Shown one piece after another: positions 1-64,000 of a DNA stretch of 64,000 nucleotides (its first letter is position 1; each line of letters begins with the position of its first letter). The notes beneath the pieces are model-generated. The model had not been told where the DNA came from. It saw only the letters and a list, made by a program, of their open reading frames with translations, and made no database searches. Origin of the DNA: an uncultured Bacteroidota bacterium. Lineage in GTDB: Bacteria > Bacteroidota > Bacteroidia > Bacteroidales > P3. Made by a program: the position numbers and the translations under genes. The DNA lies in NCBI GenBank assembly GCA_902771735.1, contig CACXXO010000001.1:186001-250000 (forward strand), in the 5' to 3' direction.

Positions 1-335
1 CGCTCCTTGGGAATGAGTTTTCCAGTGGCCTGGCAAATACCGTAAGTGCCATTTTCTATACGAATGAGGGCGGCACGAAGGTCTCGGATAAACTTCTGCT
101 GACGAGCGGCGAGTTTCTGGTTTTCCTCTTTCAACAGCACATTGCTGCCCTCTTCGAGAGTCTTAAAGGTGGGAGCGGTGTCCGTCACATCGTTTTCGCT
201 GCCAGCTACAGCTTGCTGAAGCATCTCCAAATCTTTCTCAGCCTTGGCTATCTTCTCCAATATCAACGACTTAAATTCCTGCAATTCCTCGGGGGAGTAG
301 CGGTTCTTCTCTTGGTGTTTAGTCTTTGCTTCCAT
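1..335 (-). CDS. DksA/TraR-family zinc-finger protein, 3' end off window
   Basis: Reading leftward from the ATG at 335 gives about 111 residues (begins MEAKTKHQEKNRYSPEEL) before the window ends. The N-terminal half is a charged helical region (EFKSLILEKIAKAEKDLEML, then LLKEENQKLAARQQKF), and the visible end, RIENGTYGICQATGKLIPKER, is the start of a DksA/TraR zinc finger: the first Cys and the T-G-x-I-P-x-E-R context are present, and the remaining ligands lie outside. Members of this family bind the secondary channel of RNA polymerase or act as general stress regulators. Bacteroidota carry short versions of about 125 residues with this N-terminus. The exact role here is not known. It has its own promoter-like box upstream. 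Confidence 0.85.
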   Translation of the reverse strand, partial: MEAKTKHQEKNRYSPEELQEFKSLILEKIAKAEKDLEMLQQAVAGSENDVTDTAPTFKTLEEGSNVLLKEENQKLAARQQKFIRDLRAALIRIENGTYGICQATGKLIPKE

Positions 336-360
336 CGTTCTATAGTTATTTTTTCAACGG

Positions 361-368
361 CAAAAATA
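361..368 (-). promoter_or_regulatory. Promoter -7 box (TATTTTTG) for the DksA-like gene
   Basis: The minus strand reads TATTTTTG, which fits the Bacteroidota -7 consensus TAnnTTTG, and lies 26 nt upstream of the ATG. I see no clear TTTG -33 element. Confidence 0.5.
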
Positions 369-406
369 GACATTTTTTCACACATGGCGCGAAAAACATT
401 TCAACA

Positions 407-940
407 CTATATGTTTATATCCCCGAGATACAAATCAATCAACCCCTTAGGAGCAGATATGTAAAGTTTTTTTTGCTCGCGATCTACTTTTTTTATCACT
501 TCATCGATGACAGGAATGAGCACTTCGACACCATTTTTCATCACCTGAAAGATGGGTTGTGCGGGATACTCGATGACTTGTTCGAGAGTGCCAATATCAC
601 CTTTTTCATCATCTATCACATTGAATCCCACCACCTCATGGAAATAGAACTTATTTCCCTCAAGTTTGGGCAAAAGGTCGAGCGGCAGGTAAAGCTCATG
701 GCCCACAAGTGCCTGAGCCTGTTCAGTGCCAATTTCCTCAAAAGTCACAATCGCCTTATTGCCGTTGAGTTGGTCTATATGGAAGAAATAGGGAACCAGC
801 TTGCCTTTGACCTCAACGAAAGCGGAGTCAAGTTCCGCATATTCTTCAGGTGAATCGACATCGAGAAACAACACCATCTGTCCTTTCACACCCCAAGGCT
901 TGGTGACACGACCCAAATAGAAACATTGATCAATAGTCAT
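407..940 (-). CDS. rimM: Ribosome maturation factor RimM
   Basis: This 177-residue protein is the usual RimM length. It starts with the signature CFYLGRVTKPWGVKGQM, then has the first beta-barrel domain (to about residue 90) and the PRC-barrel domain (about 95-170, with FYFHEVVGFNVID and VLIPVIDEVI). RimM binds S19 in the 30S head and helps late maturation of 16S rRNA. It lies downstream of rpsP on the same strand, the common bacterial pairing, with a 63-bp spacer that carries a perfect palindrome. Confidence 0.95.
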   Translation of the reverse strand: MTIDQCFYLGRVTKPWGVKGQMVLFLDVDSPEEYAELDSAFVEVKGKLVPYFFHIDQLNGNKAIVTFEEIGTEQAQALVGHELYLPLDLLPKLEGNKFYFHEVVGFNVIDDEKGDIGTLEQVIEYPAQPIFQVMKNGVEVLIPVIDEVIKKVDREQKKLYISAPKGLIDLYLGDINI

Positions 941-956
941 ACATTATTATATAATA

Positions 957-982
957 TAGAGACGCAGCATGCTGCGTCTCTA
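957..982. repeat. Perfect 26-bp palindrome between rpsP and rimM
   Basis: The two 13-bp arms (TAGAGACGCAGCA and its exact complement) meet without a loop. The palindrome lies about 17 bp upstream of rimM in an rpsP-rimM spacer that is otherwise AT-rich. There is no U-run of terminator type directly after it on the minus strand. It could be an mRNA-stabilising or attenuating hairpin, or a copy of a dispersed palindromic repeat. Confidence 0.7.
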
Positions 983-1003
983 CAATTCAAAAAATCAACG
1001 GAT

Positions 1004-1552
1004 TTAAGCCTCGGCAGGAGCCTCGGTCTCAGTAGCCTCTCCTTCGGCAGCGGCCTCGGCCTCAGCCTTAGCGGCAGCGGCAGCCTCGGCAGCAGCCTGA
1101 CGCTTGGCGGCGACAGCGGCAGCCTTAGTCTCGTTGGCTTTCTTTTCAGCCTCGAGACGAGCCTTGCGGGTGTTGCGGGCGTTGTTCTCAACGTCGCTCT
1201 TCTTGTTGTTGATTTTGGCCTCTTTAGCCTGCAGCCACTCGTTGAAACGCACATCGGCAGTTTCCTGGCTGATAGCACCCTTCTCGACACCAATCTGGAG
1301 GTGGCGACGGAGCAGGACACCCTTATAGCTGAGGATGCGACGGACAGTGTCGCTGGGCTGGGCACCATTCTTCACCCACTCGACTGCACGGTCGAAGTTG
1401 AGGTCGATGGTGGCGGGGTTGGTCAACGGATTGTAAGTGCCAAGCTTCTCGATAAATTTTCCATCTCGAGGTGCACGACCATCCGCAACAACGATGTGGT
1501 AGAAAGGCTGATTCTTTTTACCATGACGCTGAAGTCTAATTCTTGCTGGCAT
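1004..1552 (-). CDS. rpsP: 30S ribosomal protein S16, with long Ala/Glu-rich tail
   Basis: Residues 1-80 are a standard bS16 (MPARIRLQRHGKKNQPFYHI, then VVADGRAPRDGKFIEKLGTY). Most bS16 proteins stop near residue 80-90, but this one runs to 182. The tail starts with a charged helix (QAKEAKINNKKSDVENNARN) and ends in an alanine/glutamate-rich low-complexity tract with AAEAAAAAKAEAEAAAEGEA. Tails of this kind are frequent in Bacteroidota S16. The function is assembly of the 30S subunit. It is the first gene of a two-gene operon with rimM and has a well-formed promoter. Confidence 0.97.
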   Translation of the reverse strand: MPARIRLQRHGKKNQPFYHIVVADGRAPRDGKFIEKLGTYNPLTNPATIDLNFDRAVEWVKNGAQPSDTVRRILSYKGVLLRRHLQIGVEKGAISQETADVRFNEWLQAKEAKINNKKSDVENNARNTRKARLEAEKKANETKAAAVAAKRQAAAEAAAAAKAEAEAAAEGEATETEAPAEA

Positions 1553-1605
1553 AATTGTTTGTTTTTTAAATGTTTATTAATACTTGTTATAAAATTAACA
1601 GACTG

Positions 1606-1636
1606 CAAAGATACGAACATTTTTCGAATTGACAAA
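1606..1636 (-). promoter_or_regulatory. Promoter of rpsP-rimM
   Basis: The minus strand carries TTTG (1633-1636) and TATCTTTG (1606-1613), 19 nt apart, a good match to the Bacteroidota housekeeping promoter. The 5' leader to the rpsP ATG would be about 50 nt. Confidence 0.75.
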
Positions 1637-1733
1637 TTTTTTTTTCATACTCTTTCCCTAATTACCAGTATGGATGCCGCCGGATTTGAAAAAAATTCCA
1701 ACCATAGTTTTTTTCTTCTTCTGAAAAAAAAAG

Positions 1734-1741
1734 TATCTTTG
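1734..1741 (+). promoter_or_regulatory. Promoter -7 box (TATCTTTG) for the Cys/His-rich protein
   Basis: TATCTTTG lies only 11 nt before the ATG at 1753. With a start point about 5-7 nt downstream of the box, the mRNA would have almost no leader. Confidence 0.65.
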
Positions 1742-1752
1742 CAATCCGAAAG

Positions 1753-2079
1753 ATGAACCGAATATTGCGACATATTGCGCCTTTTGTTCTGTTGGCCAGC
1801 TACTTGCCAATGGCAGCACTGTCTTCGATTCATGTGCATCACGAGACTATTGATGCCCCTGACGACTGTCTGCAATGTGTTGGGCACATCAAAACGGCTC
1901 ATCAACACGACCACGACTGTCTGTTTTGCACCTTCCTCAGCCTGAACTATCTTATATCAGACCAGGGACAGCCAGCCGCCATCCTCTCCGTAACGGAACA
2001 AATCTCCACGCCGGCACCGACCAGAGTGCTGCAGTTCCACTATGGAGTGTCCCAATTGAGAGCCCCACCGACGGTGTAG
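1753..2079 (+). CDS. Small exported Cys/His-rich protein, possible metal binder
   Basis: The 108-residue product begins with a hydrophobic leader (MNRILRHIAPFVLLASYLPM). After it come metal-ligand clusters: HVHH near residue 27, CLQC near 39, and HQHDHDCLFC near 51-60. The rest is plain. I do not recognise a named family. Two CxxC pairs with surrounding histidines suggest binding of zinc, copper or a similar metal in the periplasm. It sits directly upstream of a TonB-dependent receptor, with a ZIP transporter about 2.5 kb further on, so a role in metal uptake or sensing is an inference from composition and neighbours. Its mRNA appears nearly leaderless. Confidence 0.75.
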   Translation: MNRILRHIAPFVLLASYLPMAALSSIHVHHETIDAPDDCLQCVGHIKTAHQHDHDCLFCTFLSLNYLISDQGQPAAILSVTEQISTPAPTRVLQFHYGVSQLRAPPTV

Positions 2080-2167
2080 CTTTTCCCCTCTCTTGTTTTT
2101 TTTTAGTCATTCTGAAAAATTAGAATGATTGAATGACTATAGTATTTGTCATATAACAGTAAAAGAA

Positions 2168-4222
2168 ATGAAAAAGATACTAATCTCAATTATATTTTTA
2201 TTGCCGTTAGTGGCTTCGGCGCAGAGCCATCACGACACGGTACGTCTGCGCCAGGTGGTGGTGACAGCCACACAACATGCCACCACACGCAGTGAGGCTC
2301 CTACCGCCGTGGGCATTATCGACGGTGGTCAGATGGAAAACGTGAATGCCGTCAATCTCGGCCAAGCCCTCAACTTCAGCACCGGCCTTCGGGTGGAGAA
2401 CACCTGTCAGAACTGCGGTGCCAACGAGGTGCGCATCAACGGTCTCGGACAGGCATACTCGCAAATACTCATTGACAGCCGTCCTGTGAACAATGCACTG
2501 GCAGGCGTCTACCTGCTCGACCAACTGCCCACAGCCTTGATCGACCGTGTGGAGGTGCTGCGCGGTGGTGGCTCGGCGCTCTACGGCAGCAACGCCATCG
2601 CCGGTGTCATCAACGTCATCACCCGTGAGCCACACTCAAACGCCGCCAGCGTGGGCAACACCACAAGCCTCATCGGCGGCCGAAGCTGGGACTTCAGCAA
2701 CTCGTTCAACGCCTCGGTGGTCACCGACGACCGCCGTGCCGGCATTGCCGTTTTCGGCCACAACCGTCACCGCGACCCCTACGACCACAACGACGACGGC
2801 TACTCGGAGACAGGATTGCTCAAAGCTCGCATGGTGGGATTCCGCGGCTACCTGCGCGCCACCGAATTCTCGAAACTCAACCTCGAATACCACAACATCC
2901 ACGACTTCCGCCGCGGTGGCGACCACTTCGACCTGCCGTCGCCCATGGCTCACATCAGCGAAGGCGGAGAACACGACATCCATAGCGCCAATCTAAAGTG
3001 GGACTGGCTACCTGCCAGCGGTCTGCGCCATGCTTCATTGTTCGCCTCGTTGCAACATGTCGACCGCCAAAGTTACTACGGCGAACGAGACGACAGCGAG
3101 CCTTTCGGCACCGCCTACGGTTACACACAAGACCTCACCCTCAACTATGGCGCCCTCTATAGCCGCCATCTCGACACCCTCTGGTTCATGCCTGCCGAAC
3201 TAACCGCCGGCATTGAGCACACCCTCGACCGCCTGCAAGACCACACTTATGGCAGTCCCGACACCCTGCGCCAAAACATCGGTATCCTGAGTGCCTACTT
3301 GCAGAACGAATGGAAAAGCCTCTATTGGAGTATCCTTGTCGGTGGCCGCTTAGACAAGCACACAATGATTGACGCCCCGGTCGTCAGCCCACGTCTCAAC
3401 CTGCGCTACTCCCCTACCGACCACCTCGCATTCCGCGCCGGATATGCTTCGGGCTTCCGTGCCCCGCAGGTCTACGACGAAGACCTCCATGTGGGTGCCG
3501 TAAATGGCGAACTGTACAAAATCACCAACGCTCCCGACCTGCGCATGGAGCGTTCTCACTCCTTCACCGGCTCTGCCGACCTGTGCTTCCATCTCGGCAG
3601 CCTCGAGGCCGACCTGCTGGTGGAAGGTTTCTATACCCGCATCAGTGACGCCTTTGTAAACGAACTGCTCTTCGACGACACCACAAGCGGATACCTGCAC
3701 TACGAGCGGCGCAATGCCGACGGTGCCGAAGTGATGGGTGTCAATGTCGAGATGACCCTCTCTCCCATCGAGGCCATGCGCATCCAACTTGGCGGCACCT
3801 GGCAACGCAGCCGCTATACCGGTCAGGGAAAAGAATGGGACGAAGGACAATATGAGCGACGCATGGAGCGCACCCCCGACCTCTACGCCTACCTCACCGG
3901 CATCTATACCCCCTGGAAGCGCCTGCAACTCATCGCCACGGGCATCTTCACAGGTCCCATGTTAGTCTATCACAACGTCTCAACAGCCATCGGCAGCGAG
4001 GTGCAAAAAGTGACCACCGACCCCTTCCTCGACCTCTCGCTCAAGGTTGCCTACAGCATCCCCTTCGGCGAAAGCTCGCAACTGGAACTTAGCGTCGGCA
4101 TCCAAAACCTCTTCGACAGTTACCAACGCGACCTCGACAGCGGCCCCGAACGCGACGCCGCCTACATCTACGGTCCTTCCCTCCCCCGCACCTTTATTGC
4201 AGGCGCCAAACTAACCATTTGA
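2168..4222 (+). CDS. TonB-dependent outer-membrane receptor
   Basis: This is a 684-residue receptor. I chose the ATG at 2168 because it opens a clean signal peptide (MKKILISIIFLLPLVASAQ); an upstream TTG at 2129 only adds non-signal residues. The plug domain spans about 25-155 (VVVTATQHATTRSE; IDRVEVLRGGGSALYGSNAI; GVINVITREP), followed by a 22-strand type barrel ending in the usual aromatic/hydrophobic strand (PRTFIAGAKLTI). The plug contains CQNCGANEVRINGLG, a Cys-x-x-Cys motif seen in one Bacteroidota subgroup of FepA/CirA-like receptors. No SusD gene follows, so glycan uptake is unlikely. Neighbours point to a metal, metallophore or haem substrate, which remains unproven. Confidence 0.92.
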   Translation: MKKILISIIFLLPLVASAQSHHDTVRLRQVVVTATQHATTRSEAPTAVGIIDGGQMENVNAVNLGQALNFSTGLRVENTCQNCGANEVRINGLGQAYSQILIDSRPVNNALAGVYLLDQLPTALIDRVEVLRGGGSALYGSNAIAGVINVITREPHSNAASVGNTTSLIGGRSWDFSNSFNASVVTDDRRAGIAVFGHNRHRDPYDHNDDGYSETGLLKARMVGFRGYLRATEFSKLNLEYHNIHDFRRGGDHFDLPSPMAHISEGGEHDIHSANLKWDWLPASGLRHASLFASLQHVDRQSYYGERDDSEPFGTAYGYTQDLTLNYGALYSRHLDTLWFMPAELTAGIEHTLDRLQDHTYGSPDTLRQNIGILSAYLQNEWKSLYWSILVGGRLDKHTMIDAPVVSPRLNLRYSPTDHLAFRAGYASGFRAPQVYDEDLHVGAVNGELYKITNAPDLRMERSHSFTGSADLCFHLGSLEADLLVEGFYTRISDAFVNELLFDDTTSGYLHYERRNADGAEVMGVNVEMTLSPIEAMRIQLGGTWQRSRYTGQGKEWDEGQYERRMERTPDLYAYLTGIYTPWKRLQLIATGIFTGPMLVYHNVSTAIGSEVQKVTTDPFLDLSLKVAYSIPFGESSQLELSVGIQNLFDSYQRDLDSGPERDAAYIYGPSLPRTFIAGAKLTI

Positions 4223-4266
4223 ACAAATCATTACATATGGGGATTGTGCAGATTATATAATTTATG

Positions 4267-4274
4267 TACCTTTG
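4267..4274 (+). promoter_or_regulatory. Promoter -7 box (TACCTTTG) for DUF4491-ZIP pair
   Basis: TACCTTTG followed by CATCG lies 45 nt before the GTG start at 4319 and fits TAnnTTTG. It suggests that the ZIP pair can be transcribed separately from the receptor gene. Confidence 0.6.
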
Positions 4275-4318
4275 CATCGTTAAATGCACATGAACACATT
4301 ATATAACACAAACAACAA

Positions 4319-4609
4319 GTGAACTTTACAGGCATTATCATCGGGATGTCGGCATTCCTCTGCATCGGCATTTTCCACCCCATCGTCATCACGGCGGAAT
4401 ATCATTTCGGCACACGATGCTGGTGGGTGTTCCTGCTGGTGGCTGTGGCTTGCATCGCAGGGTCACTGCTCACGGAAGCCACCATTCCCTCTACCATTCT
4501 CGGCGTGGTGGCCTTCTCAAGCTTCTGGTCAATCCTCGAACTTTTCAAGCAACGCGAACGAGTAGCAAAAGGCTGGTTCCCAAAGAACCCTAAAAGAAAC
4601 AGCAAATGA
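4319..4609 (+). CDS. DUF4491-family membrane protein
   Basis: This 96-residue protein has three hydrophobic segments and the family pattern GIFHPIVITAEYHFGTRCWW, which I recognise as DUF4491, a small Bacteroidota membrane family of unknown function. I chose the GTG at 4319 because the family begins MNFTG(I/L)xIG; the next ATG (4346) would cut off the first helix. The stop overlaps the ATG of the ZIP transporter (ATGA), so the two are translationally coupled. That tight coupling hints at a role linked to metal transport, but no function is established. Confidence 0.85.
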   Translation: MNFTGIIIGMSAFLCIGIFHPIVITAEYHFGTRCWWVFLLVAVACIAGSLLTEATIPSTILGVVAFSSFWSILELFKQRERVAKGWFPKNPKRNSK

Positions 4610-5364
4610 ACGCTTTGGTTATAGGAATTCTGTTGCCTCTGGTGGGCACCATGATGGGGTCGGCATTTGTCTTTTTCATGAAGAAGGAGATTCCAGACCG
4701 GCTGCAAAAAACATTGCTGGGATTCGCCAGCGGTGTAATGGTGGCGGCAAGCGTGTGGTCGCTGCTGATACCGTCGATAGACATGGCCGGTGAAAACGTA
4801 GTGCCTGCCGCCATGGGATTCATGGCAGGAATAGCCTTCCTGCTGCTGATTGACGAGTTGACGCCCCACCTGCATGTCGGCGCACAAAAGGCCGAGGGGC
4901 CAAAATCACGTCTCTCGCGCACCATGATGCTGGCACTCGCAGTGACAATACACAATCTGCCCGAGGGTATGGCTGTGGGTGTGGTCTTCGCAGGCGAGGC
5001 ACAAGGGTTGACCCTCAGCGCCGCACTGGCGGTCGCCATCGGCATCGCCCTGCAGAACATTCCCGAAGGGGCCATCATCTCCATGCCCATGCACGCCGAA
5101 GGCAACTCGCGAATGAAGTCGTTCCTTATCGGCACCTTGAGTGGCGTGGTGGAACCCGTTGGTTCTGTTGCCATTCTTCTTCTGGCGGGAGTGCTCGGAG
5201 TAGCACTACCCTATCTGCTGGCTTTTGCCGCCGGCGCCATGATGTACGTGGTGGTCGAAGAGCTCATCCCCGAGACCGCCCAAGGACACCACACCAACCT
5301 CTCCACCATCGGCTTTGCCCTCGGCTTCGTGCTGATGATGGTTATGGACGTACTGCTAGGATAA
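4606..5364 (+). CDS. ZIP-family metal transporter (ZupT-like)
   Basis: This 252-residue protein with eight predicted helices carries both ZIP metal-site motifs: HNLPEG on helix IV (His116, Asn117, Glu120) and NIPEG on helix V (Asn151, Glu154). ZIP proteins bring divalent metals, mostly zinc and also iron or manganese, into the cytoplasm. The loop between helices III and IV has HLH (88-90). Upstream are DUF4491 (4-bp overlap), a TonB-dependent receptor and a Cys/His-rich exported protein, which together would move a metal across both membranes. Substrate specificity cannot be read from the sequence. Confidence 0.92.
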   Translation: MNALVIGILLPLVGTMMGSAFVFFMKKEIPDRLQKTLLGFASGVMVAASVWSLLIPSIDMAGENVVPAAMGFMAGIAFLLLIDELTPHLHVGAQKAEGPKSRLSRTMMLALAVTIHNLPEGMAVGVVFAGEAQGLTLSAALAVAIGIALQNIPEGAIISMPMHAEGNSRMKSFLIGTLSGVVEPVGSVAILLLAGVLGVALPYLLAFAAGAMMYVVVEELIPETAQGHHTNLSTIGFALGFVLMMVMDVLLG

Positions 5365-5390
5365 CGGGAAGGGAAATGTTAATTCCAAAT

Positions 5391-5480
5391 CCATACCAAC
5401 TCCCTACCAACTCCTACCGTGGTAGGAGTTGGTAGGGAGTTGGTAGGTGATTGATAGGTAGTTAGCACTTAGTCTATCGG
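5391..5480. repeat. Palindromic intergenic repeat, copy A
   Basis: Two perfect 24-bp arms (5395-5418 and 5421-5444) flank a central GT. The arms are built from ACCAACTCCCT-type words. A tail TTGATAGGTAGTTAGCACTTAG follows in part (5451-5472) and resembles the tails of copies B and G. This is the main content of the 244-bp spacer between the ZIP and glmM genes; the rest (5481-5608) is AT-rich, with a weak hairpin (ATCGG/CCGAT) followed by six T. Confidence 0.9.
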
Positions 5481-5608
5481 AGGCGGTTTTTAGGTGTTTT
5501 CAGGCCGATTTTTTAACATTTCGAAGGCAATAAAAGGGGCAAAAAGACGTTATGCTAAAGTTAAAATTAAGTTAAATAAAAAAGAACACAATATAAAAAG
5601 CGCGTACT

Positions 5609-7000
5609 ATGAGCCTTATCAAATCCATTTCCGGCATCCGCGGCACAATCGGCGGACCGGCAGGCGAAGGCCTGACCCCCCTTGACGTTGTGAAATTCAC
5701 TTCCGCATTCGCCACCTTCCTGAAAAACAGTCATTCCGGCCGTCGGCTGCGTTTGGCCGTGGGGCGCGACGCCCGTCTGAGCGGCGCCATGGTCGACCGC
5801 CTTGTCGTCGGCACACTTCAGGGCATGGGTGTGGACGTCCTCGAGACCGGCCTCAGCACCACCCCGACCACCGAGATGACCGTTATCGACGGCCATTGCG
5901 ATGGTGGCATCATCATCACTGCCAGCCACAATCCCAAACACTGGAACGCACTCAAGTTACTGAATTCCAAAGGCGAATTCATCTCCGATGCCGAGGGCAA
6001 GGAGGTGTTGAGACTTGCTGAGAGTCAGGAAATCAACTATGCCGAAGTCGACGACCTGGGTCAGGTGACCGTCGAGGAAGACTGGATTGATCGTCATATC
6101 GAGCGCGTACTTGGACTGAAACTCGTTGACGCTGAGGCCATCCGGAAGGCTGGTTTCAAGGTGGCTGTCGACGCTGTCAACTCCACCGGTGGCCTGGCCA
6201 TTCCACGCCTGCTGCGCAAGCTGGGTGTGAAAGAGGTGGTAGAACTCAACTGCGAGCCCACCGGTCATTTTGCCCACAACCCGGAGCCTATCCCACAGAA
6301 TCTCACACAGATATCCGACTGCGTGCGCGACAACCATTGCGACCTCGGCATCGTGGTCGACCCTGATGTCGACCGTCTGGCACTGGTGTGCGAGACCGGC
6401 GAGATGTTCGGCGAAGAATACACGCTGGTCAGCGTGGCCGACTATGTGCTGCAACACACTCCGGGCAACACCGTGAGCAACCTCTCCTCGTCCAGAGCCT
6501 TGCGCGATGTGACGCGCCGCTATGCCGGTTGCGAGTACAACGCCGCCTCTGTGGGCGAGGTGAATGTCACCACCCTTATGCGCCAGACCAATGCCATCAT
6601 CGGCGGCGAGGGCAACGGAGGTGTCATCTATCCCGAGCTGCACTACGGCCGCGACGCCCTGGTGGGTGTGGCCCTCTTCCTCACCCTTCTGGCCAAGAAA
6701 GGAATGAAGGTGAGCGAATTAAGAAAGACCTATCCCGAATATATCATTTCGAAGAACCGCAAGGACCTGACGCCCGACATGGACGTTGACGCCCTGCTGG
6801 CCAAGGTTGCCAAGCTCTACAACGGCATGGCCGGCGTGGAGAAGGTGACGACCATTGACGGTGTGAAGATTGACTTCGCCGACGGCTGGGTGCACCTGCG
6901 CAAGAGCAACACCGAACCCATCATCCGCATCTACAGCGAAGCCGCCACCGAGGCCCGCGCCAACGAGTTGGCCAAAGGCGTTATGGCACAGATTGGGTAA
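5609..7000 (+). CDS. glmM: Phosphoglucosamine mutase / phosphohexomutase
   Basis: At 463 residues this is the length of Bacteroidota alpha-D-phosphohexomutases. The phosphoserine loop is TASHNPKHWNALK (Ser106), the metal-binding loop is DPDVDR (Asp251, 253, 255), the sugar-binding loop is GGEGNGGVIYPELHYGRD, and the phosphate-binding loop near the end is RKSNTEPIIRIYSEA. GlmM converts glucosamine-6-phosphate to glucosamine-1-phosphate for UDP-GlcNAc, feeding peptidoglycan and lipid A (lpxB is in this window). The metal loop is usually DGDADR, and this DPDVDR form is common in the phylum. Phosphomannomutase activity cannot be excluded. It stands alone and ends in a strong terminator. Confidence 0.9.
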   Translation: MSLIKSISGIRGTIGGPAGEGLTPLDVVKFTSAFATFLKNSHSGRRLRLAVGRDARLSGAMVDRLVVGTLQGMGVDVLETGLSTTPTTEMTVIDGHCDGGIIITASHNPKHWNALKLLNSKGEFISDAEGKEVLRLAESQEINYAEVDDLGQVTVEEDWIDRHIERVLGLKLVDAEAIRKAGFKVAVDAVNSTGGLAIPRLLRKLGVKEVVELNCEPTGHFAHNPEPIPQNLTQISDCVRDNHCDLGIVVDPDVDRLALVCETGEMFGEEYTLVSVADYVLQHTPGNTVSNLSSSRALRDVTRRYAGCEYNAASVGEVNVTTLMRQTNAIIGGEGNGGVIYPELHYGRDALVGVALFLTLLAKKGMKVSELRKTYPEYIISKNRKDLTPDMDVDALLAKVAKLYNGMAGVEKVTTIDGVKIDFADGWVHLRKSNTEPIIRIYSEAATEARANELAKGVMAQIG

Positions 7001-7023
7001 AGACTACTGGTTATAAAAAAAAA

Positions 7024-7050
7024 GCCCCGCCATCTGGCGGGGCTTTTTTT
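7024..7050. terminator. Bidirectional intrinsic terminator after glmM
   Basis: An 8-bp GC stem (GCCCCGCC/GGCGGGGC, loop ATCT, 7024-7043) has an A-run before it and a T-run after it. It can end both the rightward glmM and the leftward pspC transcripts. Confidence 0.93.
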
Positions 7051-7053
7051 CAA

Positions 7054-7263
7054 TTATCGTTCACTACGGCTGTCTTCCGGGGCGGCAATCCAAACAATGA
7101 GGTAGGCCCAGAAGCCAAATCCACCGAAAAGGAGGGCAAGGAGGAAGATGATGCGGACGACCGTAGGATCAATGTTGAGGTAGTTGGCAATGCCTCCGCA
7201 AACACCTGCAATCCGGCGGTCGGTGGAGCTGCGCATGAGACGACGATAACTATTGTTTTCCAT
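7054..7263 (-). CDS. PspC-domain membrane protein
   Basis: This 69-residue protein is a bare PspC domain: RRLMRSSTDRRIAGVCGG near the start, IANYLNIDPTVVRIIFLL, then one hydrophobic segment (about 40-62). PspC domains belong to membrane-stress modules related to the phage-shock response. No PspA is nearby. It follows the M3 peptidase gene by 12 bp on the same strand and probably shares its transcript, ending at the shared terminator. Confidence 0.9.
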   Translation of the reverse strand: MENNSYRRLMRSSTDRRIAGVCGGIANYLNIDPTVVRIIFLLALLFGGFGFWAYLIVWIAAPEDSRSER

Positions 7264-7275
7264 GATAATGAGAAA

Positions 7276-9312
7276 TTAAAGCATTCCTTTTCGTTTGAGA
7301 AGAGCTTTGGGGCTGGGGTCCTTGCCACGGAAAGCACGATAGAGGTCCATAGGCTCCACCGTGTTGCCACTCTCGAGGAGGTGGCGGAACTTGGCGGCCA
7401 GGTCGGGGTTGAAGAGGTCACCGCTCTCGGCAAAGGCCTCGAAGGCGTCGGCGTCGAGGATGGCGGTCCAGGTGTAGCTGTAGTAGCCGGCATCATAGCC
7501 CGTGGTGAAGATATGTTGGAAATAGGGCGAGCGATAGCGGCTGATAATCTCGGGGATAAGGCCAATCTTGTTCATAGCCAGTTCTTCGAACTGCAGCGGG
7601 TCGATGGCCTGTTTCTCGCGGATGGAGTAGTAGTCCATGTCGAGCAGCGAGGCGGCGAGCAGCTCGGTGGTCATGAATCCCTGTCCATAGGTGGCAGCAG
7701 ACTCGATTTTCTTGATGAGCTCATCCGGAATAGCCTCACCGGTCTGATAATGATGGGCATACATCTTCATCACCTGGGGGTGACGGCACCAGTTTTCCAT
7801 GACCTGCGAAGGGAGTTCGACAAAGTCGCGTGGCACGTTGGTACCGGCCAGCGAAGGATAGGTGCACTTGGAAAGCAGGCCGTGGAGGGCATGGCCAAAC
7901 TCGTGGAAGAGGGTCTCGCTCTCGTCGAAGTTGAGTAGCGAGGGCTTATCGGCCGTGGGTTTGGTGAAGTTGCAGACCACTTGGATAATGGGAATGACAT
8001 TTTCACCCTCGAGGGTGCGGTGTTGGCCGCGGAACTCGGTCATCCAGGCGCCGCTGCGCTTCGAGGCGCGGGGATGGAAGTCCATGTAGAGGATGCCGAT
8101 GACCTGGTCTCCATCCTTGACTTCGAAGCAACGTGCCTCTTTGTCGTATGTAGGCAGGTCGGTGCGCTCGGTGAAGGTCAGCCCATAGAGCTTGTTGGCC
8201 ACCATGAAAGCACCGGCGCGAACGCTGTCGAGGCTGAAATAGGGGCGCACCTCGGCATCGTCGAGAGCATATTTCTCCTTACGGAGTTTCTCGCTATAGT
8301 AACGCCAATCCCACGGCTGCAGCTTGGCACCGGGCTCGTCTTTTTCGAGCATCTTCTGGTAGAGGTCGCGTTCCTGCTTGGCCACCTTGAGGGCGGGTTT
8401 CCAGATGTCGAGGAGGCATTTGTAAACATTAGCCGGCGTCTTGGCGAGGCAGTCGTCGAGGACCCAGTCGGCATGGGTGGGGAAGCCGAGGATGTTGGCG
8501 CGCTCGAGGCGGAGGTTGACGAGGGTGTCGATAATCTTGGTGTTGTCGAATTCACCCTCCTTACATCTGTCGGTGAAGGCGTGCCAGACCTCCTCGCGGA
8601 GCTTGCGGTCGGCGCAGGTCTGCATGAAAGGCTCCCAGGTGGGCATATCGAGGGTCACCTTGCTACCGTCGGGCAGTTCCTTGCTGTAGGCGTTGGTGGC
8701 TTTCAACACGTTCTGTGCGAAGCGCATGGTGAGCGAGGCAATCTGTTCGTTGAGCTGACGGAAGCGTTCCTGCTGGTCGGCAGGGACATTGGCGCCGCCG
8801 CGGACAAAACCCTTGTAGGTCTCCTCGAGCAGGCGCATCTGCTCGGGATTGAGGCCGAGGTTGTCGCGCTGGTCGTAGACGGCCTTGATGCGCTGGAAGA
8901 GTTTGGCGTTGAGGGCAATGTCGTCGCCATGAGCAGCGAGCAACGGAGTCACCTCTTCTTCAATGGCTTCCATTTCAGGGCTGTTCTCACATTCGGAGAG
9001 ATTGAAGAAAACTCTGCTTACCTCACCGAGAAGTTGACCGCTGTACTCATAAGGGAGAATGGTATTCTCGAAAGTAGGAGCCTCGGGGTTATTGACAATA
9101 GAGTCGATTTCGGCTTTCTGACGGGCCATGCCCTCACGGAATGCCGGCATGTAGTGTTCGGTCTTGATACGCGAGAAATCGGGAATCTCATACGGAGTGT
9201 TCCACGCCGAGAAGAAGGGATTTTCCATAGGCTGGGAGTCTTTGTTTTTGCATCCGGCGAGTATCAACAGGGCCAGTGCGGGAATTAAAAATGAACGTTT
9301 TTTCATTGACAT
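7276..9312 (-). CDS. M3-family peptidase, peptidyl-dipeptidase Dcp-like lipoprotein
   Basis: This 678-residue protein starts with a lipoprotein signal (SFLIPALALLILAGC, Cys near 21), so it should be anchored in the envelope. The zinc site HEFGHALHG lies near residue 470 with a downstream conserved segment (NVPRDFVELPSQVMENW). The length and the final GYDAGYYSYTWTAILDADAF block match the Dcp/oligopeptidase A group, which trims dipeptides or cleaves short peptides. The start could be the ATG at 9312 or the one at 9306 (MKKRSF), which makes little difference. PspC follows. Confidence 0.92.
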   Translation of the reverse strand: MSMKKRSFLIPALALLILAGCKNKDSQPMENPFFSAWNTPYEIPDFSRIKTEHYMPAFREGMARQKAEIDSIVNNPEAPTFENTILPYEYSGQLLGEVSRVFFNLSECENSPEMEAIEEEVTPLLAAHGDDIALNAKLFQRIKAVYDQRDNLGLNPEQMRLLEETYKGFVRGGANVPADQQERFRQLNEQIASLTMRFAQNVLKATNAYSKELPDGSKVTLDMPTWEPFMQTCADRKLREEVWHAFTDRCKEGEFDNTKIIDTLVNLRLERANILGFPTHADWVLDDCLAKTPANVYKCLLDIWKPALKVAKQERDLYQKMLEKDEPGAKLQPWDWRYYSEKLRKEKYALDDAEVRPYFSLDSVRAGAFMVANKLYGLTFTERTDLPTYDKEARCFEVKDGDQVIGILYMDFHPRASKRSGAWMTEFRGQHRTLEGENVIPIIQVVCNFTKPTADKPSLLNFDESETLFHEFGHALHGLLSKCTYPSLAGTNVPRDFVELPSQVMENWCRHPQVMKMYAHHYQTGEAIPDELIKKIESAATYGQGFMTTELLAASLLDMDYYSIREKQAIDPLQFEELAMNKIGLIPEIISRYRSPYFQHIFTTGYDAGYYSYTWTAILDADAFEAFAESGDLFNPDLAAKFRHLLESGNTVEPMDLYRAFRGKDPSPKALLKRKGML

Positions 9313-9333
9313 ATTTTTTTATTTATTCACATT

Positions 9334-10743
9334 TTACTTCATCAAAGCTTGAAAAATAGTCTCCAAAATGTCGGCACTGAGTTTCTTGGCCACAAACTTG
9401 TGGTCACTGTTGTCAATGAGGTAGATTTGGGGAGTGGTGGTAACATCGTAGACTTCGCGCCAGTCGACATTTGCCTCACTACCATTGAGGTGGACCCAGC
9501 GAGGATCGGTCATCTGATGGTCGGAAAGGAATTTTTTCCACTTTTCGATGGTTTGGTCGTCGGGTTCAGTGAGTATGGCGAAAGCACTGACATCCAAAGA
9601 ATCTGCATATTTCTCGTAGACCTTGTAGACCGCAGGGATGACGTCGCGGCAATGGCCGCAGGTGGGGCTCCAGAAAAGGAGTAACGTGTAACGGCCAGGC
9701 ATATGGTGGAGAGAATAGGCGCGATGGACTGTATCGAAAAGAATGAGCTCGGGCGAGACGCGTCCCACCAGCAAGCGTTCCCATTTGTTGGCACGTTCAA
9801 TCTGTTCGTCGATAGTAGAAGGTTCAAGCCCCTGCACCTTGCCCGTGGAGAAATAGCGCTGCACGAGATGGACATAGACTTCGTCGTAGACCATGACATG
9901 GCTTTGGAGATAGTGTTGCGTAAGATTGAGAATCAGCCATCTGTAAACTCGTGGAGCCGGTTCGGCACGATCGATGAGACTATCGAGCAAGGGGCAAATG
10001 ACCTCGGGTGGCATACGGTTCAACAGGCGATCGAGATACTCCATCACGCGGTCATAGAAGACCGTCTTAGGAGTGCGGAGGATGAAGTTGTCATCGAGCG
10101 GCATATTGTCGAAGAAATGAATCTGCAGCCATTCAAAGCGTTCGCGGTCGGTCATTTTGGTGCCGTCAGCGTGCAGCTTGGGAACATCCACATCCTTGGT
10201 GGACAGCATCATACGGGAAAGCATACAGTCAGGATACTGGGCGATGAAAGAGAGTCTGATACTGTCGAGGCGCAAACGTTGGGAGGGCAAGAAGACTGTA
10301 TTGAATTCTACGGAGTCCATCGTCTTTTTGGCGATATCAAACTCCTGATAGAACACTTCATTGGCTCGATTGAAATTGAAGAAAATTTCATTTTCCCGCG
10401 AACCTTTGGCGGTCATGCCCAATTTCCAGTTATCGTTGTCGGTACTAATGGTAAAACGCTGTTTTTCATTGTAAACAATAAACTCTGCAAAGCGGTCCTT
10501 GTTGTTAGTTATATAGTAAAGACCCGGATCGAGTTCCTGGTCACCTTCGAAGACAAACTTGCCCTTGCCGTTGTTGAAAGCCGTGTCGCAGATATATTTG
10601 TATTGTGCAAGATAAAAACCCATGTAAAGCACCGAATCTTTACTATTTTCGGCAATGAAAGTAATCTTATAGCTGCTCTTGGCGGCAAAAGAAGTTACCG
10701 CAACGGCGAACAGGATGAGTAGGATAGAAATTGTACGTTTCAT
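9334..10743 (-). CDS. Exported thioredoxin-like protein (TlpA type, DUF5106-like)
   Basis: This 469-residue protein has a signal peptide (MKRTISILLILFAVAVTSFA). It has an N-terminal beta-rich region resembling DUF4369 (about 25-120), a helical DUF5106-like middle and a C-terminal thioredoxin fold with the active site FWSPTCGHCRDVIP (CGHC near residue 361). Proteins of this layout are very common in Bacteroidales and are thought to reduce or shuffle disulfides in the periplasm. Domain names come from memory of the family layout. It lies 21 bp upstream of the M3 peptidase on the same strand. Confidence 0.85.
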   Translation of the reverse strand: MKRTISILLILFAVAVTSFAAKSSYKITFIAENSKDSVLYMGFYLAQYKYICDTAFNNGKGKFVFEGDQELDPGLYYITNNKDRFAEFIVYNEKQRFTISTDNDNWKLGMTAKGSRENEIFFNFNRANEVFYQEFDIAKKTMDSVEFNTVFLPSQRLRLDSIRLSFIAQYPDCMLSRMMLSTKDVDVPKLHADGTKMTDRERFEWLQIHFFDNMPLDDNFILRTPKTVFYDRVMEYLDRLLNRMPPEVICPLLDSLIDRAEPAPRVYRWLILNLTQHYLQSHVMVYDEVYVHLVQRYFSTGKVQGLEPSTIDEQIERANKWERLLVGRVSPELILFDTVHRAYSLHHMPGRYTLLLFWSPTCGHCRDVIPAVYKVYEKYADSLDVSAFAILTEPDDQTIEKWKKFLSDHQMTDPRWVHLNGSEANVDWREVYDVTTTPQIYLIDNSDHKFVAKKLSADILETIFQALMK

Positions 10744-10818
10744 TTTTCTTTACAATTATCGTTATTTACTATATAGAGTTCAAATAGTCGTTTTTGGCTC
10801 ACATATTAACATTTATTT

Positions 10819-12123
10819 TTATTTCCCGATGCAAAAACGGCCAAAGATGTTGCCCAGAATATCATCTGAGGTCACCTCGCCGGTGATGGTGCCAAGGTGG
10901 TAAAGAGCATCGCGCAAGTCGACAGCGACAAGGTCGGCCGGAAGGCCACCCTCGATTCCCTGTTCAACCGCATCCAGAGCTCGACTGACACTCTTCAGCG
11001 CCTCATAATGGCGAGCGTTGGACAAGAGAATGTCCCCTGACGAATTGTTGCCCACATGAGCATGGAATTGATTGAGAATTTCTTTTTTAAGTTCATTCAA
11101 GCCAAAGCCTGTCTTTGTGGAGACGAGCAATCTCCCATCCCTATCGGGATTCTCAAGAAGATCGGCTTTAGTGTAAACCATAATGACCGCTTTACCCTCG
11201 AGGTCTATCTCGGGCTCTGCCCAAGGTTTGGTAACATCATTCAGATAAAGAACAATATCTGCTTGAGAAACTGCCTTCCGGCTACGTTCCATTCCAAGAT
11301 GTTCCACATGGTCGGTACTATGACGCAAACCAGCGGTATCGATAAAGCGGAAAGAGATGCCACCGAAAGTAAGCGTTTCCTCAATAGTGTCGCGAGTGGT
11401 ACCAGGGATATCACTGACTATGGCGCGGTCATCATCGAGTAAAGCATTGAGCAAGGAAGACTTACCCACATTGGGTTGTCCCACTATAGCCACAGGGACA
11501 CCTCGACGAAGCGCGTTTCCAAGACGGAATGAGTCAAGAAGGGCTGTGATTTGAGAATCAAGAATGGCGAGGAGTTGGCGCAGTTGGGTACGGTCGGCAA
11601 ACTCCACATCCTCCTGAGAAAAATCCAATTCCAACTCAAGCAGACTGGTAAGATCAAGCAGTTGTTGCCGCAGAATCTTGAGTTTCTGCGCATAACCGCC
11701 ACGCAGCTGACTGACTGCCAGGCGATGCTGGGCGGGAGTGACAGAGTCGATAAGGTCGGCTACAGCCTCGGCCTGCGAAAGGTCGAGACGACCGTTGAGA
11801 AATGCCCTTTGAGTGAACTCGCCAGCTTCGGCCATACGTGCACCGTCATCGATAAGCGACTGCAACAAAGCCTGTTGCACATAATACGATCCATGGCACG
11901 AAATCTCTATTGTCGGTTCACCGGTGTATCCCTTGGGATAATAGACAGCCACCACATCGTCCAACTCGTCGAAACGGCAATAAGTGGCACGACGAGATTC
12001 AAGAGAGGAGACCGAAAGATGACGCAATGCGACAGGCAACGCATCGTCACCCGAGAGTCGAGCCACGGCGATGCCGCCCACCCCACGAGGGGTGGAAATA
12101 GCCACTATAGTATCATGCTTCAT
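10819..12123 (-). CDS. mnmE: tRNA uridine-5-carboxymethylaminomethyl modification GTPase MnmE
   Basis: At 434 residues the layout is complete: folate-binding N-domain (TIVAISTPRGVGGIAVARLS), G1 motif GQPNVGKSS (215-223), switch region DIPGTTRDT, G3 DTAGLR, and the invariant C-terminal CIGK whose Cys is needed for modification of wobble uridine. With MnmG it makes the xm5U34 modification in tRNAs. Its start overlaps the upstream membrane-protein gene by 11 bp. The G4 motif reads YTKAD, as expected for NKxD-like sites in some homologues. Confidence 0.96.
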   Translation of the reverse strand: MKHDTIVAISTPRGVGGIAVARLSGDDALPVALRHLSVSSLESRRATYCRFDELDDVVAVYYPKGYTGEPTIEISCHGSYYVQQALLQSLIDDGARMAEAGEFTQRAFLNGRLDLSQAEAVADLIDSVTPAQHRLAVSQLRGGYAQKLKILRQQLLDLTSLLELELDFSQEDVEFADRTQLRQLLAILDSQITALLDSFRLGNALRRGVPVAIVGQPNVGKSSLLNALLDDDRAIVSDIPGTTRDTIEETLTFGGISFRFIDTAGLRHSTDHVEHLGMERSRKAVSQADIVLYLNDVTKPWAEPEIDLEGKAVIMVYTKADLLENPDRDGRLLVSTKTGFGLNELKKEILNQFHAHVGNNSSGDILLSNARHYEALKSVSRALDAVEQGIEGGLPADLVAVDLRDALYHLGTITGEVTSDDILGNIFGRFCIGK

Positions 12124-12613
12124 CCTTGGAATCTACAACATAGCGGTCTCCATAGAGCATCTTCATCTCTTCGTCAGAGAGCCCCAAATCCACTTTCACT
12201 TTATAGATATTCGGATAGGCCAGAAAAAGGGTCAACACAATGACCATGGCCAACATCAGAAGTACATTTTGGTTAGAGACGAGCATCATGAGACAAAGCA
12301 CTATCACCACTGCAAAGATCGACAAGAAAAGAGATCGGATATGTGCAGCATAGCCCGTGAGTTTTGCCCCTAACGTCTCAGACTGTCGCAAACGTGGCAT
12401 CTGCTTACGAATAACCAAGAGTGCCATGCTCAGAGACAACACCGCCAAAACACTGCCTGCAATGAGCATCCATCGGTTGACATAATCAGTCTGTTGCGGG
12501 AACCGCCATGGACTGGCATAGAGGAACAATCCTGCTACAATGACAACTCCCACAGATCCCCAAAGTCCAATCTGGGAAGTGCGTTTTATGGTTTTAATTT
12601 CTTTCTCGAACAT
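12113..12613 (-). CDS. Membrane protein of unknown function
   Basis: This 166-residue protein has four hydrophobic segments in two pairs (about 18-36, 47-66, 94-112, 117-133) and an acidic, charged C-terminus (LSDEEMKMLYGDRYVVDSKDEA). I do not recognise a named family; similar proteins sit between uvrA and other genes in Bacteroidales. It starts 3 bp after the uvrA stop region and overlaps mnmE by 11 bp, so it is an internal member of the porX-to-mnmE gene run. Confidence 0.75.
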   Translation of the reverse strand: MFEKEIKTIKRTSQIGLWGSVGVVIVAGLFLYASPWRFPQQTDYVNRWMLIAGSVLAVLSLSMALLVIRKQMPRLRQSETLGAKLTGYAAHIRSLFLSIFAVVIVLCLMMLVSNQNVLLMLAMVIVLTLFLAYPNIYKVKVDLGLSDEEMKMLYGDRYVVDSKDEA

Positions 12614-12616
12614 AGA

Positions 12617-15382
12617 TTAATTATTTAGTTTCAAGTATTTTGCAGTGTACGAACCTTTACATTTCAACAAATCCTCAGGAGTGCCTGCGAAGACCACATT
12701 TCCGCCTTGGTCACCGCCCTCTGGTCCCATGTCGATGACCCAGTCGGCCACCTTGATGATATCATGGTGATGCTCGATAACCACGATACTGTGTCCACGA
12801 TCGATAAGACGATCGAAAGCAGCCAAAAGTTTCTGTATGTCATGGAAATGCAAACCCGTTGAAGGCTCGTCGAAGATGAAAAGCATGGGCTGTTCTGCCT
12901 CACCCTTCACCAGATAGGAGGCCAATTTGATGCGCTGACACTCACCTCCGGAGAGCGAACTGGAAGACTGGCCAAGTTTCAGGTAGCCCAATCCCACATC
13001 TTTCAGTGGCATGAGACGAGTATAAATAGCGCGAGTCTCATCGGTATCAAAAAATTCGACAGCTTGGTCCACAGTCATTTCCAGCACATCGCTGATGGTT
13101 TTGCCTCGATATTGCACCTCAAGAGCCTCCTCCTTGTAGCGAGTGCCGTGACACTCGTCGCAAAGCAGATGGACGTCGCTCATAAACTGCATACTTACGG
13201 TGACATAGCCTTCTCCTTGACAATTCTCACAGCGACCACCCTCTACATTAAACGAGAAAAAGCCTGCCTTGTAACCACGGGTCTTGGCAAGCGGTTGTTT
13301 GGCATAAAGGGCTCGCACCTCATCAAACACCTTCATGTATGTGGCGGGGTTGCTGCGCGAAGAACGACCGATGGGATTCTGGTCTACCATCTCAACGGCA
13401 GCAATGCGACGCACATCTCCGTCCATCTCGACACAACTGCCCACATAGTCGGGTGCGCCGTCAAAACGGTGCTGCAACACATCGTAAAGCACGCGACGCA
13501 CCAGGCTTGTCTTGCCCGAACCCGACACGCCCGTCACCACTGTCAGCACCCCGAGTGGAATATCCACATTAATGTGTTTCAAGTTGTTGCAATAGGCTTC
13601 ATGTATTGTGATACGGTCGCGCCAAGGGCGACGGCTTGCGGGCACAGCGATGCTTTTGCGCCCCATCAGGTAGTCGGCCGTAAGTGAATTCTTGGCCTTG
13701 GCCAATTCTTTTGGGGGTCCCGAGAAGACCACTTCGCCCCCCAGCCGTCCGGCACCGGGTCCGATGTCGATGAGCCAGTCGGCAGCACGGATAATATCCT
13801 CGTCGTGCTCAACAACAATGACCGTGTTTCCCAAATCGCGAAGCTTGCGCAGTACACCTATCAACTGATTGGTATCACGCGAATGCAATCCGATGGATGG
13901 TTCGTCAAGTATATACATCGATCCCACCAACGAGCTACCCAGCGAAGTAGCCAGGTTGATGCGTTGGCTCTCGCCACCACTAAGGCTGTTGCTGGCGCGG
14001 TTGAGCGTCAGATACCCAAGTCCCACCTCCATCAAATAAGAGAGTCTGTTCTTAATCTCGACGAGCAATCGCGTGGTCATCTCCACCTCGTGAGGCTGCA
14101 GACGGCTCTCGATGTCAGCGAACCAGTCAACCAACGTCGATACCGGCATCTCCACCAACTCGCTGATGCTCCGTCCGTCAATTCTCACATACTCGGCATC
14201 CCTCCTCAACCGACGGCCGTGACAGTCGGGACAGATTGTCTTGCCACGGTAGCGTGCCAACATGACACGGTATTGTATTTTATAACTTTGGCTCTCAACC
14301 CACTTGAAGAATCCATCGATACCCTCCCACACTCCGTCGCCATGCCACAGGATGTCCTTCTGCTCGTCGGTGAGTTTGTAATACGGCGTATGAATAGGGA
14401 AGTCGATGACAGCAGCATGGCGGATAAATTCACGTTTCACATCCTGCATCTTGTCTCCGTTCCAACACACAATGGCATTCTCGTAGATGCTGCGGCTCTT
14501 GTTTGGAACTACCATGTTCTCATCAATGCCTATAACACTGCCGTAGCCCTGACAGGTAGGGCAGGCGCCATATGGATTGTTGAAAGAAAAGAAGTTGGGG
14601 TTGGGCTTCTCAAATGTGATGCCATCGGCCTCGAAACGGTTGGAAAACTCGGATTGCTTGCCATCATCCGACTGTACCACACAGCTTCCCCTACCCTCAA
14701 AGAAAGCGCTTTGCACGCTCTCACCCACACGCGACCGCTGTTCGTCGTCATTGTGATGAAGTTCTATGCGGTCCACCACCAGCAACGCTTCTGCAAGCGA
14801 CTCCTTGGTCTCGAGCAGGTCTTCTATTCTCACCACTGTTCCCTTGACCATCACACGCTGGTAGCCCTCCTGCTGCAGTATTTCCATCTGTGACCGCAGC
14901 GGACGCTCCTTCGAGTCTTCCAAAGGAGACATTATCAACACCTTGACACCCTCCGGGAGTGTCAATATATAGTCTACCACGTCGCTCACCGAGTGACGCT
15001 TCACCTCGCTGCCCGAGACGGGAGAAAAAGTGCGCCCAATGCGGGCGTAGAGTAATTTCAAATATTCGTAAATCTCTGTGCTGGTGCCCACTGTCGAACG
15101 TGGGTTGGAGGTGTTCACCTTTTGCTCGATGGCCACAGCGGGAGCCAGACCATGGATATAGTCCACATCGGGCTTGGTCATTCGTCCCAGAAACTGGCGC
15201 GCATACGAACTCAGACTTTCCACATAACGCCTTTGCCCTTCGGCAAACAATGTGTCGAAAGCCAAACTCGACTTGCCGCTTCCACTCAGGCCGGTGATTA
15301 CCACCAGCTTGCCCTGCGGAATCTGCACGTCGATATTCTTCAGGTTGTTGGCCCGAGCTCCTTTTATGACAATGTTTTCCAT
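12617..15382 (-). CDS. uvrA: Excinuclease ABC subunit A
   Basis: This is a full-length UvrA of 921 residues. The two ABC ATPase modules have Walker A motifs GLSGSGKSS (31-39) and GVSGSGKTS, with signature motifs SGGESQRI and SGGECQRI. Zinc fingers are visible as CPTCQG with CPDCHGRR, and CENCQGEG with CDECHG. UvrA recognises bulky DNA damage and loads UvrB in nucleotide excision repair. The transcription-coupled partner mfd lies 6 kb away on the other strand. The start is separated by one base from the stop of the secreted-protein gene upstream. Confidence 0.98.
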
Positions 15383-15383
15383 C

Positions 15384-16868
15384 TTAAAAAGCCAGCTCCA
15401 TCATGCGTGTCTTCTTGCCGGCACGCGTCATCATCAGCACACTCCCATCCTCGCGTTTCGAGGCGGCAATAAGCGAATGTTTGGTTTTCTTTTCCAGCAC
15501 GGTTTTAAACACATCGCCACTCTCGGTCACACGATAGAGCACCAGATTGCTCTTGTCGCCAACCTCATATTCCTTGGCCTCCTTGGCGATATTGTAGTCG
15601 GTGGGCGACTTATGGCTCTCCGACTTAAGCAGGCACAGAGTGTCGCCCTCCATGAAAAGCGCCATATACATGCCGTCTTCCTCATCTTTCTCAAAGTCAT
15701 TGCGACGCAGATTTCGAACCCATTTTATGGTACCTTCGTCATCGAGGGCCATCAGATGGATGCCTTGGGCGAAATACGAGGTCGATACAGTACCGTTGGC
15801 ATTCTTGTAGCGCAACACATGGCGATGGCCCACTGCCAACACAACACCATAAGGTGTCACCACACTGGCCAGCGGCATCACCATCGGCACCTCGTTCCGG
15901 TGCTGTACTTTCTTGGTTTTCTTGTTCTGCAGTATGTTGACATCCTCGTTCTGGAACGGCCTCATGGTAAACTTCGTTATTTCGGTCGAATCGATATCAA
16001 AAACCATCGCCACTGTGCCACCCGTCAAGTCCTTCTCCACATCGCTCTTCACCGGAGAAAACAGGCCGGCGCATATCACCTTACGGTCCATCACACTCAA
16101 TATCTGCATGTGGTCGACAGGGTCACAAGTCACCGTCAACCCATAGTTGTCGCCCGTACGCGCAGCAATCAGACTTATCGCGAAATGCTCATCGGTGCCG
16201 TCGTGGTCATAGCCCAGCGTCACCATCTCGCCTTCGTCGCTCACAGCTATGCAACTCGTTGTTCCAACAGGATACTCCTTGCTCCAAAGTTCATTCATGC
16301 GCCTGTCGTACATCATCGCCTCGGCAGCATACTGCCTTTTCCTGGTGAATTGCTGCAGCGTCAGCAAGCCGATATATTCGCCGTTGCCACTCGCCGCCGC
16401 CCATACATAGCAGCAGTCGTCTTTCTCCAAATCACAACTGAACAATGTATCTATCTTATTGTCGACCAACAGCATACTATCCATATCGATCTCGGCGCTC
16501 ATCACCACTGTCTTTGTGGCCTTGCTGCTGTCCACCAAAAGAATCTCCGCATAAGAGCCGTTCGTCAGCAGCGTCAACACTTGACAATCGCCAGTCATCG
16601 GAAGTTCCACTTGATTGTAAATCTGGAGGTGACGGTCGAGCACCACCACCTGCCAATCGTCTTTGCGGACAAACGATTCGGGGCCCTTCTCCATCCGCAT
16701 CAGCCAGCAGTCTTTATCATCGTAGCGTCCCAGATACCAACTGTTTGCCAATGCCTCAGCCTCCATATTCTTTCCTTCCTCACCCTTGGCCAATGTCACC
16801 ATGCCTCCCTGCGCCAAAGCACAACTCCACATTGCCACTGCGGCCGCAATCGTTATTAACTTCTTCAT
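15384..16868 (-). CDS. Secreted protein of unknown function
   Basis: This 494-residue protein has a signal peptide (MKKLITIAAAVAMWSCALAQ). After it come many short beta-strand-like stretches with recurring aspartates and W/Y residues (for example YLGRYDDKDCWLM and DDEGTIKWVRNLRRNDFE), which suggests a beta-propeller-like fold. That is inferred from pattern only. No catalytic motif is visible. It is sandwiched between porX (15-bp gap) and uvrA (1-bp gap), so it is co-transcribed with both. A periplasmic or surface role is likely, and the function is unknown. Confidence 0.75.
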   Translation of the reverse strand: MKKLITIAAAVAMWSCALAQGGMVTLAKGEEGKNMEAEALANSWYLGRYDDKDCWLMRMEKGPESFVRKDDWQVVVLDRHLQIYNQVELPMTGDCQVLTLLTNGSYAEILLVDSSKATKTVVMSAEIDMDSMLLVDNKIDTLFSCDLEKDDCCYVWAAASGNGEYIGLLTLQQFTRKRQYAAEAMMYDRRMNELWSKEYPVGTTSCIAVSDEGEMVTLGYDHDGTDEHFAISLIAARTGDNYGLTVTCDPVDHMQILSVMDRKVICAGLFSPVKSDVEKDLTGGTVAMVFDIDSTEITKFTMRPFQNEDVNILQNKKTKKVQHRNEVPMVMPLASVVTPYGVVLAVGHRHVLRYKNANGTVSTSYFAQGIHLMALDDEGTIKWVRNLRRNDFEKDEEDGMYMALFMEGDTLCLLKSESHKSPTDYNIAKEAKEYEVGDKSNLVLYRVTESGDVFKTVLEKKTKHSLIAASKREDGSVLMMTRAGKKTRMMELAF

Positions 16869-16883
16869 ATTATTATCCTTCGT

Positions 16884-18431
16884 TTATTTGTTTTTCAATA
16901 TTATGAACGGCACCATTACCTCCTCCATCGACACGCCGCCGTGCTGGAAGGTGTTGGTGTAGTAGCGCACATACTCGTTGTAGTTGTTGGGGTAGGCAAA
17001 GAAATCACCCGCACGGCAAAAGATGTAGGGGCTCGTAACATGGCGCTTGGGCAGGAAAATCTTCTTTGGTTCCTTCACCTCAAAAACCTCTTTGGGATTG
17101 TAGTCCAACAACCTACCTTGTTTGTAGCGCAAGTTGACACTGATGTCGCGGTCGCCTTTCACACGCACCGGGTGGTCAATCTTCACACTGCCGTGATCGG
17201 TGGTGATAATGACATTCACCTCCTTCTCACTCAGCACCTTGATGATATCCAGCAGCGGAGAATGTTCCATCCACGAGAGGGTCACACTGCGGTAGGCCTT
17301 CTCATCCTCGGCCAACTCGCGTACGATGTCGCTGTCGGTGCGTGCATGGGAGAGCATGTCAATGAAGTTGTAGATAATGACATTCAAGTCATTGCGCATC
17401 AGTTCGGGCAGTCGGTCGACCAACTTCTTGCCGTATTGCGCATTGAGCACTTTGTTGTACGAGGTCTTGAGGTTCAGTCCGTTGCGGCGCAGATTCTCGC
17501 AGAGCAACTCGTGCTCGTACTGGTTCTTCCATCCCTGCTCATCCTCGTTCACCCAATATTGCGGGTACATCCTTTCTATCTCGCTGGGCATCAGGCCCGC
17601 GAACATCGCATTACGTGCAAACTGCGTCGTCGTCGGCAGAATGGTGTAGTATATCTCGTCGCGCTCAGTGCGCAGGTATTGTTCCACCAATGGCTGGACA
17701 AACTTCCACTGGTCATAGCGGAAGTTGTCAATGACAATCAAGAAAGTCGGACGATTCTCCTTGAGCAACGGGAACATCCTCTCTTTCAGCACCGAGGGAG
17801 ACATCAAAGGCTTCCCTTCGCCGCCGTTGAGCCATTCCAGATAGTTGTCCTCGTAGAAGCGGCAGAACTGGCGGTTGGCATCCTCCTTCTGCGACATGAA
17901 TATCTCGTGGATGTTGTCATCTTCGCTCGGCGCAAGCTCCAAGTCCCAGTAAACAAGTTTCTTATATATCTCCTTCCACTCATCGGCATCCATTCGTCCG
18001 CTAATCTGCATGCCAATCTCGCGAAACTGCTGTTGGTAGTTCATCGTCGAGTGCTCACTCTGCAAACGCTTGCGCTCGGTGTGTTTCTTCACCGTCAGCC
18101 ATATCTGATTGGGATTCACCGGCTTGATGAGATAGTCGCTGATTTTCCCGCCCAGGGCGTCTTCCATAATGTGCTCTTCCTCGCTCTTGGTGATCATCAC
18201 CACCGGCAGCTGCGGCCAGCGTTCCTTGATGCGACGCAGCGTGTCGATGCCGCTCAATCCCGGCATCTGCTCGTCGAGAAACACCATGTCGGGTACCTGC
18301 TCTTCCAGTATGTCCAACGCGTCGCTGCCACTCTGTACAGGCACCACGTCGCATCCTTTCTCCTTGAGAAACAGTATGTGGGGCTTCAGCAATTCAATCT
18401 CGTCGTCGGCCCAGAGTATCGTCGTCTGCAT
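16884..18431 (-). CDS. porX: PorX, response regulator with PglZ phosphatase-like domain
   Basis: This 515-residue protein starts with a CheY-like receiver (WADDEIELLKPHILFL; phospho-acceptor Asp53 in FLDEQMPG; Thr81 and Lys103 in the expected switch positions). It ends in a PglZ/alkaline-phosphatase-like domain with VIDNFRYDQW (Asp235), a Thr-rich putative nucleophile loop (TTTQFARNAMF, 267-277) and TTDHGSVKID (Asp412, His413). This matches PorX, which with the kinase PorY and sigma factor SigP controls type IX secretion genes in Porphyromonas and relatives. It has no DNA-binding domain. The cognate kinase is not in the window, but a probable T9SS cargo is (29.2-30.4 kb). Confidence 0.93.
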   Translation of the reverse strand: MQTTILWADDEIELLKPHILFLKEKGCDVVPVQSGSDALDILEEQVPDMVFLDEQMPGLSGIDTLRRIKERWPQLPVVMITKSEEEHIMEDALGGKISDYLIKPVNPNQIWLTVKKHTERKRLQSEHSTMNYQQQFREIGMQISGRMDADEWKEIYKKLVYWDLELAPSEDDNIHEIFMSQKEDANRQFCRFYEDNYLEWLNGGEGKPLMSPSVLKERMFPLLKENRPTFLIVIDNFRYDQWKFVQPLVEQYLRTERDEIYYTILPTTTQFARNAMFAGLMPSEIERMYPQYWVNEDEQGWKNQYEHELLCENLRRNGLNLKTSYNKVLNAQYGKKLVDRLPELMRNDLNVIIYNFIDMLSHARTDSDIVRELAEDEKAYRSVTLSWMEHSPLLDIIKVLSEKEVNVIITTDHGSVKIDHPVRVKGDRDISVNLRYKQGRLLDYNPKEVFEVKEPKKIFLPKRHVTSPYIFCRAGDFFAYPNNYNEYVRYYTNTFQHGGVSMEEVMVPFIILKNK

Positions 18432-18513
18432 ATAGTTATCCTTATATAATTTTTACAATAACGTATCTATTATAAAAAAATTGTATCCCCCAACAACAAA
18501 ATAAATCCGAAAG

Positions 18514-18608
18514 ACCTACCACAACCCTACCAACCCCCTACCAACTCCTACCGCGGTAGGAGTTGATTAGGAGTTGGTAGGGAGTTGATAACTGGTTTAT
18601 AGGTACTT
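18514..18608. repeat. Palindromic intergenic repeat, copy B
   Basis: The core palindrome is 18542-18565 (CAACTCCTACC, centre GC, then its complement). It is flanked by more CCTACCAAC words on the left, and on the right by a duplicated GGAGTTGGTAGG word and the tail TTGATAACTGGTTTATAGGT. The porX-mfd intergenic region (18432-18894, divergent genes) holds this element, two hairpins and the mfd promoter. I see no gene in it. Confidence 0.88.
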
Positions 18609-18622
18609 AGCCCCAATCAGAA

Positions 18623-18645
18623 AGCACCCCTTTTCGAGGGGTGCT
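18623..18645. terminator. Terminator-like hairpin downstream of repeat B
   Basis: A 9-bp stem (AGCACCCCT/AGGGGTGCT) with loop TTTCG is followed on the plus strand by a T-rich stretch. No annotated gene ends here because porX and mfd diverge. It may end an unannotated short transcript or belong to the repeat element. Confidence 0.55.
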
Positions 18646-18742
18646 CCAAAAGGTCTTCTTTTATCGTATCCGACTTAATATCAATCCCTTATACAAACCT
18701 CAACAAAACTACAACAAAATACACTCTTCGGTGACACATTTT

Positions 18743-18761
18743 CGGTCGAAAATTTCGACCG
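18743..18761. repeat. 19-bp palindrome upstream of mfd
   Basis: CGGTCGAAA and its complement surround one central A, about 95 bp before the mfd -7 box. It may be an operator or a chance hairpin; nothing else supports a role. Confidence 0.45.
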
Positions 18762-18856
18762 CAAAAAAAACACAAACGACCTTCTTCTGACTATTGGTTT
18801 GACGATGCAATGATACATATAATTTTTATTGTGTTCAAATTTTGGGATTTTTTTCG

Positions 18857-18864
18857 TATCTTTG
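18857..18864 (+). promoter_or_regulatory. Promoter -7 box (TATCTTTG) of mfd
   Basis: TATCTTTG lies 30 nt before the ATG at 18895. It rules out a longer reading frame start at 18829, because that would precede the transcription start. Confidence 0.75.
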
Positions 18865-18894
18865 CATTTTGTTTTTGAAATTGATTTTGGGGGA

Positions 18895-21800
18895 ATGATT
18901 CTGACAGAACTATACCAAGAGAGTGCGCTCATCAAGCTGATTGACGAGAAGTTGCATTCGAGCAGAGCGCGACTGCATGTGGACGGGATGACAGGGTCGC
19001 TGCCGGCCGTGGCCATCGCAGCGCTGGCTCTGAGACGCCCGACGGTGAGCCAGCTGGTGATTGCGCCGACAAAAGAGGAGGCTTACTACCTGCAAAACGA
19101 CCTGGAAGCGTTGCTTCAAGACCTCCCCGCCTCCGGCGGAAATCCTGGAAATCCTGGAAATGGATTCGATAAGATTTCTCAAGATTCTGCTGGGTCTGAC
19201 AAATCTTGGAAATCAAAAGAAAATCTCCAAGATTCACAAGATTTCGCGCAGCGGGAGAACAAAGTGATGCTGTTTCCGACATCCTACCGCAAGGCGTATC
19301 ACTACGACCCGGAGCAGACGGAGAACGCCAACATACTGATGCGCACCGAGGTAGTTAAAGCCCTCGGCGGTTCCGAGCCGGTCATCGTGGTCTCCTTCCC
19401 CGAAGCGCTGAGCGAGAAGGTGGTGGCACAACGCACCTTCGCCGCCAAAACCCTGCGCCTGACGCGCGGCGGCAAGATGGACATGTGGGACATGGTGGAG
19501 AAGCTGCAAGATCTTGGATTCGAACGCGAAGACTTTGTGGTGGAGCCTGGACAGTATGCCGTGCGAGGCGGCATCGTGGACGTCTACAGCTTTGGCTCCG
19601 ACCTGCCGTTCCGCATCGAGTTCTTCGACGACGAGGTGGACTCGCTGCGCACCTACGACACCGTGTCACAGCTGAGCGTGAAGCAGTTGGACAGGATAGA
19701 CATCATCCCGAATTTTCAAAACATCCCTGCCCCCGGCGATTCACACGAGCTTACGAAGCGGGAGAATAAAGTATCCCTGTTGGAGTATTTCGGGAGCGAG
19801 GATGTGGTGTGGACGCAAAGCCTGATGATGGCTGCCGAACAGATGGAAAAAATGCTGGCCGACACACGCAAGGAATATGAGGGACGCCTGACCGACAAGG
19901 AGCACCCCATAGCAGGCACGCTGCCAAAACCCGAAGAGATGAGTTGCCCGGCCAACGAGTTTCTCCACAACCTATTGGAATGCAAGATTGTGGAATACGG
20001 CAACAGCCACTACTTCAGTCAAGCTGAAATCATCAGATTCAGCAGCGAACCGCAGCCGGCCTTCAACAAGCAGTTCGACCTGCTCACCGCCAATCTCGCC
20101 AACTATGCCGAACGCGGCTATCGACTGATTATCACCGTCAGCAACGACAGCCAGGAGAAGCGACTCCGCAAAATCCTCAATGATTCGGACGACAATAATT
20201 TTCAATTTTCAATATTCAATTTTCAATTATCCCACGGATTCATCGACCACGACGAGCATTTGCTCTGCTACACCGATCATGAAATCTTCGATCGCTACCA
20301 CAAATACACCGTCAAAAGCCTCAGCGCCACCCACGAAGCACTGACGCTGAAGGAATTGTTTGAGCTGAAGCCCGGCGACTACGTCACCCACATCGACTAT
20401 GGCGTGGGACGTTTCAGCGGTTTGGAGAAAGTGACCGTCGACGGCAAAAGCCAGGAGTTGATACGCCTGATATACAAGAACAACGACGTGCTATACATCT
20501 CCATCCACGGGCTGCACAAGATAAGCCGTTACGTGGGTCGAGAAGGCGAGGCTCCGCAGATGAACCGCCTGGGTTCGAACACTTGGCAGGTGCTCAAGGC
20601 CAAGACCAAACGGCAGGTAAAAGACATTGCCAAAGATCTCATCGCCCTATACGCCAAGCGCAAGGCTTCGCAGGGCTTCTCCTTCGGTGCCGATTGCTCG
20701 CTGCAGGAACAGATGGAAGCGTCGTTCCAATACGAGGATACGCCCGACCAGCAGAAGGCCACCGTGGCCGTGAAGCACGACATGGAAGACCGCGCGCCGA
20801 TGGACCGCTTGGTGTGCGGCGACGTGGGCTTCGGCAAGACCGAGGTGGCTATCCGCGCCGCCTTCAAGGCCTGCTGCGACGACAAGCAGGTGGCCGTCCT
20901 CGTGCCCTCCACAGTGCTCGCCTTCCAACACTACAACACCTTCCGTGAGCGCTTGAAAGGGTTGCCCGTGAGGGTCGACTACCTCAATCGGTTCCGTACC
21001 ACCAAAGAGAAAAACCAAATATACAAAGATGTGGAGGATGGCAAAATCGACATCCTCATCGGCACCCACGCCATAACCAACAAGAACCTCAAATTCAAAG
21101 ACCTGGGACTGCTCATCGTGGACGAGGAACAAAAGTTCGGCGTGAGCGTCAAAGAAAAACTGAAACAGATGAAGGTGGGCGTCGACTGTCTGACCCTCAC
21201 CGCCACCCCCATCCCACGCACACTACAGTTTTCGCTGATGGGTGCCCGCGACCTGAGCGTCATCCAGACACCACCGCCCAACCGCCAGCCCATCGAGACA
21301 GAACTCAGCGACTTCAGCGAAGAACTCATTCGCGACGCTATAGGGTTCGAAATGAGCCGTGGCGGACAGACTTTCTTCATCTCCAACCGTGTGGAGAACT
21401 TGCCAGAGATGGCGGGCCTGGTGCAACGGCTGGTGCCCGACGCCCGCGTGGCTATGGCCCACGGACGCATGGACGGCAAAGAATCCGAGGAGACACTGAT
21501 GCGTTTTCTCGAGGGTGAGATTGACGTGCTGGTGGCCACTTCCATTGTGGAGAACGGCTTGGACATCCCCAACGCCAACACCATGATTATCAACAACGCC
21601 CACCAGTTCGGACTCAGCGACCTCCACCAGATGCGCGGCCGCGTGGGGCGTTCAAATCGCAAGGCATTCTGCTACATGCTCATTCCTTCCTACCTCACTC
21701 TCACACCCGACGCACAGAAGCGCCTCAAGGCCATCGAGGAATTCTCCACCATTGGCAGTGGCTTCAACATCGCCATGCGCGACCTCGACATCCGCGGTGC

Positions 21801-22425
21801 GGGCAATATTCTCGGTGCCGAGCAGTCGGGCTTCATCTCCGAGATTGGCTACGACATGTACCACAAGATATTGAACGAAGCCATCGAAGAGCTGAAAGAG
21901 AGCGACTTCAAGGACCTCTTTGCCGCTGAGGCCGAGGAGAAGAAAGAATACGTGCGCGAATGCACCATCGAGACCGACCTCGAGGTGTTGCTGCCTGACG
22001 ACTACATCACCTCGGGCACCGAGCGTCTGTTGCTCTACAAGGAACTGAACGACATAGGAATAGAAATGTCCACCAACGAACTCGACAGCGAGCTGGCCGC
22101 CTACCGCAGCCGCTTGGAAGACCGCTTCGGACCCGTACCGCCTGCCACCGACGAACTCATCCGCACCATCATCCTCCGTCGGATGGCCAAGGAGTTTGGC
22201 ATCGAGAAACTGATTTTGAAGCAGAACCGCATGGTGTGCCACCTAGTGAGCAATCCCGAAAGTCCGTTCTACAGAAGCGAAGGATTCTCGAAACTAATAC
22301 ACTACGCACAAGACAACCCTCGCCGTGTGCACCTGAAAGAGTCGACCGACCGGCTCAGCATGACGATAGACAACATTCCCTCCATCGGAGCCGCTATCGA
22401 GCAAATGCGCTCGCTGACAATCTGA
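18895..22425 (+). CDS. mfd: Transcription-repair coupling factor Mfd
   Basis: The product is about 1176 residues starting MILTELYQESALIKLIDEKL; the start was chosen downstream of the promoter box. Domains in order: UvrB-like N-terminal module, RNA-polymerase interaction domain (LKPGDYVTHIDYGVGRFSGL, about 490-560), helicase core with Walker A GDVGFGKTE (642-650), DEEQ (743), TATPIPRTL, and a C-terminal TRCF domain. Mfd removes stalled RNA polymerase and recruits UvrA, encoded nearby. The N-terminal part holds two low-complexity inserts (about residues 76-122 and 431-446) made from repeated DNA words; the frame stays open through both, so the gene looks intact. Confidence 0.97.
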   Translation: MILTELYQESALIKLIDEKLHSSRARLHVDGMTGSLPAVAIAALALRRPTVSQLVIAPTKEEAYYLQNDLEALLQDLPASGGNPGNPGNGFDKISQDSAGSDKSWKSKENLQDSQDFAQRENKVMLFPTSYRKAYHYDPEQTENANILMRTEVVKALGGSEPVIVVSFPEALSEKVVAQRTFAAKTLRLTRGGKMDMWDMVEKLQDLGFEREDFVVEPGQYAVRGGIVDVYSFGSDLPFRIEFFDDEVDSLRTYDTVSQLSVKQLDRIDIIPNFQNIPAPGDSHELTKRENKVSLLEYFGSEDVVWTQSLMMAAEQMEKMLADTRKEYEGRLTDKEHPIAGTLPKPEEMSCPANEFLHNLLECKIVEYGNSHYFSQAEIIRFSSEPQPAFNKQFDLLTANLANYAERGYRLIITVSNDSQEKRLRKILNDSDDNNFQFSIFNFQLSHGFIDHDEHLLCYTDHEIFDRYHKYTVKSLSATHEALTLKELFELKPGDYVTHIDYGVGRFSGLEKVTVDGKSQELIRLIYKNNDVLYISIHGLHKISRYVGREGEAPQMNRLGSNTWQVLKAKTKRQVKDIAKDLIALYAKRKASQGFSFGADCSLQEQMEASFQYEDTPDQQKATVAVKHDMEDRAPMDRLVCGDVGFGKTEVAIRAAFKACCDDKQVAVLVPSTVLAFQHYNTFRERLKGLPVRVDYLNRFRTTKEKNQIYKDVEDGKIDILIGTHAITNKNLKFKDLGLLIVDEEQKFGVSVKEKLKQMKVGVDCLTLTATPIPRTLQFSLMGARDLSVIQTPPPNRQPIETELSDFSEELIRDAIGFEMSRGGQTFFISNRVENLPEMAGLVQRLVPDARVAMAHGRMDGKESEETLMRFLEGEIDVLVATSIVENGLDIPNANTMIINNAHQFGLSDLHQMRGRVGRSNRKAFCYMLIPSYLTLTPDAQKRLKAIEEFSTIGSGFNIAMRDLDIRGAGNILGAEQSGFISEIGYDMYHKILNEAIEELKESDFKDLFAAEAEEKKEYVRECTIETDLEVLLPDDYITSGTERLLLYKELNDIGIEMSTNELDSELAAYRSRLEDRFGPVPPATDELIRTIILRRMAKEFGIEKLILKQNRMVCHLVSNPESPFYRSEGFSKLIHYAQDNPRRVHLKESTDRLSMTIDNIPSIGAAIEQMRSLTI
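19125..19255 (+). repeat. Low-complexity in-frame insert 1 in mfd
   Basis: The DNA is iterated (AAATCCTGGAAATCCTGGAAAT, then variants of CAAGATTC and AAATCTTGGAAATC). It is translated as a Gly/Asn/Asp/Ser/Lys-rich stretch (GNPGNPGNGFDKISQDSAGS and onward) between two conserved parts of the UvrB-like module, just before NKVMLFPTSYRKAYHY. Homologues as I know them have no such segment here. Confidence 0.7.
20187..20232 (+). repeat. AT-rich in-frame insert 2 in mfd (TTTTCAAT words)
   Basis: The stretch consists of AATTTTCAATTTTCAATA and similar units and is translated as NNFQFSIFNFQLS, an aromatic strand-like insert about 45 residues before the RNA-polymerase interaction domain. It is much lower in GC than the surrounding gene. 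Confidence 0.75.
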
Positions 22426-22873
22426 CCGTGATCACAGAGTCGCCATCTGCGTCCCAGCGACGGAAGACATAGCCGGAGCTGTCGGGCATCGACCAAAACA
22501 GACTCCCTCCGCCTGAAGAGACAAGCTTATACGCGTCTTCCCAATGGCGGTAGCTGAACTCCACTCGTTCATACCCCCCTTCGTTGTAGTAAAAATTCTC
22601 TTCCCATCGGCTTTTGGTCAGCCCGTCGATCTGCAAGCTGTCGGGCAGCCGTCCATGCTCGCTCCTGTATTCGTCAATCCAAGCAGAAACCTTCTGGCTG
22701 ACTTTGACAAAGCATGCCTCATTGTACTCATCCGAAATGAAGTACCCCGTGCAATGCGTATCCCACCACAGACCTACAAACACCATCAGGAGTAAAGGGA
22801 AAAAACCTGTCATACTACCAGTAGACAGGTTTTTTAGATGTTTGTGACGAAGTCTGTCGCGAAAGGTTCTCAT
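22394..22873 (-). CDS. Small membrane-anchored protein of unknown function
   Basis: This 159-residue protein has one hydrophobic segment (about 20-37, GSMTGFFPLLLMVFVGLWW) after a basic N-terminus. A soluble domain follows with VSAWIDEYRSEHGRLPDSLQ, a pattern reminiscent of pilin-like or DUF-type exported proteins, though I cannot assign a family. It starts inside the stop of the upstream gene (ATGA overlap, 22870-22873) and its 3' end overlaps the convergent mfd gene by 32 bp. Function unknown. Confidence 0.7.
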   Translation of the reverse strand: MRTFRDRLRHKHLKNLSTGSMTGFFPLLLMVFVGLWWDTHCTGYFISDEYNEACFVKVSQKVSAWIDEYRSEHGRLPDSLQIDGLTKSRWEENFYYNEGGYERVEFSYRHWEDAYKLVSSGGGSLFWSMPDSSGYVFRRWDADGDSVITVRLSASAFAR

Positions 22874-23922
22874 TGCACGTCCTTGTCGTCGAGGGGCTGT
22901 GCGAGAAGGTTGAGGAAGTTACCCTTACTGTCGAACTCCATGCGGGTGTATTTCACTTGGCGGGTGCCCTTGACCTTCTGGCTGATGACCACATAGGTGT
23001 AGGGTTTGGGCTTCTTGCCGTCGTCGCCGCGGTATTTGGAGTTAAATTCATAGACAACCATCTTCTCAATCTTGTATTTCTCGCCGTTGAACTTCTCCTC
23101 GAGATACTTCATGATGCCGTTGCTGTAACGCTCTTTGGGAAGCACCTTGCCAATCATGATGGGCGTGCCGGTGCTGATGTCATATACGGCTTCCTTTTCT
23201 ACCTTCTGCTTGTCGGTGAAATAGGCTACGGCATACTGGTCGTTGCGGTTGAGCCATTCGGGGCCGGCCTTACAACGCTTCTTGCCGATAGCTTTCTCAA
23301 AATTGGCCACAGCGGCCTCACAGGGAACGAACTGTTCCACCTGGGGTTCGTCGACTTTGGGAGCGGGACGGCCGCGATGACGGCTGGTCTCGGTCTTGGT
23401 GGCCTTGGTCACCTCGTCGTCAGTGGCATCAGGGTTGTTGTGGGTATAGTAGTCGCGCTTGACTGCTGCAGGGTCGGGAGCGTTGCTCTTCATCAACTTG
23501 CCACGGGTATCGTAGATAAGTTCGAAATCGGTGTCAGAGATGCCCTTCTTGGTGATAATCATGCGATAGTAGTTATCGCCGCTCATCTCCTCGACATAAT
23601 CGAGTGTCTTCACCCGATAGCCGGGATAATTGTTGGTGAAATAGCTGGTCAGCATCGTGGGGCATTCCTCCATCTTCACGGGGAACGAAGAATACTGCCA
23701 GTCGCCGCCTGCGGTGAAATAGCTGCGACCTTCCTGGCCGTCGATAAGCACTTCGGCGATATACTGCCCGGGAGACTGATACCAGGTTTTCACCTTGTAG
23801 GAGTCGTAGGTCTTCTCGAGCGACAGCAACACCGAACGTGGCACAGCGGTCTCTTTGATTTTGGTCTGCGCACCCACCATCAGCGGCAGGAGCATCACCA
23901 GGGCAAAAACTATCTTTTTCAT
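22870..23922 (-). CDS. Secreted PepSY-like (beta-lactamase-inhibitor-like) protein
   Basis: This 350-residue protein has a signal peptide (MKKIVFALVMLLPLMVGAQ). Two or three repeats follow of the type SYFTAGGDWQYSSFPVKMEE, MLTSYFTNNYPGYRVKTLDY and YYRMIITKKG, which match the PepSY-like family (PF11396 type) abundant in Bacteroidales. A Lys/Pro/Arg-rich linker near 165-185 separates two halves. These proteins are periplasmic or surface proteins without known activity. It overlaps the downstream gene by 4 bp, and purA lies 79 bp upstream on the same strand, so a shared transcript is possible. Confidence 0.78.
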   Translation of the reverse strand: MKKIVFALVMLLPLMVGAQTKIKETAVPRSVLLSLEKTYDSYKVKTWYQSPGQYIAEVLIDGQEGRSYFTAGGDWQYSSFPVKMEECPTMLTSYFTNNYPGYRVKTLDYVEEMSGDNYYRMIITKKGISDTDFELIYDTRGKLMKSNAPDPAAVKRDYYTHNNPDATDDEVTKATKTETSRHRGRPAPKVDEPQVEQFVPCEAAVANFEKAIGKKRCKAGPEWLNRNDQYAVAYFTDKQKVEKEAVYDISTGTPIMIGKVLPKERYSNGIMKYLEEKFNGEKYKIEKMVVYEFNSKYRGDDGKKPKPYTYVVISQKVKGTRQVKYTRMEFDSKGNFLNLLAQPLDDKDVQ

Positions 23923-24001
23923 ATCGGTTGATTTTTCTATTTAGTATTTCGAATCAAAAATTTCTTGCGACAGCAAATTCTTAATTCTTTATTTTAAACT
24001 C

Positions 24002-25297
24002 TTAATCCTTGAACACCACATCCTTGCGGTCAGGACTGATGCTCACGGCAGCAATCTTCACACCAGTCTGTTCCTCGATGGCTCCGAGGTAGCGGCGCAG
24101 TTTCTCTGGCAGTTGGTCGTAGGCCGTGATACCCTCCAGGCTCTGTTTCCATCCTTCGAAGGGGGTGAGCACCGGATCGATATGCACGGTGTTGTACTCA
24201 AAAGGAATCTCATCTGTGCGCTGACCTTCTATGTCGTAGGCTGTGCACATGTTAACCGTCTCGAAATCGTTCATCACGTCAGGCTTGGTGACGTAAAGTT
24301 CGGTGACACCGTTGATCATGCAAGCATAGCGCAGGGCGGTGAGGTCAATCCAGCCGCAGCGGCGCGGACGTCCTGTGGTGGCTCCGTACTCGTGTCCCAG
24401 TTCGCAGAGACGCTTACCAGTCTCGTCGAACAACTCCGTCGGAAAAGGACCGGCACCCACGCGGGTGCAGTAGGCCTTGGTGATACCCATCACCTTGCCG
24501 ATGGCGCTCGGAGCAACGCCCAGACCGGTGCAGACGCCAGCCGTGATGGTGTTGCTCGAGGTAACGAAAGGATAGGTACCGAAGTCGATGTCGAGCATCA
24601 TAGCCTGAGCACCCTCGGCCAGCACCTTCTTGTCCTCGCGGAGACACTGGTTGATAAAGTATTCGCTGTTTACAAAGCGGAACTTCTTCAGCGTGGCAAG
24701 ACTCTCGAGCCACACTTTCTCGTACTCGCCCAGTGTCATGCCGTCGATGCGGAACTGGTCGACATCAAACCCCATGGCGTGAGCCATCATCAAGTGCTGA
24801 CGCTTCAACTGGCCGTAGTGCTCGATGAAGTCGGCCGACATGATATCTCCCACACGCAGTCCTGTACGGGCAATTTTGTCGGTGTAGGCCGGACCTATGC
24901 CCTTCAGCGTCGAGCCAATCTTGCTGTTGCCCTTGGCCTGCTCGTTGGCGGCGTCCATCATACGATGGCTCGGCAAAATAAGATGGGCTTTCTTACTTAT
25001 AAAGAGATTCTTCACAGCATCCACCCCCTTCTCGGTCAAGGCCTCAATCTCCTGACGGAAAATGCGTGGCTCGATGAGCACACCGTTGCCGATGAGATTG
25101 ATTTTCTCCTGATGGAAAATACCACTGGGGATGATATGCAGCACATGCTTGGTACCATTGAACTCAAGGGTATGACCGGCATTGGGGCCGCCCTGGAATC
25201 GGGCCACAACATCATAGCGCGGAGTCAGCACGTCGACAATCTTGCCCTTTCCCTCGTCGCCCCACTGGAGCCCTAACAGAACATCTATCTTTGTCAT
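24002..25297 (-). CDS. purA: Adenylosuccinate synthetase
   Basis: The product is 431 residues from the ATG at 25297 (MTKIDVLLGLQWGDEGKGKI). Longer readings to 25390 would precede the promoter and add unrelated residues. Catalytic Asp13 in GDEGKGK, catalytic His42 in GGPNAGHT and the late motif GATTGRPRRCGWID are all present. PurA joins IMP and aspartate with GTP to form adenylosuccinate in AMP synthesis. It has its own promoter, separated from the transketolase gene by repeat C. Confidence 0.97.
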   Translation of the reverse strand: MTKIDVLLGLQWGDEGKGKIVDVLTPRYDVVARFQGGPNAGHTLEFNGTKHVLHIIPSGIFHQEKINLIGNGVLIEPRIFRQEIEALTEKGVDAVKNLFISKKAHLILPSHRMMDAANEQAKGNSKIGSTLKGIGPAYTDKIARTGLRVGDIMSADFIEHYGQLKRQHLMMAHAMGFDVDQFRIDGMTLGEYEKVWLESLATLKKFRFVNSEYFINQCLREDKKVLAEGAQAMMLDIDFGTYPFVTSSNTITAGVCTGLGVAPSAIGKVMGITKAYCTRVGAGPFPTELFDETGKRLCELGHEYGATTGRPRRCGWIDLTALRYACMINGVTELYVTKPDVMNDFETVNMCTAYDIEGQRTDEIPFEYNTVHIDPVLTPFEGWKQSLEGITAYDQLPEKLRRYLGAIEEQTGVKIAAVSISPDRKDVVFKD

Positions 25298-25360
25298 ATA
25301 TACTTTATTTTCAATCAATAAACAGCAATTCCCCCTCACATATCCATTCCTACAAAAATG

Positions 25361-25391
25361 CAAAAATACAACTTTTTTCCCGATTGGCAAA
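25361..25391 (-). promoter_or_regulatory. Promoter of purA
   Basis: The minus strand has TTTG (25388-25391) and TATTTTTG (25361-25368) separated by 19 nt. The leader to the ATG would be about 57 nt. Confidence 0.72.
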
Positions 25392-25430
25392 ATTTATTTT
25401 CTTTTCAAAACCCTATCACCGCCATATCCC

Positions 25431-25510
25431 CTCCGTATCATCTCCGACCGTGGTCGGACTTCAGTCGGAGTTGACTCGGACTTCAGTCGGACTTGATACG
25501 GAGTTGATAC
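25431..25510. repeat. Palindromic intergenic repeat, divergent copy C
   Basis: This copy keeps the layout but with different words. The core is CCGACC, centre GT, GGTCGG, and the outer arms are CTCCGTATCA (25431-25440) and its complement (25494-25503), with GTCGGA/AGTCGG words between. The left flank CTCCGTATCATCTCC is shared with copy E, which ties it to the family. The 306-bp purA-tkt spacer contains this copy, a terminator and the purA promoter. Confidence 0.75.
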
Positions 25511-25536
25511 TAAGAATCAGCCTGTTAGAAACAACG

Positions 25537-25571
25537 AAAATGGTGCCTCTTTCCACAAGAGGCGCCATTTT
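25537..25571. terminator. Terminator of the transketolase gene
   Basis: A 15-bp stem with one G-T pair (AAAATGGTGCCTCTT/AAGAGGCGCCATTTT) and a short loop lies 33 bp past the leftward stop at 25604. The A/T ends provide a U-tail in either direction. Confidence 0.8.
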
Positions 25572-25603
25572 CATATCTCACTGATTTTCTGCAGACTAAT
25601 GGA

Positions 25604-26452
25604 TTAGAAGTCACCAAGAGTCTCCTCAAGCTGGGCGAGGGCCTTGGGCAGGTCGTCGGCGCTGAGAACGGCGCCGTGGTACTTGTTGGTGTCCTGCATG
25701 AAGTCGACACCATAGCCCATCTTGGTCTTCAGAATGACGCACACGGGGCTACCCTGACCGCTCATGGATTTGGCTTTAGCCATGCCGTCGAGCACCTGTT
25801 GCATGTCGTTACCGTTCTCAATGACAACCACTTTCCAAAGGAAACTCTCGAACTTGGCCTTGAGGTCGCCAAGGGTCATCACCTCGTCGACGGTGGCATC
25901 GATCTGTTGGTTGTTGTAGTCGATGGTAGCGATGAGGTTGTCGACCTTCTTGGCACCGGCAAACATGGCGGCCTCCCAAATCTGGCCTTCCTCGAGTTCG
26001 CCGTCGCCATGCATGGTGTAGACAAGGTGGCTGTCTCCAGTCATTTTCTTGCCGAGAGCAGCGCCGACACCGACACTAAGTCCCTGACCCAGAGAGCCGC
26101 TGGCCATGCGAATGCCCGGCAGTCCATGCTCGGTGGAAGGATGGCCCTGCAGGCGGGTACCGAACTTGCGGAAGGTCTTCAATTCATCGACGGGGAAGAA
26201 GCCGCGACGCGCCATGGTGCTGTAGATGACCGGCGTGATGTGGCCCTGCGAGACGAAGAGCATATCCTCGCCTTCACCGCTCATGGTGAAATTCCTGGGG
26301 TCAAAGTCCATAAGGTTGAAATTCATGGCCACAAACCAGTCGGCGGTGCCGAGCGAGCCGCCGGGATGGCCGCTTTTGGCGTTGGTGGTCATTCTCAAAA
26401 TGTCGCGGCGCACCTGCGTCGCAATCTGCTGGAGTTCCTGTGTTGTTTTCAT
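25604..26452 (-). CDS. Transketolase, N-terminal subunit
   Basis: This 282-residue protein equals the thiamine-diphosphate-binding N-half of transketolase: SGHPGGSLGTADWFVAMNF, GHPSTEHGLPGIRMASGSLG and GDGELEEGQIWEAAMFA (the ThDP/metal motif). The end (LAQLEETLGDF) and length match the split-type N-subunit, so it is not a truncation. The C-terminal subunit, which normally follows directly, is not found beside it or anywhere in the window. The enzyme moves two-carbon units in the pentose phosphate pathway and would need a partner encoded elsewhere. A terminator follows. Confidence 0.93.
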   Translation of the reverse strand: MKTTQELQQIATQVRRDILRMTTNAKSGHPGGSLGTADWFVAMNFNLMDFDPRNFTMSGEGEDMLFVSQGHITPVIYSTMARRGFFPVDELKTFRKFGTRLQGHPSTEHGLPGIRMASGSLGQGLSVGVGAALGKKMTGDSHLVYTMHGDGELEEGQIWEAAMFAGAKKVDNLIATIDYNNQQIDATVDEVMTLGDLKAKFESFLWKVVVIENGNDMQQVLDGMAKAKSMSGQGSPVCVILKTKMGYGVDFMQDTNKYHGAVLSADDLPKALAQLEETLGDF

Positions 26453-26464
26453 TATCGATGTGTT

Positions 26465-26917
26465 TTATTTATTCAATCTAAATACATACTGTCTCGAGTT
26501 CTGGTCGACGGCGAAGAGTTCGTTGCCGTGACGGGTGACGGTGACGGTGAGGGTGTTCTCGTCCCAGTCGTGGATGGTGCCTGAGCCACGGTCGCCACGC
26601 ATGGTGACATGTCCCCACACGCGTCCCTGGGCGCCGTCGGTCTCCACATAGATGGTCTCAGGTTTGCCTGTGTTGCGCTGCACGGCGGCGGGTTTGCGCA
26701 CCGGGGCGGGCGTTGTCCTGACGGCAGCTTTGGACGGTTTCACCTCGGGACGTTCTATCGGAGCCTCGTTGACGGTTACCATTTCGAACTGCTCGACGGT
26801 CACCTGCGAGTCCTGTTGTTCGGCGGCGCTGTCGACAGCGTCTTGTCCTTGATTCTTGCATCCGGCCGTCACCATTGCCAGCACTGGAAGCACCCATATC
26901 AATGCTTTCTTATTCAT
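26465..26917 (-). CDS. Lipoprotein of unknown function
   Basis: From the ATG at 26917 the 150-residue product begins with a lipoprotein signal, MNKKALIWVLPVLAMVTAGC. A Gln/Ala/Pro-rich unstructured linker runs to about residue 85. A small C-terminal beta-rich domain follows (GRVWGHVTMRGDRGSGTIHD, then a last strand ending QYVFRLNK). An upstream ATG at 26950 is less likely because it would put residues before the signal peptide. It lies between the nuclease gene (14 bp away) and the transketolase gene. No family is recognised. Confidence 0.75.
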   Translation of the reverse strand: MNKKALIWVLPVLAMVTAGCKNQGQDAVDSAAEQQDSQVTVEQFEMVTVNEAPIERPEVKPSKAAVRTTPAPVRKPAAVQRNTGKPETIYVETDGAQGRVWGHVTMRGDRGSGTIHDWDENTLTVTVTRHGNELFAVDQNSRQYVFRLNK

Positions 26918-26931
26918 ATTAATATATACCA

Positions 26932-27696
26932 TTATTTCCAAACATTCCAATCTATCGATGCCTCCGCCGCTTCATCGGCGAGAGGGAAGAGGTTGCGGCT
27001 AATGACAGTCTCGATACTGTCGACCGTCACGGCATAATGACGCGGCGAGAAAGTCTGCGGCGAGTTGTCGACGATGAATCCCACAGTATGCAACTCGCCC
27101 CCATTTTCCATAGCCACAGCCTTGAAGAAAGCGTCGGGCACCTGCACACAGCCTTCGCCGATGGTGCCATGGCGATGGTTGGTGAAGACGGGGCCGCAAA
27201 CGATATACAAACGCTCATGCAACAGCGCCTGCGAACGGCACCATTCCTCAATCTTGCGCCAAGCGCCACTGTTCATTGTGTGGTCCTGCGGACAGATATT
27301 GGTGAAATAGTAGCTCTCTTCCAACGCTTTGAGATCCCAACGCATATCGGCCCGCGGTGCCATGTGGCCTTTGTCCCACCCACTGCGGCTGTAGTCCTCG
27401 CGGCTGGCCTTGGGGAAACGCACGTCGGGGTCGCGGCTGAAGGAGAACTGGCCTTCCTTCCGGGCTTTGGCTTCCTCTCGAGTGAGTTCCCAAGCCACCC
27501 AGTCGGGCACCAATGTCCCATGGTTGTAGGATGCCGTATATCCCAAATGACGCACGATATCCTCATCCTCGCCATATTCCGGCAATTCAAAGTCCTGCGG
27601 CAAGGCAGCGCTGGCCTCCGGTCCCTTGATGACAAGGAACCCCACCGTCAGCGCGGCAACGACAACCATACCTCCTATGAGCAGCCACTTCTTCAT
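26932..27696 (-). CDS. DNA/RNA non-specific endonuclease, EndoG/NUC family
   Basis: The product is 254 residues from the ATG at 27696, with a hydrophobic N-terminus (MKKWLLIGGMVVVAALTVGF) that would anchor or export it. The beta-beta-alpha-Me nuclease core is clear: the DRGH motif appears as WDKGHMAPRADM with His111 as general base, and Asn142 in NSGAW as metal ligand. Such enzymes cut DNA and RNA without sequence preference and are usually exported, serving nutrient scavenging or DNA clearance. It lies 5 bp downstream of the beta-CASP hydrolase gene. Confidence 0.93.
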   Translation of the reverse strand: MKKWLLIGGMVVVAALTVGFLVIKGPEASAALPQDFELPEYGEDEDIVRHLGYTASYNHGTLVPDWVAWELTREEAKARKEGQFSFSRDPDVRFPKASREDYSRSGWDKGHMAPRADMRWDLKALEESYYFTNICPQDHTMNSGAWRKIEEWCRSQALLHERLYIVCGPVFTNHRHGTIGEGCVQVPDAFFKAVAMENGGELHTVGFIVDNSPQTFSPRHYAVTVDSIETVISRNLFPLADEAAEASIDWNVWK

Positions 27697-27701
27697 AAGT
27701 G

Positions 27702-29102
27702 TCAGATTTCCACCTCCTGACGGAATGTGGGTATCGTAATGTTTTTCCAACCGTCCTTTTTCAACATATCGGCAAAGTGCATCTGCGTCTCCTCTTCGCC
27801 ATGGACAATGAAGAGTCCTTTGACCTTCTTTTTGTCCACACAGCCGATGTAACGCATCATTTCCTTGTAGTCGCCGTGGCCGGAAAGGGAGTCGATGCGG
27901 CGCAACTCGGCACGCACCTTATGGGGTTGCCCGAAGATGGACACAGTCTCGTCGCCACGCATAATTTTGGCTCCCAGCGTCGAAGGTTCACAATAGCCCA
28001 CACACAGGATGGTGGTGGAGGGATTGTCGATATGGTTGGCCAAATGGTGTTTCACACGACCAGCCTCCATCATGCCGCTGGCGGCAATGATGACGCAGGG
28101 TTTATGTCTGATGTTGAGCTGCTTGCTCTCCATGACACTCTGGATGTAATGCAAGCGGTTGAAGCCGAAGGGGTCGGGATCGGTCTTGCAATACTCGGCA
28201 ATTTCGTCGTTGAAACATTCGGTGTGCAGACGCATAATATCGGTAGCGCTGATACTCAACGGACTGTCGACAAAAACATCGATATCGGGCAGCAACTTGG
28301 CATGTTCCAAGCGATCGAGGGCATAAATGATTTCCTGTGCACGGCCGATGGCGAAGCTGGGAATGATGAGCTTGCCTTTTTTCTTGGTACAAGTGTCGAG
28401 CACAGCCATAAGCAACTCTTGCTCTGCATCTTGTATGCTCTCATGCAGCCTGTCGCCGTAAGTCGATTCCATGATGAGGTAGTCCACTTGCGGGAATGGT
28501 TCGGGGTCTTTAAGAATCTGCTTGTCGTAGCGGCCAATGTCGCCCGTGAAACCGAGACGTATCTTGCGGCGACCATCCTTAATTTCCAGATAGACAAGGG
28601 CCGAGCCAAGAATATGGCCGGCATCGAAAAACTCGACAGTAACTTCGCCTTCGATATTGAATTTCTTATGGTAGGGCACACTGATGAAGCAGCTCATACA
28701 CTGCTGGGCGTCCTGCTCGTCATAGATAGGCTCCACTGGCGCAAGGCCTTGCGCCTTGCGTTTCTTGTTGAAAGTCTGCGTATCCTGCTCCTGTATGCGG
28801 CCGGCGTCGGCCAGCATGATGGCGCAAAGGTCGCGTGTGGCAGGGGTGCAGAGCACAGTGCCGCGGAAACCGTTCTTGTAGATATAGGGAATGAGACCCG
28901 AATGGTCGATATGGGCATGGCTGAGCACCAGATAGTCAATTTCTTCGGGGTCGAAACCCAGATCGCGGTTCATGGCATCGGTCTCCAAACCCTTGCCCTG
29001 ATACATACCGCAGTCGAGCAGAATTTTCAGTCCGCTTTTGGTCGTTATCAAGTGTTTGCTACCCGTCACCTCGCGAGTGGCACCCATAAATTGCAGTTTC
29101 AT
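27702..29102 (-). CDS. Metallo-beta-lactamase-fold beta-CASP RNA-processing-type hydrolase
   Basis: This 466-residue protein has the zinc site SHAHIDHSGL (His62, His64, Asp66, His67), a beta-CASP insert, the stretch GMMEAGRVKHHL and the C-terminal RMMBL motif SGHGDYKEM. This is the architecture of CPSF73-like RNA-processing nucleases found in many bacteria outside the RNase J group. An exact substrate is not known. It has its own promoter and leads a run with the EndoG-type nuclease and a lipoprotein. Confidence 0.92.
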   Translation of the reverse strand: MKLQFMGATREVTGSKHLITTKSGLKILLDCGMYQGKGLETDAMNRDLGFDPEEIDYLVLSHAHIDHSGLIPYIYKNGFRGTVLCTPATRDLCAIMLADAGRIQEQDTQTFNKKRKAQGLAPVEPIYDEQDAQQCMSCFISVPYHKKFNIEGEVTVEFFDAGHILGSALVYLEIKDGRRKIRLGFTGDIGRYDKQILKDPEPFPQVDYLIMESTYGDRLHESIQDAEQELLMAVLDTCTKKKGKLIIPSFAIGRAQEIIYALDRLEHAKLLPDIDVFVDSPLSISATDIMRLHTECFNDEIAEYCKTDPDPFGFNRLHYIQSVMESKQLNIRHKPCVIIAASGMMEAGRVKHHLANHIDNPSTTILCVGYCEPSTLGAKIMRGDETVSIFGQPHKVRAELRRIDSLSGHGDYKEMMRYIGCVDKKKVKGLFIVHGEEETQMHFADMLKKDGWKNITIPTFRQEVEI

Positions 29103-29130
29103 TGTCAGTTAGTTTTTTATATCGAGAGTG

Positions 29131-29138
29131 CAAATATA
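29131..29138 (-). promoter_or_regulatory. Promoter -7 box (TATATTTG) of the beta-CASP gene
   Basis: The minus strand reads TATATTTG followed by CACTC, 28 nt upstream of the ATG at 29102. Confidence 0.65.
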
Positions 29139-29167
29139 CGAACTTTTCTCCAATAATCTAAAAAAAG

Positions 29168-30424
29168 TTATTCAACAGTCACTTTTACCGCACCCATTTC
29201 GCCCACTCTGACGACAAAAACACCCGCTGTCGGAAGCAACAAACGGCGGCACTCCCCCACTCCGGCAGAAGCCAGAATCCGCCGTCCCGCAGCATCGTAT
29301 ATCTCTATTTCCAAACCATTTGCACCGTCGACAACCACTTCGCGTCCTTCAGTGCGCACCTTCCACGATGTTGTCTCGGGCGTGGCGACGGACACCTGTT
29401 CAAAAAAAGCAGTGAAAGCCATGTCGCCAGTCACCGTCACACTGCGCGGATTGGCGTTCGACCCATCGCTCCATCCCGTGAAATGTCCGCCTTGCAACGG
29501 CAAAGCACAGATTTCCACCACTGTGCCGACAGGCACCTCGGTGCTTCCCACACCCACACCAAGCCCTTCCTGCGACGAGAAGACCTGCAGGCGATGAACC
29601 TCCGCAAAATCAACAGTGTCATATTGCAGCGGGAAAAACATGGCAATCAGGTTTCTGTTGCCTGTCAATGTCATAGTTCGGGGGTTCTGCATATCGCCGT
29701 CGTTCCAACAGATGAAAGACTGTCCAACAACAGGCACAGCACTGATTTCCACCGTACTACCCACTTCATAAACACCGCCTCCCACCACGCTGCCGCGCAA
29801 CGCATCGTTGGATTCCACCGAGAGTGTGGCCATCGGCCCGTCGCCCAAAATAGTGCCGAACGAGCCCCACGGAGATGCAGCCATATAGGTTTGAAGAGCC
29901 TCCTGTGGAACATGCAAGACACTGTTGGCGAGGCTCATATTGTAAAAGACATAAGCCGAAGCACGAGGCAACGAGTTTTTGGCAATCCATACATCAGCCA
30001 GCTGATGACATTCACCGAACGACCGGAGACCAATGGTGTCGATAGTTGAGGGTATGACAACAGTAGCCAACGCAGTACAGCCATTGAACGCACTGTTTCC
30101 CAACGAAGTGAGGCCGTCGCTCATCACCACAGAGGTCAATCCTGTGCAGCCGTTGAAAGCTAACTGTCCGATGGACACCACATTGTAAGCCACTCCGTCA
30201 TGAACCACCGTAGAGGGAATGCGCAAGTCGCCCACCGGCCGTGTGAAGTCGTCCCATCCGTTGACAGGATAGGATGTGTTGTTGGGATAAACGATCTCCA
30301 CATTGGCACCCAAGATGCTGAAATAGAGCGTCTGGCCACTTGCCACCGTCAGCGAGAAATCATAAGCCCACACCCCTCCAGCCATCAAACAGCATAGAAC
30401 AAATACAGAAAACCTCTTTATCAT
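29168..30424 (-). CDS. Secreted BspA-like leucine-rich protein with T9SS-type tail
   Basis: This 418-residue protein has a signal peptide (MIKRFSVFVLCCLMAGGVWA). LRR_5/BspA-type repeats follow at about 80-160 (IGQLAFNGCTGLTSVVMSDG; LGNSAFNGCTALATVVIPST). Two Listeria-Bacteroides-type beta repeats come next (SFICWNDGDMQNPRTMTLTG; HFTGWSDGSNANPRSVTVTG). The final domain, with IEIYDAAGRRIL, AGVFVVRVG and VKVTVE, has the pattern of a type A type IX sorting domain. It is therefore a probable surface or secreted cargo, often an adhesin. The link to PorX, encoded 11 kb away, is inferred. Confidence 0.88.
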   Translation of the reverse strand: MIKRFSVFVLCCLMAGGVWAYDFSLTVASGQTLYFSILGANVEIVYPNNTSYPVNGWDDFTRPVGDLRIPSTVVHDGVAYNVVSIGQLAFNGCTGLTSVVMSDGLTSLGNSAFNGCTALATVVIPSTIDTIGLRSFGECHQLADVWIAKNSLPRASAYVFYNMSLANSVLHVPQEALQTYMAASPWGSFGTILGDGPMATLSVESNDALRGSVVGGGVYEVGSTVEISAVPVVGQSFICWNDGDMQNPRTMTLTGNRNLIAMFFPLQYDTVDFAEVHRLQVFSSQEGLGVGVGSTEVPVGTVVEICALPLQGGHFTGWSDGSNANPRSVTVTGDMAFTAFFEQVSVATPETTSWKVRTEGREVVVDGANGLEIEIYDAAGRRILASAGVGECRRLLLPTAGVFVVRVGEMGAVKVTVE

Positions 30425-30568
30425 AGCACAAAAGCAATTTTATCATAATACATTAATTAGAAACGCAACGTTCGACAAAATATTGCCTGTTGTTCCGATT
30501 TTTTCATCTTGTCATGACGTGGCCCGGAGCATTCCGGGAAGCAAACCATAGCTGTCAAACTCGGACAA

Positions 30569-30640
30569 ACTACCTATCAAATACCTACCAACTCCCTACC
30601 AACTCCTACCTTAGTGGGAGATGACAGGTTGTTCATATCT
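30569..30640. repeat. Palindromic intergenic repeat, decayed copy D
   Basis: The left arm is intact (CTACCAACTCCCTACCAACT followed by CCTACC). The centre TTA and the right arm GTGGGAGATGACAGG are degenerate, so the hairpin is broken. The 439-bp spacer between the BspA-like gene and yidC holds this copy and the yidC promoter, and no convincing gene. Confidence 0.75.
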
Positions 30641-30755
30641 ACAAGAACAGCTAATTTAACATTTATTAGGAAAGTTTGATGGTACTCCACGGAAGCATCA
30701 ATCCTGATGACAAAAGAGACAGAATGCGTATTTTTGCGGAATCGACTGATTTCTT

Positions 30756-30786
30756 TTTGTAATTTTAAGAAAAATGCGTATCTTTG
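30756..30786 (+). promoter_or_regulatory. Promoter of yidC
   Basis: TTTG (30756-30759) and TATCTTTG (30779-30786) are 19 nt apart. A second TATTTTTG box at 30729-30736 may be an extra start. The leader would be about 70 nt. Confidence 0.72.
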
Positions 30787-30863
30787 CAAATTACTCCATC
30801 CCCCAAAATGGGCTATAATTCATTGGATAATAAAATAATAAATAGTAAATAGAAACGTAGAGA

Positions 30864-32837
30864 ATGGACAAAAAGTCAATTATCGGACTGGTTTTGATTT
30901 TCGGCATCTTCGTCGGATACATGTGGTGGGTGTCGCCTTCGGCCGAGGAGCGTGCCGCCATGGAGGCGGAGCGTGCCCGCGTAATGGACTCGATTGTTAA
31001 CGCCCAGCGTGCCGCCGATTCGGTGGCCGCCGCCAAGGCCGAGCTCGACTCGCTCGCCGCTGCCGGCGACAGCACGGCCCTTGCCGCCGTGGGACCCAAG
31101 GTGCAGGACATGGGCGTCTTCAACGCCGCAACCGTCGGCGAGGCTCGCCAAATCACTATCGACAACGGCAAAATGACCGTGACATTCAATTCCATGGGCG
31201 GCCGCGTGGACCGCGTGGTGCTGGCCGACTACAAAACCTTCGACCAGAAAGAGTTGGAGCTCATCACGCCTAACGATGACAACCTCGACCTGGCCTTCTA
31301 TACCATCGACAACCGCAACGTCAACACCCGCTTGTTGAACTTCGAGCCCTTCGTCAACGGAGAAAAAGTGGAAAGCGGCGAGTGGGTTGTGGGGAGCGAG
31401 GATTCCTCCATCGTCAGCTTCCGCGCCACGCTCGATAGCGGCAACCGCTATCTGGAATATGTCTACACCGTCCATGGCGACAGCTACGAGGTGGACTTCG
31501 ACATCAACTTCGTGGGTCTCGGCGACGTCATCCGCAACACCAACTATCTGGACCTCAACTGGCACAACCGCATGAACCGCCAGGAGATGGTCAGCGACGG
31601 CAGCCGCGGCAAGGGCAGCCGCAACAGCGACCGCGAACGCTACTACAGCAGCATCTACTACAAGCCGCCGAAAGACAATGTGGAGAACCTTTCGATGGGC
31701 AACGACGGTAAGGAGCAGGTGAAAACCAACCTCGACTGGATTGCCTTCAAGCAGCAGTATTTCTGTGCCATCATCACCGTCGAAGGCGACCAGGCCTTCG
31801 AGAACGCCGACGTGTCGGTGAACACCAGCCGCGACGACACTGCGCGCAACTACCTGACCGACATGCGGGCCGTCATAGGCATCCCCTACTCGCCCGAGAA
31901 CCAACAGATGAAGATGGGATTCTACTTCGGTCCCACCAAGTTCCGCGACCTCAAGGCCATGGACCGCGGATTTGAGAAGATGCTGCCCCTCGGATGGACC
32001 GTCATCTCGAAGAGCATCAGCCGCTGGCTCATCATCCCGGCATTCAACTTCCTCGAGAACTTCATCAAGAACTACGGCCTCATCATCCTGGTCTTCACAT
32101 TGTTGATACGTCTTGTGCTGCTGCCTTTGGTCTACAAGAGCTACAAGGGCGGCGCCATCATGCGCATCCTCAAACCCGAAATGGACGCTCTCAACGCCAA
32201 ATATCCGAAACCCGAACAGGCCATGCAGAAACAACAGCAAGCCATGGCCCTGCAGAAGCGCGCCGGCTACAGTCCCATGGCGGGCTGCCTCCCCGTGCTC
32301 ATCCAGATGCCCTTCCTCACGGCCATGTTCATGTTCTTCCCCATCGCCATCGAACTGAGACAGAAACCATTCCTGTGGTGTGACGACCTGTCGACCTACG
32401 ACTCGGTGCTTGACTTCGGCTTCAATATCCCGCTCTACGGCGACCACGTCTCGCTCTTCTGCCTGCTGATGTTCGGCATGCAGTTCTTCTACACCTGGTA
32501 CACCATGCGCAACCAGAACTTCGGCGGCCAAATGAAGGGAATGAAATACGTGATGTACTTCATGCCGTTCATGATGCTCTTCATCTTCAACAGCCAGAGC
32601 GCCGGCTTGAACCTCTACTACCTCATCTCTCTCACCTTCACCATGGCCACCATGATTCTCATCCGCCGCTTCACCTCCGAGAAGAAGGTCCGCGCCCACA
32701 TGGCAGCCTACGACCAGAAACATGCCAACAGCAACGGCAAGCCCAAGAAGAAGAGTAACTTCGCCAAGCGTCTCGAAGAGCTCCAGAAGCAAGCCGAACA
32801 GATGCAGAAAATGAAAGAACAACAAAACAAACGGTAA
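30864..32837 (+). CDS. yidC: Membrane protein insertase YidC
   Basis: At 657 residues this has the Gram-negative layout. An N-terminal membrane anchor (SIIGLVLIFGIFVGYMWWV) is followed by an Ala/Asp-rich helix and a large periplasmic beta domain (about 90-350). The conserved five-helix insertase core (about 370-600) includes LLIRLVLLPLVYKSYKGGA and MAGCLPVLIQMPFLTAMFMF. A basic Lys/Gln-rich tail ends the protein and may contact ribosomes. YidC inserts and folds inner-membrane proteins alone or with SecYEG. nhaD follows by 39 bp. Confidence 0.97.
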   Translation: MDKKSIIGLVLIFGIFVGYMWWVSPSAEERAAMEAERARVMDSIVNAQRAADSVAAAKAELDSLAAAGDSTALAAVGPKVQDMGVFNAATVGEARQITIDNGKMTVTFNSMGGRVDRVVLADYKTFDQKELELITPNDDNLDLAFYTIDNRNVNTRLLNFEPFVNGEKVESGEWVVGSEDSSIVSFRATLDSGNRYLEYVYTVHGDSYEVDFDINFVGLGDVIRNTNYLDLNWHNRMNRQEMVSDGSRGKGSRNSDRERYYSSIYYKPPKDNVENLSMGNDGKEQVKTNLDWIAFKQQYFCAIITVEGDQAFENADVSVNTSRDDTARNYLTDMRAVIGIPYSPENQQMKMGFYFGPTKFRDLKAMDRGFEKMLPLGWTVISKSISRWLIIPAFNFLENFIKNYGLIILVFTLLIRLVLLPLVYKSYKGGAIMRILKPEMDALNAKYPKPEQAMQKQQQAMALQKRAGYSPMAGCLPVLIQMPFLTAMFMFFPIAIELRQKPFLWCDDLSTYDSVLDFGFNIPLYGDHVSLFCLLMFGMQFFYTWYTMRNQNFGGQMKGMKYVMYFMPFMMLFIFNSQSAGLNLYYLISLTFTMATMILIRRFTSEKKVRAHMAAYDQKHANSNGKPKKKSNFAKRLEELQKQAEQMQKMKEQQNKR

Positions 32838-32876
32838 TTCAACAACAATAAACAATAAACCTAAAACACACAAATC

Positions 32877-34262
32877 ATGGTAGTAGCACTTGTTACCATA
32901 TTCATTATCGGATACTTCTTCATCGCAATGGAACATCCGTTCAAAATCAACAAAACAGCCACAGCCCTGGCCCTTGGCACCCTTCTATGGACCGTCTTCG
33001 CCTTCTGCGAGCAGGCGTTCATGACCGGCGGTGCCAGCATCATGGACCTCACTTTCATCAAAGAAGAGGGCTGGCATGCGTTCCTCAGCGATCACCTCGT
33101 CGACAACCTCGGCGAAACGGCGGAGATTGTCTTCTTCCTGCTGGGAGCCATGACCATCGTCACCCTGATTGAGGACTATCAGGGTTTCCGCGTCATCACC
33201 GACAAAATCACCACCACCAACAAGAAGAAGCTCCTGTGGGTCATCAGCATCCTCACCTTCTTCCTCTCGGCCCTGCTCGACAACATGACCACGGCCATCG
33301 TGATGATTGCCCTGCTTCGCAAACTCATTGCCGACAAGAAAGAGCGCTGGCTCTACGCCGGCATGGTCATCCTTGCCGCCAACGCCGGCGGCGCCTGGAG
33401 CCCCATCGGCGACGTGACGACCATCATGCTGTGGATTGGCGGTCAGGTAACCACCGTAAACATCATGGTGAAGACCATCATCGCCTCGCTGGTGTGCATG
33501 GTGGTACCCGTGCTCATCGTGGGTGCCACGCTGAAGGGCGAAATCCAGCGTCCCGAAGACAGCAACAGCGGCGTCGATGTTCCCTCCCACCTTCGCAAAC
33601 TCATCCTATTCATGGGTGTCGCCGCACTGATTTTCGTCCCCATCTTCAAGACCATCACCCATCTGCCTCCCTATCTGGGCATGCTCTTCGGCCTGGCCGT
33701 GCTGTGGCTCACCACCGAAATCATCAGCCGCAAATATGAGAAAGAAGGCCACAAGCTGCCTACCGCCGTCTCCACGCTGGAGCATATCGACACTCCCACC
33801 ATCCTCTTCTTCCTCGGCATCCTGATGGCCGTGAGCTGCCTTAAGGTGGCCGGCATCCTGGGTAGCCTTGCCGGTGGCCTCAACAACGCCTTCGGTACCG
33901 AAGCCCCCGGCTTCTTCTTCATCGACCTCATCATCGGCATCCTCTCGTCGGTGGTCGACAATGTGCCGCTGGTGGCTGCCGCCATGGGCATGTACGACAT
34001 TACGGGAGCCAACGTCATCTTCGAACCCAACCATCCCTTCTGGGAGTTCCTGGCCTACTGCGCCGGTACCGGCGGAAGCCTCCTCATCATTGGTTCCGCC
34101 GCCGGTGTGGCCGTGATGGGTATGGAAAAAATCGACTTCATCTGGTATCTCAAGAAAATCTCTTGGCTCGCCATGGCAGGCTACATTGCCGGAGCCTTGG
34201 TATTTATGCTGATGGATGTAACGCTCTTTGAGCAGGTAGAATGGTTGAGAAACTTAGCATAG
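32877..34262 (+). CDS. nhaD: Na+/H+ antiporter, NhaD family
   Basis: This 461-residue protein has about 12 hydrophobic segments and the NhaD signatures FFLSALLDNMTTAIVMIALL and NAGGAWSPIGDVTTIMLWIG. A later SVVDNVPLVAAAMGMYD repeats the ion-site pattern in the second half. NhaD proteins expel sodium in exchange for protons. The gene sits after yidC and its 3' end overlaps the next gene by 22 bp, so the three probably form one transcript. Confidence 0.94.
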   Translation: MVVALVTIFIIGYFFIAMEHPFKINKTATALALGTLLWTVFAFCEQAFMTGGASIMDLTFIKEEGWHAFLSDHLVDNLGETAEIVFFLLGAMTIVTLIEDYQGFRVITDKITTTNKKKLLWVISILTFFLSALLDNMTTAIVMIALLRKLIADKKERWLYAGMVILAANAGGAWSPIGDVTTIMLWIGGQVTTVNIMVKTIIASLVCMVVPVLIVGATLKGEIQRPEDSNSGVDVPSHLRKLILFMGVAALIFVPIFKTITHLPPYLGMLFGLAVLWLTTEIISRKYEKEGHKLPTAVSTLEHIDTPTILFFLGILMAVSCLKVAGILGSLAGGLNNAFGTEAPGFFFIDLIIGILSSVVDNVPLVAAAMGMYDITGANVIFEPNHPFWEFLAYCAGTGGSLLIIGSAAGVAVMGMEKIDFIWYLKKISWLAMAGYIAGALVFMLMDVTLFEQVEWLRNLA

Positions 34263-35557
34263 CATGGCATAGATGGTGCCTGCGTCCCTGGTGGCGCAAG
34301 GTGCTAAACATCGTCACAGGCCTTTTCGCCCTTGCAGGCGCCGCCATCATCGGCGCCTGGGGGCTCTATCAACTCGGCGTCACCAACAACGGGGGAGCCG
34401 TGGACAAGAACTACCGTTCTCTGATGGCGGTGTCCGAGATTGAAGATTTGAAAGACGCCGACCTCAGCGCCGAAGAGTTGGACAACGAATGGGCACTGCA
34501 GTATGGCCGAGTGGCGGCACTCGCCCGGTTCTATCCCGTCAATGCCCGCCTCATCCTCGCCGCCTCTCAGCACAGCGACAACCCCAAGATTGTAGAACGC
34601 ATGCTGGCAGCCGCCAATATCTACATCGATGACACCAAAGCCCTCGACCGATTGACCGACGGCATCTGCGAACTGATGAATACCGTACCGCAACAACAGT
34701 CGGGCAACGTCATTCCCTGGATGACAGGACCAGAATGGCCGGCACTGAAAAATGCCATCGTCCGCGACAGCGCCCTCATCCGCGAGGCGGGACGCCTCTC
34801 GGGTGTCGAGCCGCGCCTCATCGTGGGCTGCCTTGTGGGAGAGCAGATACGCCTTTTCAACTCCAAACGCGAGATGTTCAAGAAATACCTCGGACCCGTT
34901 AAGGTGTTGAGCGTGCAAAGCCAGTTCAGCTACGGTGTCAACGGCATCAAGGACTTCACTGCCAAAGCCGTCGAGGAGCACCTCAAAGACCCCACGTCGG
35001 AATACTACATGGGGCCGGCCTATGAGCACCTGCTCGATTTCGAGACCGAGGACCATGTCACCGAGCGTTACAACCGCCTCGTCGACTACCGCAACCACCT
35101 CTACTCCTACCTCTATACCGGCTGCATCCTTCACCAGACCATGCTGCAGTGGCGCCGTGCGGGATACGACATCAGCGACCGTCCCGATGTGCTGTTCACT
35201 CTCTTCAACGTGGGCTTTTCGCAATCGGTCCCCAAACCCAACCCCGTACCGGGCGGCAGCCATATCGAGGTGGGCGACCGCACCTACACCTTCGGCGCCT
35301 TGGGATTCGACTTCTACTACAGCGGCGAGCTGGCCGACGTGTTTCCCTTCGAGCGCGAACGCTTTGTGAGCAAGCAGCGCGAACTGACGGCCGACGAGGT
35401 GGCTCGCATTCAGGACAACATGAGCGACTGCAAGCGTCCCGAACGGGGACTGGAATACAAGAAAGACTCTGCCTCGCAACCTTCTGTGGCCGAACAGCCC
35501 GACCCCTTCGGCATCAACCACGAGACCGTGAAACCGATGGAGCACAAGGCACAATGA
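34241..35557 (+). CDS. Membrane-anchored protein of unknown function
   Basis: This 438-residue protein has one N-terminal membrane segment (about 22-42) after a basic start. The periplasmic part is mostly helical, with SGVEPRLIVGCLVGEQIRLF near residue 190, which recalls the lysozyme-like DUF1402 family; I hold that assignment loosely. A C-terminal segment (YTFGALGFDFYYSGELADVF) is followed by a charged tail. The ATG at 34241 lies inside nhaD (22-bp overlap), implying coupled translation. A cell-wall role is possible, but no catalytic residue can be named. Confidence 0.75.
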   Translation: MVEKLSIAWHRWCLRPWWRKVLNIVTGLFALAGAAIIGAWGLYQLGVTNNGGAVDKNYRSLMAVSEIEDLKDADLSAEELDNEWALQYGRVAALARFYPVNARLILAASQHSDNPKIVERMLAAANIYIDDTKALDRLTDGICELMNTVPQQQSGNVIPWMTGPEWPALKNAIVRDSALIREAGRLSGVEPRLIVGCLVGEQIRLFNSKREMFKKYLGPVKVLSVQSQFSYGVNGIKDFTAKAVEEHLKDPTSEYYMGPAYEHLLDFETEDHVTERYNRLVDYRNHLYSYLYTGCILHQTMLQWRRAGYDISDRPDVLFTLFNVGFSQSVPKPNPVPGGSHIEVGDRTYTFGALGFDFYYSGELADVFPFERERFVSKQRELTADEVARIQDNMSDCKRPERGLEYKKDSASQPSVAEQPDPFGINHETVKPMEHKAQ

Positions 35558-35591
35558 GTTTAGAAAAAAAAAGCATATTCAAAAAAAAACG

Positions 35592-35599
35592 TATATTTG
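35592..35599 (+). promoter_or_regulatory. Promoter -7 box (TATATTTG) of the lipocalin-like lipoprotein
   Basis: TATATTTG in an A-rich setting lies 42 nt before the ATG at 35642. It makes an upstream start at 35597 impossible, since that codon overlaps the box. Confidence 0.7.
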
Positions 35600-35641
35600 C
35601 AAAAAAATAAGACAATAAACACAAACCAAAAACATCACAAA

Positions 35642-36598
35642 ATGAAAACATTACGCAGATTTATGATGGCCTTGTTCGCCATCGCAGCCCTTGGAATGAC
35701 CGTTGCTTGCGAAAAAAGCGACAAAACCGACGACGGCAATGGTGACACCAGTGCCAGCATCGTTGGCACCTGGAGAGTAGTGGGAGCCTCTGACGGCGAC
35801 ATGACCATCCCCGGTATTCAGAACATGAACCTCAGCATGGTCATGAACGAGAACGGCACTGGCGAAGTCGTCAGCGCACAGATGACCCTCGGCTTCAACT
35901 GGGCCCTCAACGGCACCACCCTGACCATCACCACCAACGGCAACGGCAGCCAGGTGCTGAGCTACACCGTCACCAAACTCACCGCCACCCAGTGCGTTAT
36001 CAAAGGCACTGTCGTCCCCGTCGTGAACTACGTTGCCCAGTCGGCTGACGGCATCCGCCTCGACCTCGAGCGCGACCCCGTCAACCCCAACCCCAATCCT
36101 AACCCCAACGACACCATTCCCACTCCCAACCCTAACGACACCATCCCCACTCCCAACCCCGAGACCTTCCCCGCTGCCACCAACTGGGTCTTGAACTACA
36201 CCCAGTCCTTCAACATCGACACCATGGGCACCCAGGTCATCGCCACCATCAACCTGGAGGGCACCCTCAACTTCAACGCCACCGGCAACACCGGTGTCAT
36301 GAACTATGAAGGCGAAGTCACCGGCATGATGGCCGGCATCCCCATCCCCATGACCCTGTTCGAGATGGACCCCACCACTATCAACTTCACCTACACCTTC
36401 GACAGCACCACCAACACCGGCACCATGACGGGTTCGGTCGACGGCGTGGAGGATGAAACCATCCCCTTCTCCTACGATCCCCAGACCGACCGCATCGCCT
36501 TCCCCGTCAGCGCCATGATAGACGATAACGATATTCCTCAGGACATCCCCGAAGGTATCGAAATCCCGACCGTAATCTACTTCACCCGCGCCAACTAA
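35642..36598 (+). CDS. Lipoprotein with two lipocalin-like domains and a repeated linker
   Basis: From the ATG at 35642 (318 residues) there is a lipoprotein signal (FMMALFAIAALGMTVACEKS, Cys at about 24). A first beta domain (SIVGTWRVVGASDGDMTIPG to about residue 140) follows. Next comes a linker made of the nine-residue unit PNPNDTIPT in two copies plus a partial third. A second beta domain (about 185-318, ending VIYFTRAN) closes the protein. The IVGTW opening is typical of lipocalin-like Bacteroidales lipoproteins. Repeat number in the linker could vary between strains. Ligand unknown. It has its own promoter and a strong terminator. Confidence 0.85.
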   Translation: MKTLRRFMMALFAIAALGMTVACEKSDKTDDGNGDTSASIVGTWRVVGASDGDMTIPGIQNMNLSMVMNENGTGEVVSAQMTLGFNWALNGTTLTITTNGNGSQVLSYTVTKLTATQCVIKGTVVPVVNYVAQSADGIRLDLERDPVNPNPNPNPNDTIPTPNPNDTIPTPNPETFPAATNWVLNYTQSFNIDTMGTQVIATINLEGTLNFNATGNTGVMNYEGEVTGMMAGIPIPMTLFEMDPTTINFTYTFDSTTNTGTMTGSVDGVEDETIPFSYDPQTDRIAFPVSAMIDDNDIPQDIPEGIEIPTVIYFTRAN

Positions 36599-36615
36599 TT
36601 TGGTATAGATAGTTG

Positions 36616-36659
36616 AAAACCAAGGCCTCCAGTCATACGATTGGAGGCCTTGGTTTTTT
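36616..36659 (+). terminator. Strong intrinsic terminator after the lipoprotein gene
   Basis: A perfect 16-bp stem (AAAACCAAGGCCTCCA with its complement, loop of 10 nt) ends in a T-run and lies 17 bp after the stop. Confidence 0.92.
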
Positions 36660-36681
36660 GTTGCCACATAATAGGCTGATA

Positions 36682-36766
36682 CTCCGTATCATCTCCCTAC
36701 CAACTCCTACCCAAGTCCCTACCAACTCCTACCATGGTAGGAGTTGGTAGGGTGATGGTAGGGAGA
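36682..36766. repeat. Palindromic intergenic repeat, copy E
   Basis: Perfect 17-bp arms (36717-36733 and 36736-36752) flank a central AT. The left flank ACTCCGTATCATCTCC is shared with copy C, and an additional CCCTACCAACTCCTACC word lies just before the core. It lies between convergent genes, bracketed by two terminators. Confidence 0.88.
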
Positions 36767-36769
36767 AGA

Positions 36770-36799
36770 AAGGGGGATGCACCGAAGTTCATCCCCCTT
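36770..36799 (-). terminator. Terminator-like hairpin after the M16 gene
   Basis: A perfect 10-bp stem (AAGGGGGATG/CATCCCCCTT) with a 10-nt loop lies 22 bp downstream of the leftward stop at 36821, followed on the minus strand by a C/T-rich tail. Confidence 0.65.
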
Positions 36800-36820
36800 G
36801 GGTTGGAATAGAAACTTTTT

Positions 36821-39721
36821 TTAGTCGGCCTGGCCGGCGTCGGGGTTCTCGGGACGGAGGCTGACGGCGACATAATTCTTCAGATTGATATACTTCTTGG
36901 CCAGCTGCTTGAGCTGCTTGGCGGAAAGGGAGCGGACGAGGTCGTCGTAGTGGGCGAGGTAGTCGAGGTCCTCGCCAAGGGCGTAGCTGTCCATGAGAGA
37001 GGAGAGCCAGTAGTAGTTGTTCTGTACGCTGGTGCCGTGGTTGACGATCATCTGTTCCTTGACTTTGGCGAGGGTCTGCTCGTCGGGTCCCTGCTTCTGG
37101 TACTGGCGGAGGATGGAGATGCAGTCCTTCTCAATTTTGGAAATCTTGTCGGGGTCGCAGCCTATGGCGAACTTCCAGCAGACCTGTGCCGTGGGTGTGC
37201 GGTCGCACCAGAGGGAGACGGCGGGGGAGTAGGCGTCGCCGTTCTTCTCGCGGACCTCTTCGAGGAGTGTGATCTCGAGGGCGTTGCTGAGAGCCTGGAA
37301 GGCGATGAGGGTCTGGGGCGAGGCGAGGAGTTTGGGGTCGACGTTCAGCTCGCCATAGAGCTGGAGGATGCCCTGCTTCTCGATGCCCTTGACGGCTTCG
37401 GCGTGGACGACACCCTTGGCGAAAGTGGCGGAGCGGTTGACGAAGTGCTCGTTGCGCTGGGAGCCGTCGGCGGGGAGGTGGTTGAGATAGCGAGCGATGA
37501 GGGCGATGTCGGCGTCGGAGAGGTTGCCCACGAAGAAGAAGACTTGGCCGGAGGCGTCGCGGAAGCGGTCGCGGTAGATGCTGAGGGCGCTGTCGGGGAG
37601 GAGGGTGCTGATCTGCTCCTCGGAGGGGATGACGACCATGCGCTTATCGTTGGGGTAGATGGAGCGGTAGTAGGTCTGAGCGAAAGCCACCTGGGGGTTG
37701 TCGGCCACGAGCTTGATCTGAGAGCGGAGCTGCTCGACGGTGCGGGCGAAGAGATCGGTGTCGGTGCGGGGCGCGGAGTAGTAGAGATTTATGAGCTGGA
37801 GCGCTGTCTCGAGATCGGCGGGAGCGGAGAAGCCGCCGAAGCCCTGGGTGGTCTCGTCGATATAGGGTGAGACGCTGAGGGACTTGCCCTTGAGCTTCTT
37901 GGAGAGCTGGTTGGCGGAGAGGTCGGCGATGCCGGAGGCGCCGATGAGGTCGCCGGTGTTGGCGGCGAGGAAGTAATCGTTGTCGGGATAGAGAGATGAG
38001 CCGCCGAAGGCCTGGCTGCCGAAGACGATCTGGTCGGCCTGGTGGTCGGTCTTCATGACCACGAAGCGGACGCCGTTGGGGCAGGCGTATTCCTGGTAGC
38101 CGATGGCGGTGTTGTCCTTGACGAGGCGGGGAGTGACGGCGGGCACGACATCGGTGAAGAGGGGCTTATCCTGGAAGGTGTCGACCCAGGGATCGGTATG
38201 CACCTTCTTGCTGTCGGCAATGATGCGGCGGACGGTGGCCTCGGAGGGCACGCGGTAGTCGTCGCGCTGGGGGGCGGTGAGATAGAAGACGAAATTGTCG
38301 TCGGTGATCCATGAGGCGATGGTGCTGTTGCACTCGTCGAGGGAGATCTGGGGGATGAACTCCTTGGCATAGCGCCATTCCTGGCGGATGCCGGGGATGA
38401 CCTCGCCCTCGAGGAAGTGGCGCGTGATCTCGTCGGCGAGACTGTTGGACTGGGTTTTGTCGGCCTCCTTGGCGCTGCGGGTGAAGAAAGCGAGGAGCGA
38501 CTCCTTCTGGCGTTCGAGTTCGGAGAGGAGGAAGCCGTGCTGGTCGAGACGGCGCATCTCGGAGAGGAGGAGAGCGGCGGCCTCGTCGATGCGGTTCTCC
38601 TTGGGGGCGCAGTTGAGGGTGAAGTCGTCGGCCTGGCGCACATACTGGGCGATGTAGCCGTTGCGGCGGGCTGAGGCGCCCATGAAGGGCGCCGAGGGCT
38701 TCTCGGCGAGATCGCTGAGACGCTCGTTGACCATGCCGGTGACGAGGGAGGCTATGAGCGACTGGCGGAAGTCGGCCACGGTGCCCACATGGGCCTTGGG
38801 GTGCTTCCAGATGAGCTTCATGCTGGTGGCGGTGGCCTCCTTGTCGGTAGCTATGGCCACGAGCGGCTCGCTGTTGCCCTGGAGGGTGAAGACGGGGCGC
38901 GGCTTGGGATTGACGGCCTTGGGGTGCTGGCTGAAGACGTCGCGCACGCGCTGCTCCATAGCCTTGGCCCCCTTGAGGCCGCCGTACTGGAAATTCTGGA
39001 GGTCGCCGACGACGACGATGGCCTGGAGATCGGGGCGGTACCAGTCGTTGAAGAAGTCGACGATAGCCTGGCGTTTGAAATTCATGATGACCTCCTCCTT
39101 GCCTATGGGTAGGCGGTCGGCGTAGAGGGACCCTTGGAAGACGATGGGGAAGGTCTGTTTGCGGAGGCGGTCGCCGTGGCCGACGCCGCCGCGCCATTCC
39201 TCGTGGATGACGCCGCGCTCGGACTCGATCTCCTGCTGGTCGAAGAGGATATTGCCTGCCCATCCGTCGAGGATCTCGATGCCCATCTTGACCATTTCGG
39301 GGTCGGAGGCGGGGATATCGACGTAGTAGACCGTCTCGTCGAAGGAGGTGTAGGCGTTGATGCCGCGGCCGAACTCGATGCCGTGTTCCTGGAGACGCTT
39401 GATCATGGTGTTGTGGGGGTAGCCCTTGATGCCGTTGAAGGCCATGTGCTCGCAGAAGTGAGCGAGGCCTTGCTGGTCGTCGCGCTCGAGGATAGAGCCT
39501 GCGTTGGAGACGAGGCGGAACTGGATGCGGTCCTCGGGCTTGCGGTTGTCGCGGATGAAATAGGTGAAGCCGTTGTCGAGGTGGCCGACGATGACCTTCT
39601 TGTCGACGGGCACGGGCGCGGCGAGGTCGGAGCGGTGCTCGGTGCTGTTGCTGTTGCCCAGCTGGGCGAATGTGCTGGCGCAAAGGACGAGGGCCAGCAG
39701 GAATAATGCTATTCTTTTCAT
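36821..39721 (-). CDS. M16-family zinc peptidase (pitrilysin/insulinase type)
   Basis: This 966-residue protein has a signal peptide (MKRIALFLLALVLCASTFAQ). It is a two-half M16 peptidase: the inverted zinc motif HFCEH is at 88-92 (His88, Glu91, His92) and the third ligand Glu168 is in EIESERG. The second half (from about 500) lacks the motif, as usual. Paired clamshell domains degrade peptides held inside. Bacteroidales often export such enzymes to the periplasm. Third-position G/C use is very strong in this gene. It lies 108 bp downstream of a lipoprotein gene, in a spacer with C/G runs but no convincing promoter box. Confidence 0.95.
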   Translation of the reverse strand: MKRIALFLLALVLCASTFAQLGNSNSTEHRSDLAAPVPVDKKVIVGHLDNGFTYFIRDNRKPEDRIQFRLVSNAGSILERDDQQGLAHFCEHMAFNGIKGYPHNTMIKRLQEHGIEFGRGINAYTSFDETVYYVDIPASDPEMVKMGIEILDGWAGNILFDQQEIESERGVIHEEWRGGVGHGDRLRKQTFPIVFQGSLYADRLPIGKEEVIMNFKRQAIVDFFNDWYRPDLQAIVVVGDLQNFQYGGLKGAKAMEQRVRDVFSQHPKAVNPKPRPVFTLQGNSEPLVAIATDKEATATSMKLIWKHPKAHVGTVADFRQSLIASLVTGMVNERLSDLAEKPSAPFMGASARRNGYIAQYVRQADDFTLNCAPKENRIDEAAALLLSEMRRLDQHGFLLSELERQKESLLAFFTRSAKEADKTQSNSLADEITRHFLEGEVIPGIRQEWRYAKEFIPQISLDECNSTIASWITDDNFVFYLTAPQRDDYRVPSEATVRRIIADSKKVHTDPWVDTFQDKPLFTDVVPAVTPRLVKDNTAIGYQEYACPNGVRFVVMKTDHQADQIVFGSQAFGGSSLYPDNDYFLAANTGDLIGASGIADLSANQLSKKLKGKSLSVSPYIDETTQGFGGFSAPADLETALQLINLYYSAPRTDTDLFARTVEQLRSQIKLVADNPQVAFAQTYYRSIYPNDKRMVVIPSEEQISTLLPDSALSIYRDRFRDASGQVFFFVGNLSDADIALIARYLNHLPADGSQRNEHFVNRSATFAKGVVHAEAVKGIEKQGILQLYGELNVDPKLLASPQTLIAFQALSNALEITLLEEVREKNGDAYSPAVSLWCDRTPTAQVCWKFAIGCDPDKISKIEKDCISILRQYQKQGPDEQTLAKVKEQMIVNHGTSVQNNYYWLSSLMDSYALGEDLDYLAHYDDLVRSLSAKQLKQLAKKYINLKNYVAVSLRPENPDAGQAD

Positions 39722-39829
39722 TGTTTTTTTTGATAGGCCTCCCCCCTACCCCCCATTGCCGGGGAGCAACGAGGGGCGCGAGGTTATGGCGGATTAAAGA
39801 TTAATGGTTTTTTTTCTGAATTCTAATTT

Positions 39830-40678
39830 CTAATGGTGAGCCTCAAAGGTACACTTGCTGCCGATGGCCATCAGGCCGTGGTTGTGTCGGACGGAGGAGG
39901 CGAAGTTCTCGTTGGCGGCGGCCTTGCTCATCTCCTCCATGCGGCCGTAGCAGCCATCCGCACCGCCGCCGAGGGCGTGGGAGCAGCTGAAGGTGCAGCC
40001 GCGGTGGCCCGGGCGGTGGCGGATCTCTACGCTGCCGAAGCCCGCCGCCTTGGCTTTTTTCCTCAGCCGTTCAAAACCCTCCTGGGCCTTGCAGCCGGGA
40101 GCGACGATGACGGTGTCGAAGTCGACGAGCGTGTGGCTCATCTCCTCCATCTTCTGCGCCGCTGTTTCCAGCTCCTGTTCGGCGGCAGACATGTCGTCGG
40201 CGATATCCGAGATGTCAGCATTCAAGGCGTCGCGGAAACAGTAAATGCTCCAGGCGGCGAAGTGCGCGAGCTCCGCCTCGCGGCCCTTGGTCGGACGAGC
40301 CAGGAGGAGGGAGGTGGCGCTGTCGATGCGGAAGGTGGTGTCGTTGAGGGGCGAGAGGGCGACCTCGCGACCAGCGGCCTTGTCGTCCATGATGAGGTAT
40401 GCGGTCAGCAGATGGCTGTTGAAATTATGCGAGGAGTCGCGGCCGGAGTAGTTCTCGTTGAAGAAGACGGTATCGCTGCCAAAGCGCAGGTAGACAACGC
40501 GCTGGGTGTCGCCCGTTTGGGTCATCAGGGCAGCGTCGTACTCCTTCTCGGCCATCCACTCGTGGACGTCGGCCTCGGACTTGTAATCCGCGTCGAGCCT
40601 ATCGCTGTTGATGCTGAAGCGGCATGCGGTGAGGGCCATTGCCGCAGCGGCGGCAATGCATAATGCTTTGTGTTTCAT
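39830..40678 (-). CDS. Lipoprotein of unknown function with Cys/His-rich end
   Basis: This 282-residue protein has a lipoprotein signal (ALCIAAAAAMALTAC, Cys at 19). The middle is soluble. A helical segment (MSAAEQELETAAQKMEEMSH) follows. Near the C-terminus is an unusual Gly/Cys/His-rich stretch (HRPGHRGCTFSCSHALGGG then GCYGRMEEMSK). No family is recognised. It follows the GntR regulator gene by 15 bp on the same strand, so it belongs to the end of that operon. Confidence 0.72.
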   Translation of the reverse strand: MKHKALCIAAAAAMALTACRFSINSDRLDADYKSEADVHEWMAEKEYDAALMTQTGDTQRVVYLRFGSDTVFFNENYSGRDSSHNFNSHLLTAYLIMDDKAAGREVALSPLNDTTFRIDSATSLLLARPTKGREAELAHFAAWSIYCFRDALNADISDIADDMSAAEQELETAAQKMEEMSHTLVDFDTVIVAPGCKAQEGFERLRKKAKAAGFGSVEIRHRPGHRGCTFSCSHALGGGADGCYGRMEEMSKAAANENFASSVRHNHGLMAIGSKCTFEAHH

Positions 40679-40693
40679 CGTTTTTCGGTTTGT

Positions 40694-41032
40694 TTATTTC
40701 ATCACATCTTCGAAGGTTATGCCGAGCATCTGCATCTTCTGTTTGATGAGTGGCAGTTCCTCCTCGAGGAACTCGCGGCGTTGCTCGGCGAGGATACGTT
40801 TCTTGGCGTCGGGGCTTACGAAATAGCCCACGCCTCGTCGGTTGTAGATGATTTCTTCACTCTGCAGCTGCTCGAAGGTACGCATGACGGTATTGGGGTT
40901 GACGCCCATGTTGACGGCCACATCGCGCACCGACGGCATGCGGTCGTCCTCGGCCGGCTCGCCGCTGAGGATCTGCTCCATGAGCCGGTCGGCTATCTGC
41001 AGATATATCGGTTTTTGTTTTCTGAATTCCAT
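40694..41032 (-). CDS. GntR-family regulator, YtrA type
   Basis: This 112-residue protein consists of a GntR winged helix (QKPIYLQIADRLMEQILSGE; RMPSVRDVAVNMGVNPNTVM; RRGVGYFVSPDAK) followed by only a short helical tail. That is the YtrA subfamily, which lacks a large effector domain and typically represses its own ABC-transporter operon. Here the gene is in the same leftward run as an ABC ATPase and two permeases but near the 3' end. The operon promoter carries a perfect palindrome at the expected repressor position (47286-47307). Confidence 0.93.
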   Translation of the reverse strand: MEFRKQKPIYLQIADRLMEQILSGEPAEDDRMPSVRDVAVNMGVNPNTVMRTFEQLQSEEIIYNRRGVGYFVSPDAKKRILAEQRREFLEEELPLIKQKMQMLGITFEDVMK

Positions 41033-41045
41033 AACATTCCTTTCT

Positions 41046-41774
41046 TTAAATTTTGCCCTTGCAGCGGTTGAACTCGACGATGCGCATCTGGCGGCCCTGC
41101 GGGTCGGGGACGATGCGGACGCCTATGCTGTCGAGCGTCAGGCTGTCGGTGGGCCAGTCGTCATCCAGCCAATGTAGGTTGACCGGTTGGAAGGGTTCCA
41201 CGTCAGGAGCCAGGCGGACGGGCATGTGGTGCTGCTCACGGAGGTTGTTGACGATGGAGATGGCGTTGGAATAGTGGTAATAATAGTTGGTATCGCCATC
41301 TTCGTCAATGTCGATGTAAGGATCCAGCGTGCTGTCGCACTTGAAGCGTTCCGGGGCGTAAATCTCAAGCAGGAGCATCGGCGCATAGGTGGTGTCGGCG
41401 CGCAGGATACCCTGTGCCATGAGGGCATTGAGCAGGGGCGTATAGTCGTCGGGCTGCGTGGTATCGCGGTCAACCAAGGTGTAAACATAGCTGGGCAGGA
41501 AGGTCTGCTTCTGTTGGTCTATCCAGTACATGGTGGTGCTGTCGTCCATATCCTCGGCCAGGCGGTAGGCCAGCTGCGGGATGGTGGAACCGAACACGGA
41601 GGTGTCGGCCACCTCATAGTAACCGAGAACGGGGTTTTTCATCCGATAGTTGGCCACGGAGCAGATGTTGAGCGAATAGCGGTCGGTGTTGACGTCGAGG
41701 TCGACATCGCGGTTGAGGTAGCACCCAGCGAAGAGCACGGAGGCCATGATGGGGAGAAGAGCTGTCTTTTTCAT
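41046..41774 (-). CDS. Lipoprotein of the ABC operon, unknown function
   Basis: This 242-residue protein has a lipoprotein signal (LLPIMASVLFAGC, Cys at 18). The mature part looks globular with many Asp and Tyr residues (DPYIDIDEDGDTNYYYHYSN resembles an acidic calcium-type loop, but no full EF-hand is present). It lies between a permease-like gene and the GntR gene with short gaps (13 bp before the regulator). It could be a periplasmic accessory of the ABC system. No family is recognised. Confidence 0.72.
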   Translation of the reverse strand: MKKTALLPIMASVLFAGCYLNRDVDLDVNTDRYSLNICSVANYRMKNPVLGYYEVADTSVFGSTIPQLAYRLAEDMDDSTTMYWIDQQKQTFLPSYVYTLVDRDTTQPDDYTPLLNALMAQGILRADTTYAPMLLLEIYAPERFKCDSTLDPYIDIDEDGDTNYYYHYSNAISIVNNLREQHHMPVRLAPDVEPFQPVNLHWLDDDWPTDSLTLDSIGVRIVPDPQGRQMRIVEFNRCKGKI

Positions 41775-41808
41775 AACACTTTACTTCTTAATCTTCATAA
41801 CTTCTAAA

Positions 41809-42627
41809 TTAATAGGGCATCTTTTTGAGGCGGCGCCAGGCCATCCAGGTGAAGAGGAGGAAGATGAGGGTGTTGGCGATGGCGGTGATGCCGAATATCT
41901 GGTTGAAGATGCGCTCGGGGGTGGAGAGGTTGAAGAAATCGTAGACCCACTCGACGAAGTCGGGCTTCTGAGCTAGCGCGACGATGACGGGGATGGCGAT
42001 GATGGTGAGGACGAACTCGATGAGGTAGAGCACGAGGAAGGTGTAGAGCACCTTGTGCTTCTTGAAGAGTGTGGCGGCATAGAGGAAGATGGCGGGAGAG
42101 GCGAGGCAGCTGGAGTAGGTGGCGGCGGTGAGGAGCCAGCTGTGGAAGCCGGGGATGGTGTCGTCGTCCATGGGGATACGGGTGAAGAGGGGGAAGCCGC
42201 CGTCGCCCTGCCAAATCCACTCGCGGTAGGCGCCTGCGGGCATGAGGCGCAGGATGATGTCGAGCACGAGGCTACCCAGATATACCACCAAGGGGGCCAC
42301 GATGAAGGTGAAGAGCAGCATGCTGAGGAACTTCTCCAGCTTGGAGGCGGGGAGCATGGCGTAGTAGATGCCCTCGTTGCGGAGATTCATGGTGCGGTAG
42401 AGGCGCGAGGGGAGCATGAGGGCCGCCAGCGAAGAGAAGCCCATGAGCATCACGACGCGGTAGTTGGGATCGATGACGAAGTTCCTATTGCATACCAAGG
42501 CAAGCAGCCAGATGGCGAAAGGCAGGGTGGCGAGCACAATGGCTGTGGTGCCAAACATCGGCCACAGATTGCGGAAGTCTTTGTTGATGACTTTGCAGAA
42601 ACGGTTCCAGTCAAATGTATTGTTCAT
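41809..42627 (-). CDS. ABC-type membrane protein, permease-like (paralogue 1)
   Basis: This 272-residue protein has six hydrophobic segments. It shares with the gene upstream the opening MNNTFDWNRFCKVI (compare MNNSFDIKRFCRLV) and the motif YYAMLPASKLEKFLS (compare YFAMLPATKAEKHAS), so the two are diverged duplicates. Together with the ATPase at 43388 they fit a YtrC/D-like ABC exporter in which two different membrane subunits pair. Substrate unknown; in other bacteria such GntR-controlled exporters respond to cell-wall-active compounds. Confidence 0.8.
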   Translation of the reverse strand: MNNTFDWNRFCKVINKDFRNLWPMFGTTAIVLATLPFAIWLLALVCNRNFVIDPNYRVVMLMGFSSLAALMLPSRLYRTMNLRNEGIYYAMLPASKLEKFLSMLLFTFIVAPLVVYLGSLVLDIILRLMPAGAYREWIWQGDGGFPLFTRIPMDDDTIPGFHSWLLTAATYSSCLASPAIFLYAATLFKKHKVLYTFLVLYLIEFVLTIIAIPVIVALAQKPDFVEWVYDFFNLSTPERIFNQIFGITAIANTLIFLLFTWMAWRRLKKMPY

Positions 42628-42629
42628 TG

Positions 42630-42662
42630 TTGGTTTAAGGTTTAATGTTTAAGGTTTATGGG
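42630..42662. repeat. AT-rich iterated words between the two permease genes
   Basis: The spacer is made of GGTTTAAGGTTTAATGTTT-type units in tandem. It is one of several AT-rich iterated spacers in the window. Confidence 0.6.
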
Positions 42663-42663
42663 T

Positions 42664-43368
42664 TTAATAGGTCATGTGGTCCATGCGCCAGCGGCTGAGC
42701 CAGGCCAGGAAGAGGGTTACGGCAACCTCGACGGCGATCATAAGCCAGTAGGCCTGCGGCTTGCCGTCGAAAAAGAGCGGGGGAGCATACAACATCCCGA
42801 TCATCCATAAGAACATCAGGACCATCATCGCGAGACGGAGGTTGTTTTTGGTCAAGGTGTTGGCCCAAATCATCCCGAACGCGGGACCCAGGAAGGCAAA
42901 CACCGACCCCACAACCATCGGCAGGTCGATGAGTTGGAATGTCTGCGACTGCCAGAAATACTTCGTGTAGCCCGGCAGGTGCACCGCCGTGAGCAGTACG
43001 TCGACCGTCAGGCCGATGGCCGTCAGCACCACCGCCATCAGCACCATCACCGTGGCAATCGAAGCGTGCTTCTCGGCCTTGGTGGCAGGCAGCATGGCGA
43101 AGTAGATGCCGCGTTTCTTGTTGCCCATGTTGGGGTAGACATAGCTGGGAACCATCAGGGCCCACCATGTCACCATGCCAATCATCAACACCAGTCTGTA
43201 GAAGGTGCCATGGGTATAGTCGTTGCCGAGCAACTGCTGGCTCAGCACCATCAGCGGAGAAAAGGTCAGCGCCAGGCTCAGGCCCGAAGTGATGTACTCC
43301 TTGGGGCAACTGCGCACATCGTGCCACACCAGCCGGCAGAAACGCTTTATGTCGAACGAATTGTTCAT
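42664..43368 (-). CDS. ABC-type membrane protein, permease-like (paralogue 2)
   Basis: This 234-residue protein has six hydrophobic segments and is related to the downstream gene (see paralogue 1: same start motif and same MLPA-x-K-x-EK motif in the loop after helix 2). It lacks part of the extra loop present in paralogue 1. The gene lies 19 bp downstream of the ABC ATPase. Probable role: half of the membrane channel of an exporter. Confidence 0.8.
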   Translation of the reverse strand: MNNSFDIKRFCRLVWHDVRSCPKEYITSGLSLALTFSPLMVLSQQLLGNDYTHGTFYRLVLMIGMVTWWALMVPSYVYPNMGNKKRGIYFAMLPATKAEKHASIATVMVLMAVVLTAIGLTVDVLLTAVHLPGYTKYFWQSQTFQLIDLPMVVGSVFAFLGPAFGMIWANTLTKNNLRLAMMVLMFLWMIGMLYAPPLFFDGKPQAYWLMIAVEVAVTLFLAWLSRWRMDHMTY

Positions 43369-43387
43369 CAGTACTGTTTTTATTATA

Positions 43388-44215
43388 TTAGGAGAACAGT
43401 TCTCTCACGGTATTCTTGTTGCGCAGCACGGCGTTGAAGAGGGCCTCGATGTTGAGCTGGCTCTCCTCGCCGCTCTGGTTGGGGATGACGTTCATCCAGC
43501 CACCCGGCTGCATCTCACTATAAAGGGCGTCGTCGCGTTTCTCGCCACCATACTCGAAGAAGAGCTTCTGCTGTATGCGCTCCACGCTGGCGTCGAGCAG
43601 CACACCGCTGTTGCTGAGGATGACGATGGGGTCGATGAGATTTTCCACATCTTTCACCTGGTGGGTGGAGATGATGATGGTGTTGCGCTCCTCGAAGCGA
43701 CGGCTGAGGATTTGCCGGAACTGGGCCTTGCTGGGGATGTCGAGGCCGTTGGTGGGCTCGTCGAAGAGCACATAGTCGGTACCCAGCGAAAGGGTGGCGG
43801 CGATGAGACTCTTTTTCTGCTGGCCGAAGCTCATCTCCTTGAACTTGCGGTTGGGGTCCACCTCCAGTTCCTCCATCAGGTGGAGGAAGGTGCCCCAGGC
43901 GTAGTTGGGGTAGAAGGGAGCGAGCTCGTCGACAAACTGCTGAGGGGTCTTGCCGTCGGGCAGCGTCACCTCGTCGGGGAGGAAGACGATGCGCTGGAGC
44001 ATGTCGGGATGGCGGTCGTAGGAGGTGGCGCCGTCGATGTAGACGGAGCCCTGGGAGGGGCGCAGGAGGCCGCAGATGAGCTTGAGGAGTGTGGTCTTCC
44101 CCACCCCGTTCTCGCCCAGCAGGCCATAGATGTTCCCCTGGGGGAACGACAGGTTGATGTTGCTGAACACCGGCGACTTCTTATACATGAAGTCAAGATT
44201 GCGAATCTCTATCAT
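43388..44215 (-). CDS. ABC transporter ATP-binding protein
   Basis: This 275-residue protein has Walker A GLLGENGVGKTTLLKL (34-41 core), Walker B YVLFDEPTNGLD and an H-loop STHQVKD. The signature motif is MSFGQQKK instead of LSGGQ, a variation seen in the YtrB/YhcH group that partners with YtrA-type regulators. The C-terminal extension (about 210-275) is typical of the group. It energises the two downstream permeases. YbjQ-family and outer-membrane genes precede it in the same run. Confidence 0.93.
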   Translation of the reverse strand: MIEIRNLDFMYKKSPVFSNINLSFPQGNIYGLLGENGVGKTTLLKLICGLLRPSQGSVYIDGATSYDRHPDMLQRIVFLPDEVTLPDGKTPQQFVDELAPFYPNYAWGTFLHLMEELEVDPNRKFKEMSFGQQKKSLIAATLSLGTDYVLFDEPTNGLDIPSKAQFRQILSRRFEERNTIIISTHQVKDVENLIDPIVILSNSGVLLDASVERIQQKLFFEYGGEKRDDALYSEMQPGGWMNVIPNQSGEESQLNIEALFNAVLRNKNTVRELFS

Positions 44216-44220
44216 AGCTT

Positions 44221-44535
44221 TCAGTTTTTGTATTTGATTGCAGTACCGTAAACCAGCACCTCGGCGGCCTGCGCCATGATGGCGCTGGTGGTGTAGCGCA
44301 CGCCGATGATGGCGTCGGCGCCGAGCTTCACGGCTTGGTCGACCATGCGCTGGGTGGCATGGGCGCGGGCTTTCTCCATCATGCCGGTGTAGCTCTTGAG
44401 CTCACCGCCGACGATGCTTTTCAGCCCCTGGCCGAAGTCGGCAAACATGTTCTTGCTCTGGATGGTGCTGCCTTCGACAACACCGAGCACCTCGAAATTC
44501 ATACCCGGAAGGGTTTCAATGGTGACAAGTTTCAT
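44221..44535 (-). CDS. YbjQ/UPF0145 family protein
   Basis: From the ATG at 44535 the 104-residue product starts MKLVTIETLPGMNFEVLGVV. The family pattern follows (ARAHATQRMVDQAVKLGADA, IIGVRYTTSAIM, VLVYGTAIK). YbjQ proteins form pentamers and have been linked to heavy-metal or envelope stress, without a proven activity. A longer start to 44610 is rejected because it runs into AT-rich spacer and the end of the upstream gene. The gap to the ABC ATPase is 5 bp. Confidence 0.9.
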   Translation of the reverse strand: MKLVTIETLPGMNFEVLGVVEGSTIQSKNMFADFGQGLKSIVGGELKSYTGMMEKARAHATQRMVDQAVKLGADAIIGVRYTTSAIMAQAAEVLVYGTAIKYKN

Positions 44536-44575
44536 AGCATTATTTTTTTTAATTTTTAATATCTCATTTTTCATT

Positions 44576-47002
44576 TTACATCTGCGGCGTGTTGCCCGTG
44601 TCGGTGGCACCTTGGCGGGCTTTGCTCTCCAGCTCCATCTTGCCGATACGCCAGGTGAGGCCCACGCTCACAAAGCGCGAGTCGAACTTGCGGCTGCCGG
44701 TGGTTTGGTAGGCGGGAGCCGTCGTATTCTCGCCCCATTCAGCCATGCCGAACACGTCGTTGACGTTGAAGAACACACTCAGCTGGCGCTCGAAGAAATC
44801 GGCCGAGCAGCCGAGGTCGATGCCCTTGTTGGCCACCGAGAGACTGTAGAGGCCCAGGCGGGGCGAGGTGTAGTGGGCGTTGGCGAAGACCTCGAGCTTG
44901 TTCCACAGTTTGGCCCAGAGGTTGACGCGGGCGCTCCAGCTGATCTTGTTGTCGCTGAAGCCCTCATAGTCGTAGGCGTAGTTGAACACCGAGGCGTTGA
45001 GGCGGACGTTGAAGAAGCCGCTGGGGCGGTAAGTGATGTTGGCCTCAAGGCCCTCGGTGTGGCTGCTGCCGATGTTCTCGGGCTTGCTGTAGTTCACCAG
45101 CTGTGTGGCGGGGAAGTAGGCGGGAGCGTAGCCGGCATAGGCCATCGAGCCAATCTCGTCGGTGTTGGCACGGAAGTAGGCGCTGAGGTTCAGCATGCCG
45201 AAGCCCATGATGTACTTGCTCCAGGCGGCCTCCAGGTTGTGCGTGTAGCTACGCAGCAGGTTGGGGTTACCGATGGAGTAGCTGTAGTCCTCGTATCGTG
45301 CAAAGGGCGAGAGCTGCGTCATGCCGGGAGTCGAGTTGCGGAGGGTATAGCTGAGACTGTAGGAGGTGAAGGTGGGGGTCTGATAGCTCAGGTGGATACT
45401 GGGCACGAGGCCGAAGAAGGCGGTGTCGACGATGGTCTTGCCGGCGCCGTCGAGGTAGCTCCATTCGCTGTGCTTCCAGCTCTGCTCGCCGCGCAAGCCC
45501 AGCTTGGCGGTGAAACCGCCCCAACGTTTCTGCAAGGTGAGGTAGCCGTTGAGGCCCGTGCCGCGCTCCACACCGTCGGTGGTGCGCAGGGGGACAGCGT
45601 GGTAGCCGTCGGCAGCAAGGGTGTCGACCCCCTGATATTCTGTACCGCCGCCGAACTCAACCTCCACGCCGGCCTCAATCTCAATCTGGTTCCTCAAGGG
45701 GTGGGTGTAGTTCACCTCCATACTGCCGTTGGGGTTGGCGTTGCGTTTCTCGGTACGACGAATCAGGCTATCAATCGTCGGGTCGGCGTAGGCGAAAGTC
45801 TCGGTGCCGATGCCGTGTTCGTTCCAGGTGAAGCCGTTGAAGCTGACAGAAAGTTTCCTGCCGGTGGTGTCGAAACGGTGTTCCAGCCAGGCGCCCATGT
45901 AGCCGCCCCAGCCGAAGCCGTCGGGATTCTCCATCTGGTAGTTGTATCCCAGGTTGCGCAGCGTGGGCAGATACTCGCGGTGGACAAGGTCAAGTTCGGT
46001 CGTGTTGTTGCCCCAGTAGGGGTAGACACCCATCCAGGTGGAGAGGTGGGTCTTGTCGGAAATGTTCCAGTTGAGGTTCAACCCGCTGTAGCCGCCAATG
46101 TTTTTCGAGTGCGTCTCGCTGCTGGTACTCTGGTAGCGGCTGGTGTCGCCGTTGGGGGCGAAGAGGGTGCTGGTGCCGTCGGAGTACATATTGTGGATGC
46201 CAAGGTTGGCGTTGAGGTAGAAATTGACGTCGAACTTCTCGTTGGCGTAGACGTAGGAAGCCCAGGGCGAGAAACTCGGCATGGTGTTGGCGCGGAAGCC
46301 CAAGCAGAGGAGCTCGTTGCGCGTGATCTTCTGGCTGGTGACGATGTTGATGACGCCGCCGGTGGTGCTGTAGCGTGCGGAGGGATTGGTGATGACCTCG
46401 ATGCGCTCGATGGCGTTGGCGGGCATCTGCTTGATATACTGCTTCAGAGCCTCCTCGTTCATATGCGAGGGGCGGTCGTTGACCCAAATCTCAACACTCG
46501 AGACACCGCGCAGCGTGATGTTGCCCTCGGCGTCCACCTCCACTCCCGGGGCGTTCTGCAGGGCGTCGCTGGCCGTACCCGTCTGGATACTGGGGTCTTC
46601 CTTGGTGTTGTACATATTCTTCTCGCCGTCCATCTGGTAGAGAGGCTTCTCGGCCACAATCTCCACCTCCTCGAGCAACGTGCCGGCCTTGAGCTTAATC
46701 TCGATGTTGTTGACATTGTTCTTGATGTCCACTGTCTCCATGTAGCTCTCGTAGCCGACACAGGAGGCCTGCATCAGGTACTGGCCGGGCTTCACGTCCT
46801 TGATCTCGAACTCGCCGTCGAAATCGCTCGCGGCACCGCGCACGAAGACGGTGTCCGAGCTCCTCATCAGGCCCACGTTCACCAAGGGCAGCGCCTCGCC
46901 GGTCTTGGCATCCTTCACGGCGCCCTTTACCTTTACCGTCTGTGCCTCCGCAGCCGTCATCACGGCCATCAGGGCAAGCATAGCAAAAACCAATTTTTTC
47001 AT
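44576..47002 (-). CDS. TonB-dependent-receptor-like outer-membrane barrel (OMP_b-brl_3 type)
   Basis: From the ATG at 47002 (808 residues) there is a signal peptide (MKKLVFAMLALMAVMTAAEA). A carboxypeptidase-like regulatory domain (about 23-105, VKGAVKDAKTGEALPLVNVG) follows, then a plug domain (about 125-230: ALQNAPGVEVDAEGNITLRG; ERIEVITNPSARYSTTGGVI; NIVTS) and a long beta barrel. This is the PF14905-type group, which often lies beside ABC or stress genes rather than SusD. It is the second gene of the GntR-controlled operon, so it may be the outer-membrane partner of the ABC system. A transported substrate cannot be named. Confidence 0.9.
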   Translation of the reverse strand: MKKLVFAMLALMAVMTAAEAQTVKVKGAVKDAKTGEALPLVNVGLMRSSDTVFVRGAASDFDGEFEIKDVKPGQYLMQASCVGYESYMETVDIKNNVNNIEIKLKAGTLLEEVEIVAEKPLYQMDGEKNMYNTKEDPSIQTGTASDALQNAPGVEVDAEGNITLRGVSSVEIWVNDRPSHMNEEALKQYIKQMPANAIERIEVITNPSARYSTTGGVINIVTSQKITRNELLCLGFRANTMPSFSPWASYVYANEKFDVNFYLNANLGIHNMYSDGTSTLFAPNGDTSRYQSTSSETHSKNIGGYSGLNLNWNISDKTHLSTWMGVYPYWGNNTTELDLVHREYLPTLRNLGYNYQMENPDGFGWGGYMGAWLEHRFDTTGRKLSVSFNGFTWNEHGIGTETFAYADPTIDSLIRRTEKRNANPNGSMEVNYTHPLRNQIEIEAGVEVEFGGGTEYQGVDTLAADGYHAVPLRTTDGVERGTGLNGYLTLQKRWGGFTAKLGLRGEQSWKHSEWSYLDGAGKTIVDTAFFGLVPSIHLSYQTPTFTSYSLSYTLRNSTPGMTQLSPFARYEDYSYSIGNPNLLRSYTHNLEAAWSKYIMGFGMLNLSAYFRANTDEIGSMAYAGYAPAYFPATQLVNYSKPENIGSSHTEGLEANITYRPSGFFNVRLNASVFNYAYDYEGFSDNKISWSARVNLWAKLWNKLEVFANAHYTSPRLGLYSLSVANKGIDLGCSADFFERQLSVFFNVNDVFGMAEWGENTTAPAYQTTGSRKFDSRFVSVGLTWRIGKMELESKARQGATDTGNTPQM

Positions 47003-47024
47003 CGTTGTCTGTATTATTATATTA

Positions 47025-47237
47025 TTACTTATTTTCTTTATTGGCGGCAGCCAAAGCTTCCATGAGCCACCACAAACCCGCGAAGACCACACCGTGGACC
47101 AATCCGTTCACGATGGCAAACTTCACCGTGTGCCCTTCGATGAAGAGCGACGACAGAAAGAAGGCCACCGAGAGCAACCCGAAGATCGTCAGAGCGAACA
47201 CCCAATCTTTTTTCTTCAAATGTTCCTTGTAGGTCAT
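47025..47237 (-). CDS. Small two-helix membrane protein, first gene of the ABC operon
   Basis: This 70-residue protein (MTYKEHLKKKDWVFALTIFG onward) has two hydrophobic segments (about 13-33 and 38-60) and a charged tail. The reading frame directly follows the operator-bearing promoter. Family not recognised; a DUF-type small inner-membrane protein. It precedes the outer-membrane barrel gene by 22 bp. Confidence 0.72.
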   Translation of the reverse strand: MTYKEHLKKKDWVFALTIFGLLSVAFFLSSLFIEGHTVKFAIVNGLVHGVVFAGLWWLMEALAAANKENK

Positions 47238-47285
47238 AAAGGTCTATCTATTTGTTTTTCAATTGATAATTCACTTTTAATACTG

Positions 47286-47307
47286 GTGTATTAGTTAACT
47301 AATACAC
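47286..47307. promoter_or_regulatory. Perfect 22-bp palindromic operator, predicted GntR/YtrA site
   Basis: The half-site GTGTATTAGTT is followed directly by its exact complement. It begins 2 bp after the -7 box of the leftward promoter, so it covers the predicted transcription start, a classic repressor position. The YtrA-type regulator encoded in the operon (40694-41032) is the obvious candidate ligand; this is inference. Confidence 0.75.
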
Positions 47308-47309
47308 TG

Positions 47310-47341
47310 CAAATGTAGTACAATTTTTTATACTGACCAAA
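47310..47341 (-). promoter_or_regulatory. Promoter of the ABC/outer-membrane operon
   Basis: The minus strand has TTTG (47338-47341) and TACATTTG (47310-47317), 20 nt apart, directly upstream of the palindromic operator. The leader to the ATG at 47237 is about 65 nt. Confidence 0.78.
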
Positions 47342-47419
47342 TTTTTTTTCAAAAATTTTTCATTTTTTTCTCAATCAACACAACAATCAATTGATAATGA
47401 ATAGCATAAACAACGTACC

Positions 47420-47505
47420 AAATACTTACCATCTCCCTACCAACACCCTACCAACTCCTACCGTGGTAGGAGTTGGTAGGGTGTTGGTAGGGTATTCGTA
47501 GGTCG
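47420..47505. repeat. Palindromic intergenic repeat, copy F
   Basis: This is the longest perfect copy, with 28-bp arms (47436-47463 and 47466-47493) around a central GT. Where copies A and G have CCAACTCCCT, this one has CCAACACCCT, and the opposite arm carries the matching change. It is in the 502-bp spacer between divergent genes (47238-47739). That spacer also holds the operator and promoter above and two further hairpins, with no gene that I can see. Confidence 0.92.
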
Positions 47506-47549
47506 TTTATCCGACTTTGGCACCAATTTTGTAGCAAAAAAAAAATCGA

Positions 47550-47595
47550 CCTCCCTCCAAACGCTATTCTTCAGCGTTGAGGGAGGACGTTTTTT
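47550..47595 (+). terminator. Terminator-like hairpin downstream of repeat F
   Basis: A stem of CCTCCCTC with GAGGGAGG is extended by AACGCT/AGCGTT, then six T (47590-47595). An A-run also precedes it, so it could work both ways. No annotated gene ends here. Confidence 0.6.
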
Positions 47596-47633
47596 GGAGG
47601 GAAGAAGGATGCCGATTATCAGACAACCTGGAT

Positions 47634-47650
47634 GCGGGCGAAACGCCCGC
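47634..47650. repeat. Short GC hairpin and AT palindrome upstream of the Wzz-like gene
   Basis: GCGGGCG-AAA-CGCCCGC forms a 7-bp hairpin. A perfect 18-bp AT palindrome (TTATTGTAT and its complement) follows at 47671-47688, about 50 bp before the Wzz-like gene. They may be regulatory for the polysaccharide genes; nothing else supports this. Confidence 0.5.
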
Positions 47651-47739
47651 GGTTCGAAGGTTACATTTTTTTATTGTATATACAATAATATATATGTGCG
47701 AGCGTTATACATAGAAATTATTCTTTAATATACATACTT

Positions 47740-48603
47740 ATGCAAGAAGAAAGCAAAGGATTGGGAAACAACTATAACATGGATATGTCGCGCCGCTTTT
47801 TCCGTCGCTGGTGGAAGGTGCTGGTGGCGGCATTCGTGGTGGGAGCCATAGCCTCGGGCATAGCGGCATGGCTCATCAAACCGCTCTACAAGTCGTCGGC
47901 GGTCATCTTCCCCACCAACTCGAACCGCCTTTCGAAGGCCATCATGGACTACCACTACAGTCTCGACTTCATGGACTACGGCATCGAGCGCGACTGCGAA
48001 TACGCCATCCAGATTCTCAGCTCGAAACGCATGCAACAGGCTGTCTGCGAACACTTCAACCTGCTGGAGCACTATGGCATTCCCGCCGACCATCCGCACC
48101 GCCTGTTCAAACTCGAGGAACAGTACAAGAGCAACATCACGGTGAAACGCACCGAGTTCCTCGGAGTGGAAATAGGCGTTTTGGACCAGGATCCGCAGTG
48201 GGCTGCCGACATTGCCAACTATATCGCCTCGATGTACGACACACTGTGCCACGAGATCCATCACGACCGCGCCCTTTCGGCCGCCGAGGTGATGGACGGC
48301 GTATGTGCCTCGATGGAGAAAGAAATTGACTCTCTCTCGAATCTGCCCGCCACAGCCTGGCGCACCAAGCTCATCGCCGACAAGTGCGAGCAGCTGGCCG
48401 ACCTGCAGACCCGCGCCACACAGACCCGCGTGGACAAGAACCTGGAAGTGAGCTACAAATACAGTGTCGACCCCGCCATCGTGGCCGACAAGAAAGCCTA
48501 TCCCAAGCGCCTGCTCATCATCCTCGGAGGCAGCCTCGGCGCCGTGGTGGTGTGCATCTTCACGCTGCTGATTTTCTGCCCCGCCAAGAAAGACGACGAA
48601 TAA
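47740..48603 (+). CDS. Wzz-like polysaccharide chain-length/co-polymerase protein
   Basis: This 287-residue protein has two membrane segments (about 25-45 and 257-280) flanking a periplasmic helical domain, the layout of Wzz/PCP proteins. The N-terminal region RRFFRRWWKVLVAAFVVGAI and the following YKSSAVIFPTNSN fit the family's first domain. There is no tyrosine kinase part. It is followed without a gap by an O-antigen ligase/polymerase-like gene, so the two form a unit for making or exporting a surface polysaccharide. Confidence 0.8.
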   Translation: MQEESKGLGNNYNMDMSRRFFRRWWKVLVAAFVVGAIASGIAAWLIKPLYKSSAVIFPTNSNRLSKAIMDYHYSLDFMDYGIERDCEYAIQILSSKRMQQAVCEHFNLLEHYGIPADHPHRLFKLEEQYKSNITVKRTEFLGVEIGVLDQDPQWAADIANYIASMYDTLCHEIHHDRALSAAEVMDGVCASMEKEIDSLSNLPATAWRTKLIADKCEQLADLQTRATQTRVDKNLEVSYKYSVDPAIVADKKAYPKRLLIILGGSLGAVVVCIFTLLIFCPAKKDDE

Positions 48604-50064
48604 GTGGTTTGGATCAAGAAACATTGGGGATTGCTGGTGGCCGCAGTGCTGACCTTGGCGTTTGTCGTCGCCGAGGGTTATGTGTTGTGGTACAAGGGCG
48701 ACGCCACCATAGGGCTTGTTCCGCTGGGGCTACTGGTGATATGGCTCTTTGTGACACGCCTCGAGACAGGCTTCCTCCTGATGACCTTCCTCACCCCCTT
48801 CGCCATCAACATCGCGCTGCTACCTGGCATGGAGCTCTCGATGCCTGTGGAGCCAATGATGATACTCTTCTCGGGCATCTTCTTCTTCCGCCTGCTGGCC
48901 ACACGGAGCTATGACCCACGGCTGGTGCGCCACCCCGTAACACTGCTGCTGCTGGCCTCGCTGGCGTGGATGCTATTTACCTCGGTGACCTCCGAGATGC
49001 CATGGGTGTCAATCAAATACACTTTGGCAAGAGTATGGTTTGTCACGCCGTTTTTCTTCGCCGCAGCCCATTTCTTCCGGCAACAGAAGCGCATACACCA
49101 ATTCTTCTGGGCCTATGCCATCGGTCTCGGTGTCGTCATCCTTATCGCCACATCGAAAACCCTCGGCAACTTCAGCGACCTGCAGACCCTCCACCGGGTG
49201 ATGCGTCCCTTCTACAACGACCATACGGCCTACGGCTGCGTCATAGCGCTGCTGCTGCCGGCGGCATTCTATTTCATCTTCTCGCACAGCATGAAAGGAT
49301 GGCGGCGAGTGCTGTCGCTGGTGCTCTTCGCCGGACTGTGCACCGGACTGTTTTTCAGCTACTGCCGTGCAGCATGGATCAGCGTGGTGGGTGCCATCGG
49401 CGTCTATGTTCTCATTCGAATGGGAATGAAAGTCAAATGGATGGTGCTCCTGTTCGGCCTTGGTGTGGGAGCCTTTTTCGTCTATCAGAGCGACGTGCTG
49501 TACAAACTCGGCAAAAACAATCAAGATTCGAGCTATACGCTGGCCGACCATGTGAAAAGCATCTCCAACATCTCGACCGACGCGTCGAACCTCGAGCGTC
49601 TGAACCGCTGGGCCTCAGCCTTCCGCATGTGGAAAGAGAGCCCCGTGCTGGGTTGTGGACCAGGCACTTACCAGTTCCTTTATGCCAGCTATCAGCGTTC
49701 CTACCAACTCTCAACCATCAGCACCAATGCCGGCGATTTGGGCAATGCCCACAGTGAATACATCGGACCTATGACCGAGCAGGGCGTGCCGGGAGTGGCA
49801 CTGGTGGCACTGCTCTTCCTCACCACTTTCGCCACCGGCGTGCGTATCTACCGCACAGCAAAAGACCCCCATACTGCACGCATGGCGTTAGCCTTTACAC
49901 TCTCATTGCTAACCTATTATATCCACGGAGTGTTCAACAACTTCCTCGATACCGACAAACTCTCGGTACCTTTCTGGGGCTTCACGGCAGTCATTGTGTC
50001 CCTCGACGTCTACAGCCATTCAAGGGCTGGCTCCCAATCGGAGAATGACAGATTACCGCAGTAG
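48604..50064 (+). CDS. O-antigen ligase/polymerase family protein (Wzy/WaaL-like)
   Basis: This 486-residue protein has about 12 hydrophobic segments and a large periplasmic loop near 300-400 containing GCGPGTYQFLYASYQRSYQL and NAHSEYIGPMTEQGVPG, the His-containing motif of the Wzy_C/O-antigen ligase family. The start is a GTG (48604) directly after the TAA of the Wzz-like gene; the next ATG is beyond two helices, so the GTG is required. It would polymerise or ligate a polysaccharide. No glycosyltransferases are nearby, so the pathway is only partly encoded here. Confidence 0.85.
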   Translation: MVWIKKHWGLLVAAVLTLAFVVAEGYVLWYKGDATIGLVPLGLLVIWLFVTRLETGFLLMTFLTPFAINIALLPGMELSMPVEPMMILFSGIFFFRLLATRSYDPRLVRHPVTLLLLASLAWMLFTSVTSEMPWVSIKYTLARVWFVTPFFFAAAHFFRQQKRIHQFFWAYAIGLGVVILIATSKTLGNFSDLQTLHRVMRPFYNDHTAYGCVIALLLPAAFYFIFSHSMKGWRRVLSLVLFAGLCTGLFFSYCRAAWISVVGAIGVYVLIRMGMKVKWMVLLFGLGVGAFFVYQSDVLYKLGKNNQDSSYTLADHVKSISNISTDASNLERLNRWASAFRMWKESPVLGCGPGTYQFLYASYQRSYQLSTISTNAGDLGNAHSEYIGPMTEQGVPGVALVALLFLTTFATGVRIYRTAKDPHTARMALAFTLSLLTYYIHGVFNNFLDTDKLSVPFWGFTAVIVSLDVYSHSRAGSQSENDRLPQ

Positions 50065-50111
50065 CCAACGCGGCAAAATTTCACGAAAAAATTCAAGTAC
50101 TTAAGAATGTT

Positions 50112-51893
50112 TTATTCGTCGCTTGTAGCTGAAATAAAGCGGCGGTAAGCGGAGAAGGTGTTGGCGCGGGAGATGAAGCCAAGATAGCGGTTGTCGTCGT
50201 CGATGACCACAAGGTTATAGCGGTCGCCGATGCGGAATTTTTCGACCACGTCGGTCAAAGAGTCGGACGAACGGACAATATCACCCTCACTCATGGGGTG
50301 CATCAAATCGTCAACAATCACACTATCATATAAATCCGGACGGAAAATAATTTTGCGGACATCGTCGAGTGCCACGATGCCGGCAAACTTGTCATCGTCG
50401 GTGAGCACCGGGAAAAGATTGCGCCTCGAGGTTTGGATAACTTCCACCAGGTCACGCAGACTTCCACCACTGCGGACAATGACAAAGTTGGTCTCGATGA
50501 GACTCTGCATGTCCATCAAATGCCAAGCCGAAGCATCCTTGTCATGTGTCAGCAGGTCGCCTTTCTTGGCAAGCTTGCGAGCATAGATGGAATGACGTTC
50601 GAATGGGCTGACACACAAGTAAGTAACAGCCGAAGCTACCATCAAGGGGACCAACAGCTGGTAGCCGCCAGTGATGTCGGCAATGAGGAAAGTGGCCATG
50701 AATGGAGCATGCATCACACCTGTCATGACAGCCGCCATGCCGACAAGGGCGAAATTAGCCGTATCCTGCTGAGGCAGGCCCATCTGATTGCAAGCCATAG
50801 CCACAAAATAACCGGAGAGACCACCCACGATGAGCGAGGGGCCGAAGGTGCCGCCCACACCGCCACTACCGATGGTGGACGCTGTAGCCACAGCCTTGAG
50901 GAGAATCAGTAAAAAAAGCACCAAAAGGACGGCCCAGGACTCACTTCCAAATGAACCATATATGGTATTGACAAACAGACTACTGGAGTCGCCGTGAAGC
51001 AATTGGGTGAGCATACCATATCCTTCACCGTAGAGCGGCGGGAAGAGGAAGATAAGCACACCGAGCAACAATCCGCCCACACCCACACGAAGCCACGGAT
51101 TGGTGAACTTGGCGAAGAGTCCTTCCACCTTGTCGGTGGTCCGAAGGAAATAGACCGATACCAATGCACAGAAAACGCCAAGAATCACATAGAACGGCAG
51201 TTGAGAGAGGCCAAACTGCTGAGTAACCTCAAAATGGAACTGCACGTCGGCGCCCATGAAGAAGTAGGCCACCGTTGCCGACACCAGGGCCGCGATGAGC
51301 AGCGGCAGGGCCGTTGTTGCGCTGAGGTCGAACATAAACACCTCGAGGACAAACATGATACCGGCGAAAGGAGCCTTGAAAATGCCGGCAATGGCACCTG
51401 CGGCACCACAGCCCAAGAGAATGCGTACACTCTTGGAACTCAGCCGAAACCAACGTCCGATATTGGAGCCGATGGCAGATCCGGTGGAGGCTATCGGGGC
51501 CTCAAGTCCCACACTGCCGCCAAAGGCCACCGTGAGCGTCGAGGCAATCAGTGAGGTATACATATTCTTGCTTGGCAGGCGCGAACCTTTGCGGCTGATG
51601 GCCAGCAACACAGAAGGCAGACCGTGTCCAATATTTCCACGTACTATATACTTCACAAACAGTACCGTAAGCAGAATGCCCACCAGAGGAAAAAACAGCA
51701 TCATCACATTGCCGCCGAGGGGGGTCAATGCACCCATGCGTGTCACCGTCAGGCCGGCATAGTGGACCAAGGTCTTCAGCACTACGGCCGCCAATCCCGA
51801 CAGCACACCCACCACCACCGCAAGCAGCAGTACAAAACCGTGCTCACTCAGATGACGCAGACGCCAACGGTAGATTTTGCTATAAAAACTCAT
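50112..51893 (-). CDS. ClC-family chloride channel/transporter with CBS pair
   Basis: This 593-residue protein has a ClC membrane core (about 20-430) and two CBS domains (about 450-590). The pore motif GGSVGLEAP keeps the gating glutamate as Glu131 (Glu148 in E. coli ClC). At the second glutamate position, FVLEVFMFDL has Val185 where proton-coupled exchangers have Glu203, the state found in channel-type members. It is a single gene with its own promoter, divergent from the ompA-like gene. The CBS pair suggests control by nucleotides. Confidence 0.93.
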   Translation of the reverse strand: MSFYSKIYRWRLRHLSEHGFVLLLAVVVGVLSGLAAVVLKTLVHYAGLTVTRMGALTPLGGNVMMLFFPLVGILLTVLFVKYIVRGNIGHGLPSVLLAISRKGSRLPSKNMYTSLIASTLTVAFGGSVGLEAPIASTGSAIGSNIGRWFRLSSKSVRILLGCGAAGAIAGIFKAPFAGIMFVLEVFMFDLSATTALPLLIAALVSATVAYFFMGADVQFHFEVTQQFGLSQLPFYVILGVFCALVSVYFLRTTDKVEGLFAKFTNPWLRVGVGGLLLGVLIFLFPPLYGEGYGMLTQLLHGDSSSLFVNTIYGSFGSESWAVLLVLFLLILLKAVATASTIGSGGVGGTFGPSLIVGGLSGYFVAMACNQMGLPQQDTANFALVGMAAVMTGVMHAPFMATFLIADITGGYQLLVPLMVASAVTYLCVSPFERHSIYARKLAKKGDLLTHDKDASAWHLMDMQSLIETNFVIVRSGGSLRDLVEVIQTSRRNLFPVLTDDDKFAGIVALDDVRKIIFRPDLYDSVIVDDLMHPMSEGDIVRSSDSLTDVVEKFRIGDRYNLVVIDDDNRYLGFISRANTFSAYRRFISATSDE

Positions 51894-51916
51894 CTTTTTT
51901 TCAAAAAATTGAGGTG

Positions 51917-51924
51917 CAAAGATA
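51917..51924 (-). promoter_or_regulatory. Promoter -7 box (TATCTTTG) of the ClC gene
   Basis: The minus strand reads TATCTTTG followed by CACC, 23 nt upstream of the ATG at 51893. Confidence 0.68.
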
Positions 51925-51974
51925 CGAAAAATAATTGAATTGCGTTATTTTAGACAAAAAAAATAACAATTATT

Positions 51975-52991
51975 ATGATAAAAAGAACCCTTTTCTTCGG
52001 CACCCTTGCCATGCTCGCCATGACCTCGTGTGTCTCGCTCAGCGAGCACGAAACCCTGCAAACGAAATACGACCAGACCGCCAAACAGTACAAACTCACA
52101 CGCCAGGAGTTGGACGAAATCAAAGAGGAAAACGCCGCCCTTACACGCCAGAACAATGCTTTGACGAGTGACTACAGCGAACTCTCGGCCTTGAAGAACC
52201 GCTGCGAAATCACCGTCGACAGCCTCACCCTCCGCATCGAGCGCATGCGCCAGCACTACGACACCACCCTCGAGAACTACTCGCAGGACATTGCCGGCAA
52301 AAACCGCGACCTCAAACGCGCCCAAAACCTTCTCACTGCCCGTACCAAAGAGCTGAACGAAAAGGAAGAAGAGTTGCGCCAGAAGGAGGAGCAGTTCACC
52401 CGTCAACAAGAGACCTTCCGCCTGCAACGCAGCGAAATGATAGCCAAGCAGGCCGAACTCGAACAGCAGGAAGCCGCCACACGCGCACAACTCGAAGCCA
52501 AGGAACGCGAACTTGAGAACGTGCGCACCTCGGTCACCAAAGCCCTCACCGGCTTCGCCGACAAAGGATTGAAGGTGGAGACCAAAGATGGCAAAGTCTA
52601 TGTCTCAATGGAGAACAAACTCCTCTTCCCGTCGGCCAGCTGGACCGTATCGAAGGAGGGAGCCAATGCCATCAAGGAACTGGCACGCGTCCTCGAGCAA
52701 GACTCGACGTTGAACATTATGGTTGAGGGACATACAGACAACGACCCCTACCGCGGCAACACTGCCGTGAAGGACAACTGGGACCTCTCCGTGATGCGAG
52801 CCACCGCCATCGTCAAACTGCTCCTGCAGCATGGTCCCGGCATCAACCCTGCCCGCATCGAGGCCTGTGGCCACGGCGAGTTTGCCCCAAAAGCCGACAA
52901 CAGCACCTCCGAGGGAAAAGCCGCCAACCGCCGCACCGAAATCATTCTCACCCCCAACCTCGACAAGCTGCTTCAGCAGATGAAGAACTAA
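51975..52991 (+). CDS. OmpA-family lipoprotein with coiled coil
   Basis: This 338-residue protein has a lipoprotein signal (TLFFGTLAMLAMTSC, Cys at 19). A long coiled coil runs over about 25-190 with Gln/Glu-rich heptads. A C-terminal OmpA peptidoglycan-binding domain follows at about 205-330 (LNIMVEGHTDNDPYRGNTAV; NWDLSVMRATAIVKLLL; ARIEACGHGEFAPK; NRRTEIILTPN). It would bridge the outer membrane to peptidoglycan across the periplasm. It starts divergently from the ClC gene in an 81-bp spacer. Confidence 0.92.
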   Translation: MIKRTLFFGTLAMLAMTSCVSLSEHETLQTKYDQTAKQYKLTRQELDEIKEENAALTRQNNALTSDYSELSALKNRCEITVDSLTLRIERMRQHYDTTLENYSQDIAGKNRDLKRAQNLLTARTKELNEKEEELRQKEEQFTRQQETFRLQRSEMIAKQAELEQQEAATRAQLEAKERELENVRTSVTKALTGFADKGLKVETKDGKVYVSMENKLLFPSASWTVSKEGANAIKELARVLEQDSTLNIMVEGHTDNDPYRGNTAVKDNWDLSVMRATAIVKLLLQHGPGINPARIEACGHGEFAPKADNSTSEGKAANRRTEIILTPNLDKLLQQMKN

Positions 52992-53000
52992 CCCCTAAGG

Positions 53001-53100
53001 GTCATCAACCTGCCAACTCCCTATCAACTCCCTACCAACTCCTACCGTGGTAGGAGTTGGTAGGGAGTTGGTAAGGTTTTGATAACTGGTTATCACTTAG
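53001..53100. repeat. Palindromic intergenic repeat, copy G
   Basis: Perfect 22-bp arms (53025-53046 and 53049-53070) flank a central GT. The tail TTGATAACTGGTTATCACTT is close to that of copy B. A short CACT/AGTG hairpin with six T follows. It is the main content of the spacer between the ompA-like and M28-like genes. Confidence 0.9.
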
Positions 53101-53146
53101 TTAGTGCTTTTTTGATTTTTACCTTTCCCCATTCATTTTTTTTGCG

Positions 53147-53154
53147 TATCTTTG
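53147..53154 (+). promoter_or_regulatory. Promoter -7 box (TATCTTTG) of the M28-like gene
   Basis: TATCTTTG is followed by an AT-rich leader of about 75 nt to the ATG at 53233. A frame start at 53152 overlaps this box and is therefore not used. Confidence 0.7.
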
Positions 53155-53232
53155 TATTTGATTCGCGTCATATTGCGAATGCATAATATATTTGGAATCA
53201 ATATTATAATTAACAATAATAATATAATAACT

Positions 53233-54750
53233 ATGAGAAAAAAGGGATTGTGGAGCCAAATGGCCCGCCTTTGCACACTCGCCGTCATCCTCACCGCCGT
53301 CATCCCCGAGGCCTCGGCCCAGAAACGCGACCCCATGGCGATGCCCGTGGTGGAGGAAGATTCCATCATGAAACACATCATTGAACTCTCGGCCGACACC
53401 TACGAGGGGCGCCTTGCCGGCACGGTGGGCTACGACGAGGCCGTGAAATATGTTGAGCGCGTGCTGCGTGGCTATGGTGCCAAAATAACCGAACAGAGGT
53501 TCAACATCGAGTGCAACGAGGTGGAAAACTGCAAGTTCAACATCTACATCCCCGGTTCGAAGGACAAGAGGATCTTCACGTTGGGCAACGAGTTCTGCTG
53601 CGCCGGAATGACAGGTCGCGGCTATGTAGACGCGCAAATGGTCTTCTGCGGATATGGTATTGCAGAAGAAGAGCTCAACGACTACAAGGGAGTCGACGTC
53701 CAGGGCAAGATTGTGGTGCTGCTCACGGGTTTGCCCGAAGGGTCGTGGTTGCCGTCCAACATTGCCAGCCACTACACCACACTGCGTGACAAGGCGCGCA
53801 CCGCCGAGAAGCATGGCGCCCTTGGAGTACTGGCCATCAACATGAGCGGGAGTTGCCTGCCATACGAGGTGCAAGGCCGTGTGTACTGCGGAGAGCTGCC
53901 CCACCTGGCCACATTCCCAATCCTCCAGCTCACACTCGACTGTGGCCGCGAATTGTTCCAGAATGAAGCCATGAGCCTTGATTCGGCCGTCAGCGCCATC
54001 AACAACAACCATACCTCCCATTCCTTCGCTTTGCTGAAAAAGGCCGAGGTGGACGTCAATGCCATCTATCGCCAGCGCGCTGTCACGGCCAATGTGCTTG
54101 GCTTGCTGAAAGGCTACGACAAGAAATACGACGACGAACTCATCGTTGTGGGCGCGAGTTTGGACCATGTGGGCATGCAGGGAGAGACCTGCCTGTTCCC
54201 GGGAGCCGACATCAACGCTTCGGGCGTGGCCGCCGTGCTGGAGACCGCCCGCCTGCTCTCACAACCCCAGTACCGTCCACGCCGCAGCATCCTCTTTGTT
54301 CTCTTCAGTGGCAGCGAGCAACAGTTCCTCGGCTCGAGGGTTTTCCTTTCGAATTTCCCGAAACTGCGCAAAATCGAAGCTTTTATCAATGTGCAGAACA
54401 TCGGCCATGGCGACAGCATAGCACTTTTCGGCGACAACCGCTACCCCTCGCTGTGGGACATTGCCCGAGTGCGCGACAGCGCCAACCACAGTCTTCTCTG
54501 GCACAATCCCGAGAAAACCAATCCTCGCGGCGATGCCCGTGGATTCGACGTGATAGGCATCCCGTCGCTGGTATTCACCACCCTCAACGGGTTGCAGCAC
54601 AACCATGTAACCTCCGACATCTGGGAGAACATCGACCGCCGCATGCTGACCGGTGTGACGCAGGTGGTGGTGGAGACGGTGCGCGAACTGACCGACGGCA
54701 TGTACCGCGGCCGCAGCCACAAGAGCAAAGCAATGAAATTTGTGGAGTAA
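53233..54750 (+). CDS. M28-family peptidase homologue with lost zinc ligands
   Basis: The product is 505 residues from the ATG at 53233, with a signal peptide (CTLAVILTAVIPEASA). It has a PA-type insert (about 135-235, YGIAEEELNDYKGVDVQGKI) inside an M28 aminopeptidase fold. Catalytic positions are altered. The usual GAHxDH is GASLDHVG (Ser309), the bridging Asp of ADDNASG is Ile327 (PGADINASG), GEE is GSE (Ser361 for the catalytic Glu), and the Asp after INL is Gln388 (INVQNIG). Only the late His (QHNHVTSD, near 458) and Glu362 remain. It is probably a non-catalytic binding protein; the fold assignment is firm and the inactivity is inferred. It precedes the gldFG fusion by 20 bp. Confidence 0.85.
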   Translation: MRKKGLWSQMARLCTLAVILTAVIPEASAQKRDPMAMPVVEEDSIMKHIIELSADTYEGRLAGTVGYDEAVKYVERVLRGYGAKITEQRFNIECNEVENCKFNIYIPGSKDKRIFTLGNEFCCAGMTGRGYVDAQMVFCGYGIAEEELNDYKGVDVQGKIVVLLTGLPEGSWLPSNIASHYTTLRDKARTAEKHGALGVLAINMSGSCLPYEVQGRVYCGELPHLATFPILQLTLDCGRELFQNEAMSLDSAVSAINNNHTSHSFALLKKAEVDVNAIYRQRAVTANVLGLLKGYDKKYDDELIVVGASLDHVGMQGETCLFPGADINASGVAAVLETARLLSQPQYRPRRSILFVLFSGSEQQFLGSRVFLSNFPKLRKIEAFINVQNIGHGDSIALFGDNRYPSLWDIARVRDSANHSLLWHNPEKTNPRGDARGFDVIGIPSLVFTTLNGLQHNHVTSDIWENIDRRMLTGVTQVVVETVRELTDGMYRGRSHKSKAMKFVE

Positions 54751-54770
54751 AGGATAACTTTTAAAGACCA

Positions 54771-57242
54771 ATGTGGACACTATATAGAAAAGAACTTGCG
54801 AGTTTCTTCTCGTCACTAATTGGATACCTGACAATAGCGGTATTCTTGATACTGACCGGACTGACACTGTGGGTGCTGAAGAGCGACTTCAACATTCTCG
54901 ACTACGGCTATGCAGGCATGGACGGATTGTTTCTTATCGGCCCATTCCTCTACCTTTTCCTGATTCCAGCCATCACGATGCGCACTTTCGCCGAGGAACG
55001 GCGTGGCGGCACCATCGAGATGCTGATGACACGTCCACTGAGCGACTGGACGATAGTGTGGGCCAAGTTTCTGGCAGCGTGGACGCTGGTATTCATCTCG
55101 CTGCTGCCGACGCTGGTGTGCTACTTCAGCGTCTATTCGCTGGGCTATCCCGTGGGCAACATCGACACGGGCAGCGTGGTGGGTTCCTACATCGGCCTGC
55201 TGCTGCTGGGAGGTGCCTTCGTAGCCATCGGCCTGCTGTGTAGCTCGCTGACAAGCAACCAGATTGTATCGTTCATTGCCGCCGCCGTGCTTTGCGCCGT
55301 GGGATATCTGGGGTTTGAGAGCCTGTACAACATGGAGCTTTTCGGCAGTGGCGATCTCTTTGTGAAAAGCCTGGGCATGATGGACCACTACGAGAGCGTC
55401 AGCCGCGGTGTGGTCGACACACGCGACGTGCTCTACTTCGCCAGCGTGATGGCTCTGTTCCTAATGGGTACCCGTCTGGTGCTGCAAAGCCGCATGTGGA
55501 ACGGATGGAAGAACCGCAAGAACCTGAAGCGCAGCCATTGGCTCGAGATGGGGGTAACGGTGCTGATAGTATTGTCTGTCAACGTTATCGATCACTTCCT
55601 TTATGCCCGCCTCGACCTGACGTCGGAGAAGCGCTACACCCTCTCCGACTCGACCAAAGAGCTGCTTAAGACCATAGACGAGCCACTGCTCTACCGCGTC
55701 TACCTTGACGGCGACATGCCGGCCGACTTCAAACGGCTGCAGAACGAGACCAAGGAGATGCTCAACCAGTTGCGTGCCTACAACCGCAACGTGAGCTACG
55801 AATTTGTCAACCCCAACAACTTTGGTACCGACGAGGAACGCCGAGTCTTCTTCCAAAAGCTCAGCGAGAAAGGCATCCAGCCGGCGCAGGTGCAGATGAA
55901 AGGCGACAACGGAGTGACCTCGCTGCTTCTACTCACAGCGGCCGACGTATTCTACAAAGGACGCGAGACCACCGTGCAGTTACTGCAGAACCAGCAATAT
56001 GTGGGGCAAGCCGACCTGCTGAACAATTCTATCCAGAATCTGGAATACGCCTTGACAAGCCCAGTACGTGCATTGTCGCACGGCATGAAACAGAGCATCG
56101 GATTCCTACAGGGACACGGAGAGCTGAACGGCGGCGTTCTATATGACATCCAACGTGCGCTGCAGGAATTCTACAGTCTTGAATACGTGACCATCGACGG
56201 CCAGATTCAGTCGCTCACGGCGCACCATCAGAACTCGAAAGACTCGACCTACCGCCTTGTTAATAAATTCGACCTTCTCATTGTGGCCAAACCCACAGAA
56301 GCCTTTAGCGAGAAAGATCTTTTCATCTTGGATCAGTACATCATGTATGGTGGCAAGGTACTCTGGCTCATCGACCCGCTTAACGCCGAAATCGACAGCC
56401 TGGCCACCCACGGACAAATGTTGGCCACACGCTATCCCATTGGATTGGACGAGATGCTGTTCAACTATGGAGTGCGTGTCAATCCCAATGTGCTGATGGA
56501 CATACGCTGCCGACCCATTCCGCTACCTGTAGGCATTGTTGGCGACAAGCCTCAATACCGCTTCAGCCCGTGGTTCTATTTCCCCGAAATTGTGCCACTG
56601 TCGGAGCATCCCGTCGTGCGCAACCTCGACCTCATCAAAACAGACTTCGTCAGCAGCATCGACCTCATCGACAACGACATCAAGAAAACCGTGCTGCTCG
56701 CCACGTCGGAATACACCCGCGTGAAAAACGCACCGGCCATGATTGACCTCAACGACGCCAGGATGGAACCCGACCAGCGGTTATACAACAAGAGCCACCT
56801 GCCTGTGGCAGTGTTGCTGGAAGGCGAGTTCAAGTCGACTTGGCGCAACCGCCTAACGCCCGAACTAACCGAGTCGGACGCCATAGGTTACCGCGAAGTG
56901 AGCAAACCCACCAAGATGATTGTCATCTCGGACGGCGACATCATCAAGAACCGATACGATGCAGACAAAGACTTGGCCTACCCCGTGGGGTACGACAGCT
57001 ATACCCGCACGCTCTATGCCAACAAGGAATTGCTGCTGAATGTTGTAAACTATCTGGTGGGCGACGAAGGACTGATGGATTCGCGTAGCCGCAGCATCAC
57101 CCTGCGCAAACTCGACGAAAACAAAACCCGCGAGCGCCGTTCTTTCTACCAAGCCATCAATATCATTGTGCCGTTGCTGATATTAGGTGTTGCCGCAGGC
57201 ATCATCATCGTTGTCAGAAAGAAGAAATACTGCGGAAGATAA
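54771..57242 (+). CDS. Fused GldF-GldG: ABC permease joined to Gldg-type auxiliary protein
   Basis: This 823-residue protein contains two proteins in one frame. Residues 1-245 are GldF-like: six membrane segments, with TMRTFAEERRGGTIEMLMTR as the typical ABC-2 permease motif. After a basic linker (NGWKNRKNLKRSHW) come a membrane segment (about 265-283), the GldG/ABC_transp_aux periplasmic domain (RYTLSDSTKELLKTIDEPLL; QHGELNGG-like GFLQGHGELNGG; LWLIDPLNAEID) and a C-terminal membrane helix (about 795-815). In gliding Bacteroidota these are separate genes acting with the ATPase GldA; no ATPase is adjacent here. The DUF4340 gene follows. Confidence 0.9.
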   Translation: MWTLYRKELASFFSSLIGYLTIAVFLILTGLTLWVLKSDFNILDYGYAGMDGLFLIGPFLYLFLIPAITMRTFAEERRGGTIEMLMTRPLSDWTIVWAKFLAAWTLVFISLLPTLVCYFSVYSLGYPVGNIDTGSVVGSYIGLLLLGGAFVAIGLLCSSLTSNQIVSFIAAAVLCAVGYLGFESLYNMELFGSGDLFVKSLGMMDHYESVSRGVVDTRDVLYFASVMALFLMGTRLVLQSRMWNGWKNRKNLKRSHWLEMGVTVLIVLSVNVIDHFLYARLDLTSEKRYTLSDSTKELLKTIDEPLLYRVYLDGDMPADFKRLQNETKEMLNQLRAYNRNVSYEFVNPNNFGTDEERRVFFQKLSEKGIQPAQVQMKGDNGVTSLLLLTAADVFYKGRETTVQLLQNQQYVGQADLLNNSIQNLEYALTSPVRALSHGMKQSIGFLQGHGELNGGVLYDIQRALQEFYSLEYVTIDGQIQSLTAHHQNSKDSTYRLVNKFDLLIVAKPTEAFSEKDLFILDQYIMYGGKVLWLIDPLNAEIDSLATHGQMLATRYPIGLDEMLFNYGVRVNPNVLMDIRCRPIPLPVGIVGDKPQYRFSPWFYFPEIVPLSEHPVVRNLDLIKTDFVSSIDLIDNDIKKTVLLATSEYTRVKNAPAMIDLNDARMEPDQRLYNKSHLPVAVLLEGEFKSTWRNRLTPELTESDAIGYREVSKPTKMIVISDGDIIKNRYDADKDLAYPVGYDSYTRTLYANKELLLNVVNYLVGDEGLMDSRSRSITLRKLDENKTRERRSFYQAINIIVPLLILGVAAGIIIVVRKKKYCGR

Positions 57243-57275
57243 CGTTCAACGGTTAAAGTTTAAAGATTTAGAAAA

Positions 57276-58373
57276 ATGAAGAAAAAAAATCGCATACTGA
57301 TTATCATCACCGTAGCGGTGGTGGTGGCTGCCGCGCTGATTGCCTATTTGCTCTCACGCCCCACATTCAAACAGGACTACCACATTGAAGACATTGCCTC
57401 CATCACCAAAATCTTCCTTGCCGACAAGGAGAACAATGAAGTAACGCTAACACGCGTGTCCGACTCTTCATGGGTTGTCGACAACCAATACCCCGCCAGC
57501 CAACCCATGGTCGACCTCCTCCTCGAGACCATCCACGACATGCGTATCCGACAGCAGGTGAACAAGAACGCTGCCCCCAACGCCATCAAAGATATCGCTG
57601 CTCATGGTGTCAAGGTGGAAATCTACCAAAACGACCCATTCATCAACTGGTTTGGCGGCCGACTGAAACTCTTCTCCCGCGAACGACTGACGACCACCTA
57701 CTATGTGGGACGCGAGACCCAGGACATGATGGCCAGTTTCATGTACCGCAAAGGCGACGACGCGCCCTATATCATCCATATCCCTGGTTTCCGCGGTTTT
57801 CTCACACCACGATTCGTCACCGACCCATTGAAATGGCGCAGCCATACCATCGTAGATCTCAATGTGCGCGAAATAGAACGCATCGAGGTTGAAATTCCCT
57901 CCCAGGAAGACGAGTCGTTTGCCATCATGCGCGACGGCGAAGGCTTTGCCATGGAGATGCTTCAAAACCATCAGCGCGTCGAAGGATTCGACACTGCCCG
58001 AGTGGCGCAAATGCTTTCTTCGTTCACCTGGCTCAACTTCGACGAATTTGCCGCAATCGTGCCCAACTCGCTTACCGACAGTTGTGTGAGCGGTACTCCT
58101 CGCACCATTCTCCGCATCACCGACATCAACGGCAACCTCAGCGAGGTGAAGACCTATATCAAATACAACAATCCCGACGATATCGGTGCCATGCCCGACC
58201 CCGAACTCTACGACGCCTTCGACCTGAATCGCCTCTACGCCATTGTCAGCCATGGAAACAGCTCGACCGACAATCCTGGCGACACCGTACTCATCCAGTA
58301 CTTTGTTTTCGACAACATCCTGCAACCCGCCAGTTATTTCCGCGGAGCCGAGAAAGCAGCCATTGCCCAATGA
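57276..58373 (+). CDS. DUF4340-family membrane-anchored protein
   Basis: This 365-residue protein has one N-terminal membrane segment (RILIIITVAVVVAAALIAYL) and a periplasmic beta-rich part in two related halves, with the DUF4340 pattern VTLTRVSDSSWVVDNQYPAS. DUF4340 proteins usually sit after a GldG-type ABC auxiliary gene, exactly as here (33-bp gap), and are thought to belong to that complex. Its stop overlaps the surE start by 4 bp. Confidence 0.85.
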   Translation: MKKKNRILIIITVAVVVAAALIAYLLSRPTFKQDYHIEDIASITKIFLADKENNEVTLTRVSDSSWVVDNQYPASQPMVDLLLETIHDMRIRQQVNKNAAPNAIKDIAAHGVKVEIYQNDPFINWFGGRLKLFSRERLTTTYYVGRETQDMMASFMYRKGDDAPYIIHIPGFRGFLTPRFVTDPLKWRSHTIVDLNVREIERIEVEIPSQEDESFAIMRDGEGFAMEMLQNHQRVEGFDTARVAQMLSSFTWLNFDEFAAIVPNSLTDSCVSGTPRTILRITDINGNLSEVKTYIKYNNPDDIGAMPDPELYDAFDLNRLYAIVSHGNSSTDNPGDTVLIQYFVFDNILQPASYFRGAEKAAIAQ

Positions 58374-59131
58374 AGCCGCTGATACTGATAACCAACGATG
58401 ATGGGGTGAACGCCAAAGGACTACAGGCGCTCTCCGCTGTGGCATGCGAGTTTGGCGACGTCCTCGTCATGGCTCCACAAAACAACGCTTCAGGGCTAAG
58501 CCACAGCATCGTGTCGACTCGTCCCATCCGTGCACAGGAAATCAGCCGCGACGAAGGATTGACCGTGTGCAGCTGCGATGGCACACCTGTAGATTGCGTC
58601 AAACTGGCTGTTGAACATTTCTGTCCACGCAAACCCGATTTGGTCCTTTCGGGCATCAACCATGGTAGCAACAGTTCCATCAATGTGCTCTACAGCGGCA
58701 CCATGGGGGCCGCCATCGAGGCCGTTGCCCTCTGCATCCCCTCAATCGGTTTCTCTCTCCTCAACCATAGTCCCCACGCCGACTTTGAACCCGGTTTGCC
58801 TTTTGTTCGACAAATTATTCGCACAACTCTTGAACACCGGCTTCCAGCCGGCATCACACTCAACGTGAACATTCCACGCCTGCCGATGGGTGAAATAAAA
58901 GGCATTCGCGTCTGTCAGGAGGCAAATGCCATGTGGAACGACAGCTTTGAGAAACGCATCGACCCACAAGGACGACCCTACTGGTGGTTGACAGGCAAGT
59001 TTGTCTGCAACGATCCTTCCGAAGACAGCGACGAATGGGCCCTTTCCCATGGATACGTGTCTATCGTCCCTATTCATTGCGACTTCACCCACCATCCCAC
59101 TATCGAGAAACTTAAACCATTATACTGTTAG
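58370..59131 (+). CDS. surE: 5'/3'-nucleotidase SurE
   Basis: The product is 253 residues from the ATG at 58370, which overlaps the upstream stop (ATGA). The motifs are those of SurE: metal site ITNDDGVNAKGLQAL (Asp9, Asp10), NNASGLSHSI and LVLSGINHGSNSS. SurE dephosphorylates nucleoside monophosphates and some polyphosphates and is often a stress or stationary-phase protein. A longer frame upstream to 58082 lies inside the DUF4340 gene and is not used. A small membrane-protein gene follows by 3 bp. Confidence 0.96.
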   Translation: MKPLILITNDDGVNAKGLQALSAVACEFGDVLVMAPQNNASGLSHSIVSTRPIRAQEISRDEGLTVCSCDGTPVDCVKLAVEHFCPRKPDLVLSGINHGSNSSINVLYSGTMGAAIEAVALCIPSIGFSLLNHSPHADFEPGLPFVRQIIRTTLEHRLPAGITLNVNIPRLPMGEIKGIRVCQEANAMWNDSFEKRIDPQGRPYWWLTGKFVCNDPSEDSDEWALSHGYVSIVPIHCDFTHHPTIEKLKPLYC

Positions 59132-59134
59132 CTC

Positions 59135-59425
59135 ATGTTCAAACGTTTTTTCACACAAAACTTACCGATCGTCGGGATAGTGGCAGGGCTCGGTTCAATG
59201 ATTGTCACAGCGCTACTGATCACCGCCATCCTTATCATTGTCGGCGACTCTGCCTGTGCCCACCTTTCACTATATGCCGGTTGTTTCGTCCCACCGATAC
59301 TCATCATGCGCTACTATGTCAAAAAACAATTCTCCATCGTCGTCAAGACGATGATAGTGCTAATCTTTGTTCTATTCATAGCTTTCATGTTTATATTGTT
59401 CAAAACCCATAGCCTAAATTTCTAA
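59135..59425 (+). CDS. Small three-helix membrane protein
   Basis: This 96-residue protein has three hydrophobic segments (about 12-35, 43-58, 70-90) and no motif I can name. It fits tightly between surE and lpxB (gaps of 3 bp on each side), so it is very likely expressed with them. Function unknown. Confidence 0.75.
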   Translation: MFKRFFTQNLPIVGIVAGLGSMIVTALLITAILIIVGDSACAHLSLYAGCFVPPILIMRYYVKKQFSIVVKTMIVLIFVLFIAFMFILFKTHSLNF

Positions 59426-59428
59426 CCC

Positions 59429-60535
59429 ATGAAATACTACATCATAGCCGGCGAAGCCTCGGGCGACCTTTATGGTGCCAACCTCATCAAAGCCCTGCGC
59501 GATGAGGACCCTCAAGCCGAGTTCCGTTTCTGGGGCGGCGACGCCATGATGAAGGAAGGAGGCCAGCCCGTGAAGCATATCCGCAACCTGGCCATCATGG
59601 GATTTATCGAAGTGGTGCTTCATTTGCGCACCGTGCTGGGCAACATCAGTTTCTGCAAAAAGGACATCCTCTCTTGGCATCCTGACGTCGTCATCGGAAT
59701 CGACTATCCTGGCTTCAACCTCAAAATAGAGAAATGGGCTCATGAGCATGGCATCAAAGCCATTCACTATATCTCACCACAACTATGGGCATGGAAGAAA
59801 GGCCGCCTGAAAGGCATGCGTAGCTACCTCGACCGTCTCTGCTACATCCTGCCCTTCGAGCAACAGTTCTATGCCGAGAACAATCTGCCGCAAGCCACCT
59901 TTGTGGGTCATCCTTTGATTGAAATCATCCAAAACCGTCCACAAGACGAACCGTTTGCTTTCGACAACCGTCCCATCATCGCCCTCTTGCCGGGCAGCCG
60001 CCGGCAAGAACTCCTCAAGAGCCTTCCCTGCATGGTGAATCTGGCTCGACGCCATCCTGAATACCACTTTGTGGTGGGAGGCATGAGCCTTCTGGGCAAA
60101 GACATGTATGAACAACATATCCCCACCGATACGGGAATCAGCGTGGTCTTTGATCAGACCTATCGTCTCCTCTCACAGGCCTATGCCGCCGTGGTATGCT
60201 CAGGCACTGCAACGCTCGAGACCGGTCTTTTCCATGTGCCCCAAGTGGTGTGCTACCGGGGTAACCCGATTTCCATCGCCATTGCCAAAGCATTGGTGGG
60301 ACGACGCATCAACCATATCGCTCTTGTCGACCTCATCGACGACAGCAATGTCGTCACCGAGCTCCTTCAGCAGGATTTCAACGACCAACGCCTCGAGGAA
60401 GAATTCCTTCTCATCACCTCCGACACTGCCAACCGAGAACGCATGATTGAAGGCTATCGCCGCGTCGAACAGAAACTGGGTAGCGCCGGGGCCTCACTCC
60501 GCACCGCAAAAGCCATCATTGAAACTGCCAAATGA
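59429..60535 (+). CDS. lpxB: Lipid-A-disaccharide synthase
   Basis: This 368-residue protein has the LpxB motifs: IAGEASGDLYGANLIKALR, GFIEVVLHL, VVIGIDYPGFNLKI, HYISPQLWAWKKGR and ALLPGSRRQELLKSLP. It condenses UDP-2,3-diacylglucosamine with lipid X to make the lipid A disaccharide, at the membrane face. The next gene starts inside its stop (60532-60535). Other lpx genes are not in the window. Confidence 0.96.
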   Translation: MKYYIIAGEASGDLYGANLIKALRDEDPQAEFRFWGGDAMMKEGGQPVKHIRNLAIMGFIEVVLHLRTVLGNISFCKKDILSWHPDVVIGIDYPGFNLKIEKWAHEHGIKAIHYISPQLWAWKKGRLKGMRSYLDRLCYILPFEQQFYAENNLPQATFVGHPLIEIIQNRPQDEPFAFDNRPIIALLPGSRRQELLKSLPCMVNLARRHPEYHFVVGGMSLLGKDMYEQHIPTDTGISVVFDQTYRLLSQAYAAVVCSGTATLETGLFHVPQVVCYRGNPISIAIAKALVGRRINHIALVDLIDDSNVVTELLQQDFNDQRLEEEFLLITSDTANRERMIEGYRRVEQKLGSAGASLRTAKAIIETAK

Positions 60536-61860
60536 AACGACTCCTGTCCATAACACTGCTCTTGTTGCTGACCTTGGCAGCCCATGCCGACAAGGTTAAA
60601 GTCCGTCTCTACTCCAACGTAACCATCAAGACTCTCAACATCTCCTTCGACTTGGGTAACTACAACCTCTATGCCGACAACGACCAACTTCTCGAGGATC
60701 AAATAGGCGAAGGGCGTTCAGTCCTCATTCGTCCCGAAGGCAAAATGCTGCATGTAAGCGTCAACGAGACCGACTATGGCACCTTCGCCAACGTCCGTCT
60801 TGAAGCCACCGACACCGCCTGCATCCTCTGTCTCAATCCCGAATCAGGCAAACAGCGCACCTACGAAGGCGACCTCGACATCTCTCTTCTCAAAAGCGGC
60901 AGCCTCCTGATAGTAAACAATGTGGAATTCGAGACTTATTTGGCAGGCGTGGTGCAGAGCGAAATCTACGGCAAGAAATCCGACATCTTCCGCATCCAAG
61001 CCATCATCTCGCGCACTTGGGCTCTCCGCAATATGGGCAAGCACCAAGCCGATGGATACAACTTCTGCGACCAAGTCCACTGCCAAGCCTACCTTAACCG
61101 CTGCATTCGCCCCGACATCATGATGGGAGCCATCCAAAGTAGCGGAGAGACGCTTGTCGATGAATTCGGCGCCCTCATCGAAACGCCATTTCACTCCAAT
61201 TCCGGCGGCGAGACCGCCAACTCAGAGGATGTGTGGCGCGCCGCCCTCCCCTATCTGCGTTCCGTCGCCGACACCTTCTCCCTGGGCATGAAACAAAGCG
61301 ACTGGGTCAAGACCATCAGCCAAGACCGATGGCTCTCCTACTTCGCCAAAACCCACAAGATTGACATCCATGATTCAGCCAATCTCGACACCCTGCTTCA
61401 CTTCACTCAAGAACACCGGTGTGTGCGGCTACTCGGCATCCCGCTAACACGCATCCGTGTCGACTGGCAGCTACGATCCACCTTTTTCTCCATTGAAGTA
61501 GACAGCGCTGCCGGCAACGTCATCCTCCATGGCCACGGCTACGGCCACGGCGTGGGACTTTCTCAGGAAGGCACCATACGAATGGTCGAACTCGGCATCC
61601 CCTACGACTCCATCCTCCGTCACTATTACACAGGGGCGGTTCTCCACCAAGACCCCTACGCCAACCGCAATTATGTCGAGCAATATGTCGACCAGATTGC
61701 CCGCATCATTGAGGAAGACAAAAACAAAAAAACGCAGACTCGTTCGAAAAAAGACGACTGGCTTGGACGTCTCTTCCGGCTCCGCGACCGCGAAGAACGC
61801 GAGGAAATATATATAGAAGAAGAACAAGATAACGAAAAAGATTGGGAATATGACTGGTAA
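60532..61860 (+). CDS. SpoIID/LytB-domain protein
   Basis: This 442-residue protein has a signal peptide (LLSITLLLLLTLAAHA). The SpoIID domain is at about 135-380 with VEFETYLAGVVQSEIYGKKS, QAIISRTWAL, ETPFHSNSGGETANSEDVW and HGHGYGHGVGLSQEG, the family's conserved pieces. SpoIID proteins are lytic transglycosylases acting on peptidoglycan strands without stem peptides. The C-terminal tail (from about 390) is strongly charged and ends in Glu/Asp-rich residues. It overlaps lpxB by 4 bp and the thioredoxin-like gene by 11 bp. Confidence 0.9.
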   Translation: MKRLLSITLLLLLTLAAHADKVKVRLYSNVTIKTLNISFDLGNYNLYADNDQLLEDQIGEGRSVLIRPEGKMLHVSVNETDYGTFANVRLEATDTACILCLNPESGKQRTYEGDLDISLLKSGSLLIVNNVEFETYLAGVVQSEIYGKKSDIFRIQAIISRTWALRNMGKHQADGYNFCDQVHCQAYLNRCIRPDIMMGAIQSSGETLVDEFGALIETPFHSNSGGETANSEDVWRAALPYLRSVADTFSLGMKQSDWVKTISQDRWLSYFAKTHKIDIHDSANLDTLLHFTQEHRCVRLLGIPLTRIRVDWQLRSTFFSIEVDSAAGNVILHGHGYGHGVGLSQEGTIRMVELGIPYDSILRHYYTGAVLHQDPYANRNYVEQYVDQIARIIEEDKNKKTQTRSKKDDWLGRLFRLRDREEREEIYIEEEQDNEKDWEYDW

Positions 61861-62425
61861 ATTAATAACAAACAGAAGGAAATGGCTGATGCGATTGGCC
61901 TGCGCATGCCTATTTTTCAATTTTCATTTTTCATTTTTCAATTCTGCACAGGCTCAAACCCAATGGCACACCCTCGACGAGGCTGCCAATGCCAAAATTG
62001 GATCCAAATTCTATTTCGTCGATTTCTACACCGACTGGTGCGGCTACTGCAAAAAGATGGACCGCGACACTTTCTCCGATCCCACGGTGGCTAAGATTCT
62101 CAACAAATACTTCTATCCTGTGAAGTTCAATGCCGAGAGCACGAAAAAAATCGTCTGGTTCGGTCAGACCTATAAGGGTGTTGGCGGTCGCGGTCGTGCC
62201 CACGAGTTCGCTCGCGGCATCCAAGGATATCCCACAGCGGCACTCTACCGCGCCGACGGCACTCCCTTCCAATCCATTCCAGGCTACATCCCTGCAAAAG
62301 AATTCATCGTCATCCTCTGGTATTTCGCCAGCGGCGACTACGAGCGCTACCCCTACGACCGTTATGCAAAAATCTTCGACAAGGATATTCGCCCCGTCAT
62401 GGAAAAAGAACTTAAAACGAAATAA
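61850..62425 (+). CDS. Exported thioredoxin-like protein with CGYC active site
   Basis: This 191-residue protein has a thioredoxin-like fold with FVDFYTDWCGYCKKMDRDTF, in the style of periplasmic thiol-disulfide proteins (DUF255/thioredoxin_7 type), and a late cis-Pro segment (GIQGYPTAALYRADGTPF). The signal peptide is odd: its hydrophobic core FFNFHFSFFNS is encoded by TTTTCA-type iterated DNA, ending in AQAQ for cleavage. The start at 61850 overlaps the SpoIID gene; an internal ATG at 61889 would still keep the signal core. ftsY follows by 2 bp. Confidence 0.88.
   Translation: MTGKLITNRRKWLMRLACACLFFNFHFSFFNSAQAQTQWHTLDEAANAKIGSKFYFVDFYTDWCGYCKKMDRDTFSDPTVAKILNKYFYPVKFNAESTKKIVWFGQTYKGVGGRGRAHEFARGIQGYPTAALYRADGTPFQSIPGYIPAKEFIVILWYFASGDYERYPYDRYAKIFDKDIRPVMEKELKTK
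61909..61950 (+). repeat. AT-rich iterated DNA forming the signal-peptide core
   Basis: The stretch is made of ATTTTTCAATTTTCATTTTT-like units and encodes the hydrophobic core of the signal peptide. It is related in wording to insert 2 of mfd and the insert in rimO. Confidence 0.75.
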
Positions 62426-62427
62426 AT

Positions 62428-63399
62428 ATGGGACTTTTCGATTTCTTACGCAAAACCAAAGAGGAAGAAAAGCAAACCCTTGACCAAGGATTGCAGAAGA
62501 CCAAGTCCAGTTTCTTCCAGAAACTCACCAAGTCCATCCTCGGCAAAACCACCGTCGACGACGAAGTGCTCGACAACCTCGAGGAAACCCTCATCACCTC
62601 CGACGTGGGCGTCGACACCACCCTGAAAATCATCGACCACCTTCAGGATCGCATCCGACGCGACCGCTACATCTCCACCACCGAACTCAACTCCATCCTC
62701 CGGGCCGAGATCTCGCAACTGCTGCGCAAACCTGCCAACGACACCGAGAATCTCTTCCCCTCCGATTTCGACGCCCCACTGCCCAAGCGACCCTATGTCA
62801 TCCTCGTTGTCGGTGTCAATGGCGTTGGCAAAACCACCACCATCGCCAAGCTGGCCTACCGCTATAAAGCCGCCGGCAAAAAAGTGATGCTCGGTGCCGC
62901 CGATACCTTCCGCGCCGCCGCTGTCGAGCAATTGCAACTCTGGGCCGACCGCGTCGAAGTCCCTATCGTGCAGCAGGGCATGAATGCCGACCCTGCCTCC
63001 GTGGCCTACGACACCCTCCAGTCGGCCCTCGCCAAGGACATCGACGTAGTCATTATTGACACCGCCGGGCGTCTGCACAATAAAATAGGGCTCATGAACG
63101 AGCTTTCCAAGATACGGAAAGTGATGCAGAAACTTGTTCCCGACGCGCCACATGAAGTGCTCCTCGTCCTCGATGCCTCCACCGGACAGAACGCCATTGA
63201 GCAGGCACGCCAGTTCACCCAGGCCACCGACGTCAACGCTTTGGCTCTCACCAAACTCGACGGCACAGCCAAAGGCGGCGTCATCATCGGCATCTCCGAC
63301 CAGTTCCACATCCCCGTGCGCTATATCGGCCTCGGCGAGAAAATGACCGACCTCCAGCTTTTCAATCCCGACGACTTCGTCGATTCCCTGTTCGACTAA
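62428..63399 (+). CDS. ftsY: Signal recognition particle receptor FtsY
   Basis: This 323-residue protein has a short charged N-terminus, an N domain (about 25-100) and a G domain with GVNGVGKTTTIAKL (129-142), DTFRAAAVEQLQLW, IDTAGRLHNK and LTKLDGTAKGGVIIGI. It lacks the long acidic A domain of E. coli FtsY, as in most Bacteroidota. It docks ribosome-nascent-chain complexes with SRP at the membrane, upstream of SecYEG and YidC. Confidence 0.97.
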   Translation: MGLFDFLRKTKEEEKQTLDQGLQKTKSSFFQKLTKSILGKTTVDDEVLDNLEETLITSDVGVDTTLKIIDHLQDRIRRDRYISTTELNSILRAEISQLLRKPANDTENLFPSDFDAPLPKRPYVILVVGVNGVGKTTTIAKLAYRYKAAGKKVMLGAADTFRAAAVEQLQLWADRVEVPIVQQGMNADPASVAYDTLQSALAKDIDVVIIDTAGRLHNKIGLMNELSKIRKVMQKLVPDAPHEVLLVLDASTGQNAIEQARQFTQATDVNALALTKLDGTAKGGVIIGISDQFHIPVRYIGLGEKMTDLQLFNPDDFVDSLFD

Positions 63400-63431
63400 C
63401 GCACCAACACATTAACGCACTAACGCATTGA
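63400..63431 (+). repeat. Octamer tandem repeat before rimO (AACGCATT type)
   Basis: Four imperfect 8-nt units (AACGCACC, AACACATT, AACGCACT, AACGCATT) fill the ftsY-rimO spacer. The rimO start codon TTG lies inside the last unit. Confidence 0.75.
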
Positions 63432-64000
63432 GAATAAACATCATAACCCTCGGCTGTAGCAAAAACACTGTCGACAGCGAACATCTCGCGGGCACTCTCA
63501 TAGCCGCCGGCCATAAAGTCTTTTTCGATGGCCAACAAACCACACAGCCATCCCGTCGTTCGGCCACCCGGTTCGATGCCGTCATCATCAACACCTGCGG
63601 CTTCATTGGCGACGCCAAGGAAGAGAGCATCAACACCATCCTCGAGGTTGTAGGGAAGCGCCACACCGCGTCCGCACAAAAAATCATCGTATGCGGATGT
63701 CTCGTCGAACGCTATAAAGAAGAGCTTCGGAAGGAAATCCCGGAAGTCGACGCCTGGTTCGGTGTCCACGAATGGGACAAGATAATTGAAAATTTGGAAT
63801 TGAAAATTGAAAATCATTCGGGTACGGAAGCCCATTCTCAATTCCCAATTCCCAATTCCCAATCTGCCCGCCCTCTTTCCACCCCAAGCCACTATGCCTA
63901 CCTCAAAATCGCCGAGGGCTGCAACCGCAGCTGCTCCTACTGCGCCATCCCCCTCATCCGCGGCGCCCACAAATCGATACCCATCGACGAACTGGTTGCC
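63428..64000 (+). CDS. rimO: Ribosomal protein S12 methylthiotransferase RimO, 3' end off window
   Basis: Reading from the TTG at 63428, about 191 residues are visible. The N-terminal UPF0004 domain starts MRINIITLGCSKNTVDSEHL (Cys10), then IINTCGFIGDAKEESI and IIVCGCLVERYKEE. The radical SAM site is EGCNRSCSYCAIPL (Cys165, 169, 172). RimO adds a methylthio group to Asp of ribosomal protein S12. I chose the TTG because the family starts at this point and no ATG lies upstream in frame. A low-complexity linker insert (about residues 117-150) is longer than in homologues. The TRAM domain is outside the window. Confidence 0.93.
   Translation, partial: MRINIITLGCSKNTVDSEHLAGTLIAAGHKVFFDGQQTTQPSRRSATRFDAVIINTCGFIGDAKEESINTILEVVGKRHTASAQKIIVCGCLVERYKEELRKEIPEVDAWFGVHEWDKIIENLELKIENHSGTEAHSQFPIPNSQSARPLSTPSHYAYLKIAEGCNRSCSYCAIPLIRGAHKSIPIDELVA
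63783..63862 (+). repeat. AT-rich in-frame insert in rimO
   Basis: The left half is GAAAATTTGGAATTGAAAAT-type units, and the right half is iterated CAATTCCCAATTCCCAATT, close to the inverse of the first. They are separated by about 15 bp. The stretch is translated as a linker between the UPF0004 and radical SAM domains. Confidence 0.72.

What the first reader, a model, noticed from the sequence alone, without database searches (positions are those of the whole stretch)
5391..53100. Seven-copy family of long palindromic intergenic repeats (GTAGGAGTTGGTAGG words)
Copies lie at 5391, 18514, 25431, 30569, 36682, 47420 and 53001, all between genes. Each is built from CCTACCAACTCC-type words arranged as arms of 11 to 28 bp around a 2-nt centre (GT, GC or AT). 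Copies B and G share a tail like TTGATAACTGGTTATAGGTA; copies C and E share the left flank CTCCGTATCATCTCC. Seven in 64 kb is high. No transposase is in the window, so copies may be mobilised from elsewhere (REP/RAYT-like) or be generated by replication slippage. I do not know a named family with these words.
Basis: seen in the sequence. Interest (0 to 1): 0.75.

Follow-up and report, generated by a model that had tools for sequence, protein, structure and literature searches.

The report
Intergenic palindromes with private 11-base words
A group of rumen bacteria carries DNA palindromes between its genes, built from an 11-base word repeated forwards and then backwards; of the four words counted across genomes three are almost private to one species and one is shared by several, and the copies appear to spread by a mechanism that is not the known one.

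Summary
The family is real. The window holds seven related loci: five clean palindromes (A, B, E, F, G), one in another word (C), one half-array (D). The 12-base word occurs 206 times in the 2.29 Mb genome (reversed-pattern control 1). Arms are tandem 11-bp units inverted around 0-4 bases. Word-independent scans find 26 arrays of period 11 in stretches of 40 genus genomes (periods 10, 12, 13: 2, 0, 0) and none in 20 stretches of other families. Three relatives' words are near-private: 93 places in one genome (0 in 40 others), 175 (0 in 40), 73 (3 in one other). In relative G011 one ~107-bp palindrome lies between convergent genes whose stop codons are -4 to 15 bp apart in seven relatives, so copies probably insert. 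RAYT mobilisation is not supported: no Y1 gene detected in the window's genome; in relatives 1 of 39 Y1 neighbourhoods has an array within 500 bp. Best reading: REP/MITE-like mobile palindromes of a new architecture, mobiliser unknown, plus unit slippage; function untested. An SbcCD-loss idea is weak.

The parts
5391..5447 (.). Copy A: 25-bp exact arms (5394-5445) around GT; tandem spacer between a ZIP-transporter gene and a phosphoglucosamine-mutase (glmM-type) gene
18514..18611 (.). Copy B: palindrome (12 bp exact, 29 bp at 86%) with tail TTGATAACTGGTTTATAGGTACTTAG; divergent spacer between a PglZ/response-regulator gene and an mfd-like gene
25431..25515 (.). Copy C: 11-bp array in a different word (CGGACTTCAGT / CGGAGTTGATA) around CGACC-GT-GGTCG; tandem spacer
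30569..30612 (+). Copy D: half-element (left arm only); divergent spacer upstream of yidC
   Evidence: orthologous spacers
36682..36766 (.). Copy E: 18-bp exact arms around AT, duplicated left arm, outer unit shared with C; convergent spacer next to a terminator-like hairpin (36616-36657)
47415..47503 (.). Copy F: 28-bp exact arms around GT; ACACCC/GGGTGT variant in both arms; divergent spacer
53001..53098 (.). Copy G: 22-bp exact arms around GT, tail shared with B; tandem spacer after an OmpA-family gene

Best explanation
A class of small non-coding mobile palindromes. Each element is two inverted arms of two to five tandem 11-bp units around a 0-4 base centre, about 55-130 bp long. SHOWN here: the exact 11-bp period; near-private words in three relatives; one word at many unrelated spacers of a genome; arrays absent from the same addresses in some relatives; a change of unit number by 22 bp in one spacer; in relative G011 a recurrent edge motif on one side only. 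INFERRED: whole palindromes are copied and inserted into spacers by a trans-acting activity that is not a RAYT (enzyme unknown), a different word family spreading in different lineages; copies then gain or lose units by slippage and decay, the outer parts most. The hairpin or cruciform is probably the form recognised. An effect on the host, such as supercoil relief between divergent promoters or insulation of transcription units, is possible but untested.
For: 206 exact words in the own genome, control 1. Near-private words among 41 genus genomes: 93 places in G011, 0 in 40 others; 175 in G028, 0 in 40; 73 in G022, 3 in G008, 0 in 39. Probable insertion: the G011 palindrome in L245 fills a 123-bp spacer between convergent genes; of 11 relatives in which both genes are adjacent, seven have the stop codons -4 to 15 bp apart. 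Directional edges: of 21 G011 copies 14 have both edges intact, and 13 of these carry ATGT[AG] at exactly one edge. Dispersal beyond the array: window copy B and a copy at another locus of L009/L010 share 139 bp at 87-88% identity, including a terminator-like hairpin. Period: 26 arrays at lag 11, 2/0/0 at lags 10/12/13. Occupancy varies: 4 of 15 relatives have an array after the copy-G gene.
Against: No mobilising enzyme was found and no systematic search for an autonomous partner element was made. No target-site duplication was established. No within-species comparison was possible, so insertion is read between species (left gene 68-80% DNA identity; right gene only 36-44% protein identity to G011, though it is similarly divergent, 36-89%, over all pairs); no exact empty site at base level was seen. 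In the same comparison G002 and G021 have 40 and 87 bp and no array, G001 has 261 bp with an array of its own, G030 overlaps by 34 bp, and in 12 of 23 fetched relatives the right-hand gene was not found there. Correlation of the two arms within copies is weak (permutations as low: 1111 of 20000 for G011, 835 of 20000 for the own genome). Fewer than half of the period-11 arrays contain a palindrome by my test (11 of 26 and 21 of 54). The own-genome stretches were chosen on the word.
Confidence: 0.6

Rival explanations
1. Classical REP sequences mobilised by a RAYT (Y1 tyrosine transposase).
For: Intergenic, palindromic, many copies, GTAG inside every unit of the own word; Y1 genes in 28 of 41 genus genomes. 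PMC3733652 (passages) notes that some RAYT genes are flanked by long inverted repeats rather than REPs, and that CGTC REPs lack a dedicated transposase.
Against: No Y1 match in the own genome (MAG, 95.9% complete) or in word-rich G028; 1 of 39 Y1 neighbourhoods has a period-11 array within 500 bp, whereas short GC-rich palindromes average 3.4 there (about 1 kb) against 0.47 per kb elsewhere (palindrome patterns chosen).
Confidence: 0.1
2. Addresses kept by selection: arrays are binding or insulator sites at transcription-unit borders whose sequence is replaced by ectopic gene conversion.
For: The yidC upstream spacer holds an array in 17 of 30 species (YidC identity at least 65%) against 11 of 75 other spacers of 150-900 bp (p = 4e-5), mostly in different words. 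In the yidC loci 29 of 144 divergent or convergent spacers against 11 of 251 tandem ones have arrays.
Against: The address was picked because the window has a copy there, species are not independent (L009 and L010 are nearly identical there), and the yidC spacer itself inflates the divergent class. In the 40 stretches not chosen on arrays the bias is not significant (12 of 62 against 9 of 93, p = 0.10). Occupancy is patchy. A tolerant spacer would look the same.
Confidence: 0.2
3. Purely local origin by slippage and hairpin template switching, without dispersal.
For: Exact two-unit indel between orthologous spacers; some variants present in both arms; 7-, 8- and 9-bp arrays also occur in these genomes.
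Against: The same word at many unrelated loci of one genome and almost nowhere else; shared edges.
Confidence: 0.05
4. Ordinary intrinsic terminators, or a DNA-uptake word.
For: Intergenic hairpins, some beside terminator-like hairpins; a short, abundant, lineage-limited word.
Against: No T-run directly follows the window palindromes (read), and copies B, D and F lie between divergent genes. The word comes in tandem and inverted clusters; 5 of 50 clusters fell inside ORFs of a naive caller, one of them a real palindrome under a doubtful ORF. Uptake-word dialects are recalled from memory.
Confidence: 0.03

Closest known systems
REP sequences / GTAG and CGTC palindromes with or without RAYT (PMC3733652, abstract and passages seen)
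   Same: Extragenic palindromes in high copy, lineage-specific families, thought to be non-autonomous mobile elements; CGTC REPs too lack a dedicated transposase.
   Different: REPs are 20-40 bp, most GTAG-family stems 6-9 bp; here 55-130 bp, arms of tandem 11-bp units, and not associated with the Y1 genes of the genus.
Bacterial MITEs, e.g. BrickBuilt of Porphyromonas gingivalis (PMC4596501, passages seen)
   Same: Intergenic, non-coding, tandem units inside a dispersed element, Bacteroidales host.
   Different: BrickBuilt has 23-nt direct repeats between a leader and a tail with IS-like terminal inverted repeats; here the repeat units themselves form the palindrome, and no IS-like ends were identified.
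Quasi-palindrome and slippage mutation (recalled, not read)
   Same: Would explain unit-number changes and symmetric arms.
   Different: Cannot by itself spread one word to many loci.

Membership tests
REP/RAYT | Repetitive, extragenic, palindromic, high copy | tested here: met
REP/RAYT | Short element, 20-40 bp | tested here: not met
   58-bp exact palindromes in the own genome; 107 bp or more in G011
REP/RAYT | Copies flank a RAYT gene | tested here: not met
   1 of 39 Y1 neighbourhoods tested, of 65 Y1 places listed; no Y1 in the own genome
REP/RAYT | Unpaired GTAG or CGTC tag at one end | tested here: inconclusive
   In the own word GTAG lies inside the paired units; the true element ends are not defined
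MITE | 50-1000 bp, non-coding, many copies | tested here: met
MITE | Terminal inverted repeats matching a resident transposase | not tested
   The whole element is an inverted repeat; no comparison with resident IS elements was made
MITE | Target-site duplication | tested here: inconclusive
   By eye none recurs in the G011 copies; in L245 CCTAC stands on both sides, but on the left it is part of the recurrent edge motif
Intrinsic terminator | GC-rich hairpin directly followed by a T-run | tested here: not met
   Read by eye for the window copies; the terminator scan tool was not run

The most novel reading that the evidence does not exclude
A new kind of bacterial mobile palindrome: long hairpins whose most constant property is an 11-bp period, spread by an unrecognised copy mechanism with one fixed and one variable end, in which different word families sweep the genomes of different species, sometimes re-occupying the same spacers.
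Probability: 0.3. Interest if true: 0.82.

Novelty: new variant of a known kind. Interest (0 to 1): 0.64.

Why it matters
Many dispersed bacterial palindromes are explained by RAYT enzymes. Here is an abundant class, in uncultured rumen bacteria, that keeps an 11-bp geometry while its sequence differs almost completely between species, and that is not linked to the RAYT-like genes present in the genus. It offers a direct test of how long perfect palindromes multiply and are tolerated in bacterial chromosomes.

Tried and rejected
RAYT as mobiliser: not supported. Reverse transcriptase (RVT_1): 15 of 41 genomes match, not the own one; no link seen. Viral vector: 0 matches of the core palindrome in viral contigs (records very near the window's genome may be left out there). 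Rfam: no match at gathering scores in the window. SbcCD loss permitting palindromes: SbcD over the cut-off in 18 of 41 genomes; the own genome has only a weak match (19.5 bits); of 14 control genomes 13 match but only 8 pass the cut-off, so a divergent SbcD is not excluded. In the 40 stretches 18 arrays in 22 SbcD-minus genomes against 8 in 18 SbcD-plus (p = 0.08; long palindromes 5 and 5, p = 0.77). With more loci, partly Y1 neighbourhoods, 35 against 12 arrays (p = 0.046) and 9 against 3 palindromes (p = 0.25), and SbcD-plus G024 carries a palindrome with 55-bp arms. No phylogenetic correction. Not established.

RNA-level pairing: in tandem spacers 10 G-U against 4 A-C mismatches in the sense strand; too few. 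High identity of spacers in L009/L010 and L107/L177 turned out to be part of larger high-identity tracts. A naive longest-ORF caller gave wrong strands and was replaced by a codon-trained one; the lag counts rest on the naive caller. In one search the 'genic' counts of the order-level stretches (21 at every lag) look like an artefact and are not used. One search's filter removed no copy, so its two G011 lines are one test. L250 was missed by my G011 patterns: it holds a copy with one changed base beside the centre and is not among the 21. Literature searches; passages seen of PMC3733652, PMC4596501, PMC12306157; all other papers as listings only.
Full report
OBSERVATION. The seven loci exist. 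The word CCTACCAACTCC (up to one mismatch) is found 22 times in the window against 0.22 expected, and 206 times exactly in the 2.29 Mb genome, where the reversed pattern gives 1. By my count the first 100 places listed there form 49 loci, so about 100 loci genome-wide (extrapolated; a lone word need not be an element). Five window copies are clean palindromes with exact arms of 12-28 bp and fold strongly as single-stranded DNA (z -7.5 to -11.5); C folds less well (-3.5) and D does not (-0.6). C is written in another 11-bp word, D has one arm only.

ANATOMY. The arms are tandem units of 11 bp inverted around a centre of 0-4 bases. I held the window plus 40 stretches chosen on the word (40 of the 43 loci outside the window in the listed 100 places). 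There 28 copies have a CTACC-(0-4)-GGTAG centre; positions 1-5 of the arms are therefore fixed by the way they were picked. Arm mismatch is lower at positions 6-28 (0-39%) than at 29-40 (7-89%), and positions 10, 21, 32 and 16, 27 stand out as nearly free of mismatch, 11 apart. Several variants are present in both arms of a copy, but arm-to-arm correlation is only suggestive by permutation (835 of 20000 as low; for G011 1111 of 20000).

A WORD-INDEPENDENT VIEW. Self-similarity at a fixed lag was scanned in intergenic DNA. One stretch was taken from each of 40 genus genomes, at the best match of the gene left of copy G (38), of the gene right of it (G007) or of glmM (G006): lag 11 gives 26 arrays, lags 10, 12, 13 give 2, 0, 0, and lags 7, 8, 9 give 17, 5, 6. 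In 80 yidC-neighbourhood loci lag 11 gives 54, lags 10, 12, 13 give 2, 7, 1, and lags 7, 8, 9 give 41, 17, 28. In one stretch from each of 20 genomes of other families of the order (422 to 20,000 bases, 272,622 in all) lag 11 gives none (naive gene caller), against about 10 expected from the genus rate (Poisson p = 4e-5). A palindrome lies within 11 of 26 and 21 of 54 of the lag-11 arrays against 27 of 200 random intergenic segments (p = 0.0009 and 0.0001); 7- and 8-bp arrays rarely have one (1 of 17, 2 of 41; 0 of 5, 0 of 17), 9-bp arrays sometimes (0 of 6, 9 of 28).

PRIVATE WORDS. Three words read from relatives and searched through 41 genus genomes are almost private: GGTAGTATTAC doubled, 93 places in G011 and 0 in 40 others; ATTGTTCTTCG doubled, 175 in G028 and 0 in 40; GTTCTTCAGTA doubled, 73 in G022, 3 in G008, 0 in 39. 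The window's own word (single, 12 bases) is shared more widely: 104 places in G021, 37 in G007, 10 or fewer in the other 34 genus genomes of that search. The three words were chosen because they were seen in relatives, so the test shows privacy, not how many genomes have a dominant word.

INSERTION. Of 22 G011 stretches scanned, 21 gave a copy by pattern. In 12 of the 21 both 53-base arms are identical; the other nine differ at 2-16 positions, two of them through one unit fewer in one arm. The stretch missed by the pattern, L250, also holds a copy. The L245 copy fills the 123-bp spacer between two convergent genes. Of 23 relatives fetched, 11 have both genes side by side by protein comparison: seven with the stop codons -4 to 15 bp apart (G000, G008, G009, G014, G022, G024, G035), G030 overlapping by 34 bp, G002 40 bp, G021 87 bp, and G001 261 bp with a period-11 array in another word; in 12 the right-hand gene was not found there. 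The right gene evolves fast (36-89% protein identity over all pairs, 36-44% to G011), the left one more slowly (72-79% to G011). The best reading is insertion into an almost absent spacer, though not at base resolution. Of the 21 copies 14 have both edges intact; 13 of these carry ATGT[AG] just outside GGCGGAGG at exactly one edge, none at both, one at neither; seven copies with a changed edge were left out. So the unit seems to have a direction. No target duplication was established.

GAIN, LOSS AND ADDRESSES. After the gene left of copy G, 4 of 15 relatives have a period-11 array (G021, G011, G015, G009), in different words, and 11 do not. Upstream of glmM, of the 10 relatives printed, four show arrays by eye (G009, G035, G021, G007) and six do not; nine more were on the other strand and not printed. 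Upstream of yidC an array occurs in 17 of 30 species with YidC identity of at least 65%, against 11 of 75 other spacers of 150-900 bp (p = 4e-5); the address was chosen because the window has a copy there. This is either a tolerant address or a selected one. An orthologous spacer of the own genome and G014, about 98% identical around the array, differs by exactly 22 bp, two units.

MOBILISER. Y1 transposase genes are in 28 of 41 genus genomes (65 places) but not in the window's own MAG (95.9% complete). Forty Y1 stretches were fetched and 39 tested (L217, with three Y1 places, was left out): one has a period-11 array within 500 bp, and 12 have one elsewhere in the stretch; short GC-rich palindromes average 3.4 in the flanking 1 kb and 0.47 per kb elsewhere, with patterns chosen. 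So the Y1 genes of this genus appear to have REPs of their own. No enzyme for the arrays was found; 48 of 50 called window genes match no transposase family.

FUNCTION. Untested. Arrays favour divergent and convergent over tandem spacers in the yidC loci (29 of 144 against 11 of 251), where the yidC spacer itself contributes, but not significantly in the 40 stretches (12 of 62 against 9 of 93, p = 0.10). A supercoil-relief or insulating role is a hypothesis.

VERDICT. REP/MITE-like mobile palindromes with an 11-bp architecture for which I found no description, and with near-private words in three relatives. Membership of REP/RAYT fails on two tested features (length, association with RAYT genes). 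'No description' rests in an open-access library only.

Noticed in passing
L009-L088 and L301-L340, intergenic: Tandem arrays of 7-, 8- and 9-bp units are also frequent in these genomes (for example TTAATTC and GACTAGTCG types), while 10-, 12- and 13-bp arrays are rare.
   Followed up: partly
L193-L232: Y1 (RAYT-like) genes in 28 of 41 genus genomes; those read sit among short GC-rich palindromes (CCCCGTAGGGG, CCGTGGGC types), apparently conventional REPs; in G021 and G007 one lies close to glmM.
   Followed up: partly
L245:1341-1431: Another repeated hairpin (CCCCTCTCC...GGAGAGGGG) with many matches across the genus.
   Followed up: no
41 genus genomes: SbcD (TIGR00619) is patchy: over the cut-off in 18 of 41; of 14 control genomes 13 match and 8 pass the cut-off.
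   Followed up: partly
L009:5800-10050 against L010; L107:1-3000 against L177: Tracts of higher identity (mostly 93-100%) beside DNA of about 75-94% suggest recombination between species; in both pairs the tract ends within about 400 bp of an array.
   Followed up: partly
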